From NCBI GenBank assembly GCA_001917585.1, contig MNEG01000069.1, positions 1-43,003 on the forward strand: a DNA stretch of 43,003 nt. Reading direction: 5' to 3'. A program made the position numbers and the translations under genes. This DNA comes from Candidatus Rokubacteria bacterium 13_1_40CM_68_15 (lineage in GTDB: Bacteria; Methylomirabilota; Methylomirabilia; Rokubacteriales; CSP1-6). The notes under the pieces are model-generated. The model was given only the letters and a program-made list of their open reading frames with translations. It was not told the DNA's origin and did not search any database. Position 1 is the stretch's first letter. Every line of letters begins with the position of its first letter. Shown piece after piece: positions 1 to 43,003 of this stretch.

Positions 1-345
1 TCGTACAGCTGGGGCCAGACGGCGCGGCGCTGGGCGTCGATGGCGCACAGCGAGCGGAGCCAGGTGGCGCTCCGCCACCTGGCTCGCGTTCACCCTCAGC
101 TCGCGAAGTTGGACGTCGTACGCCGCACGGCCAGCTGGAGCTGGGACACTCACCCGTGGAGCGGCGGCGCGTTCGCCTGGTTCATGCCCGGACAGCACAC
201 CGCGCTGCATCGCCACGTCGTCGCTCCCGAGGGCCGCATCTACTTCGCCGGCGAGCATGTCTCGCTGACGCACACGTGGATGCAAGGCGCGCTGGAGTCC
301 GCACTGGTCGCCGTCCGGGAGATCCTGGCCGCGGCGTCGTCCTAG
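1..345 (+). CDS. Flavin-containing amine oxidase family protein, C-terminal fragment (truncated by window edge)
   Basis: Frame 1 is open to the stop at 343-345. C-terminal FAD-binding signature GRIYFAGEHVSLTHTWMQGALESALVAVREIL. Confidence 0.8.
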   Translation, partial: SYSWGQTARRWASMAHSERSQVALRHLARVHPQLAKLDVVRRTASWSWDTHPWSGGAFAWFMPGQHTALHRHVVAPEGRIYFAGEHVSLTHTWMQGALESALVAVREILAAASS

Positions 346-1047
346 CGTGGCGTGAGCTTCCGCACTCCACTGCGCCTCAGCTCGATCAGGCCAATCCCGT
401 CGTTGCCGATGACCCGGGTCGGCAGGCGCGACTCGTAGAGTGGCATGTACAGCGTCAGGTCCGTCGTCTCGATCGCGTAATCCCGGAACGTCCCCAGCTC
501 TCCGGCGAAGTGCGCCCTCGGCGTTGACGCCATAACGCGCACGCCACGTCTCCCGGCTGCCCTCGAGCATCGCGGCGTTGACGAAACAGATGAGCTGGAA
601 CGTGTCGTCGTCGACGAAGATCAACGCCGCGGACGGGATCACCTCCAGACGCCGTCCATCCATCGGTGCGCCGTCGACGGACCGGAGGTCCGGTGCCTCG
701 GCGCGCAGCAGTGCGCCGGCGTCGAGGCCAAGCAGCGATTTCACCTCATCACTCCGCCGCTCACTCTCGCCCCGGACGTGCGCCATGTTCGCGGCCACCC
801 CGATGGGCCCCAGCAGCACGCCGAGCGGCAGACTGCGCCGGGTGTCAGTGACGCCGAAGTATGAATTCTCGACGGAGTGCATAGCGAACTTCTCCCGCGG
901 CGTGGGCATCCGATTCGCGAGATACGTGGTCGGCACGGCGCCACCGGTCGCCTCCGGCGGCATCTTCGGCGTGACCGAGCCGCACGCGGAGACGAGTGAG
1001 GCGAGGATGAGCACGGCACCCGCGCGGACTGGCGTGGAACGACTCAC
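342..1047 (-). pseudogene. Lipoprotein-like protein with an apparent single-nucleotide frameshift
   Basis: Starts GTG at 1047 (VSRSTPVRAGAVLILASLVSACGS, lipobox LVSAC), overlapping the GDSL gene stop. Frame is open to about 510-525, then continues in another frame (AHFAGELGTFRDYAIETTDLTLYMPLYESRLPTRVIGNDGIGLIELRRSGVRKLTPR*). Total length is not a multiple of 3. Confidence 0.55.
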
Positions 1048-2216
1048 GACGCCTCCACCCTCATGGGGGGCCATCGCCCCATGACGATGTAGCCCAGCCG
1101 GTTCGGGTGCAGCTTGTCGCCGTCGCCTCCCGTCGTGGTGTTGTGCACGAACTCCGTCTTCATCGCGCCCGTGGTGGGATCCACGATCACCTTGTCGAAG
1201 TCGGCGACGCCGTCGAAGACCCCCGACGTGCGGATGAATTCGTTGAGCGCCTTGCGCTTCTCGTCTTGTTCGGGAAACCCATGATTCGCGTTGGTCGCGC
1301 CCAGCGCGGGCGGCAGCGTGGCGCCGATGACGCGCACGCCTGGAACGCGCGAGCGAATACGGCCGACGGTCTCCCTCATCCCGGCCTGCACGGCTTCGAC
1401 CGTCGCATTGCCGTTCTTGCTGAAGTCGTTGATACCTTCGAGCCAGATCACGGTCGCCACGCCGGAGAGTGACAGCACGTCGCGCTCGAGGCGCGCCATC
1501 GCCGACGGCCCGCCGGGGAAGGGCTTCTGCGTCGAGTATTCCCCGGGTCCGACCACCTGGTTGCCGCCGATGCCGGCGTTGACCACCGAAACACGGTTGC
1601 CGTGAACGGCGCGCAGCCGCCGCGCGAGCACGTCGGGCCAGCGGTCGTCACCGTTCAGCGTCGACAGCGTCCCGTCCGTGATGGAGTCGCCGAAGGCGAC
1701 GACGGCGTACGCGCCGGCCGGCACCTTCATGTCGAGCGCATCGAGGAAGTACCACGATGCCGTGCTCAGCGGAAAGACCGACTCGCTCTCGTCGTGGCCC
1801 TTCGATCCGGCGCCCGGCATCGTCACGTAGGACGTCTGCAACGCCTTGGCGTGCCACGTCATCGGGCCGCTCTCGCCCGCGATGTGAAAGCTCACCGCCA
1901 GCTTACGGCCGGCGAGCTCCGACGCCGCCGCATTGCGGACGAACGAAAGGGCGACGGCGTCACTCCACGCCGATTCACCGGGCGGGATCCTGACGCTGGC
2001 CTTGCCGGCGAACGTCACGCGGCGGTTGGTGCCGGGGACGATGGCGGAGCTCGTCTGGTGCAGCCCGACGAAGACGCCATCGAACGTGACGGGTCTCGCG
2101 CCGAGCACGTTGGAAAACCGGAGCCGGGCCTCGCGCCCCCAGATCTCGGGCTTCACGATCATCCGGAACGACTGGTCGCGGGCGCCCGTCTCGCCGGATG
2201 GAAACGCCAGCCTCAT
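1044..2216 (-). CDS. SGNH/GDSL-type esterase family protein
   Basis: 390 aa; GDSL block I AVVAFGDSITDGT, block V-like DKLHPNRLGY, preceded by a beta-sandwich-like N-terminal region. Confidence 0.85.
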   Translation of the reverse strand: MRLAFPSGETGARDQSFRMIVKPEIWGREARLRFSNVLGARPVTFDGVFVGLHQTSSAIVPGTNRRVTFAGKASVRIPPGESAWSDAVALSFVRNAAASELAGRKLAVSFHIAGESGPMTWHAKALQTSYVTMPGAGSKGHDESESVFPLSTASWYFLDALDMKVPAGAYAVVAFGDSITDGTLSTLNGDDRWPDVLARRLRAVHGNRVSVVNAGIGGNQVVGPGEYSTQKPFPGGPSAMARLERDVLSLSGVATVIWLEGINDFSKNGNATVEAVQAGMRETVGRIRSRVPGVRVIGATLPPALGATNANHGFPEQDEKRKALNEFIRTSGVFDGVADFDKVIVDPTTGAMKTEFVHNTTTGGDGDKLHPNRLGYIVMGRWPPMRVEAS

Positions 2217-2367
2217 GTCGGGTTGTGCCGAGGATTACCGACCGGGTAGGGGCCCTGGATGGCCCGGATCGACGCCGGCATCATAGGTTCGGGCGGCGCG
2301 CGGGCGCAATGGCGTCGCCGAGGTCACGGGACCGTGGTAGCTTGAGCTCCCCGAAGAGGTGACGTCC

Positions 2368-4122
2368 ATGGACGAGTCCCCGGATGTGAAGGCGCGCACC
2401 GAAATCCGCGACGGCATGAAGATCACGTGGCACCAGCCGATCCCGATGGACGACGGTACCGTGCTGCGCGCCGACGTGTTCGCGCCGATCGCCGACGGCA
2501 GGTATCCGGTGATCCTCACGTACGGCGTCTACGCCAAGGGGCTCGCTTACCAGGACGGCTATCCGCACCAGTGGAAGAAAATGGTCGAGGATCACCCCGA
2601 GATCCTCGAGGGCTCGACCAACAAGTACCAGAACTGGGAGGTCACCGACCCCGAACGCTGGATCCCCCACGGCTACATCGTCATCCGGGTGGATTCACGC
2701 GGCGCCGGCTGGTCGCCCGGCGTCATGGACTGCAACAGCGCGCGCGAGATCGAGGACCTCTACCAGTGCATCGAGTGGGCGGGCACGCAGCCCGCGTGCA
2801 ACGGCAAGGTCGGCATGCTCGGCATCTCCTACTACGCGAGCAACCAGTGGCGGGTCGCCGGCCTGCACCCGCCACCCCTGGCCGCGATCATCCCGTGGGA
2901 GGGCCAGAACGACCGCTACCGCGACTCCGGCTACCACGGCGGCATCCTCAGCGAGTTCCAGAAGCTCTGGGCGAAGCACCAGGTCGTGAACATCCAGTAC
3001 GGCCTCGGCGCGCGCGCGAAGAAGAATCCCAACACCGGTGAATCGGTGGCCGGGCCGGTCACGCTCTCCGACGAGGAGCTGGCCAAGAACCGCGTCGACG
3101 TCTTCGAGGACCTGAAAAGGCACCCGCTCGACGATGAGTGGCACCGCTCACGGTCCGCCGATCTCGCCAAGGTGACGCTGCCCCTGCTCACGTGCGCCAA
3201 CTGGGGAGGCCAGGGCATCCACCCACGCGGCAACTTCAACGGCTTCACGGAGACGAACGCGAAGGAAAAATGGCTCGAGGTCCACGGCGACTCGCACTGG
3301 TCGCTGTTCTCGTCCGGGTACGGCCTGGCCCTCCAGAAGAAGTTCTTCGATCACTTCCTGAAGGGCATGGACAACGGCTGGGAGAAGATGCCGCGGGTCA
3401 CGCTGAACGTCCGGCATCCCGGCGAGAAGTTCGTGCTGCGCCACGAGCACGAGTGGCCGCTGGCCCGCACGCAGTGGACGAAGCTCTACCTCGACGTCGC
3501 CGGCCGCGCGTTGAGCCCGAAGCCGATCGACACGCCGGCCAAGATCCAGTACGAGGCGCTGGGCTCGGGCGTGCTCTTCTCGATGACCCTCGACCGCCCG
3601 ACCGAGATCACCGGCCCCATCGCGGCCAAGCTGTTCATCTCGTCATCGACCACCGACGCCGACCTCTTCCTCGTGGTGCGCGTGTTCGACCCGAGCGGCA
3701 AGGAGCTGACGTTCATGGGGTCGACCGACCCCAACACGCCGATCGCCAACGGCTGGCTGCGCGCGTCGCATCGGCGCCTCGACCCGAAGAAGAGCAAGCC
3801 CTGGCAGCCTTACCATCCGCACGATCGCGTCGAGCCATTGGCGCCCGGAGACGTCTACGAGGGTGACGTCGAGATCCTGCCGACCTCCATCGTGCTGCCT
3901 GCCGGTTGGCGCGTGGTGCTGAACGTGCGCGGCCGTGATTACGAGTACGAGGGCGAGCTATCGGAGTTCGGCAAGGCCTTCCACTACGGCACTCGTGGCA
4001 CCGGCGGCATGACCCACAACGATCCGGACAGCCGGCCGAAGGCGGTCTTCGACAACCGCGTCACCATTCATTCCGGCGGCGATCGCCAGTCGTGGGTGGT
4101 GCTGCCCATCATCCCGGCGTAG
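2368..4122 (+). CDS. CocE/NonD family hydrolase (X-Pro dipeptidyl-peptidase S15-like)
   Basis: N-terminal DGTVLRADVFAPIADGRYPVILTYGVYAKG, GKVGMLGISYYASNQW nucleophile elbow, C-terminal jelly-roll. RBS-like agaggtg upstream of ATG 2368. Confidence 0.9.
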   Translation: MDESPDVKARTEIRDGMKITWHQPIPMDDGTVLRADVFAPIADGRYPVILTYGVYAKGLAYQDGYPHQWKKMVEDHPEILEGSTNKYQNWEVTDPERWIPHGYIVIRVDSRGAGWSPGVMDCNSAREIEDLYQCIEWAGTQPACNGKVGMLGISYYASNQWRVAGLHPPPLAAIIPWEGQNDRYRDSGYHGGILSEFQKLWAKHQVVNIQYGLGARAKKNPNTGESVAGPVTLSDEELAKNRVDVFEDLKRHPLDDEWHRSRSADLAKVTLPLLTCANWGGQGIHPRGNFNGFTETNAKEKWLEVHGDSHWSLFSSGYGLALQKKFFDHFLKGMDNGWEKMPRVTLNVRHPGEKFVLRHEHEWPLARTQWTKLYLDVAGRALSPKPIDTPAKIQYEALGSGVLFSMTLDRPTEITGPIAAKLFISSSTTDADLFLVVRVFDPSGKELTFMGSTDPNTPIANGWLRASHRRLDPKKSKPWQPYHPHDRVEPLAPGDVYEGDVEILPTSIVLPAGWRVVLNVRGRDYEYEGELSEFGKAFHYGTRGTGGMTHNDPDSRPKAVFDNRVTIHSGGDRQSWVVLPIIPA

Positions 4123-4184
4123 GGGAGTGCCTGATGTCGCGCGGGCGGATGAAGAGGTCTCCGGGCGGTGCGCCCGACCGGCAG

Positions 4185-4580
4185 CTAGGTTGCCGCCGCC
4201 GCCGGGGGTCGCTTCGACGTGATTATGTACGCATGCTTGATAGGCAATCCGAAGAAATTGCTGTCTCTGACCTCGACGCTTCCATGCTCAACGTGAATAG
4301 CCCTGTTGAGGTTCTCAACGGCAACATCCTTCGGGTCTATCAGTACGATCCGCGAGAGATTAGTCAGATCTCGCTCGCCAAGCTTTGACTTGATCTGGTC
4401 GACCAGGTAGCTAACGGCAGCCCGCTTGTCATCACCAAGCCACGGCGCAGAAACAATCAAATCCCAACGGTCGGGAACGTCCTCACGCATGAAAAGGGCG
4501 AAAAGAGTAAAGTCGCCCTTCTCCTGGGCAATCTGAGACTCCAGCCGGGTAAATTTCTCTGTGAGTTCCGCCACTGTCAT
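4185..4580 (-). CDS. Uncharacterised 131-aa partner of a HEPN-domain gene
   Basis: Start overlaps the stop of the upstream HEPN gene (ATGA). Conserved-looking GDFTLFALFMREDVPDRWDLIVSAPWLGDDKRAAVSYLVDQIKSKL. Appears less GC-rich than flanks. Confidence 0.7.
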   Translation of the reverse strand: MTVAELTEKFTRLESQIAQEKGDFTLFALFMREDVPDRWDLIVSAPWLGDDKRAAVSYLVDQIKSKLGERDLTNLSRIVLIDPKDVAVENLNRAIHVEHGSVEVRDSNFFGLPIKHAYIITSKRPPAAAAT

Positions 4581-4958
4581 AGGACCACCAATAACCCGTC
4601 GGCTGCTTGGATCATCGCTACGGCGTCAGCTTGCTGCGCTGTGCCGATGACATTGTAGCGTGACTCGACCTTCCAAACCGCGACCGTGTTCCAGATCGTA
4701 AAGTGATTCTGCTTAATTTTTGGCTCCTGCCCGGATAGACGTAACAACACATCGAGTTCGTGGGTCTGGAAGCTCCGGTACGCCTGTGCTCGGAAACTCG
4801 GGCCAGTTCAGTGTGCGACAAATCCTCGCCTTGAGGGCGACCTCTACGGCGTAACCACACAAATACGTAGCACCATCAAAGCGGCCAGTAGACAGCAACG
4901 TTTTAGCATCATCAAGCCGGGCCCGCGCGATCTTGTCGAGTTCGATAACGGGGATCAT
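4577..4958 (-). pseudogene. HEPN-domain protein, apparent frameshift near 4778-4784
   Basis: First frame: MIPVIELDKIARARLDDAKTLLSTGRFDGATYLCGYAVEVALKARICRTLNWPEFPSTG. Then in another frame: YRSFQTHELDVLLRLSGQEPKIKQNHFTIWNTVAVWKVESRYNVIGTAQQADAVAMIQAADGLLVVL*. RSFQTH matches the HEPN RX4-6H motif. Confidence 0.65.
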
Positions 4959-5248
4959 TGGTACGCGTGGTGAAGAGAGTCGGGGCCGAGGGCCGTCGGC
5001 GGCGCCCAGCGCGACGAGAACGCCCTCCCTCCCGCGATGGGGACTCCTGAACGCATGACAGCAGAATCATAGTTTCCCAGGACAAATGCGCGCAATGTGT
5101 CAGAGATTCAATACGCGGGCTGATGACGGGAATCGGTCGTCCGGGCAGGTGCCGGTCGCGATTGGCGTCACTCGAGGCTCATGGTACGTTGAGCGCCCCG
5201 AACCAAACGGACGCCGAAATCTCGAGCGAGGACGAAGGGAGAAACGCA

Positions 5249-7006
5249 ATGACCGAATCCGCGGGGATAAAAATGCGGACTGAGATCCGCGACGGCATGC
5301 GCATCGACTGGCACGTCCCGATCGCGATGGACGACGGCATCGTGCTGTGCGCCGACGTGTATCGTCCGATCGCCGACGGTCGCTACCCCGTCATCCTCTC
5401 CCACGGTGTATACGCCAAGGGGCTCTCCTATCAGGAGGGCTACCCGATGCAATGGCAGAAGATGATCCTGGACCACCCCGAGATCCTCGAGGGCTCGACC
5501 AACAAGTACCAGGCGTGGGAAGTCACCGATCCCGAGCGCTGGGTGCCCCACGGATACGTCGTCGTCCGCGTCGACTCGCGCGGCTCGGGGTGGTCGCCCG
5601 GTTACCTCGATCCGCTCTGTCCGCGCGAGGACGACGACCTCGCCGCCTGCATCGAGTGGGCGGGAACGCAGCCGTGGAGCAACGGCAAGGTCGGCATGCT
5701 CGGCATCTCCTATTACGCCGTCAACCAGTGGCGCGTGGCCGCCAAGCCCCATCCTCGCCACCTGGCCGCGATCATCCCGTGGGAGGGCTTCAACGACTTC
5801 TACCGCGATCCCGCGTATCACGGCGGTATCCTCAGCGAGTTCATGAAGCGCTGGGCGCCCATCCAGGCGCTCACCGTGCAGCACGGGCTCGGCATCCGCG
5901 CGAAGAAGAACCCGAACACCGGCGAGTCCGTCGCCGGCCCCGAGACGTTGCCCGACGACGACCTCGCGAAGAACCGCACCGATCCTCACGTGGACCTCCT
6001 CGCCCATCCGCTCTGCGACGACTGGCACAAGGAGCGCTCGGCCGATCTGTCCCAGGTCACGGTGCCGCTCCTGTCCTGCGCCAACTGGGGCGGCCAGGGC
6101 ATCCACCCGCGCGGGAACTTCAACGGCTTCGTGCAGGCGTCCTCCACGGAGAAGTGGCTCGAGGTCCACGGCGAGTCGCACTGGTCGCTGTTCTCGTCTG
6201 GCTACGGCCTCGCGCTGCAGAAGAAATTCTTCGATCACTTCCTGAAGAGCGTGGCCAACGGCTGGGAGAAGACGCCACGGGTGACGCTCAACATCCGCCA
6301 TCCCGGCGAGAAGTTCGTCCTGCGCCACGAGCACGAATGGCCGCTGGCCCGCACGAGGTGGACGAAGTTCTATCTCGATCCGGCCGCGCTGGCGTTGACC
6401 GACGCGCCGGGAGCGCCGGGCACGGTGGCGTACGACGCGCTCGGCCAGGGCGTGACGTTCGCGATGACGACGACCCGCGAGACCGAGATCACCGGGCCCA
6501 TCGCGGCCAAGCTGTTCGTCTCGTCATCCACCGTCGACGCCGACCTGTTCCTGGTCGTGCGCGTCTTCGACCCGAATGGTCGGGAGCTCACGTTCTTCGG
6601 CTCGACCGATCCGAACACGCCCATCGCCAACGGCTGGCTCCGCGCCTCCCATCGTCGGGTCGATCCCACGAAGAGCGCGCCCGGGCAGCCCTATCACCCG
6701 CACGATCGCGCCGAGCCGCTGGCGCCCGACCAGGTGTACGAGTGCGAGGTGGAGATCCTGCCCACCTGTATCGTCGTGCCGGCGGGCTGGCGCGTGGCGC
6801 TCACGGTGCGCGGGAAGGACTACGAGTACGAGGGTGACCTGGACGAGTTCGGGAAGAGGTTCCACTACAGCACGCGGGGCACCGGCGGCATGACCCACAA
6901 CGACCCGATCAGCCGGCCACGCGACGTCTTCGGCGGCACCGTGACGCTGCACGCCGGCGGCGATCGCGCGTCCTACGTGCTGTTGCCGATCATCCCGTCC
7001 CGGTGA
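5249..7006 (+). CDS. CocE/NonD family hydrolase, second tandem paralogue
   Basis: Strong full-length similarity to the 2368-4122 product (DGIVLCADVYRPIADGRYPVILSHGVYAKG; GKVGMLGISYYAVNQW). ATG 5249 after gaagggagaaacgca. Confidence 0.9.
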   Translation: MTESAGIKMRTEIRDGMRIDWHVPIAMDDGIVLCADVYRPIADGRYPVILSHGVYAKGLSYQEGYPMQWQKMILDHPEILEGSTNKYQAWEVTDPERWVPHGYVVVRVDSRGSGWSPGYLDPLCPREDDDLAACIEWAGTQPWSNGKVGMLGISYYAVNQWRVAAKPHPRHLAAIIPWEGFNDFYRDPAYHGGILSEFMKRWAPIQALTVQHGLGIRAKKNPNTGESVAGPETLPDDDLAKNRTDPHVDLLAHPLCDDWHKERSADLSQVTVPLLSCANWGGQGIHPRGNFNGFVQASSTEKWLEVHGESHWSLFSSGYGLALQKKFFDHFLKSVANGWEKTPRVTLNIRHPGEKFVLRHEHEWPLARTRWTKFYLDPAALALTDAPGAPGTVAYDALGQGVTFAMTTTRETEITGPIAAKLFVSSSTVDADLFLVVRVFDPNGRELTFFGSTDPNTPIANGWLRASHRRVDPTKSAPGQPYHPHDRAEPLAPDQVYECEVEILPTCIVVPAGWRVALTVRGKDYEYEGDLDEFGKRFHYSTRGTGGMTHNDPISRPRDVFGGTVTLHAGGDRASYVLLPIIPSR

Positions 7007-7012
7007 GCGAGC

Positions 7013-7771
7013 TCAGAACGGCTCGATGCGCCAGATCGGTCCCATGAAATAGAGCGGGCCCTCCGCCTTCAAGAAGGCCGGGGCCTCGCCGGGGAGGATC
7101 CAGCAGCGCACGCTGGGCGCATCGAAGAGCAGCAGGGACGCGAAGAACCCCAGCTCGGGACGGATGACGTAGCGAGCGGCCTGCGCCGGCGCCTCGTTGA
7201 GCAGAACCTGCTCGTCGGGCATCGGAGTGAGCCGCAGCTTGACCACGCGTGGCTTCGGTGTGAAGGCGACCATGCTGACCGTGTCGGCCGTCCCGGGTGG
7301 CAGGTTCTTGAGGATCAGCGTCAGCATGCCGTTGTACGCGTCGTCGGGGACCTCGAACTTGCCGTCCAGGACTTCTTCGGGGCTGTCTTCGTCGCCGCGA
7401 TGGCGGACCGTGTACGCCCCACTCTGCCGGTCGATCGAGACTTCCAGGGTCTCCGGAAACGAGGGGCCACGCTGGATGAGGCGGTAGCTCTCCATCTTGA
7501 ACACCCCGCGCTGGGAGAAGACCACGCTCTCATCGTGAACCGAGCCGTCCTTGAAGCGGAACACCAACCGGCTCTGGACGCGGTCCTCGCGGGCTATTTG
7601 GACGAAATCGCCGAACGCGAGCGTCTTGCCCTCCAGCGACCGGACGGCGGGAAAAGCGCGCGTCACCCCTTCCGGAAAGCGGACGGTGACTGGCTCGCCC
7701 CAGGCCGTGGCCCAGAGCAAGAGGGAGAGACCCAACCCGAGGAGTGCGGATCGCCGGAATCGCATCCGCAA
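7013..7771 (-). CDS. Secreted hypothetical protein
   Basis: 252 aa with N-terminal signal peptide (RRSALLGLGLSLLLWATAWG); long clean ORF. Confidence 0.7.
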   Translation of the reverse strand: MRMRFRRSALLGLGLSLLLWATAWGEPVTVRFPEGVTRAFPAVRSLEGKTLAFGDFVQIAREDRVQSRLVFRFKDGSVHDESVVFSQRGVFKMESYRLIQRGPSFPETLEVSIDRQSGAYTVRHRGDEDSPEEVLDGKFEVPDDAYNGMLTLILKNLPPGTADTVSMVAFTPKPRVVKLRLTPMPDEQVLLNEAPAQAARYVIRPELGFFASLLLFDAPSVRCWILPGEAPAFLKAEGPLYFMGPIWRIEPF

Positions 7772-7810
7772 CAGGCTAAGCGGGCGGCCACGGCGGTTAA
7801 ATCCACCGTA

Positions 7811-7830
7811 CGATATAGGAACCTATATCG
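7811..7830. promoter_or_regulatory. Perfect inverted repeat CGATATAGG-AA-CCTATATCG (operator-like)
   Basis: 9-bp arms, 2-nt spacer, 40 bp upstream of the start of the minus-strand gene ending at 7771. Confidence 0.5.
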
Positions 7831-7845
7831 CCGGATAGAGGCCGG

Positions 7846-8541
7846 CTATGCTCTGGCGGTTCCTTGGGCGCCGGACGGAATATCCCCGTAGCTCTGAACC
7901 GTCACCCTGCCATTGGACGCCGTCAACGAGTGCGCGCGTGGAAGCTTGCTGATGCCGCAGATGATCGAATGCGGCTCGGGAACGAGGTCGAACTCGAGAG
8001 ACCGCGACACCGTCAGCTCGAGCTCGTGGTCCACAGCGGGGTGCGCCAGGACCGCCCGCAGTTCCGAACCGAAGATCAGCCAGCCCTTCGCCACGGCGTA
8101 ATAGAGACGCTTCTCGCCCATGCGATCCCCGGCCAGGAAGAGCTGCTCACGCTGCTGGTCCCAGATGGCGAGCACAAACACGCCGTTGAACAGGCTCAGA
8201 CAGCCGTCGCCGAACTCCTGCCAGGCATGGGCGACGACCTCGGTATCACCCGTCGTCGCGAAACGATGACCCCGACTCACCAGGTCATCACGAATCTCAG
8301 GAAAGTTATAGATCGAGCCGTCCAGGACGACGTGCACCGACCCATCCCCGTTCGTGACGGGCCGGTCGCCGCTTTCTCCGGCCCTCCTGAGGCGCCGGGC
8401 CACGCCCAGTCCGAAGCGATCGTCGACGTAGTACCCCCACGCGTCGCCGCCTGGGTGTTGCAGCGAGCGCGTCATGCGCTCGAGGACGCTCGGATCGGGG
8501 CGTTCAGACGAAGGCGCGAGGAAGCCAGCGATTCCGCTCAT
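7846..8541 (-). CDS. Truncated, degenerate class II glutamine amidotransferase (AsnB N-terminal-like) domain
   Basis: MSGIAGFLAPSSERPDPSVLERMTRSLQHPGGDAWGYYVDD...DGSIYNFPEIRDDL...GDTEVVAHAWQEFGDGCLSLFNGVFVLAIWD. Ser at position 2 instead of the catalytic Cys; no synthetase domain. Confidence 0.75.
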   Translation of the reverse strand: MSGIAGFLAPSSERPDPSVLERMTRSLQHPGGDAWGYYVDDRFGLGVARRLRRAGESGDRPVTNGDGSVHVVLDGSIYNFPEIRDDLVSRGHRFATTGDTEVVAHAWQEFGDGCLSLFNGVFVLAIWDQQREQLFLAGDRMGEKRLYYAVAKGWLIFGSELRAVLAHPAVDHELELTVSRSLEFDLVPEPHSIICGISKLPRAHSLTASNGRVTVQSYGDIPSGAQGTARA

Positions 8542-8721
8542 GGCGCCTCTCCGTCCAGTTTCTTGGCACGGGCCGGACACGAAAATCCAGAACTCATACC
8601 GCCTCCATTCATCGGAGGGACGTAGTCTCGTTGCCCCCTCTCCCGAGTGAGGAGAGGCTCTGTTGACCACTGCGACCGGCACGATTACGCCGGGCAGCGG
8701 CAGCACGTCAACGGGCGAGAG

Positions 8722-9009
8722 CTACGAAGTCGGAGGAGCCCGGGCAGTTCGGGGGGAGGGATCGGTCAGGTCGACGGCCGTGTCGTTGCCGGGCAAGACG
8801 ACCGCGACGACGACATCGACACAGTCACCGCTGCTGATGGGTGCTCTCTCGATCACGCTCTGAAGGTTGAGAGCCGCCAGAACCTCGGCGTCGAAGTCCG
8901 CGTCGAAGAGCCCGTCCGTCCACGCCTCATAGGTGGCGGCGCCCGCAAAGGGCGTGAACACGATGAAGCTGAGGAGGAGGAGGACGCTCAGGCGAAGACC
9001 AGCGTGCAT
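8722..9009 (-). CDS. Small secreted hypothetical protein
   Basis: MHAGLRLSVLLLLSFIVFTPFAGAATYEAW: signal peptide followed by a short acidic domain. Confidence 0.45.
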   Translation of the reverse strand: MHAGLRLSVLLLLSFIVFTPFAGAATYEAWTDGLFDADFDAEVLAALNLQSVIERAPISSGDCVDVVVAVVLPGNDTAVDLTDPSPRTARAPPTS

Positions 9010-9064
9010 TTTATCGAGGGTACTCCATGACGTCGGGATGCCACAAGACAAAGTTTAGGACATC

Positions 9065-10480
9065 CTAAGCCTCCTCGATTCCGTACTCACCCCACTGCGC
9101 GTCCACCCGGTCCAGATCTTCTTTGGGCGGGATGGAGCGGGCCGGAAACTTGTGCTTCCGCGTCGCATCGACGCCGATCTTGGAGGAGGGCACGGTCTTC
9201 CGCTCGTCCGAGTCCGCCTCCTCGGACACCGAGGGGTCGAGCGCCACGCCGGCGGTGTCACGGTTGATGTAGACGTCCCGCGTGGGCTGGACGTGCCACG
9301 ACATCGCCCACAGGACCTGGAAATAGTCGCGCACGTCGATGTCTTCGTCGACGACCACCACCCACTTCGACCACGAGGGATCATAGGCCCACACCGCCCA
9401 CATCGCGCGCTGCGGCAGCCCGGGGTGATCCCGGCGGAGGGAGATGCCGAGGAACGCCGCGCCCCCGCCAGCCTCCAGGAGATGGACGTCGCGCACCGGA
9501 AGCTTCAAATCGCGGGTCAGATGCTTGAACAAGGCCACGTCGCGCCCGGTGCCGCGGATACAGCTCGACTCGCTCGGCGGCATCTGGCTGAAGAAGGCCT
9601 GGTAGATGGGATCGGTCCGGTGGGTGATGGCGGTGACCTCGATGACGAAGCTCGGCCCCGACGCCCCCATGTAGCCGGTGTACTCACCGAACGGCCCTTC
9701 CGGCTCCCGCACGCCTGGCGGGATGAAGCCCTCGACGACGATCTCGGCGTGAGCCGGCACCTCGAGGTCGTTGGTCTCGCAGGTGACCACCTCGAGTGGC
9801 TCGCCCCGAAGGCCGCCGGCCACGCCGAACTCGTCACCGCGGACGCGCGCCACCGACGTCAGCGGCACGGGCGGATCGCACCCGATCACGACCGCGCAGG
9901 GCGTCGGCCTGCCCTGCTTCTCGTTCTTCATGATGTGCGGGTACATGTCGCGCCAGGCGTTGCTGAGGAAGATCCCGTACTTCCTCGGCCCCTTTTGCAT
10001 CAGCCGGTACGTTCCCACATTGCGCTCGCCGGTCTCGGGATCCTTCGAGACCACGCACGGCGCGGTCACGTAGGGCGCCGGGTCCTGGCCGCGTGTCCAG
10101 ATGCAGAGCGGCAGCTTCGTGATGTCGGCCCGATCGCCCTTGAGCACGATGTCCTTCACCGGTCCGCGGTTCACGCGCACGGGCGGAATGGGCTTCGTCT
10201 GCGCCTCCGCCCACTTGTCGGCGATCTTGTCCACCGTCGTCTGGAGCGACAGCGCGTACACCTCGGGCGAGGCCCCGAGGATCCCCGCCACCAGGGGCAT
10301 CGAGAACCCCTTGATGCGCTCGAACATCATCGCGGGGCGACGGGCCGGCGGGATCCGCTGGAACACGCGGCGCATGACCGCGGTCACCTCCCAGTCCGGA
10401 TCCACCTCCTTCTTCACGTGGTGCAGCTTGCCGCGTCGCTCGAGCGCACTCAGGTAGTCCCGTAGGTCCTTGTAGGCCAT
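9065..10480 (-). CDS. UbiD family (de)carboxylase
   Basis: 471 aa; MAYKDLRDYLSALERRGKLHHVKKEVDPDWEVTAVMRR and conserved EPEGPFGEYTGYMG. Confidence 0.93.
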   Translation of the reverse strand: MAYKDLRDYLSALERRGKLHHVKKEVDPDWEVTAVMRRVFQRIPPARRPAMMFERIKGFSMPLVAGILGASPEVYALSLQTTVDKIADKWAEAQTKPIPPVRVNRGPVKDIVLKGDRADITKLPLCIWTRGQDPAPYVTAPCVVSKDPETGERNVGTYRLMQKGPRKYGIFLSNAWRDMYPHIMKNEKQGRPTPCAVVIGCDPPVPLTSVARVRGDEFGVAGGLRGEPLEVVTCETNDLEVPAHAEIVVEGFIPPGVREPEGPFGEYTGYMGASGPSFVIEVTAITHRTDPIYQAFFSQMPPSESSCIRGTGRDVALFKHLTRDLKLPVRDVHLLEAGGGAAFLGISLRRDHPGLPQRAMWAVWAYDPSWSKWVVVVDEDIDVRDYFQVLWAMSWHVQPTRDVYINRDTAGVALDPSVSEEADSDERKTVPSSKIGVDATRKHKFPARSIPPKEDLDRVDAQWGEYGIEEA

Positions 10481-10486
10481 CGCCGG

Positions 10487-10496
10487 AATTATAATT
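10487..10496. promoter_or_regulatory. Palindromic AATTATAATT with TATAAT on both strands between divergent genes
   Basis: Isolated AT-rich 10-mer in the very short ubiD / molybdopterin-subunit divergent gap. Confidence 0.4.
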
Positions 10497-10515
10497 GACG
10501 ACCGCGGCCGATCCC

Positions 10516-12822
10516 ATGCCCACGAGATTCTCCGGACAACCCCTCAAGCGCCTGGAAGATCCCCGCCTGCTGCGTGGCCAGGCGACGTTCCTCGACGACC
10601 TGCGCGTGTCCGGCGCGCGCCACGTGGCGTTCGTCCGCAGCATTCACCCGCACGCACGCTTTCAGGTCGACGCCTCCGCGGCACGCGCCATCCCCGGCGT
10701 GATCGCCGTGTTCGTCGGTGGCGATCTGGCCCCGGCGCGCGAGATTCCCGTCGTCATCGATCACCCGGCGCTCAGGCCGTGCCGGCATCCGCTGCTGGCG
10801 AGCAACAAGATCCGCTACGTCGGAGAGCCGATTGCCGTCGTCGTAGCCGAGAGCCGCTACACCGCCGAAGACGGTGCCGAGGCCGTGAAGGTCGAGTACG
10901 ACCCGCTCCAGCCCGTGCGCGACGCTCCGGCGGCCGTCGCGTCGGGCGCCGTCCTGCTCCACGACGACCTGGCCGGCAACCTCGCCGCCGACTTCACCGT
11001 GCGCGTCGGCGACGCCGACGCGGCATTCCGCACCGCGGACGTGACGACGCGCGAGACGTACTACGTTCACCGCTACACGGGAATGCCGCTGGAGACCCGG
11101 GGCGTCGCGGCCGACTACGATGCCGGCACCGGCCAGCTGACGCTGTGGTCGTCGACGCAGTGGCCGCATACGTTACGGGACGGCCTGCGCGACGTGCTGC
11201 GCCTGCCCGAACACCGCATCCGCGTGGTGGCGCCGGACGTCGGCGGAGGCTTCGGCGTCAAGCAGGAGATCTACCCCGAGGAGGTCGTGCTGGCGCGCCT
11301 GGCCATGCTACTGCGTGGGCGGGTGAAGTGGATCGAGACGCGCCGGGAGCACCTGACGACGGCCGCCCACGCGCGAGAGCAGTGGCACGACGTCGAGCTC
11401 GCCGCCCGCCGCGACGGCACCATCCTCGCCCTGCGTGCCGAGATCCTGGCCGACATCGGCGCGTACACCCGCAGCCTCGGCGTGCTCTGTCCTTCCCTCA
11501 CCGCCGCCAGCCTGCCCGGGGCGTATCGCATTCGCGATTACACCTGCCGGGTGCGCGCGGCGCTCACGTGCAAGGCGCCGGCGGGCGCCTATCGCGGCGC
11601 CGGCCAGCCCGAGGCGGTGTTCGCGATCGAGCGCGCGATGGATCACCTCGCGCAAACGCTCCGAATCGATCCCGGCGAGCTTCGGCGGCGCAATTTCGTC
11701 GGGCGCGACGAGTTCCCGTGGGAGGTCGGGACCGCGTCGGCCCAGGTTCCGGTCACCTATGACAGCGGCGACTACGAGGGCGCGCTCGACGCCGCGCTCG
11801 AGCTGGCCCGGTACGAGGAGCGCCGCGCGGCGCAAGCCGTCGAGCGTGGGAAGGGAGAGGGCGGTCGACTCCTCGGCATCGGCATCGCCGCGTACGTCCT
11901 GCTGACCGGGCTCGGGCCCCACGAGGGGGCGGTGTTGCGCGTGGATCCGGGTGAAGGGGTCCTCCTCGTCACCGGAGCGTCGCCTCACGGCCAGGGCACC
12001 GCCACGATGCTGGCGCAGGTCGTCGCCGATGAGCTCGGCGTGCAACCGCACGAGGTCGTGGTGAGACACGGCGATACCGCGTTGATCCCGTTCGGCGTGG
12101 GAACGTACGCGAGCCGCAACGCCGTCGTCGCGGGGAACGCCGCGCTGATCGCCGCGCGAGCCGTCGCCACCAAGGCCAGGCGGCTGGCCGCCCATCTGCT
12201 GGAGGTCAGCGACGCCGACCTCGAGCTCGCCGACAGCGTCGTGCGTGTCGTCGGCGCGCCGGATCGCTGCCTCTCGCTCGCCGAGCTGGCGAGGGCCTGC
12301 GCGCCGGGCGCGCCCCTGCCCGACGGGATGGACCCCGGGCTCGAGGCGACGCACTACTTTCCGGCGCCGCGGGCGACCTTTGCCAGCGGCGTCCACGTCG
12401 CCACCGTCGAGATCGAGCGCGAGACCGGACGAATCGAGATCCTCGACTACACCGTCGTGAGCGACGCCGGCCGTGTGATCAATCCCCTCATCGTCGAGGG
12501 GCAGATCCATGGCGGGGTCGCCCAGGGGGTGGGGGGTGCGCTCTACGAAGAGCTCGTGTACGACGATCACGGTCAGCCGCGTACCCAATCGCTGCTGGAG
12601 TACGTGATGCCGACTGCCGAGCAAGTCCCATCGATCAGGATCGCGAACCTAATAACGCCCAGCCCCCTCAACCCGCTGGGCGTGAAGGGCGTCGGCGAGG
12701 CGGGCGCCCTGGCCCCACCGGCCGCGATCGCGGCCGCCGTCGAGGACGCGTTGCGGCCCTTCGGGGCGCGCATCACGGGAACGCCGCTGCGGCCCGAGGA
12801 CATTTTCCGCCTGATGCGCTAA
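10516..12822 (+). CDS. Xanthine dehydrogenase / CoxL-like molybdopterin-binding (large) subunit
   Basis: GQPLKRLEDPRLLRGQATFLDDL, VVAPDVGGGFGVKQE, PAGAYRGAGQPEAVFAIERAMD, GVKGVGEAGALAPPAAIAAAVEDAL. Confidence 0.92.
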   Translation: MPTRFSGQPLKRLEDPRLLRGQATFLDDLRVSGARHVAFVRSIHPHARFQVDASAARAIPGVIAVFVGGDLAPAREIPVVIDHPALRPCRHPLLASNKIRYVGEPIAVVVAESRYTAEDGAEAVKVEYDPLQPVRDAPAAVASGAVLLHDDLAGNLAADFTVRVGDADAAFRTADVTTRETYYVHRYTGMPLETRGVAADYDAGTGQLTLWSSTQWPHTLRDGLRDVLRLPEHRIRVVAPDVGGGFGVKQEIYPEEVVLARLAMLLRGRVKWIETRREHLTTAAHAREQWHDVELAARRDGTILALRAEILADIGAYTRSLGVLCPSLTAASLPGAYRIRDYTCRVRAALTCKAPAGAYRGAGQPEAVFAIERAMDHLAQTLRIDPGELRRRNFVGRDEFPWEVGTASAQVPVTYDSGDYEGALDAALELARYEERRAAQAVERGKGEGGRLLGIGIAAYVLLTGLGPHEGAVLRVDPGEGVLLVTGASPHGQGTATMLAQVVADELGVQPHEVVVRHGDTALIPFGVGTYASRNAVVAGNAALIAARAVATKARRLAAHLLEVSDADLELADSVVRVVGAPDRCLSLAELARACAPGAPLPDGMDPGLEATHYFPAPRATFASGVHVATVEIERETGRIEILDYTVVSDAGRVINPLIVEGQIHGGVAQGVGGALYEELVYDDHGQPRTQSLLEYVMPTAEQVPSIRIANLITPSPLNPLGVKGVGEAGALAPPAAIAAAVEDALRPFGARITGTPLRPEDIFRLMR

Positions 12823-12847
12823 GTTACCGCTGCAAAGGAGGCGACTC

Positions 12848-13849
12848 ATGCCGATCCTCATCCTTCTCGCCATCCTGCTGGCGGCCGGCGACGCCGCCGC
12901 TCAGACCAGGGTGAAGTTCGCGCTCGACTGGCAGATCCAGGGGCCGCAGGCGCCGTTCATCACGGCGAAGGCGATAGGAGCGTTCTCGGCCCGCGGCCTG
13001 GACGTCACCATCGATCGCGGTACCGGCTCGCAGAAGACGATCGAGCAGGTGGCGACCGGGACCTACGACATGGGCTACGGCGACATCAACTCGATGATCG
13101 AGTACAACGTCAAGAATCCGCAGAATCCGCTCATCGCGGTCGGGATCGTCCTCAACTCGCCGCCCTTCGCGCTGCTCTCGCTCAAGCGGAACGGGATCCG
13201 CGAGCCGAAAGACCTCCAGGGCGCGAGCATCGGCGCGCCGGCCGGCGACGCGCCGCGCCGGCTGTGGCCGATCTTCGCGAAGAACGCCGGCGTGCCGGTC
13301 GACAGCGTGACGTGGACCAACATGGCGCCGCCGCTCCGCGAGCCGGCGCTGGTGAAGGGCGACGTCAAGGCGATCTCCGGCTTCTACTTCACGGGCTTCC
13401 TCAACCTGACCGAGAACTTGAAAGTGCCGGAGAGCGACGTCGTCGCGTTCAATTACAGCGACTACGGCATCGACCTCTACGGCAACGCGGTGATCGTGCG
13501 CGTCGACTGGCTCAAGGCCAACGAGGACACGGCACGTCGGTTCCTGGCCGCCCTGGCGGCGGGCTTCAAGGCGGTGATCAAGGACCCGAAGGCGGCGATC
13601 GTTCACGTCAAGACGGCCGAGCCCCTGTCGAACGAGGCCACCGAGCTGAAGCGTCTGCAGCTCGCGATCAGCGCCAACATGATCAACGACGAGGTGAAGA
13701 AAAACGGTCTGCTCGCCATCGATGCCGCGCGCATGCAGCGCGCGATCGACCAGGTGGTTGTGTCATTCGAACTCGGGTCGAAGCCGAGCGTCGCGCAGGT
13801 GTTCACCGGCGCCTATCTGCCGCCGGCCTCCGAGCGCAAGCTGGATTAG
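12848..13849 (+). CDS. ABC transporter substrate-binding protein (NMT1/THI5/SsuA-like)
   Basis: Signal peptide, VKFALDWQIQGPQAPFITAKAIGAFSARGLDVTIDRGTGSQKTIEQVATGTYDMGYGD. Confidence 0.9.
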   Translation: MPILILLAILLAAGDAAAQTRVKFALDWQIQGPQAPFITAKAIGAFSARGLDVTIDRGTGSQKTIEQVATGTYDMGYGDINSMIEYNVKNPQNPLIAVGIVLNSPPFALLSLKRNGIREPKDLQGASIGAPAGDAPRRLWPIFAKNAGVPVDSVTWTNMAPPLREPALVKGDVKAISGFYFTGFLNLTENLKVPESDVVAFNYSDYGIDLYGNAVIVRVDWLKANEDTARRFLAALAAGFKAVIKDPKAAIVHVKTAEPLSNEATELKRLQLAISANMINDEVKKNGLLAIDAARMQRAIDQVVVSFELGSKPSVAQVFTGAYLPPASERKLD

Positions 13850-13856
13850 CTCGACC

Positions 13857-14657
13857 GTGCCGGCGGACGCCGCGATCCAGCTGCGCGACGTCGCCTTCGA
13901 GTACCTGACGAACGGTCGCGTGACCCGCGCGGTCGAGGACGTGTCGCTCGAGGTGACGCGGGGCGCGACCGTGGCGTTCGTGGGACCGAGCGGCTGCGGC
14001 AAGTCCACGCTGCTCAAGCTCGTCGCGGGTTTGCTCACGACCAGCCGGGGCACCATCATCGTCGATGGTCGACCGGTCAAAGGTCCGCTCGAGAACGTCG
14101 GAATGGCGTTTCAGAATCCGGTGCTGCTGCCCTGGCGCACCGTCCTCGACAACCTGCTCCTGCCCTTCGAGATCCTCCGGGAGAACGGCGATCCCCGCGC
14201 TCCCGACCGGGCCGTGTGGAAGGACAAGGCGAGCGCCCTTTTGAAGACGGTCGGCCTGGCCGGCGCCGAGCATCGCCAGCCGCGGGAGCTGTCGGGCGGG
14301 ATGCGCCAGCGCGTGAGCCTCTGCCGGGCGCTCATCCACGAGCCCCGGTTGCTGCTCCTCGACGAGCCCTTCGCCGCGCTCGACGCCTTCACTCGTGAGG
14401 AGATGTGGGAGCTGCATCAGACCCTGCGCCGGCACCGGGAGTTCACCGGCGTGCTGGTGACTCACGACCTCCGCGAAGCGGTGTTCCTGGCCCAGACGAT
14501 CTACGTGATGTCGGCCGACCCCGGCCGCATCGCCCACGTCCACGAGGTGAAGCTGCCCACGCCGCGGACGCTGGCCCAGCTCTACGGTGCCGAGGCGACG
14601 GCGCTGATCCGCCTCATGCGGGAGCAGATCCGGCCGAGCCGGGAGGCCGTCGCGTGA
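13857..14657 (+). CDS. ABC transporter ATP-binding protein (nitrate/sulfonate/taurine-type)
   Basis: Walker A GPSGCGKST, signature LSGGMRQR, Walker B LLLLDEPFAALD; GTG start directly after the SBP gene. Confidence 0.93.
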   Translation: MPADAAIQLRDVAFEYLTNGRVTRAVEDVSLEVTRGATVAFVGPSGCGKSTLLKLVAGLLTTSRGTIIVDGRPVKGPLENVGMAFQNPVLLPWRTVLDNLLLPFEILRENGDPRAPDRAVWKDKASALLKTVGLAGAEHRQPRELSGGMRQRVSLCRALIHEPRLLLLDEPFAALDAFTREEMWELHQTLRRHREFTGVLVTHDLREAVFLAQTIYVMSADPGRIAHVHEVKLPTPRTLAQLYGAEATALIRLMREQIRPSREAVA

Positions 14658-15412
14658 GCGGCCTCGTCAGTCGCCGCGTCGTCCTGCCCCTGCTGCTCTT
14701 CGCGGCCGTGCTGGCCGTCTGGGAGGCGGCGGTGCCGCTGCTGCGGATCCAGCAGATCGTGCTGCCGACGCCGAGCGGCATCGCGCTGACGATGGTGCAC
14801 ACGGCGGGCCCCATCGCGTTCCACGCCCGTCACACGCTGGTCACGACGCTCCTCGGGTTCGGCTTCGCCGTCGGGCTCGGCCTCCTCCTCGGCTTCGCGA
14901 TCGGCGCGTCGGCCACCGTGCACGACGCGATCTACCCGCTCCTCGTCGGCTTCAACAGCATCCCCAAGGCCGCCATGGTGCCGCTGCTCGTCATGTGGTT
15001 CGGGATCGGCGCCGTGCCGGCCGTGCTCACCGCGTTCCTGCTCGCCTTCTTTCCCGTCGCGGTGAACGTCGCCGTCGGCCTGGCCACGCTCGAGTCCGAG
15101 CTGCGCGATGTCCTCCGCGCGCTCGGCGCCTCGCGCTGGCAGATCTTCCGGAAGGTCGGCGTGCCGCGCACGATGCCGCTCTTCTTCGCGTCGCTGAAGG
15201 TCGCGATCTCGTCGGCGTTCGTGGGCTCGGTGATCTCCGAGACCGTCGCTTCGAACGCCGGGATCGGTTACCTGATGGCCGTGGCCGGCTCCGACTTCAA
15301 CACGCGCCTGGCCTTCGGAGGACTCTTCGTCCTGGCGGCCATGGGCGTGCTCCTCTATGGCGTCTTCGCCATCATCGAGCGGCGCATGACGGCCTGGGCC
15401 TACACCGAGTAA
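14654..15412 (+). CDS. ABC transporter permease (SsuC/BPD type)
   Basis: GTGA overlap with the ATPase; multiple TM segments; EAA-like loop LRALGASRWQIFRKVGVPRTMP. Confidence 0.93.
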   Translation: MSGLVSRRVVLPLLLFAAVLAVWEAAVPLLRIQQIVLPTPSGIALTMVHTAGPIAFHARHTLVTTLLGFGFAVGLGLLLGFAIGASATVHDAIYPLLVGFNSIPKAAMVPLLVMWFGIGAVPAVLTAFLLAFFPVAVNVAVGLATLESELRDVLRALGASRWQIFRKVGVPRTMPLFFASLKVAISSAFVGSVISETVASNAGIGYLMAVAGSDFNTRLAFGGLFVLAAMGVLLYGVFAIIERRMTAWAYTE

Positions 15413-15424
15413 CGAGAGAGACTG

Positions 15425-16612
15425 GTGGACGCCTTGATTCGCGAGTGGCTCAACGTCGGGCTCCGCTGGGTCCACGTGATCGCGGGGATCGGCTGGATCG
15501 GCACCTCGCTCTACTTCATGTGGCTGGACGCCAGCCTCACGAAGCCGAACCCGCCGCGGGCGCGCGTCGAGGGCGAGACGTGGCTCCTCCACAGCGGCGG
15601 TTTCTATCTCGTGGAGCGGCGACAACTTCCCCCGGGTCAGCTGCCCTCGCCGATCCACTGGTTCAAGTGGGAAGCCGCCATGACCTGGCTCACGGGCTTC
15701 CCGTTGCTGGTCCTCGTCTACTACACGACGCGCGGCGTGTACCTCGTCGATCCGGCCGTCTCGTCGATCACACCAGGCGCGGCGGTCCTCGTGGGGATCG
15801 GGCTCCTCGTCGTTTCGTGGGCCGGGTACGACCTCCTGTGGACGTCGCCCCTCGCCCGCGAGGGCAGGCGCGCCGCCGCCGTGCTGTCGTGGGCCGTCCT
15901 CTTCGCGGTCGTCTACGCGCTGACGCACGTCTTGAGCGGCCGTGCCGCGTACATCCACGTGGGCGCGATGCTCGGCACCATCATGGTCGCCAACGTGTGG
16001 ATGCGGATCGTGCCGGCGCAGCGCGAGATCATCGCCGCCGCCGAGGCGGGCCGGACGCCCGATCGGACGCTATCGATGCGGGCGAAACAACGCTCGACCC
16101 ACAACAGCTACGTGACGTTTCCCGTGATCTTCATGATGCTGAGCAACCACTATCCGGGGACCTACGGTCATCCGCTCAACTGGCTGATCCTCGCGTTGCT
16201 GATCGTCGTGGGGGCCGGCGTCCGCCACGTGATGATCGCCCGCGAGAAGGGCCGGCCCGCCGACTGGTGGCTGCTCCCCGTGACGGCCGCTCTCGCCGCC
16301 GTCGTCTATCTCACCTCGCCTGCGTGGCTCGGTGGGACGACGCGGGGCGGAGAGCCCGTCGCCTTCGCGTCGGTCAAGGACGTCATCGATCGCCGGTGCG
16401 TCTCCTGCCACTCGCGGACACCGACCGACGACATCTTCCGCATCGCGCCCAACGGCGTCACGTTCGACACGCCGGAGAGCATCCGCGCCCGCGCCGAGAC
16501 GATCCGCGCCCGGACCGTCGTGTTGCGGAACATGCCGCTCGGAAACAAGACCGGCATGACCGACGCCGAGCGCGGACTGCTCGCTCGCTGGCTCGATCAG
16601 GAAGCCCGATGA
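15425..16612 (+). CDS. puuD: Urate hydroxylase PuuD-like membrane protein with C-terminal cytochrome c-like domain
   Basis: N-terminal LNVGLRWVHVIAGIGWIGTSLYFMWLDASL; C-terminal CVSCHS...MPLGNKTGMTDAERGLLARWL. Confidence 0.85.
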   Translation: MDALIREWLNVGLRWVHVIAGIGWIGTSLYFMWLDASLTKPNPPRARVEGETWLLHSGGFYLVERRQLPPGQLPSPIHWFKWEAAMTWLTGFPLLVLVYYTTRGVYLVDPAVSSITPGAAVLVGIGLLVVSWAGYDLLWTSPLAREGRRAAAVLSWAVLFAVVYALTHVLSGRAAYIHVGAMLGTIMVANVWMRIVPAQREIIAAAEAGRTPDRTLSMRAKQRSTHNSYVTFPVIFMMLSNHYPGTYGHPLNWLILALLIVVGAGVRHVMIAREKGRPADWWLLPVTAALAAVVYLTSPAWLGGTTRGGEPVAFASVKDVIDRRCVSCHSRTPTDDIFRIAPNGVTFDTPESIRARAETIRARTVVLRNMPLGNKTGMTDAERGLLARWLDQEAR

Positions 16613-16613
16613 T

Positions 16614-17633
16614 ATGATCGCCGCCGTGAAACGCCTCGGCATCATCGCGACGCTCGTGTGCCTCCTCGCGCCGGCTGTCTCGGCCCAGCCGTCGGCGATG
16701 ATCGGAACCAATCCGCCGGGCAGCGTGCTCTACGTCGTGGGCAACGCGCTGGCCAAGGTGGCGACCGAGGCCGGCACCGCCCGGCTCACCGTGCAGCCGT
16801 ACTCCGGCAGCAGCACGTTCCTGCCGATGCTCGAGTCCGGCGAGCTGGAGCTCGGCGTGAACAACGCGGTGGACGTCGGGCTCGCCTTCAGCGGCCCCGC
16901 GCTCAAGATCGGAGGGCGCAATCCGTTTCCTCACACGCCCGGTCTGCGCCTGGTCATGCGAAGCATGCCGCTGATGGTCGCGCCCGTCGTGCGGCGCGAT
17001 TCGCCGATCAAGACGATCCACGAGGTGAAGGGCAAGCGCGTCACCGGGGAATATCCGGCCAACCTCGCCATCTGGTACAACCTGTTCGGCGAGCTTTCCA
17101 GTGCGGGCCTCGGCTGGAAGGACGTGCGGGTGGTGCCGGTCGCCGGACTGAACGAAGGCATCGACGCGCTGACCCAGGGCCGCGCCGACGTGTCGACCTA
17201 CGCGATCAACGGCGCCAAGGTCCGCGAGGCGGACGCCAGTGTCGGCGTCCGCCATCTCTCCATCGATTGCTCGCCCGAGGGCGAGAAGCGCCTGCGCGCC
17301 GCCGTGCCCGGCTACTACGCGCGGCGCGTGAAGAAGGACGAGGCGGCGGCCGTCGTGGACGACATCTGCGTGGTGGCGTATGACGCCTACGTCGTCGCCG
17401 GCAAGGGCGCCAGCGACGCCGTCGTGGAAGGATTGCTCAAGGCCATCTGGAACGACGGCGCCAAGCTCGCGCCGTTCCATCCGCTGTTACGCGAGTGGAG
17501 CCGCGAGCGCATGGCCGGCGCCGACGTCACCATCCCGTATCATCCCGCCGCGATGCGCTTCTATCGCGAGCACGGGGCCTGGACGGCCGAGGTCGAGCAG
17601 GCGCAGCAGCGCCTGATCAAAGGCGGGCGCTGA
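16614..17633 (+). CDS. TAXI family TRAP transporter solute-binding protein
   Basis: [57 protein letters not shown]; signal peptide; immediately downstream of puuD. Confidence 0.9.
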
Positions 17634-18846
17634 TCCGGGCCACCGCCTCTTCAGTCTGTTCGCGCGAGCCGAAGGCGGTCAGACGGAAGTACCCCTCGCC
17701 GCTCGGGCCGAAGCCCGATCCCGGCATCCCCACGACGTGCGCGTCGGTCAGCAGCTTGTCGAAGAACTCCCATGACGACAGCCCGGCCGGCGTGCGGACC
17801 CACAGGTAGGGCGCGTTGTGCCCGCCGTACACGGTGAGCCCGGCCGCCATCAGGCCGTCGCGAATGATCGCGGCGTTCTCCATGTAGTAGTCGATCAGCG
17901 TGCGGACCTGCTTCAGGCCATCGGGCGTGTACACGGCGGCCGCCGCCTTCTGAACGATGTAGGGGGCTCCGTTGGACTTGGTCGAGGTGCGGCGCAGCCA
18001 CAGCGTGTTGAGACTCACGGGCTCGCCGCGCGCCGTGCGTCCGTGCGCCTCCCTCGGCACGACCGTGTAGGCCAGTCGCAATCCGGTGAATCCCGCGCTC
18101 TTGGAGAAGCTCCGGCACTCGATGGCCACCTCACGCGCGCCGGCGATCTCGTAGATCGAGTGGGGCACGTCGGCGTCGCGGATGTAGGCCTCGTAGGCGG
18201 CGTCGTAGAGGATGGTCGCCTCGTGGGCTCGCGCGTAATCCACCCAGCGCTGCAGGGCCTCGCGCGTCATCACGGCGCCCGTCGGATTGTTCGGATAGCA
18301 GAGATAGATGAGATCGACGCGCCGGTCCGGCAACGCCGGCAGGAAGTCGTTCTCGGCCGTGCAGGGCAGATACGTGAAGCCCGCGTAGCGGCCGCTCGCG
18401 TCGGCCCGGCCGGAGCGCCCGGCGATGACGTTGCTATCGGCGTACACCGGGTAGACGGGATCCATCAGCGCCACCACGCAGTCGGTGGCGAAGATCTCCT
18501 GCAGGTTGGCGCTGTCGCTCTTGCCCCCATCGCTGACGAAGATCTCGTCCACGGCCACGTCGACGCCGCGCGAGCCAAAATCGTGGGCCGCGATCTCGGC
18601 GCGCAGGAAGTCGTACCCCACGTAGGGCCCGTAGCCCTTCAACGTCTCGGCTCGCCCCTGCTCGCGCGCTGCTTCCTCGAGGGCGTGCACCACCGCCGGC
18701 GGCAGCGGCCGGGTGACGTCACCGATGCCGAGCGAGATGACGCGAGCGTCGGGATGCGCCTCGCGGAAGGCCTGCGTGCGCCGCTTCACCTCGGCGAAGA
18801 GGTAGCTCGCCTGGAGGTTCAGATAGTGCTCGTTGATCCGGGGCAC
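17617..18846 (-). CDS. dapL: LL-diaminopimelate aminotransferase
   Basis: 409 aa; [58 protein letters not shown] (PLP lysine region). Confidence 0.95.
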
Positions 18847-18856
18847 GGCGCGGATT

Positions 18857-18960
18857 CTAGCAGACGCGCCGGGCCAGGCGGCGCCACACGCCCTCGGGCG
18901 TGATCGGCAGCGAGCCGTGGACCATGCCCTCGACGATGAGCTGATTCACCCGTCGCCCGC
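18857..18960 (-). pseudogene. Possible C-terminal remnant of a molybdopterin hydroxylase large subunit
   Basis: Minus-strand reading ...[34 protein letters not shown] resembles the VNPLIVEGQIHGG motif joined to a C-terminal LP[IL]TPE.VWR[AR]L tail. Confidence 0.3.
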
Positions 18961-18976
18961 GGTACAGTAGCGGGAC

Positions 18977-19684
18977 GTGGAGTCTCGCGATCTGACCCAG
19001 GGTCTCTTGTGGTTCGTGGCGTTCCTCTTCTCCACCACCGTGCACGAGGCCATGCACGCGCTGGCCGCGCTGCGTGGCGGCGATCGCACCGCGTACCTCG
19101 GCGGGCAGGTCTCGCTGTCGCCGCTTCCCCACATCCGCCGTGAGCCGATCGGCATGCTCGTCGTTCCGCTGCTCACCGCGTTCACCAATGGCTGGGCCGT
19201 GGGCTGGGCGAGCACGCCGTACGATCCGATCTGGGCGGCTCGTTATCCTCGCCGGGCCGCACTGATGGCCGCGGCCGGTCCGGCCGGGAATCTGCTCATC
19301 GCACTTGTCGCCCTTCTCGGTTTGAGAGGCGGCCTCGTGGTCGGCCTGTTCAACTCGCCCAAAACGGTGAGCTTCCATCACCTGGTCGAGGCCGCGAACG
19401 GAGCGCCGTGGCTCGGTGCCGTCGGCGAAGTCCTCACGGTGCTCCTCGTGCTCAACATCTTCCTCTTCGTCTTCAACATCCTGCCGTTCCCGCCGCTGGA
19501 CGGCGCGTCGGTGCTCGGCGGCCTTCTCCCCGAGCGTGCAGCCGTCGCCCTCCGTGGATTCACCGCGAATCCGATCTTCTCGTTGCTCGGTATCTTCGTC
19601 GCCTGGCAGGTGTTCCCGCAGATCGCCGGCCCGATCTTCAATGGTCTGCTGAGACTGGTCCACCCGCACGACAGCTATTTCTGA
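18977..19684 (+). CDS. M50 (site-2 protease-like) family metalloprotease
   Basis: Membrane protein with HEAMH (HExxH) and NILPFPPLDGASVLGG (PPLDG) motifs. Confidence 0.85.
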   Translation: MESRDLTQGLLWFVAFLFSTTVHEAMHALAALRGGDRTAYLGGQVSLSPLPHIRREPIGMLVVPLLTAFTNGWAVGWASTPYDPIWAARYPRRAALMAAAGPAGNLLIALVALLGLRGGLVVGLFNSPKTVSFHHLVEAANGAPWLGAVGEVLTVLLVLNIFLFVFNILPFPPLDGASVLGGLLPERAAVALRGFTANPIFSLLGIFVAWQVFPQIAGPIFNGLLRLVHPHDSYF

Positions 19685-19841
19685 TCGACCGCAGCGCGAG
19701 GCGAGCGCGACGGCGGCAGAGCGGCCGGGTCGGGAAACTTGTCGCACCGCTCCGCCCAGATCCCGGCCGCGGGCGTTCGGCCTCCCGGGCGTTTCGGTCG
19801 GAAAAGGCCGGGCGCCGCCGGGCGCTGCGGTATCCTGCTCG

Positions 19842-20228
19842 ATGATGTCGGCGCTGGCGCCGTGGTTGCTCAGTGTCTTGCGTATCGTCACCGCGCTGCT
19901 CTATATCCCGCACGGGACGTCGAAGATCTTCGGGTTCCCGCCGGTTCGCGGAGCGACCGTCGACCTTTATTCGTTGCTCGGCCTCGCCGGAACTCTGGAG
20001 ATCGTCGGCGGGACACTGATCCTCGTCGGGCTCTTCACCCGCCCGGTCGCGTTCGTCCTCGCCGGAGAGATGGCGTTCGCGTATTTCATCTCTCATGCCC
20101 CACGGAACATCCACCCGTTACTGAACCAGGGCGAAGTGCCGATTCTCTTCTGCTTCATCTATCTGTACCTCGCGGCTGCCGGCGCGGGGCCCTTGAGTCT
20201 GGACCGGCTTCGCAAGAAACCCGCGTAG
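19842..20228 (+). CDS. DoxX family membrane protein
   Basis: LRIVTALLYIPHGTSKIFGFP, EIVGGTLILVGLFTRPVAFVLAGEMAFAYF. Confidence 0.9.
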   Translation: MMSALAPWLLSVLRIVTALLYIPHGTSKIFGFPPVRGATVDLYSLLGLAGTLEIVGGTLILVGLFTRPVAFVLAGEMAFAYFISHAPRNIHPLLNQGEVPILFCFIYLYLAAAGAGPLSLDRLRKKPA

Positions 20229-20332
20229 TCTGTGCTTACAGCTTCGTTTTCGGGATTGTGTCTATTGCCGTCTAACTAGCCGGTTCTGAACGCCCAACGA
20301 GCCGTGGCCTACTTGATGCACTCGCTGCGGGC

Positions 20333-20530
20333 GTGGACACGAAATCGAAAACATCGGAAACGCCTGCCGCGGGCGAGGCAACCCGCGCCTGGCCGCAGCA
20401 GCGAGAGTGCCTCGTGTGTGGTGAGCGCCGTTTGGCGCAGTGGGCCGGGGATCGCCTTCACAACCGGTGCCGCCGCGATCTAGATCGAGTCGATACGACT
20501 CCCGAGCATCGCGTCGCCTACACAGGCTGA
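20333..20530 (+). CDS. Small Cys-containing hypothetical protein
   Basis: 65 aa with CLVCGERRLAQWAGDRLHNRC; weak support, short ORF. Confidence 0.3.
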   Translation: MDTKSKTSETPAAGEATRAWPQQRECLVCGERRLAQWAGDRLHNRCRRDLDRVDTTPEHRVAYTG

Positions 20531-20544
20531 GCCGTACGGTCGCG

Positions 20545-20925
20545 TCAGGCGCCTTGCGCCCGCGCACCGTCCATGACCACCTGGAGCTGAGCTCGGTTCC
20601 GCAACGATCCCACCGACCGCTTGTGATCGGCGGTGCGAAGCACCTGGCCCAGGACGACGTGGGGATGATGGAGCCGACCGAAGAGGTCGGCCAGGAATGC
20701 CGCGTCGTCATCGCTCACGTCTGAAAAGGGCGCGCGCTTGCGGACCACGGCCAGGGCCGCCAGAAGACTCTCCTTCCTGTCCCGGGTCGCCCGATACGTC
20801 TTGAGATAGGTCTTCGCAAAGACGATCTGGACGTCCTGCTCAGGTCGCATCCTGAGGACCAGAACGGCGGCGGAGATAAGGAGGACGAACGTCAGCGCCA
20901 GCACGCAAAACAGTAAGCTCATCAA
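20545..20925 (-). CDS. Membrane-anchored hypothetical protein
   Basis: N-terminal TM helix LLFCVLALTFVLLISAAVLVLRM followed by a soluble helical domain. Confidence 0.6.
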   Translation of the reverse strand: MMSLLFCVLALTFVLLISAAVLVLRMRPEQDVQIVFAKTYLKTYRATRDRKESLLAALAVVRKRAPFSDVSDDDAAFLADLFGRLHHPHVVLGQVLRTADHKRSVGSLRNRAQLQVVMDGARAQGA

Positions 20926-21056
20926 GACTCCCCGCTATCAAGCCTTGTGCCGAAGAAAAGATCCAGTGTTTTCGGTGAAATAGGCACGCACCTCTCGTGG
21001 ATCGACGTCACGGAAGAGCCCGCGTGTCAGGAAAGCGAACAGAAGGAGCGGGCTCG

Positions 21057-21950
21057 TCACCGCCGGCCGCCCACCACCAGCCCGCGGAGGGCCTCGACGG
21101 CGCGGGAGCGATCGCTGGCGCGACGGACGAGGTGTGTCGTGACGCGCCAGGGCCGCGGACGCAGCCGGTGGGCGCGGACCGCAGTCCGCGCAATGGAGGC
21201 GCGCAGGACCGAGCGCGGCGCCAGGGCGTAACCGACGTTGGCGGCCACGCAGGCGAGCATCGCATGGTAGGAGCCGACCTCGAAGACCCGGTGCGGGCGC
21301 ACGCCCTTGGTCGCCAGCCAGTCCTGGATGCAGGCCCGATACGTGCAGCCGGCGCCGAACGTCACCAGGGTCTTGCCCCGAAGCTCGTCCCGGTCGGGAC
21401 GCCGCATCGATGGATGCGTCACGAGGACGAGCTCTTCGACGAACGCGGCGTCGGCCACCAGCCCTGGATCGTCGATATCGCCGGCGACGAAGGCGGCGCT
21501 GAGGTCGCCGGTGCGCACCTGGGCGATCAGAACACCTGAGGTCGCGGTCACGAGATGCACGTCGAGCGCCGGGTATCTGGCGTGCAGGGTGGAGAGCAGC
21601 CGAGGCAGGTGGACGGCCGCCGTGCTCTCCATGGCGCCGATGAGCAGCCGGCCCCGCGGGGGATGCGCGCTGAGATCGGCCCGAGCCTCCTCGGCCAGGG
21701 CGAGCAGGCGGTCGGCGTAGTCGAGCAGGCGGCGCCCCTCGGGCGTCGGCGACATCCCGCGTCGCCCGCGCACGAACAGCGGAACGCCCAGGTCGGACTC
21801 GAGCCGCTTGACTCGCGCCGTCACGTTCGACTGCACGCGGTGCAGACGATGCGCCGCCCGCGTCACGCCGCCCGTCTCGGCCACGGTCTTGAAGAGCACC
21901 AGGTCGGACAGCTCGAGACCGCGTTCTCTCAGCGAGATGGGAGCGTTCAC
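21057..21950 (-). CDS. LysR family transcriptional regulator
   Basis: N-terminal wHTH: LVLFKTVAETGGVTRAAHRLHRVQSNVTARVKRLESDLGVPLFVR. Confidence 0.95.
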   Translation of the reverse strand: MNAPISLRERGLELSDLVLFKTVAETGGVTRAAHRLHRVQSNVTARVKRLESDLGVPLFVRGRRGMSPTPEGRRLLDYADRLLALAEEARADLSAHPPRGRLLIGAMESTAAVHLPRLLSTLHARYPALDVHLVTATSGVLIAQVRTGDLSAAFVAGDIDDPGLVADAAFVEELVLVTHPSMRRPDRDELRGKTLVTFGAGCTYRACIQDWLATKGVRPHRVFEVGSYHAMLACVAANVGYALAPRSVLRASIARTAVRAHRLRPRPWRVTTHLVRRASDRSRAVEALRGLVVGGRR

Positions 21951-21995
21951 GATTATTCATTTTACGAGAAGTCAGAGCGCCGGCAAACTTTCTCC

Positions 21996-22011
21996 GAGAG
22001 CCCGGACTCTC
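21996..22011. promoter_or_regulatory. Near-perfect dyad GAGAGCCCGGACTCTC in the LysR/nitronate monooxygenase divergent region
   Basis: GAGAG/CTCTC arms around CCCGGA, just upstream of the RBS for the gene at 22024. Confidence 0.35.
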
Positions 22012-22023
22012 AGGAGGTGTCCG

Positions 22024-23103
22024 ATGTCGCTCCAGACGGTGCTGACCCGGCGTCTCGGCCTCGCCCATCCGATCATCCAGGCGCCGCTGGCGGGAGGAGG
22101 CGACACGCCCGAGCTCGTGGCCGCCGTCGTGGAGGCGGGAGCGCTGGGGTTCATCGGCGCCGCGTACCTGACGCCGGCCCAGATCGTCGAGGCGGCGCGG
22201 GCGGTTGGGGCACGGACGAAGCGGCCGTTCGGCATCAACCTCTTCGCGCCGCTTCCCGCCCCCGAGGCGCCCCCGGATCTGCGTCCGGCGCTGGAGCGCG
22301 TAGCGCCGTTCTACACGGAGCTCGGGCTGGCGCCGCCAGAGGTCCCGGCGTCGCCGCGCGGCGCCTTCGACGAGCAGTTCGCGGCGGCGCTCGCCAGCGG
22401 AGCGTCGGCGTTCAGCTTCACCTTCGGCATGCTCCCGGCGGGCGCTCGCGAAGCGGTGAAAGCCCGCCGGATGTTCCTGATCGGCACCGCGACGACCGTC
22501 GACGAGGCCCTCGCGCTCGAGAAAGCGGGCGTCGACGCCATCGTCACGCAGGGCAGCGAGGCCGGTGGTCACCGGGGTACGTTCGGGGGCGACTTCGACG
22601 CCGCCATGGTCGGAACGATGGCCCTCGTGCCCCAGGTGGTCGACGCGGTCGGGGTCCCGGTGATCGCGTCGGGCGGCATCATGGACGGGCGCGGGATCGC
22701 AGCGGCGCTCGCGCTCGGGGCGAGCGCCGTGCAGATGGGCACGGCGTTCCTGACCTGCAACGAAGCCGGGGTTCCCGACGCCTACAAGGACGCCATCCTC
22801 GGCGCGCGCGAGCACGACACGCGGATGACCCGCGCCTTTTCCGGTCGCCCGGCGCGCGGCATCATCAATCGCTTCATGGTCGAAGTCGAGCGGGCTGGCG
22901 TCGCCGACACCATCCTACCCTTCCCGCTGCAGAACGCCTTGACGCGGCCGATCAGGAATGCGGCCGCTCGGCAAGGCCGAGCGGAGTTCCTGTCGCTCTG
23001 GGCGGGGCAGGCGCTGCGCCTGGCGCGGCGCCAGCCGGCCGCCGACCTGGTCGCGCGACTGGCCGCCGAAGCCGAGGCGGCCGTCGCCCGGCTCGCGAAG
23101 TGA
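22024..23103 (+). CDS. Nitronate monooxygenase / 2-nitropropane dioxygenase-like FMN oxidoreductase
   Basis: LGLAHPIIQAPLAGGGDTPELVAAVVEAGALGFIGAAYLTP; IVTQGSEAGGHRG; PVIASGGIMDGRGIAAALALGASAVQMGTAFL. Confidence 0.93.
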   Translation: MSLQTVLTRRLGLAHPIIQAPLAGGGDTPELVAAVVEAGALGFIGAAYLTPAQIVEAARAVGARTKRPFGINLFAPLPAPEAPPDLRPALERVAPFYTELGLAPPEVPASPRGAFDEQFAAALASGASAFSFTFGMLPAGAREAVKARRMFLIGTATTVDEALALEKAGVDAIVTQGSEAGGHRGTFGGDFDAAMVGTMALVPQVVDAVGVPVIASGGIMDGRGIAAALALGASAVQMGTAFLTCNEAGVPDAYKDAILGAREHDTRMTRAFSGRPARGIINRFMVEVERAGVADTILPFPLQNALTRPIRNAAARQGRAEFLSLWAGQALRLARRQPAADLVARLAAEAEAAVARLAK

Positions 23104-23133
23104 TGGTGCTGGCTCGAGGCGCGCGCGTGGACG

Positions 23134-23540
23134 CTAATCGACGCGCCGCGGGCTCGGGACCTCACAGATGCCGAGCTTGGCGTGCCAGACGCCGCCATCA
23201 CGCTCGCACCTGGCCTGCGGTGTGAAGTCCGGTGACGCGCTCGGAGAAGACGACGTGGTGCGATCCGCGCATGCTGCGAGCAGCGCTATGAATGCAGCGA
23301 GGACGAAGAGTAGGCCACCAAGCCGGACGCCACCGTACGGCAGGTACACCACGCGCGACTTGAGGCCGCCCCGCGAAAGCTCACAGAAACCGAGATCGGG
23401 ACGCCACACACCCCCGTTGCGTTCGCATTCTGCCGCGTCTGTGAAGGCCGGGGATGCGCTCGGGGAGGACGACGGGGTGCGACTGGCGCATGCTGAGAGC
23501 AGAGCCAAGGATACGGCGAGGACGATACTGCTGTTTTCAT
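23134..23540 (-). pseudogene. Two tandem small lipoprotein modules fused in one reading frame, apparent frameshift at the first start codon
   Basis: ATG at 23540 preceded by ggagg; open frame continues SSIVLAVSLALLSACASRTPSSSPSASPAFTDAAECERNGGVWRPDLGFCEL...LLFVLAAFIALLAACADRTTSSSPSASPDFTPQARCERDGGVWHAKLGICEV. Confidence 0.6.
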
Positions 23541-23721
23541 TGCAGCCTCCGGTGAAGGTCGACGCTACAGGAGCTTGTCGAGCGTGATGGGAAGCTCGCG
23601 GACGTGCCAGCGGCCTCGGGCGGCGACGTGCGCAAGTCCTGCACCGGCCGAGCTCATAAACGTCCGGCTCCCTTGTTCCGACTTCTGCGACCACGTACGC
23701 CCTTCGCCCCCGCACTCCCAC

Positions 23722-24504
23722 TCACCCGGAGTGCGAGAGGAAATCCATCCTGCCGCCGTCGACGGTCAGGACCTGCGCGCTGATGAAGCTCGCCTCGTCG
23801 CTGGCGAGGAAGAGCACCGCGTAGGCAATGTCCTCCGGCAGCCCGACGCGCCGGAGCATCGCTTTCCTGGCCACGGCGTCCAACATAGCTTCGGTGTCCC
23901 CGCCGGCCATGGCAGTCGCCATGTCGGTGCGGATGAAGCCGGGGCTGATGGCATTGACGGTGATGCCGTGCGGCCCCAGCTCCAGCGCGAATCGCTTGGT
24001 GAGGGTGATGACGGCCGCCTTGGTTGCCGCGTACGGCGTTGTGTCGGCCAGGGCCGTTCCGAAGCCGGCGATCGACGCGATGTTGACGATCCTGCCGTAA
24101 CGACGCTCGATCATCCCTGGCGTGACGGCGCGGCCGCAGTGGATGACGCCCTTGAGGTTGACGGCGATCATCTCGTCCAGGGCCGCTTCGTCCAGGGTCA
24201 GGAGGTTACCGGGATGGGAGATGCCGGCGTTGTTGACGAGGATGTCGATCCGGCCGAAACGCCTCACCGCCTGCTCCACCATGGAGCGGACGGCCGCCTC
24301 ACGCCCGACGTCCGCCCCGGCGGCGAACGCTTCGCCGCCGCCGGCGCGGACCTCGTCGACGACCTGCCGGGCATCTTTCTCACGTTGCGCGTAATTGACG
24401 ACGACGGCCGCGCCCTCACGCGCGAGGCGCAACGCCGTCGCTCGCCCGACCCCGCGCGAAGCGCCGGTGACCAGGGCTACCTTCCCGTCGACCCTGCGAC
24501 TCAT
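23722..24504 (-). CDS. SDR family oxidoreductase (FabG-like)
   Basis: TGASRGVGRATALRLAREGA, NNAGIS, YAATKAAVITLTKRFALELGPHGITVNAISPGFIRTDM. Confidence 0.95.
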   Translation of the reverse strand: MSRRVDGKVALVTGASRGVGRATALRLAREGAAVVVNYAQREKDARQVVDEVRAGGGEAFAAGADVGREAAVRSMVEQAVRRFGRIDILVNNAGISHPGNLLTLDEAALDEMIAVNLKGVIHCGRAVTPGMIERRYGRIVNIASIAGFGTALADTTPYAATKAAVITLTKRFALELGPHGITVNAISPGFIRTDMATAMAGGDTEAMLDAVARKAMLRRVGLPEDIAYAVLFLASDEASFISAQVLTVDGGRMDFLSHSG

Positions 24505-24587
24505 GGTCCGGTCGCTCGCCTCACACTTCTACAGACACCGTCCCGATCGGTAACAGCATCAGGTTCCGCGCCAAACACTCTTGCTCG

Positions 24588-24622
24588 AGTATTGATCGGA
24601 CGAGGTTTCCAGAGGTCCGGAA
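24588..24622 (-). promoter_or_regulatory. Repeated bipartite element, copy 1 (upstream of SDR gene)
   Basis: TTCCGGACCTCTGGAAACCTCGTCCGATCAATACT on minus strand; ends 84 bp before the SDR start. Confidence 0.6.
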
Positions 24623-24725
24623 GCGGTGTCCCGTCGACGCGTCTCACGCGTGCAGCTACGGTCACGCGCTGGTATGTCGCTTGCTGTCCCTCAGGGCCGT
24701 CATGAGCAGCTCTCGGAGAGTGATA

Positions 24726-25109
24726 ATGACCGCTGCAGTCGCCGCGCTCGTCGTCGCGGCAGGCATCTCCGCGGTATCGGCGCAGACCGAGTGGAAGGCT
24801 CCCCCAGAGGCAAAGAACATCAAGAACCCGCAGCCGCCGACGCCGGCCAGCATCGCCAATGGAAAGAAGCTCGCGGAAGCGAACTGCGTGAGCTGCCACG
24901 GTCCGGGCGGGAAGGGTGATGGCCCCGCCGCCGCCGCGCTGCCACCTCCGAAGCCCGCGGACTGGACGTCTCCGAAGATCAAGGCCGAAACCGACGGTGA
25001 GCTGTTCTGGAAGATCTCCAACGGTCGCGGCGCGATGCCGCCCTGGAAACACCTGCCGGAGAAGGACCGCTGGGACCTGGTCAACTACATCCGCAGCCTG
25101 CAGAAGTAA
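24726..25109 (+). CDS. c-type cytochrome
   Basis: Signal peptide; NCVSCHGPGGKGDGPAA heme motif; GRGAMPPWKHLPEKDRWDLVNYIRSLQK. Confidence 0.92.
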   Translation: MTAAVAALVVAAGISAVSAQTEWKAPPEAKNIKNPQPPTPASIANGKKLAEANCVSCHGPGGKGDGPAAAALPPPKPADWTSPKIKAETDGELFWKISNGRGAMPPWKHLPEKDRWDLVNYIRSLQK

Positions 25110-25116
25110 TAACGCG

Positions 25117-26211
25117 TCAGTGCCAGCGTAGAAGCAGGCTCCCGTCATCGCTCGCCTCGACCTGCGATCGGAACTCCAGGCTGATGCGGGCGAGCCTGTC
25201 TCTCAGCCACATGGCATCCGGAGGCGCGGCCCGGTTCAGTCTCAGTTTTCGCAGCTGCATCGGCGTCATCCGCAGCTCGCTGAGCTCGCCGCTGGCCGCG
25301 TCGAAGGTCGGGAAATACATGAGCGTGAGGTCGGCCCGGTACTCCTCGTGCCCGAAGATTCCCTCGTAGTCGTTGATGAAGTCGCCGCAGCCGTAGAGGA
25401 TCAGCCGGTTGCCATAGACCTCGATCGGACGCGGGTGATGCGACGAGTGGCCGTGGACGACGTCGATGCCGCCGTCGATGAGCCGGCGCGCAAAGCGCAC
25501 GTGCGCGGGCGGCACCTCGTATCCCCAGTTCGTGCCCCAGTGGATCGACGCCACCGTGACGTCTCCGCTCCGTTTCGACCGTCCGACACGGGCCGCCACG
25601 GCGGCCGCCGTCTCGTCGGAAAGATCGGACAGGAGGTCGACTCCGGCGAGGTCGTCCGTGGCGGCCCAGCCCGGAGGAATTCCGCTCGTTTCGGTTCCGG
25701 TGCCATGCACGACGACGCGCCGATCGTCCGCCAGATCGACCACGGCCGGGGCTCGGGCTTCCGCGAGCGTTCGGCCCGCGCCAGTCTTCGTGAGCCTGGC
25801 GCGATCGAGTGTCTCCAGTGTCTCGAGCAGGCCGACCGGACCGTAGTCCAGCACGTGATTGTTGGCGAGGACGCACACGTCGATCCCGGCGACGATCAGG
25901 CAAGCCACGTTCGCCGGATGCATACGATAGTTGATGCCCTTGGGCCACGCGTCCTCGCTGCGCGTCACGCTCGTTTCGAGGTTCACGATGCGCGCGGCCG
26001 GCGCGACATGCGTCAGCTCGTCGAGCGCGTCTCCCCAGATGTACGACGGCGCGACCGGACGCGGCACGGAGCCGTTGACGTCCTCCGCGAGCGCGACGTA
26101 CATCCGGGCGTCACGGACGACCGGCTCATAGATCCGGGGAGGGCTCGGATGAGGCAGGATCTGGTCGATCCCTCGTCCGGTCATGACGTCGCCGCACAGG
26201 AAGAAGGTCAC
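25117..26211 (-). CDS. CapA family protein (poly-gamma-glutamate synthesis-type metallophosphoesterase fold)
   Basis: FFLCGDVMTGRGIDQ, IVNLETSVTRS, VCVLANNHVLDYG, SIHWGTNWGYEVPP, VHGHSSHHPRPIEVYGNRLILYGCGDFINDYEG. Confidence 0.92.
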   Translation of the reverse strand: MTFFLCGDVMTGRGIDQILPHPSPPRIYEPVVRDARMYVALAEDVNGSVPRPVAPSYIWGDALDELTHVAPAARIVNLETSVTRSEDAWPKGINYRMHPANVACLIVAGIDVCVLANNHVLDYGPVGLLETLETLDRARLTKTGAGRTLAEARAPAVVDLADDRRVVVHGTGTETSGIPPGWAATDDLAGVDLLSDLSDETAAAVAARVGRSKRSGDVTVASIHWGTNWGYEVPPAHVRFARRLIDGGIDVVHGHSSHHPRPIEVYGNRLILYGCGDFINDYEGIFGHEEYRADLTLMYFPTFDAASGELSELRMTPMQLRKLRLNRAAPPDAMWLRDRLARISLEFRSQVEASDDGSLLLRWH

Positions 26212-26233
26212 GAGCGCCGCCGGTCGCGCGGTG

Positions 26234-27193
26234 TCAGAGCCGCCGGAGCTTCGGTCCGAGCTCCTGCTCCCAGAAGCGCAGGAAGCCCTCCTGATCCGGT
26301 CCAACGCCGATGACGACGATGTGATCGAATCCCGCGTCGACGTACTTGCGGACGGCGGCGACGTGCCGCTCGGCATCCGGCCCGCACGCGACGTACTGCG
26401 CCACGTCCTGCGGCCGGACCCAGCGCGTGGCTGCCTCGAATCCGTCGGGACGCGGGAGCTCGGCCATGACCTTCCAGCCAAGGGCGGCGAAGCGGAAACG
26501 CTCGTACGCGATGCGCACGGCCTCCGCTTCGTCGGGTGCCCAGCAGAGGGCGACCTCCGCGAACAGCCCGCCCTTGCCGCCGGCATGCTTCCACGTCTCG
26601 ATCAGCTCGTGAAGTGGCTCGGTGGCGAACAGGCCGGCCGCCTTTTCGCCTGCCAACTGCGCCGCCTTCGGACCGCCGGCGGCCACGGCGAGCGGCGGTG
26701 GCGACTCCGGGACGTCCCAGAGCCTGGCGCGGTCGACGATGACGTGCGCACCCTCGTAGGACACCGTGCCGCCCTCGAACAGGAGCCGAATAATGTCGAT
26801 CGCCTCCGCGAGCATCTGGTGGCGGGTCTCCGGCGATGGCCAGCCGACGCCGACGACATGTTCGTTGAGGTGCTCCCCCGCACCGAGCCCGAGAGTGAAG
26901 CGCCCGCCGCTCAGCACGGCCAGTGTCGCGGCGAACTGCGCGACCACCGCGGGGTGGTAGCGGATCGTCGGGCACGTGACGGCGGTAGCGAGGCCGAGTC
27001 GGTCGGTGCCCGCCGCGATCGCGCCGAGCACGGTCCACGCCAGCGGCGAGTGGCCCTGGCTATATAGCCAAGGATCGTAGTGGTCGGAGATCGCCGCGAA
27101 GTCGAATCCTGCCTTTTCGGCCCTGCACGCGTTGCGCACGAGCTCGCACGGGCCGTGCTCCTCGCTCATGAGCTTGTAACCGTAGGATGTCAT
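26234..27193 (-). CDS. F420-dependent LLM-class oxidoreductase (TIGR03557/G6PDH-type family)
   Basis: YKLMSEEHGPCELVRNACRAEKAGFDFAAISDHYDPWLYSQGHSPLAWTVLGAIAAGT; GVGWPSPETRHQMLAEAIDIIRLLFEGG. Confidence 0.92.
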   Translation of the reverse strand: MTSYGYKLMSEEHGPCELVRNACRAEKAGFDFAAISDHYDPWLYSQGHSPLAWTVLGAIAAGTDRLGLATAVTCPTIRYHPAVVAQFAATLAVLSGGRFTLGLGAGEHLNEHVVGVGWPSPETRHQMLAEAIDIIRLLFEGGTVSYEGAHVIVDRARLWDVPESPPPLAVAAGGPKAAQLAGEKAAGLFATEPLHELIETWKHAGGKGGLFAEVALCWAPDEAEAVRIAYERFRFAALGWKVMAELPRPDGFEAATRWVRPQDVAQYVACGPDAERHVAAVRKYVDAGFDHIVVIGVGPDQEGFLRFWEQELGPKLRRL

Positions 27194-27312
27194 GCGTGGA
27201 GTGGCAGCAAGGCCGGTACCATCGGGGGAGCCGCGGCGGTTGTCAGTTCGCCTACCGCGCCACTGTGGGTCGGCCGCCGCGACGCCAGCGTTCCCGCTCG
27301 CGTCTTCGGCGT

Positions 27313-28242
27313 TCAACGAGCGTGTTCTTCGCGTCGGTTCGTTCTAGTTGGCAGCGGTGCTTCTATGCGGCCCAGGCGCCTGCTGAGCCATTGCGCCTCA
27401 TCGTCGAAATGCACGGCTCGAGCGAAGTCGAGCAGCTTCTGGTAGCGCTCGGTAATGTCAAAGCCGATGCTGTAATGGAGTTTCCGCAAATCCACCGGAC
27501 ACAGGTGCATGGGCCGCCGGTCGCTCTCCTCCAGATGATTCGACCCGTTCATCAGGCACTTGAAGTAAATGCAGTGGTGGATGCCGAACATGTGGCTCGT
27601 CTCGTGAGCCAAGACCTTGCAGCTCCGCCGCAGGAGCACGTGATCCCGATCGCTGCTGTCGATGCCATAGAACGCCGGGTCGTAGCGGGCAAAACTGTAT
27701 ACCCCGACGCGGTCGCGCAATGACGCCTCGCCGAAGGCGAAATTCCAGGCGGGCCCGGGGTAGAGGTCACGCATCGTCATCGCGACCACGCAGAACGCGT
27801 CCTCGGGCAGGTGCTCGACGAGCAGTCGGAGAATGTCGCGCGTAAGGAGCTGTTCGTGGTGAGTGTAAGGGTTGATGCGTCTCGTGATCCGCCGCGAGGA
27901 TGTGGCCAGCTCCGGCAGCAGGTTCGCGTTCATCGCGAAGAAGGCCTCCGTGAATTGCACGAGCCTGTCGATGGGCGGCACGCTGGAGCTGTGCAAGTAA
28001 TCCAACAGTTGTAAATAGATGGTGTTCCGCAGGGCATCGGGTCCGTTCGGTCGGGATCTCACGAAGTCGAGAAAGGTCTGGCCGGGCTCGTCGTGAACGG
28101 CGAGCCAATCGTTGGGTCCCGGAAGCGGAATCGGCTCGAAGTCGCCGTTGGGTAAGAAGGCTCGCCGCAGATCCTCAGAGAGCCCCTCCAGTGGCCCGAT
28201 GGCGTGCCACGCGTCTTTCTCGCTCGGGGGATTGAACCTCAT
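27313..28242 (-). CDS. Archaemetzincin-like zinc metalloprotease
   Basis: HETSHMFGIHHCIYFKCLMNGSNHLEESDRRPMHLCPVDLRKL matches HExxHxxGxxH plus the Cys-rich archaemetzincin signature; ATGA overlap with the upstream nitroreductase. Confidence 0.9.
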   Translation of the reverse strand: MRFNPPSEKDAWHAIGPLEGLSEDLRRAFLPNGDFEPIPLPGPNDWLAVHDEPGQTFLDFVRSRPNGPDALRNTIYLQLLDYLHSSSVPPIDRLVQFTEAFFAMNANLLPELATSSRRITRRINPYTHHEQLLTRDILRLLVEHLPEDAFCVVAMTMRDLYPGPAWNFAFGEASLRDRVGVYSFARYDPAFYGIDSSDRDHVLLRRSCKVLAHETSHMFGIHHCIYFKCLMNGSNHLEESDRRPMHLCPVDLRKLHYSIGFDITERYQKLLDFARAVHFDDEAQWLSRRLGRIEAPLPTRTNRREEHAR

Positions 28243-28781
28243 GCGAACTCGGCACGATCCTTCCATCGCTCGTAGTGGATGATGTGCTCCTTGCTGAGCC
28301 GGGGCAGCTTTTGTGGACGCTCCGCACAGAAGCCGATGGGGATGATACCGATCGGCCGCACAGCCTTGGGCAAGCCCAGCACTGCCCGTACCTCGTCGTC
28401 GTCGAATGCGCCCACGAACGCGGCGCCCAGGCCTGCGTCGACCGCGGCCAGCATGATGAGCAACGAAGCAAACGCTCCGTCCACGATGCTGTAAAATTTT
28501 TCGCCGCGTTCGCCGTAGCGAGCCTTCGATCGCCTCGTGTCGGAGACTACCACGATCACCACAGGCGCCTCGGCAAGGTAGAACTGATCCAGCGCGGCTC
28601 TCGCGAGCTGGTATTTCGTGTCCTCGCTTCTGATGACAATGAACTCTTGCGGCTGAGTATGGCCGGCGGAAGGGAAACGAACTGCCAGATCCAGGATCCG
28701 ATCGAGCACCTCGTCCGGCACGTCACGATCTTCGTAGCTCCGGCACATGAAACGCTTTTTCACGATCTGTGCGAATTCCAC
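28239..28781 (-). CDS. Nitroreductase family protein
   Basis: VEFAQIVKKRFMCRSYEDRDVPDEVLDRILDLAVRFPSAGHTQPQEFIVI; GLGAAFVGAFDDDEVRAVLGLP. Confidence 0.9.
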   Translation of the reverse strand: MEFAQIVKKRFMCRSYEDRDVPDEVLDRILDLAVRFPSAGHTQPQEFIVIRSEDTKYQLARAALDQFYLAEAPVVIVVVSDTRRSKARYGERGEKFYSIVDGAFASLLIMLAAVDAGLGAAFVGAFDDDEVRAVLGLPKAVRPIGIIPIGFCAERPQKLPRLSKEHIIHYERWKDRAEFA

Positions 28782-28872
28782 GAGAAGAGCCTCCGGATAT
28801 CTCGCTGCGCGTTTCTTGCCTTCGTGCAAAAACGGCGTAGGAGCTTGACACGCCCGCGCCAGCGCCGCCGTT

Positions 28873-29436
28873 CTACCTCTTCTGCACCGTCCCGACCAGT
28901 TCTCCTTTCGCCAACACGTGCCCGGACATCGCCTCAGCGAGGGTGTGCCGATCGACGCCTGGGGGCAGTCGCAGCTTGGTGCCGAGGGCGAAGATCTGGA
29001 AATGGTAATGGTGCGGAGGATCACCCTTGGGAGGCCGAGGGCCGAAGTAACCGATGGATCCTCGGGAGTTCACCCCGTGGAGCGCGCTGGGAGGGTCGTC
29101 GAGCCGCGGCTCGTCAGGGATCGCTTCCGGAAGGCTCGTTGTGTCCGGCGGAATGTCGTACATCAGCCAGTGTACGAACGGCTCCCGCATCGGCGCGTCC
29201 GGGTCCTCCATGATGAGAACCAGCGAACGGGTGCCCGGCGGGACGCCGTTCCAGCTGAGCGGAGGTGAGATCCCCTCGTCGTAGGCGGTGAATCGGTCGG
29301 GAATCCTCTGCCCCGGCTCGAAGGCGCTTGAACGTACCTGTATGCTGGCCGGGGCCTCGGCCCCCAGCTCTTGGACGGCCACGTTGCCGCCGCCCTGGCT
29401 TCGTCGTCTGTAGTTCGCTGGCATTGTCGCTCTCAC
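28873..29436 (-). CDS. YbhB/YbcL family Raf kinase inhibitor-like (PEBP) protein
   Basis: GISPPLSWNGVPPGTRSLVLIMEDPDAP...FVHWLMYDIPP...YFGPRPPKGDPPHHYHFQIFALGTKL. True start may be 29424. Confidence 0.92.
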   Translation of the reverse strand: MRATMPANYRRRSQGGGNVAVQELGAEAPASIQVRSSAFEPGQRIPDRFTAYDEGISPPLSWNGVPPGTRSLVLIMEDPDAPMREPFVHWLMYDIPPDTTSLPEAIPDEPRLDDPPSALHGVNSRGSIGYFGPRPPKGDPPHHYHFQIFALGTKLRLPPGVDRHTLAEAMSGHVLAKGELVGTVQKR

Positions 29437-29438
29437 GC

Positions 29439-30233
29439 CTACGCGACGGCGAGCAGCGGCCCTTCCGGAGCTCGGTCCTGGAGACGCACGTTCTTGGCGT
29501 GCCGCGGCAACGCGACGACCTTGGTCCGTTCCACCCAGCGCGCGGGCAGCGTGTAGGTTGTCGAGTTGCGCCGGGCGCGGGTCGGACCCAGTCGCTCTTC
29601 GTACCGCACGACCACGCCGTACACTCGCTTACCCGTCCGAGTGACAGCCGTCTGGGGCGCTTCCACCCTGATGCGCCGGGCGCTCCGCGGGAAATACAGT
29701 CGTTTCACGCGCGTGCGCAGCTGGATGGCACCCGTCCGCAGTGGCTGTGGCGAACGATAGACGAGGTACTTCACTTTGCCCCCGCCGGAGTAGCGGGCCG
29801 TCGTCGGCTTGTAGTGGATCCTGACGCGGCTCGTCTGACGGGTCCCCCCGCGGCGCGCTGCATACCGGGCGGTACCGTGGCTCGGCCTCTCGTGGGTCGC
29901 CCGGCGGCGAGGCTCGTTCGGTCCCCACGGGTCGTAGTCTGCGTCCCAGCCGTGCTGCGCGGCGACCCGGTTGGCGTGCTCCACCGTCTTGCGGTTCTCT
30001 TCCATCGCCACGCGGCGAAGGGCGCGCACCTTCTCTCCGAACCGCTTCCTCCACGTGGGGGAGTGTGTCAGCGTGCAGAGATAATCACTGCGCTTCTTCA
30101 GCTCCGTCAGCTCCTCGCGCATGGTGACCGCGTCCATCTCTTTGCGGATGATTCGGTTGATCCTCCGGATGTCCTCCGCCGAGTTCACCTCACCGTAAAT
30201 ATGACCGAACGCTTTCTTGCTTGTCCGCGCCAT
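29439..30233 (-). CDS. Hypothetical basic protein
   Basis: MARTSKKAFGHIYGEVNSAEDIRRINRIIRKEMDAVTMREELTELKKRSDYLCTLTHSPTWRKRFG; ATG at 30233; long clean ORF upstream of PEBP. Confidence 0.7.
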   Translation of the reverse strand: MARTSKKAFGHIYGEVNSAEDIRRINRIIRKEMDAVTMREELTELKKRSDYLCTLTHSPTWRKRFGEKVRALRRVAMEENRKTVEHANRVAAQHGWDADYDPWGPNEPRRRATHERPSHGTARYAARRGGTRQTSRVRIHYKPTTARYSGGGKVKYLVYRSPQPLRTGAIQLRTRVKRLYFPRSARRIRVEAPQTAVTRTGKRVYGVVVRYEERLGPTRARRNSTTYTLPARWVERTKVVALPRHAKNVRLQDRAPEGPLLAVA

Positions 30234-30361
30234 GGGAACCTTCCTTCCTCGGCCAACGCGGCTACGCGCCCCCGCACAAGATGCCGTTGCCGGGCGAACT
30301 CCTGCATCGAAGAGTTTCAGCCCACCATGGGTATTCTTGGCCGCCGTATGGTCTCGCACGC

Positions 30362-30396
30362 AGTCTCGATCAAGCAGGATGTCCGGGGGTCCGGAA
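30362..30396 (-). promoter_or_regulatory. Repeated bipartite element, copy 2
   Basis: TTCCGGACCCCCGGACATCCTGCTTGATCGAGACT on minus strand, 129 bp before the start at 30233. Confidence 0.6.
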
Positions 30397-30563
30397 CATG
30401 TGTCCGATCAACCCGGGGTCCGCGATTCCGTTCGCGCGCCGGTTGAAGAACTTTCGTGAGCGCGTGGCGAACTGGACGCGCCCTCGACTCACGGGCCCCG
30501 CCATTGCACGAACGCGCCCCGAATGTGGCCGGCGCCGACACCAGAAGCCAAAGGAGGTCGACG

Positions 30564-30788
30564 ATGCTGACGAACGCGACGTACAACCTGATGGAGACAG
30601 CCTCGGTGCTTTCGAAGGGTCTCTATCGCTACGAGATCTTCAAGAAGGATTCGCAGAGCTGCCAGCGGTGCCAGCAGATCTGGGATCAGATGCGACAGGC
30701 CGACGAGGAGCAGCTGGCGCTCCTCGTGTCGCACCTGCGCGAGCACTTGGACCAAGAGCAGGTCGCAAAGCGAATGGCGGCGGCTTGA
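30564..30788 (+). CDS. Small hypothetical protein with CxxC
   Basis: MLTNATYNLMETASVLSKGLYRYEIFKKDSQSCQRCQQIWDQMRQADEEQLALLVSHLREHLDQEQ; RBS aaaggagg 8 nt upstream. Confidence 0.75.
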   Translation: MLTNATYNLMETASVLSKGLYRYEIFKKDSQSCQRCQQIWDQMRQADEEQLALLVSHLREHLDQEQVAKRMAAA

Positions 30789-30889
30789 GGACGACACCGC
30801 GACCGGAGCGCGCGCTCCCGGTCGCGAACCACGCGAGCACGGCCGCGGGATGTCGCCTCGACGAGGAGAACAGGACGATCAGACACACC

Positions 30890-30924
30890 TTCCGGACTCC
30901 GAGACAGTTCGCCCCGTCGATACT
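30890..30924 (+). promoter_or_regulatory. Repeated bipartite element, copy 3 (upstream of BON gene)
   Basis: TTCCGGACTCCGAGACAGTTCGCCCCGTCGATACT on plus strand, 93 bp before the start at 31017. Confidence 0.6.
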
Positions 30925-31016
30925 GCGGACAGGCAGCGCCCCACCAGTATCCACCTCAGCCAGGCGCCAACACACTACCGAGGCACTGGGCGTCCTCGAT
31001 GAAAGGAGACACAGTC

Positions 31017-31550
31017 ATGGCAACCGCGACCGCGGTCCGAAGCGAGGCCCGAACCGATGAAGATATCCAGAGGGACGTGCTGGCGGAGCTGAAATGGGAT
31101 GCCCGCGTTCAGCCCAACGAGATCGGCGTCAGCGTCAAAGACGGTGTCGTCACGCTCACCGGCGTGGTCGACTCCTACAGCAAGCGCTGGGCGGCCGAGG
31201 ACGCCGCCCACCGCGTCCGCGGCGTGAAGGCCGTGGCCAACGACATCGAGATCCGGCTTCCCAGCTCGGCCGAGCGCACCGACACCGACATCGCCGCGGC
31301 CGCCGTTCGGGCGCTGGAATGGGACGCCTTGATCCCCACTGAGAAGCTCGACGTCACGGTCTCCAAGGGGTGGGTCACGCTCAGAGGTGAGGTGGAGTGG
31401 CAGTTCCAGAAGGAAGACGCCGAGCGGGTCGTCCGCCGTCTGTCGGGCGTCAGAGGCGTGACCAATCTGATCACCGTCAAACCCCGCCTCACGCCCCCGC
31501 CGTCGCCGCAGCCGTGCCCCGAATCAGCAGATCATAGATCTTCTGGTTGA
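31017..31550 (+). CDS. BON domain-containing protein (two BON domains, probably C-terminally truncated)
   Basis: DEDIQRDVLAELKWDARVQPNEIGVSVKDGVVTLTGVVDSYSKRWAAEDAAHRV and a second BON repeat ending GVRGVTNLITVKPRLTP. Confidence 0.9.
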   Translation: MATATAVRSEARTDEDIQRDVLAELKWDARVQPNEIGVSVKDGVVTLTGVVDSYSKRWAAEDAAHRVRGVKAVANDIEIRLPSSAERTDTDIAAAAVRALEWDALIPTEKLDVTVSKGWVTLRGEVEWQFQKEDAERVVRRLSGVRGVTNLITVKPRLTPPPSPQPCPESADHRSSG

Positions 31551-31650
31551 CGAAGTCGCTGTAGCGCTCGAGGTCATTCTTATCGACATCCAGACCTGCC
31601 GCGACGCGGAAGAAGCGCTCGAACTTCTTGATATTCATCACCGGCACCAT
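31489..31650 (-). CDS. Truncated DUF1931-like (histone-fold-related) protein, 53 aa
   Basis: Not in the supplied ORF list. MVPVMNIKKFERFFRVAAGLDVDKNDLERYSDFVNQKIYDLLIRGTAAATAGA*, preceded by ggaggag; resembles the N-terminus of DUF1931 proteins. Confidence 0.75.
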   Translation of the reverse strand: MVPVMNIKKFERFFRVAAGLDVDKNDLERYSDFVNQKIYDLLIRGTAAATAGA

Positions 31651-31695
31651 TCTTCACTCCTCCTTGTCGCCGTTCAGGATCTCGATTCTGGCCGG

Positions 31696-32379
31696 TCAGG
31701 CTGCCTGTGCCTGGACCAGGTAGCGTTCGAACCACTCTCGCGCGAGCCGGGCCACCTGCTCCAGCGCGCCGGGCTCCTCGAACAGATGCGTTGCGCCGGG
31801 GATGATCACGAGTTGCTTCTCAGAACGGAGCTCCGCGAGCGCCTGCCGGTTCAGCTCGATGACGAGCTGATCCTGCCCCCCGACGATGAGCAGCGTCGGA
31901 GCTCGGACACGGGCGAGGGCCGGCCTGGCGAGGTCGGGTCGTCCGCCACGCGAGACGACGGCGCCCACGACGCCGGGTCGCTCCGCTGCCGCCACGAGCG
32001 CCGCCGCGGCGCCGGTGCTCGCGCCGAAATAGCCGATCCGGAGCTGTCGCGTCTCCGGGTACTCGGTGAGCCAATCCGTGGCAGCGATCAGCCGCTCGCC
32101 GAGCAACCTGATGTCGAACCGCAGGTGTGCCGTGCGCAGGTCGATCGCCTCTTCGGCCGGCGTGAGTAAGTCCAGCAGGAGCGTCGCGAGCCTCGCTTCA
32201 TTGAGAAGCCCGGCCACGTAGCGATTGCGAGGACTGTGCCGGCCGCTACCGCTCCCGTGGGCGAAGAGGACGACGCCGCGCGCGCCCCGGGGCAGGCGCA
32301 GGTCGCCTTCGAGCATCGCCGCGCCGGCCCTGATACGAACCGGGCGCTCGTCCTCACTCCGGTCGACGGGCGCTGCCAT
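31696..32379 (-). CDS. Dienelactone hydrolase-like alpha/beta hydrolase
   Basis: GVVLFAHGSGSGRHSPRNRYVAGLL, IGYFGASTGAAAAL nucleophile elbow, GATHLFEEPGAL. Confidence 0.9.
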   Translation of the reverse strand: MAAPVDRSEDERPVRIRAGAAMLEGDLRLPRGARGVVLFAHGSGSGRHSPRNRYVAGLLNEARLATLLLDLLTPAEEAIDLRTAHLRFDIRLLGERLIAATDWLTEYPETRQLRIGYFGASTGAAAALVAAAERPGVVGAVVSRGGRPDLARPALARVRAPTLLIVGGQDQLVIELNRQALAELRSEKQLVIIPGATHLFEEPGALEQVARLAREWFERYLVQAQAA

Positions 32380-33726
32380 CTAAACTCCGAAGGGGAACGT
32401 CTCGGGAGGCTCGCCCGCGTCCCACACGGCCGTGCGCTCGAGTGGCTCCACCGCCCGCGTTTCGTCGAAGTGCATCACGGCATCGAACTGGAGGGACAGC
32501 CGCGCGTAGAAGTAGTGGCTCGCCCGCTCGGTGTCGGGACGGTAGATCACGCCGATCGCCCGCTCGAGCGCCGGAGCCAGCAAGCCCTCCCGAGCGCCAT
32601 CATGCCCGCGCCAGGCGAGCAGGAAGTTCGCGAGCCGCGTGTCGTGAAACGTCGCCTCGTAGCTGTCGGGGAGTGCGGGTCTGACGCGTTTGCGCTCGGC
32701 GGGGCCGTCCCAGTCCGAGGCGGCCGTGACGCTGCCATGGTGCGTGGTGAAGCCGACCAGCACGGCGTCGTCACCGTAGCGCTCGCGCACGAGTTGCCCC
32801 ACGTTCAACTCGCCCCGCCGGCTCATCTCCGTGGCGCGCGCGTCGCCCAGGTGCGAGTTGTGCGCCCACACGGCGATCTTCGCACGCCCGACCTGACGAC
32901 CGAGATGGGCGAGGAGCGCCTCGAGTGTCTCGATCATGTGGCGGTCGCGCACGTTCCACGAGGAGACCTCCTCGAGGAAGACCGAGCGATAGTACGCCTC
33001 GGCATTCTTCACCACCCGGGCGTTCTGCTCGGCGTTGAACCGGTCGTCCTCGCTTTCATGGCCGTCGCGTCGCGCGTCGGCGGCGGCACGACGTCGGAGG
33101 TCGACGAGTTCGGCGACCACCTCCTCCTCGCACGACTTGGTCACGCCGGTGCCCGTCAGGAACCCGTAGACCTGGGTGTTGTCGCTGAACTGATCGAAGC
33201 AGGCGTACCGGGCCCGCGCCCGGTTCGCCGCCTCGGGATCGATTCTGTCGAGATACCGGAGGACCGCCTCCATCGAGGCGCGGAGGCTGTAGAGATCCAG
33301 GCCGTAGAATCCGACCTTCGGGGCCCCCCGCGGTCGCCCGTCGTTGTGCGCCCGCAGCCACTCGACGAACTCGACGACATCGGTGTTGCGCCACATCCAG
33401 TTCGGGAAGCGGCGGAAGTCGACGAGCGCTTCCCGGGCATCGACGTCGCCGCTCGCGGCGCGCACGTAGCGGTTGACGCGGTAGGCGTCGGGCCAATCGG
33501 CCTCCGCCGCGACGGCCGTGAATCCCTTCTCCTCGATGAGCCGGCGGGTGATGCGGGCCCGCTCGCGATAGAACTCGTGGGTGCCGTGGGGCGCCTCGCC
33601 GAGCAGGACGAGTCGCGCATCCCCCACGAGGTCGGCGAGCGGATCGTAGTCGTGGGCCGGTCCGCTCAGCGGACGCGCCGCGGCGCGCACCGCCTCGATG
33701 AGCGTAGCCTCGGTCGTTCGGCGCAT
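32380..33726 (-). CDS. Erythromycin esterase-like family protein
   Basis: ARLVLLGEAPHGTHEFYRERARITRRLIEEKGFTAVAAEADWPDAYRVNRYVR; KIAVWAHNSHLGDARATEM. Confidence 0.93.
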   Translation of the reverse strand: MRRTTEATLIEAVRAAARPLSGPAHDYDPLADLVGDARLVLLGEAPHGTHEFYRERARITRRLIEEKGFTAVAAEADWPDAYRVNRYVRAASGDVDAREALVDFRRFPNWMWRNTDVVEFVEWLRAHNDGRPRGAPKVGFYGLDLYSLRASMEAVLRYLDRIDPEAANRARARYACFDQFSDNTQVYGFLTGTGVTKSCEEEVVAELVDLRRRAAADARRDGHESEDDRFNAEQNARVVKNAEAYYRSVFLEEVSSWNVRDRHMIETLEALLAHLGRQVGRAKIAVWAHNSHLGDARATEMSRRGELNVGQLVRERYGDDAVLVGFTTHHGSVTAASDWDGPAERKRVRPALPDSYEATFHDTRLANFLLAWRGHDGAREGLLAPALERAIGVIYRPDTERASHYFYARLSLQFDAVMHFDETRAVEPLERTAVWDAGEPPETFPFGV

Positions 33727-33810
33727 GGTTGCCTCTCTCGCGGTGACAATCACCGCCTGCGTCACTGCGACTCTATGCTTCTGGAGATAAATCCTGAGCG
33801 GTCTGAGGAA

Positions 33811-33845
33811 AGTCTGGATGACGCAGGGTGTCCGACGGTCCGGAA
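33811..33845 (-). promoter_or_regulatory. Repeated bipartite element, copy 4 (upstream of erythromycin esterase-like gene)
   Basis: TTCCGGACCGTCGGACACCCTGCGTCATCCAGACT on minus strand, 85 bp before the start at 33726. Confidence 0.65.
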
Positions 33846-33891
33846 GTGGACTCAGGTCCGCCGGTTCGTGGGCGCGTGTCCGAGGGCCCGA

Positions 33892-34812
33892 TCAGGTCAG
33901 TTCGGGTAGCGGCTGCCGCTCGGTCCAGAAATCTGCCCACGGGTCAGGATCGGCCGGCCTCAGACGAAACGTCCGCAGATTGTACTGCGCAGGATCGAGG
34001 CCCGGATCGACCTCCGGCCAGGCGAGTGGCGTGGAGACCGGCGCCCTCGGCCGACGGCGCACCGAGTACGGCGACGCGATGGTCTGTCCGAAGGCATTGC
34101 GCAGCGCATCCGCGAAGACGCGCCCCTGCCGCCTGGCCGGCGACATCTCGGTCGTCACCAGCGCGGGCGCACGCGCGGCCATCATGCGGCCGATCCGTTG
34201 CGCGAACACGCGGACCTCGGTCTGCGTGGGGCCGAGACGCAGGGGCACCAGGACGTGGAGCCCGCGGCCTCCCGACGTCTTCGGATACGAGTGGATGCGC
34301 AACTCATCGAGGATCGTTCGCAGCAGGAGGCCGGCTCGGGCAGCATCCGCGAACACTCCGGAGCTGGGATCCAGATCGAAGGCCATCCAATCCGGCTTCT
34401 GCAACGACCGCCGCCGACAGTTCATCAGGTGGATGGTGATGCACCCGAGATTCACCAGGCTGAGCAGCGTCTTTCTGGAGCCGCCGACGACGTAGCGCAC
34501 GGTACGTCCGGTGCTGCCAGCGACGATCGGAATCGTCGGGACACCGGGCGGCAGGCCGCGAGAAAAGTCCTTCTGAAAGAAGCATGCCCCCAGCATGCCG
34601 TCCGGGCAGCGTTCCGCGACGAGCGGCCGCTCCTTCATCCATGGCAACAGGCGCGGTGCGATGTCGGCGTAGAAACGGATGACCTCGAGCTTGGCGATAC
34701 CTTCGTCCGGCCACCAGAGCTTATCCGGATGGCTGACCGTCACGCCCATCACCTTGACGCTGTCGCGCGCGGGCGGTGTCGCCAATGCCGAGCGGTGGTG
34801 GCTAGAGCTCAC
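33892..34812 (-). CDS. LigD-type polymerase (PolDom, AEP primase) as a stand-alone protein
   Basis: SHPDKLWWPDEGIAKLEVIRFYADIAPRLLPWMKERPL, DWMAFDLDPSSG, KTSGGRGLHVLVPL. Start GTG 34812 or ATG 34749. Confidence 0.9.
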   Translation of the reverse strand: MSSSHHRSALATPPARDSVKVMGVTVSHPDKLWWPDEGIAKLEVIRFYADIAPRLLPWMKERPLVAERCPDGMLGACFFQKDFSRGLPPGVPTIPIVAGSTGRTVRYVVGGSRKTLLSLVNLGCITIHLMNCRRRSLQKPDWMAFDLDPSSGVFADAARAGLLLRTILDELRIHSYPKTSGGRGLHVLVPLRLGPTQTEVRVFAQRIGRMMAARAPALVTTEMSPARRQGRVFADALRNAFGQTIASPYSVRRRPRAPVSTPLAWPEVDPGLDPAQYNLRTFRLRPADPDPWADFWTERQPLPELT

Positions 34813-35731
34813 GGGCGCTCCAGGTGCATTCCGAGGGATCCTTGTCGTGCCGCAGACCCAGGAACACCGGCTGGCGCAGCTTGCCGTCGGCGGTCCACTC
34901 GGTGAACGAGACCTGCGCCACCAGCTCGGGCCGGACCCAGGTGACGCCGGCCACGCGGGGCACGAGCAAGAACGGCGACTTGTCAGTTTGCAGGGGACGC
35001 AGCCGTGCGGCCAGATCGGCGAGCATCTTACGAGAGAAGCCCGTGCCGACCTTGCCGACGAACCGCAGGGCCGGCCCGTCGAAGAGGCCGAGGAGCAGCG
35101 CACCGAAATGCTCGCGCAGCCCGCTGGGGGCCGTGAAGCCGCCGATGACGAACTCCGCCTCGTTGCGGCACTTCACCTTGAGCCAGCTGCGCGAGCGCCG
35201 GCCGGGCTCGTATGTGGAGGCGTCGTCCTTGGCGATGATGCCCTCCCAGCCACGTCTGCGCGCGATCCGGTAGGCGGTGAGTCCATTGCGCGGCAGCCGG
35301 CGTGCCTGCATCAGGACGCCGCGGTGCACCGGGACCAGGGTTTCGACCGCGCGACGGCGTTCGGTCAGCGGCCGCTCCAGCAGTCCGGCGGCATCACGCT
35401 CCAGGCAGTCGAAGACGGCGAAGACGGGGTGGATGGGCTCGCCGAGCGACCGGCGCTGCAAGAGCTGGAAGCGAGAGACGCCCTGGCGGTCGAACGCCAC
35501 GATCTCCCCATCCAACACGAAGGGGCTGTCCGAGAGGCCGGTGACGGCCTCGGCGATCTCTGGGAACTCGCCGGTGATCTCCTTGAGGTTGCGCGAATAG
35601 AGACGGGTCCCCTCGCGGCGGCGGTAGGCGAGAGCGCGGACGCCGTCGTACTTTTCCTCGTAGATCCAACCCGCCCGGTGGAACGGCTTCGGCACCAGCG
35701 TCGCTAGCATCGGCGCGATCAACCCTATCAT
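34802..35731 (-). CDS. ATP-dependent DNA ligase (LigD ligase domain) as a stand-alone protein
   Basis: APMLATLVPKPFHRAGWIYEEKYDGVRALAYRR (KxDG nucleotidyl-lysine motif); EGIIAKDDASTYEPGRRSRSWLKVKC. Confidence 0.93.
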   Translation of the reverse strand: MIGLIAPMLATLVPKPFHRAGWIYEEKYDGVRALAYRRREGTRLYSRNLKEITGEFPEIAEAVTGLSDSPFVLDGEIVAFDRQGVSRFQLLQRRSLGEPIHPVFAVFDCLERDAAGLLERPLTERRRAVETLVPVHRGVLMQARRLPRNGLTAYRIARRRGWEGIIAKDDASTYEPGRRSRSWLKVKCRNEAEFVIGGFTAPSGLREHFGALLLGLFDGPALRFVGKVGTGFSRKMLADLAARLRPLQTDKSPFLLVPRVAGVTWVRPELVAQVSFTEWTADGKLRQPVFLGLRHDKDPSECTWSAREL

Positions 35732-36357
35732 CGCCGGCGCGTGCGCCGGGGCGGATCGCCCGACGCCGCCTTGACGACGTCGCCCCCCTCGTCAGCCGCA
35801 ATCTGCGCGAGCGTGCGCCCGGTCAGCACGGACTTCGGGGCGGCTGCGCTGATGTCCTTGCTCGAGGCGTAGCGGTCCCGTAACTTGATCAACAGCCAGT
35901 GGCGGCCGCGGAGGCGGATGAGACTCCAACGTCCCTTGAGCTTCCGGCCATGGAGGGTGAACGTGAGCTGGCCCTTCCGCAGGGCGTCTGCAACGTCCGT
36001 TCCGTTGTTCGGCTCGTACGTACCGCGATCCCACACCATCACCGTGCCGGCGCCGTACTCGCCCTCTGGGATGACGCCCTCGAACTCCGCATAGTCGACG
36101 GGGTGGTCCTCCACCGCCACGGCAAGCCTCTTGACGGACGGGTCGAGCGAAGGGCCCTTCGGGACCGACCAGGACTTCAACACACCCCCTATTTCGAGTC
36201 GGAAGTCGTAGTGAAGCTGGCGGGCTCGGTGCTTCTGGACCACGAAGAGGTGGCGCGAACTCGAGCTTCGGCGCCGGGGCAAAGGCTCAGGCGTCCTCTC
36301 GAAGCGCCGCTTCGCCCTGTAGGGCCCGAGCCCGCCTGACCGCAAATCGTCAAAGGC
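35728..36357 (-). CDS. LigD 3'-phosphoesterase (PE) domain as a stand-alone protein (start uncertain)
   Basis: YRAKRRFERTPEP, FVVQKHRARQLHYDFRLEIGGVLKSWSVPKGPSLDPSVKRLAVAVEDHPVDYAEFEGVIPEGEYGAGTVMVWDRG; ATGA overlap with the ligase start. ORF track extends to 36474, but that part crosses the repeated element. Confidence 0.85.
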   Translation of the reverse strand, partial: AFDDLRSGGLGPYRAKRRFERTPEPLPRRRSSSSRHLFVVQKHRARQLHYDFRLEIGGVLKSWSVPKGPSLDPSVKRLAVAVEDHPVDYAEFEGVIPEGEYGAGTVMVWDRGTYEPNNGTDVADALRKGQLTFTLHGRKLKGRWSLIRLRGRHWLLIKLRDRYASSKDISAAAPKSVLTGRTLAQIAADEGGDVVKAASGDPPRRTRRR

Positions 36358-36380
36358 CTTGCGTCGGCCGCCTCGCCGAG

Positions 36381-36416
36381 AGTATCGATCGGCGCGAGGT
36401 ATCCGGTAATCCGGAA
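36381..36416 (-). promoter_or_regulatory. Repeated bipartite element, copy 5 (upstream of split ligD operon)
   Basis: TTCCGGATTACCGGATACCTCGCGCCGATCGATACT on minus strand. Confidence 0.65.
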
Positions 36417-36564
36417 GTGGTGCCCGATCGACCGCAAGCCGTGGACCTTCGCGACTTGAAGGCTCGGGGCACACGCCTTGCTGCCTTATCCCTCCTCGAG
36501 CCGAACAGGGGGAGACCCCTGATAGCCATCAACGCTTGTTCTCTGACGAATTGCGGAGACGAAC

Positions 36565-37356
36565 ATGCCACGGAATCAACCGCGACGATCATCACCAGAA
36601 GCCGCCGTGCACGTCCTCGAACGCGGCAATATCTACTTCTTCTACAGGCCGAGGGTCGGGAAGGAGACCGCGAGGGGATTTGCCGATGTGCAGCGCCTGT
36701 ACATGGTTCTCAGTCCGCGCGGCAACAAGTCCTATCGTCTCATCATCATCGGCGAGAAGCGTCTGCCGGCGGTCACCAGGGAAGGCGATCGGATATCGTG
36801 GGGCTTCGTCGACGTGGTTGCCAGCCGGGCGGAAGAGCTGGAGGACGAGCTCGACCCCGAAACCTACACGACGAAGACGCGCGGGGAGCGCCAGCGGCCC
36901 GCTGCTCGCCCCGCCGGCGAGGGCGTGTACGCGATCGTGCGCCACGTCGACCATACGCACCTGGCCTACGCCTTGGAGTTGCCGCCCAAGCCCGGCGAGG
37001 TGCAGCGGGTGCTGAATATCGGCGAGGAAGGTAGTTACATCATCAGCGTGAAGAATCCGGACACGCCTTCTCCGCCCGGCATGGGACTCGACGAGGCACG
37101 CCGAGCCACCTTCCCCAAAGACTTGGAGGAGCGCTTCAGGGGTCGCCGGTTCATCCCCGTCGATCCACCGGACTTCCTGAACTATGAGGGCGCCGAGATC
37201 CTCCTGATTGGGGCGAGCCAGGACGTCTACGAGGAGCTCGGCTTGCGCCTCAACCGGCAGCGGGAGACGGAGGCGACGGCGGAGATCTTCAGAGACCTGA
37301 GGATCGAGAAGTCGCTGCATCCCATCACGCCGCTCTTCAAGGGGACGTGGGCGTAG
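36565..37356 (+). CDS. Uncharacterised protein, divergent from the ligD-like operon
   Basis: 263 aa; VHVLERGNIYFFYRPRVGKETARGFADVQRLYMVLSPRGNKSYRLIIIGEKRLPA; clean ORF. Confidence 0.8.
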   Translation: MPRNQPRRSSPEAAVHVLERGNIYFFYRPRVGKETARGFADVQRLYMVLSPRGNKSYRLIIIGEKRLPAVTREGDRISWGFVDVVASRAEELEDELDPETYTTKTRGERQRPAARPAGEGVYAIVRHVDHTHLAYALELPPKPGEVQRVLNIGEEGSYIISVKNPDTPSPPGMGLDEARRATFPKDLEERFRGRRFIPVDPPDFLNYEGAEILLIGASQDVYEELGLRLNRQRETEATAEIFRDLRIEKSLHPITPLFKGTWA

Positions 37357-37374
37357 GGTCTCGCTGCTGAGACG

Positions 37375-37995
37375 ATGCGGCTGCCGGCGCGTCTCTCCCC
37401 GAAACCCCGCATTCTCTTCGTCGGCATCAACCCGAGCTTGACATCGGCGCGTGTCGGTCATCACTTCGCCGGGCCCGGCAATCCGTTCTACCGCCTGTTG
37501 CACGCCGCCGGCTTGGTCCCTGAGCCGCTGACGTTCGTGGATGATGTTCGCCTCCCCGAGTTCGGACTCGCCCTCACCAACCTCGCCGAGCGGGCGACAC
37601 GCGAAGCGGCGGAGCTGACGGCGGCCGACTACGCCCGCGGTCGCGAGCGCCTGGCCCGGATGATCGCGAGGATCAAGCCCGCGGTCGTCGCGTTCGTGGG
37701 TGGCACGGCGTACCGACGGTTCTTCGGCCGCTCCGTGAGCGCCGGGCCCGGGGCCAAGCCGGAGCGGATCGCCGGTGCAGCCGTCTTCGTGGTGCCCAAC
37801 CCCAGCGGTCATAACGCCGCCTATCCCGGCTTCAAGGACAAGCTCGTGTGGTACCGACGCCTCAGGCGCTACGTTGAACAGATCCGCCAGCCCGATCATC
37901 GCCGGGGAATGCCAGCTCGCTCCCGAATTGTGTGCCGGACGGTCTCGATGGGGCCCTCGCCGCTCACGGTGTCAAGCAACCCGCGCCCGCGGTAG
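37375..37995 (+). CDS. mug: Mismatch-specific DNA glycosylase (MUG/TDG family)
   Basis: ILFVGINPSLTSARVGHHFAGPGNPFYRLLHAAGL; VVPNPSGHNAAYPGFKDKLVWYRRLRRYV. Confidence 0.92.
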   Translation: MRLPARLSPKPRILFVGINPSLTSARVGHHFAGPGNPFYRLLHAAGLVPEPLTFVDDVRLPEFGLALTNLAERATREAAELTAADYARGRERLARMIARIKPAVVAFVGGTAYRRFFGRSVSAGPGAKPERIAGAAVFVVPNPSGHNAAYPGFKDKLVWYRRLRRYVEQIRQPDHRRGMPARSRIVCRTVSMGPSPLTVSSNPRPR

Positions 37996-38546
37996 TAGTC
38001 GAGCAGCGGCCTCGTCTGGCGACCGTACACATCGAGCCGTTTCCGGACCGTTTGTTCGCGATCATCCTCGCGCTGGTAGAGCTGACCTCCACAGCTGTCG
38101 CACACGCCCGTCCGCTGCGGGGGACTGGAAGCATCGAGGGTCGTGCCGCAGGCGCCGCATACCCGCCGCGCCGTGAGCCGCCGCAGTAATTCGGGCTCGC
38201 TGACGTCGACGTTCACGACGTGCTCCAGCGACTGCCCCAGCGCCTCCAGGAAGCGGTCGAGCGCCTGCGCCTGCGCGATCGTGCGCGGAACGCCCTCGAG
38301 GACGAAACCCCGGGCAGCGTCAGGCCGACCGAGCCTGTCGGCCACCAGCCGGATGATCGCCTCGTCGGGCACGAGCTCTCCGGAGTCCATGTAGCCCTTG
38401 GCCTCACTGCCGAGCGGCGTGTCCGCCGCCACCGCTTCCCGGAGCATGTCGCCGGTCGCGACGTAGGGCACACTCCACTCGCGTGCCAGCTCACGCGCAT
38501 GGGTGGTCTTGCCCGCGCCCGGAGGTCCGAGGAAGGCGACCCTCAT
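37896..38546 (-). CDS. adk: Adenylate kinase with Zn-binding LID
   Basis: MRVAFLGPPGAGKTTHARELA (Walker A); GFVLEGVPRT; LID CGACGTTLDASSPPQRTGVCDSCGG. Confidence 0.95.
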   Translation of the reverse strand: MRVAFLGPPGAGKTTHARELAREWSVPYVATGDMLREAVAADTPLGSEAKGYMDSGELVPDEAIIRLVADRLGRPDAARGFVLEGVPRTIAQAQALDRFLEALGQSLEHVVNVDVSEPELLRRLTARRVCGACGTTLDASSPPQRTGVCDSCGGQLYQREDDREQTVRKRLDVYGRQTRPLLDYYRGRGLLDTVSGEGPIETVRHTIRERAGIPRR

Positions 38547-38574
38547 CGGCGACTCATCCTTTTCTTCGTCGCCG

Positions 38575-38609
38575 ATGATCGATCGGGCGAGGTGTCCGGT
38601 GGTCCGGAA
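38575..38609 (-). promoter_or_regulatory. Repeated bipartite element, copy 6 (upstream of adk)
   Basis: TTCCGGACCACCGGACACCTCGCCCGATCGATCAT on minus strand, 29 bp before adk. Confidence 0.65.
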
Positions 38610-38636
38610 GTGGTGCGCGAGACGCCGGGGCACCAT

Positions 38637-38672
38637 TTCGAGACCTCAGGACACCAGACCTCGATCGATAGT
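38637..38672 (+). promoter_or_regulatory. Repeated bipartite element, copy 7 (diverged; upstream of DUF2267 gene)
   Basis: TTCGAGACCTCAGGACACCAGACCTCGATCGATAGT on plus strand, 7-8 bp before ATG 38680. Confidence 0.45.
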
Positions 38673-38679
38673 CGAGTCC

Positions 38680-39126
38680 ATGGCGACCACAGGGCTCGAC
38701 GTCTTCGACAGGACACTGCACAAGACACATGGCTGGCTCAATGACCTGATGCGCGAGCTCGGCTGGCAGGAGAAGCATCGAGCTTATCTCGCGCTACGAG
38801 CCACGCTCCACGCATTACGCGACTGGATGACGATCGAGGAAGTCGCACAGCTCGGAGCACAGCTCCCGATGCTCATCCGCGGCTTTTACTACGACGCCTG
38901 GGATCCGACCGGAAAACCGGTTCGAGAGCGCCGTAAGGAGGAGTTCCTCGGTCGGATCGCACAAGAGTTCAGAGGCGGCGAGCGCATCGATCCCGAACCC
39001 GTCGCCCGCGCCGTCTTCGCGGTGCTCGAACGGCGGATCACCGAAGGAGAGATCGAAGACGTCAAGCATGTCTTGCCCGCCGAAATCCGCAGCCTCTGGC
39101 CAGAGGCACACCAGGGCGCTGCGTGA
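38680..39126 (+). CDS. DUF2267 domain-containing protein
   Basis: FDRTLHKTHGWLNDLMRELGWQEKHRAYLALRATLHALRDWMTIEEVAQLGAQLPMLIRGFYYDAWDP. Confidence 0.93.
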   Translation: MATTGLDVFDRTLHKTHGWLNDLMRELGWQEKHRAYLALRATLHALRDWMTIEEVAQLGAQLPMLIRGFYYDAWDPTGKPVRERRKEEFLGRIAQEFRGGERIDPEPVARAVFAVLERRITEGEIEDVKHVLPAEIRSLWPEAHQGAA

Positions 39127-39163
39127 GCGCCTGATCCTCCCCGCCCGATGATCGTGGCCGCGC

Positions 39164-39793
39164 GTGATCCTTCTCGCGTTGCCAGCGGCCGTGCTCGCGA
39201 CACTCCATGAGTTCTTCGTCACATTCTTCCCACTCTTCGTCGCGATCGACATCGTCGGGCTGCTGCCGATCTATCTCAGCGCGACGTCCAGCGTCGCCGA
39301 AAGCGAGCGACGGTCCATCGTGGTGGATGCAACGGTGACCGGAGGCATGGTCGGTCTCGGCTTCATGCTCATCGGAGATACCGTGCTGCACGTCCTCGGT
39401 GTGACGGTCGGCGACCTTCAGGCGGCCGGTGGCATCCTGCTGCTCGTCCTCGCGGTGTACAACCTCCTTCATCCGGATCAGCCGTTACGCCGCGCGAGCG
39501 GCCGTATCGGCGTCATGCCCCTCGGGGTGCCGATGATCGTCGGTCCCGCGGTCCTGACGACGCTTCTCGCGCTCGCCCGCAGCCGCGGCTACGTCACGAC
39601 TGGCGTGGCCTTTCTGGTCAACCTGGCCTTCGTGTGGGCGGTATTGCGGTGGGCGTTCTTCATCGAGCGCTCGATCGGTGAGGCCGGCGCACAGGCGGTG
39701 GCGAAAGTCTCGAATCTCTTGTTGGCGGCCATTGCGGTCATGATGATCCGCATCGGCATCCTGACTGCGCTGAGCGAGGCCAGGTCGGGGTGA
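39164..39793 (+). CDS. MarC family membrane protein
   Basis: FFVTFFPLFVAIDIVGLLPIYLSATSSVAESERRSIVVDATVTGG; GVMPLGVPMIVGPAVLTTLL. Confidence 0.92.
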   Translation: MILLALPAAVLATLHEFFVTFFPLFVAIDIVGLLPIYLSATSSVAESERRSIVVDATVTGGMVGLGFMLIGDTVLHVLGVTVGDLQAAGGILLLVLAVYNLLHPDQPLRRASGRIGVMPLGVPMIVGPAVLTTLLALARSRGYVTTGVAFLVNLAFVWAVLRWAFFIERSIGEAGAQAVAKVSNLLLAAIAVMMIRIGILTALSEARSG

Positions 39794-39807
39794 CAGAGGA
39801 GCCAGGC

Positions 39808-40308
39808 ATGGCCCGCGGCGTGTTCGAAGTCGACGTGCCTCACACGAGCGTCCACCGCGTGGCCCGGCGCTTTGTCGAGCCGGTCCAGGACATCCTGGTG
39901 GTTGGGGTCGCGCTGGCGCTCTTCGGGCTGATGCTTCGCACGCTGGCCCGGTTGCTTCGCGAGCTGTTCACGTCCACGCTCGACTTCCGAGTGGTCATTG
40001 CCGAGGTCCTCTTCATGCTCGTGATGGTCGAGGTTGTGCGGCTACTGATTATCTACCTCCAGGAGCACCGGATTGCCGTGGATTTCATGGTGGAACTCGG
40101 GATCGTGGCGACTCTGCGCGAGGTCGTGTTGCGCGGGGCGGTCGAGCTGCGCTGGGAGCAGGTCGTCGCGCTGAGTCTCTTCCTCCTGGTGCTCGGTGCA
40201 CTGCTCCGCTTCGGCGATCTGCGTGCAAGCTCGCTGACTCAGTCAACGGAACCTCCGGGCGGCGTGGGCGACGCCGTCCAGCCGACGGACGACGTGTCGA
40301 GACGCTGA
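39808..40308 (+). CDS. PsiE-like (phosphate-starvation-inducible) membrane protein
   Basis: Multiple TM helices; LFMLVMVEVVRLLIIYLQEHRIAVDFMVELGIVATLREVVL. Confidence 0.82.
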   Translation: MARGVFEVDVPHTSVHRVARRFVEPVQDILVVGVALALFGLMLRTLARLLRELFTSTLDFRVVIAEVLFMLVMVEVVRLLIIYLQEHRIAVDFMVELGIVATLREVVLRGAVELRWEQVVALSLFLLVLGALLRFGDLRASSLTQSTEPPGGVGDAVQPTDDVSRR

Positions 40309-40383
40309 CCCAACAGAACTTGGAGCCGGGTCGCACCAGTTGCGCGTAGCGCTGGCCGATGAACACATGGATGTGCGCACTCG

Positions 40384-41325
40384 TCAGTGAGCGGCAGTCA
40401 CGCTCTCACGCTTCGCACCGGCGCTCCCCGCCGCTGCGAGGTCCTCCATCAAGCCGATGACGGCCGAGTAGTCTTCGCGCCGTCCGCGAGCATGTGCGAC
40501 GGCGCACAACTGCTGGGCGGCAGCGGTCACCGGCATCGGAACGCTCAGCTGCACCGCTTCGCGCACGATCAGCCCGAAGTCCTTGTACATCAGCGACAGG
40601 GCGAAGGCCACGGGGTAGACTCCGCGGCGCGCGTTTTCCAGCTTCCCTTTGTGGGCGGGCGCGACCACCGGCGTTTCGCTCAGCACGTCGAGCAAGCGAT
40701 CGCGGTCGAGACCGGCCTTCTCACCCAGCACGATCGCTTCGGCCAGCGCCTGCATGCCCGCGCCGAGCAGCGCATTGGCGACCAGCTTCATGGTGGCGCC
40801 CATCCCGCTGGCGCCGAGGTACGACGACGTGCCGAGCACGTCGAGCAGCGGCCGGCAGCCACGGTACGTCGCCTCATCGCCACCGACGAAGATGACGAGC
40901 TTGCCGGTCTCCGCCTGCGCGGTGCTGCCCGACACGGGCGCGTCGAGCACCGCCACTCCGCGTGCGCGGGCGGCCTCGGCGAGCCTCCGCGCAGTTGACG
41001 GTGCGATCGTGCTGAGATCGATGCAGACGGTACCGGGACGCGCAGCGGCCAGGATTCCATCGGGACCAAGGTAGACGTCCTCGACGGCGCGATCGTCAGC
41101 TAACGAGCTGAAGATGCAGTCGACGCCTCTGGCGAGTGCCCGCGGGGATTCGGCGACGGCCGCCCCATTGGCTTGCAGCGCTTCCGCTTTCGCCGAGGTA
41201 CGGTTATAGACCGTGAGCGAGTAGCCAGCGGTGAGCAACCGCCGCGCCATTCGGCTCCCCATCGCGCCCAGCCCGACGAACCCAATGCGCGTCTTCCTGG
41301 CTTCTGACGCGCTCGATTCGGACAT
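40384..41325 (-). CDS. NAD(P)-dependent oxidoreductase, 3-hydroxyisobutyrate dehydrogenase family
   Basis: RIGFVGLGAMGSRMARRLLTAGYSLTVYNRT; VLDAPVSGSTAQAETGKLVIFVGG; GASGMGATMKLVANALLG. Confidence 0.94.
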   Translation of the reverse strand: MSESSASEARKTRIGFVGLGAMGSRMARRLLTAGYSLTVYNRTSAKAEALQANGAAVAESPRALARGVDCIFSSLADDRAVEDVYLGPDGILAAARPGTVCIDLSTIAPSTARRLAEAARARGVAVLDAPVSGSTAQAETGKLVIFVGGDEATYRGCRPLLDVLGTSSYLGASGMGATMKLVANALLGAGMQALAEAIVLGEKAGLDRDRLLDVLSETPVVAPAHKGKLENARRGVYPVAFALSLMYKDFGLIVREAVQLSVPMPVTAAAQQLCAVAHARGRREDYSAVIGLMEDLAAAGSAGAKRESVTAAH

Positions 41326-41451
41326 CACGGATTCCTTGCGATGAGGCGGCGGGAAAATGGCCATCACCTCTCCCCTTCTTCAACGTCATCGGCGCGATTG
41401 CTTCGGTGCGTGCGGGCGCCGTGACTTCGCGCGAGCGGTCTGCCGGGGACA

Positions 41452-41486
41452 AGTGTCGACCGAGCATCGTGTCCGAGGGTCCTGAA
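41452..41486 (-). promoter_or_regulatory. Repeated bipartite element, copy 8
   Basis: TTCAGGACCCTCGGACACGATGCTCGGTCGACACT on minus strand, 127 bp before the start at 41325. Confidence 0.55.
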
Positions 41487-41727
41487 GTGGAGCTTCGCCG
41501 TCCTACCGTGGCCCTTCGTCGCCGTATATCGAAGGCCTTATTGACGAGCGACTGGACTCAGGCTACCGTCGCGCCGTCGGTGAGGAGCGCCACAGCAGTG
41601 CGTGGCTGGTTGCACCTCACGTGACAGGCCGAGCTTCGACGCCGCCGCATGGTTCACCTGACGTCGCCCCGGCACTCCGATCGTGCAGCAAGCCACGCGA
41701 GGACCAACTCAACCGGGGAGGTGTCTC

Positions 41728-42084
41728 ATGCAACTACAAGTACCGTGGTTTAAACCGGCTGCCTGGGGCGTGGTCGTCGGCGCCATCGGATCCATGATCA
41801 TCGGCTTTTCATGGTTGGGTTGGACCCTCGGCAGCACGGCCGAGCGGATGGCAGTCGAACGAAGCAACTCGGCCGTGGTCGGCGCTCTCACGCCCTCCTG
41901 CGTCGCGAGATTCATGCAACAGCCGAACGCCCCCGCAAAACTCGCAGAGTTCCAGAAGATCGAGTCGTGGAAACAGCGGGAGTTCATCGAAACAGGCGGT
42001 TGGGCGAATTCGCGAGGAGACAAGACGCCGCACGCGGGCGTTGCGAATGCGTGTGCCGAGGAGCTTGCGAAGACCAAAGCGTAG
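41728..42084 (+). CDS. Membrane-anchored hypothetical protein
   Basis: MQLQVPWFKPAAWGVVVGAIGSMIIGFSWLGWTLGSTAERMA; ggggaggtg RBS upstream. Confidence 0.8.
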   Translation: MQLQVPWFKPAAWGVVVGAIGSMIIGFSWLGWTLGSTAERMAVERSNSAVVGALTPSCVARFMQQPNAPAKLAEFQKIESWKQREFIETGGWANSRGDKTPHAGVANACAEELAKTKA

Positions 42085-42172
42085 TCCCGCCAACCGGCGG
42101 CCAGTCCCGATGTCCCGAGCCACCCTGTAGACAGGGCCCTGGGACCACACTGTCTCAATGGGAGAGCCCGCT

Positions 42173-42394
42173 ATGAACGTTGTGGCAATCTCCACGCCGG
42201 AGGACAGCGGTTGGCGCTGGCGCATCGTCAACTATGCCGGCGAGGTCGTCGAGGAATCACAGAGTCTCTTCTCGACCATCAAGAGCGCGGTGGCCGAGGG
42301 CGCGCAGCGCCTTTATGAAATGAACGTGACCGATCTCTCGCGGCCGACCCCGTATCGTTCGACATCCCACTTGCGCGGACGGTGGCCAAGGTGA
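42173..42394 (+). CDS. Small hypothetical protein
   Basis: MNVVAISTPEDSGWRWRIVNYAGEVVEESQSLFSTIKSAVAEGAQRLYEMNV; gggag RBS. Confidence 0.75.
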   Translation: MNVVAISTPEDSGWRWRIVNYAGEVVEESQSLFSTIKSAVAEGAQRLYEMNVTDLSRPTPYRSTSHLRGRWPR

Positions 42395-42602
42395 ACTGAT
42401 GACGTAGCCGGTCGAGGTGCCCGCACTCTTGGCGTCGGCTTTACATTCGGCCGAGGCCGCTCACGAGCCGTCTTTGACCGGGCGCATTGTCGGCAAGGAC
42501 GGTGCCCGCGACCTCCCGAAACGCTCGCTCACCAGCACGACAAACCATGCTGACGGCATGCCACTGGCAGCGTAAGGAGCGCGCCAAGAAGGAGGTTACG
42601 GA

Positions 42603-42782
42603 ATGACTCGCATACTCGCTCTCTCCTTAGTGTCCCTGACGCTCATGGCGATAACGGCGTGCAACCACCGCGGCCCTGGCAGGCCACCTTCGGCTTCACC
42701 CGACACATCCGGCAGCGGCGCGGGCTCTCTGGGATCCGGCAGTAACTCGGACGTCAACGACGCCGGCAGGGTCGGGCGTTAG
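42603..42782 (+). CDS. Small putative lipoprotein (59 aa), absent from the ORF list
   Basis: MTRILALSLVSLTLMAITACNHRGPGRPPSASPDTSGSGAGSLGSGSNSDVNDAGRVGR*; lipobox-like ITAC; RBS aaggagg. Confidence 0.6.
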   Translation: MTRILALSLVSLTLMAITACNHRGPGRPPSASPDTSGSGAGSLGSGSNSDVNDAGRVGR

Positions 42783-42860
42783 CGGATCGTAAGGCGGGCG
42801 CAGCGGCCTGACGCCCTCGCCTTCAGTGCGCTTCGGGGACCGGGCGTGGTGGATCCGACC

Positions 42861-43003
42861 TCAGGCGGCGCTGAGGATCTCCTGGGCGGCGCGCACGCCG
42901 GACGCGAGCGCGCCCTGCGTCCACCCCGGCCACGCCGAGGCATGCTCGCCGGCGAAGTGCAGGCGGCCCTCCGGTCGCGCGATATGTGGCAGCAGCGAGC
43001 GCA
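42861..43003 (-). CDS. Flavin-containing amine oxidase family protein, C-terminal fragment (truncated by window edge)
   Basis: Minus-strand reading RSLLPHIARPEGRLHFAGEHASAWPGWTQGALASGVRAAQEILSAA*, FAGEH signature. Confidence 0.8.
   Translation of the reverse strand, partial: RSLLPHIARPEGRLHFAGEHASAWPGWTQGALASGVRAAQEILSAA

Follow-up and report, generated by a model that had tools for sequence, protein, structure and literature searches.

The window considered here, a stretch of 43,003 nucleotides from Candidatus Rokubacteria bacterium 13_1_40CM_68_15 (contig MNEG01000069.1), carries eight copies of a directional element in front of genes for proteins as different as a BON protein, LigD and a DUF2267 protein, raising the question of whether these genes are controlled together and by what kind of regulator. 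A sequence-only reading had proposed a stress and DNA-repair regulon governed by a shared regulator or an alternative sigma factor. The shared regulator, the promoter position and the stress/repair gene set are supported, and the set extends to other contigs and other genera; the alternative sigma factor is not supported. As judged from sequence, the element is probably an operator for an AraC/XylS-type activator in sigma70-type promoters, with a Cupin_6-AraC protein as the candidate regulator.

Layout of the element and its copies in the window

All eight copies are present exactly at the coordinates and on the strands first reported, six of them measuring 35 nt and two 36 nt, and the region from 1 to 24 kb is indeed free of copies. 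The extent of about 35 nt was too short, since the unit recurs exactly 21 bp further upstream, so that half of the element had been missed. Sites in the own and in related genomes consist of two direct copies of a 19-bp unit, repeated with a period of 21 bp, the full form being NNCNGGACGATCGGRCACC - 2 nt - TTCCGGACCNYCGGACACC - 9 to 11 nt - GATACT, where the units are approximate and the last block is a -10-like hexamer. At a lag of 21, 10.7 of 19 positions are identical. Most other lags give about 4-7 and the internal lag of 8 gives 8, and shuffled upstream units reach no more than 7.6. The period-21 tandem repeat recurs in seven sites from other genomes. An inverted repeat, TCCGG-N4-CCGGA, had also been noted in the upstream half together with direct repeats; the inverted pair is less consistent than a direct GGAC-N4-GGAC, which lies inside each unit. 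Successive GGAC cores are spaced alternately by 8 and 13 bp, and a unit has two unlike halves.

The downstream half had been likened to a sigma70-family -10; the hexamer, 9-11 bp past the proximal unit, best keeps A2 and T6, as in ordinary sigma70 promoters, and varies at the other positions. About 38 bp are conserved upstream of this ordinary-looking -10. The start of the DUF2267 gene in the window, taken with the ribosome-binding site at C154, puts the -10 on the hexamer or close to it. The proximal unit would then span about -41 to -23 and cover the -35 position.

Every copy aims at a gene on its own strand, as had been stated, and a plausible start codon follows 43-165 nt after TTCCGG, the start of ligD being ambiguous. 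Site 1 (24588..24643 (-); distal unit 24625-24643, proximal unit 24604-24622, -10-like hexamer 24588-24593; 37.7 bits with a 38-bp matrix, also used for the scores below) precedes an SDR gene (23722-24504; Pfam adh_short). The predicted targets of site 2 (30362..30417 (-); distal 30399-30417, proximal 30378-30396, hexamer 30362-30367; 40.2 bits) are the gene at 29439-30233 followed by PEBP, nitroreductase and F420-type LLM genes, and site 3 (30869..30924 (+); distal 30869-30887, proximal 30890-30908, hexamer 30919-30924; 38.6 bits) faces a BON gene (Pfam BON) with an ATG near 31017 that is preceded by AAGGAG. Site 4 (33811..33866 (-); distal 33848-33866, weak, proximal 33827-33845, hexamer 33811-33816; 36.5 bits) is located upstream of genes for an erythromycin esterase (32380-33765), a hydrolase (31696-32379) and a DUF1931-like fragment, all assigned via Pfam. 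The highest score, 46.5 bits, belongs to site 5 (36381..36437 (-); distal 36419-36437, proximal 36398-36416, hexamer 36381-36386) at the split ligD genes (33892-36474 (-); Pfam LigD_N, ligase, Prim-Pol). LigD is encoded here by three separate genes, for phosphoesterase, ligase and primase-polymerase.

Site 6 (38575..38630 (-); distal 38612-38630, proximal 38591-38609, hexamer 38575-38580; 40.3 bits) is assigned to adk (37896-38546; Pfam ADK), the ATG of which lies 63 nt from TTCCGG. Site 7 (38616..38672 (+); distal 38616-38634, proximal 38637-38655, hexamer 38667-38672; 34.6 bits) is divergent from it and points at the genes for DUF2267 (ATG 38680), MarC and PsiE (Pfam). This ATG is only 43 nt from TTCGAG of the site and the mRNA would thus be nearly leaderless. 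The distal units of sites 6 and 7 overlap in antiparallel orientation, and it is therefore conceivable that both promoters share or compete for a regulator subunit. Site 8 (41452..41507 (-); distal 41489-41507, weak, proximal 41468-41486, hexamer 41452-41457; 32.6 bits) precedes a gene of the HIBADH family (40384-41367; Pfam NAD_binding_2/11).

Distribution of the element and a candidate regulator

The own genome (G000) is a MAG of 4.11 Mb in 174 contigs. A 33-bp matrix was built from the eight window sites; the main scan covered 1.66 Mb, all matrix scans together about 1.9 Mb, and the remainder was covered by pattern search. The matrix separates the copies from background: twelve sites score 28.7-41.0 bits in the 1.66 Mb, namely the eight in the window plus C154:14642, C154:20038, C164:9670 and C171:27430, followed by a tandem copy at C154:14695 (21.9 bits) and a lone match of 20.8 bits. 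The highest score was 18.6 bits in reversed sequence and 25.5 bits in 2 Mb of sequence simulated with an order-1 Markov model. A pattern search of the whole own genome returned nine matches versus none in controls, and a looser pattern added C162:15783. In total, 13 strong sites and one tandem copy are found on five contigs, a small set that is well separated from background. Matches at L067:2554, at L200:853 and in G036 are weak and probably due to chance, as are four matches from an exact-pattern scan of named GTDB contigs, all of which stem from unrelated organisms.

AraC proteins were sought only once the period-21 repeat had been seen. Three AraC-type proteins exceed the cut-off in the own genome, and the candidate, encoded at C83:4993-5919, combines the domains Cupin_6 and HTH_18. 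Strong orthologue matches within the order are present in G058 (62%), G043 (71% over the DNA-binding domain), G012 (62% over the DNA-binding domain) and G025 (38%, another family). In G012 about 250 bp separate the AraC-type gene from a motif copy in divergent orientation. The N-terminal part of the gene in G043 shares a 4.3-kb contig with two motif copies, and in G025 two copies 46 bp apart reside directly upstream of the gene at a contig end. When 95 genomes of the phylum were searched with an adjusted pattern, matches occurred only in G000, G001, G012, G043 and G025, apart from one probable chance site in G036, and controls gave none. The match in G025 is the sole one in that genome and is identical with the copy beside the AraC gene; as the pattern was partly shaped on the G025 sequence, it is the uniqueness of this match that is informative and not its discovery. 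Across 60 genomes, AraC gene and motif co-occur with p = 5e-5, or p = 4.9e-4 once the own genome is left out; the independent lineages are few. The segment MSRSVFAARF, the expected first recognition helix, is identical in four aligned orthologues including that of G025.

The association is not seen everywhere. Two good sites exist in G001, which has no close orthologue of the AraC gene; conversely, no site was found in G058, which does carry the orthologue. In the own genome the AraC gene resides on a different contig with no motif nearby. The G012 copy of the gene is broken and the G058 copy is shortened. A plasmid search brought up only distant Cupin_6-type AraC relatives (28-35% identical). 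The gene next to the candidate, encoding a receiver-like AraC protein, was rejected as regulator as it does not track the motif. The candidate gene lies between this gene and one for a hybrid histidine kinase, overlapping both (L118:4244-7948), and may thus be tied to a two-component system.

The best named NCBIfam match of the candidate is RclR, the Cupin_6-AraC activator of the hypochlorite response in E. coli, with which it shares Cupin_6 and HTH_18. At 76.5 bits against an equivalog cut-off of 400 (92.6 bits for the G025 orthologue) it is not an RclR equivalog, and the predicted target set is much broader than rclABC. In RclR, Cys21 and Cys89 form an activating disulfide (PMC7464077). The candidate has Cys27 and Cys99 near these positions and the G025 orthologue has Cys20 and Cys112; the C-terminal pair aligns and the N-terminal region is gapped. 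With cysteines near the RclR positions, a thiol-redox signal is a reasonable guess and no more. The motif now has a named candidate regulator, in a lineage represented here by draft genomes alone.

Proposed mode of action and competing explanations

Tandem operators of the AraC/XylS family, as known for XylS at Pm, for MekR and for AraC half sites, resemble the element in that two half-sites follow head to tail with a period of 21 bp and in that each half-site has a pair of blocks spaced by roughly one helical turn; they are placed at the -35, a position that the proximal unit would cover here (PMC4514859; PMC5481539). The XylS operator reads TGCA-N6-GGNTA-N6-TGCA-N6-GGNTA (PMC4514859; PMC5481539) and that of MekR CACC-N5-CTTCAA-N6-CACC-N5-CTTCAA (PMC4514859), both with a 21-bp period. 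The sequence found here differs, and at least 13 promoters in front of stress genes contrast with one or few promoters and catabolism in the known cases. It is common for AraC-family activators to serve just one or a few operons, for catabolism or virulence. Most likely the element is the operator of an AraC/XylS-type stress regulon of a known kind, the breadth of targets being what is unusual.

We picture an AraC/XylS-family operator that would replace or cover the -35 region of a sigma70-type promoter. Two Cupin_6-AraC subunits would bind the two head-to-tail units and recruit RNA polymerase, and all targets would thereby be switched on together, in a predicted regulon that is probably of the class-II activator type. 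Stress of a protein-damaging, redox or low-oxygen kind might be the signal, given that genes for HSP20, DnaK, BON, DUF2267, NHEJ (LigD), adk, DoxX and formate dehydrogenase are among the targets. Put most specifically, a thiol-redox-sensing AraC protein distantly related to RclR would act as master activator of a regulon for protein quality, repair and low oxygen, and would stand in for the -35 by occupying about -62 to -23; this full version is tentative and more doubtful than not.

AraC/XylS sites lie farther from the -10 than the proximal unit does here (9-11 bp), a spacing that resembles PhoB boxes more than AraC/XylS sites, so that an OmpR-type regulator is possible. PhoB boxes occupy the place of the -35 and stop some 10 bp short of the -10, and both this distance and the head-to-tail layout would fit units bound by an OmpR/PhoB-type response regulator as two tandem dimers. 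We nevertheless consider this unlikely: half-sites of the PhoB type have a period of 11 bp, in contrast to the 8/13-bp alternation of the GGAC cores and the unlike halves of the unit, and the gene seen to travel with the motif, in a survey centred on AraC-type proteins, is of that type. An alternative sigma factor reading a two-block promoter (TTCCGG... and CGATACT) would explain the constant spacing to the -10-like block and the orientation towards genes. It is very unlikely given that conservation as a period-21 tandem repeat extends over about 38 bp, beyond any -35 and -10 blocks, and thus looks like an activator site, and given that the -10 retains the A2 and T6 of ordinary sigma70 promoters.

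Regulators of the LuxR/NarL type were considered first and set aside once the direct repeat had appeared. Four such proteins (GerE) exceed the cut-off in the own genome, and the kinds of targets, i.e. heat-shock proteins, nitroreductases and redox or anaerobic enzymes, overlap with those of the DosR/DevR and OsdR regulons (PMC5069765). These regulons combine a palindromic box with a NarL-type response regulator, in contrast to the direct tandem repeat and AraC-type candidate found here. The OsdR box is the palindrome AGGGCCGATCGGCCCT (PMC5069765), which does not match the element; an inverted-repeat (FNR- or DosR-like) reading was rejected as less consistent than the direct repeat, and none of the GerE proteins was noticed next to a motif copy. 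A NarL-type dormancy regulator acting at palindromic boxes is therefore highly improbable. The least credible explanation is a small dispersed repeat (REP- or MITE-like) devoid of any regulatory role: eight copies do crowd a single 17-kb stretch, yet they are alike only at motif positions, each faces a nearby gene start, and the arrangement recurs in other genera with diverged flanks. Activation of the stress/repair set by one AraC-type regulator is most likely, and the stress response appears to be undescribed; we found no literature on this gene set.

Predicted target genes in the own genome and in relatives

Outside the window, predicted targets in the own genome encode DUF2267, a PRPP-synthetase-like protein, erythromycin esterase and hydrolase; an HSP20, baeRF10 and a further HSP20; DoxX; a protein judged by eye to be BON-like; and a formate-dehydrogenase-like protein. 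Among related genera, the motif precedes genes for BON and dnaK in G043 and for DUF1931 and dnaK in G012, and a thioredoxin-like gene occurs in the motif clusters of both. Of 60 genomes, G001 alone has a homologue of the protein encoded at 29439-30233, and its gene is likewise located behind a motif copy. Going by family names, the targets would form a stress, protein-quality and redox set. If one compact AraC-type regulon does join chaperones, NHEJ repair and redox enzymes with the functionally unassigned DUF2267, BON, DUF1931 and erythromycin-esterase-like families, these families would acquire a shared context.

The genes for erythromycin esterase, hydrolase and DUF2267 form paralogous sets in the window (31696-39102) and on contig C154 (10591-14613), as if an island had been duplicated; the two DUF2267 proteins are 70% identical. 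DUF2267 was tried and dismissed as an island marker: its homologues in relatives share only about 30-37% identity, and none was seen to have the motif close by. Many genes of the set look internally deleted or shortened, i.e. those for DUF1931 (31489-31650(-)) and BON (30999-31550(+)) in the window, the homologue of 29439-30233 in G001 (L187:634-963), AraC and dnaK in G012 (L185), a receiver in G043 (L183, about 3400-3700(-)) and the AraC cupin in G058 (L207:1486-2223(-)). Decay, real deletion or metagenome assembly error may be the cause. The formate-dehydrogenase-like gene behind the C162 site (L188:15778 and downstream) shows an apparent in-frame TGA stop after ENQARI, and selenocysteine is expected at such an in-frame stop position in formate-dehydrogenase-type enzymes.
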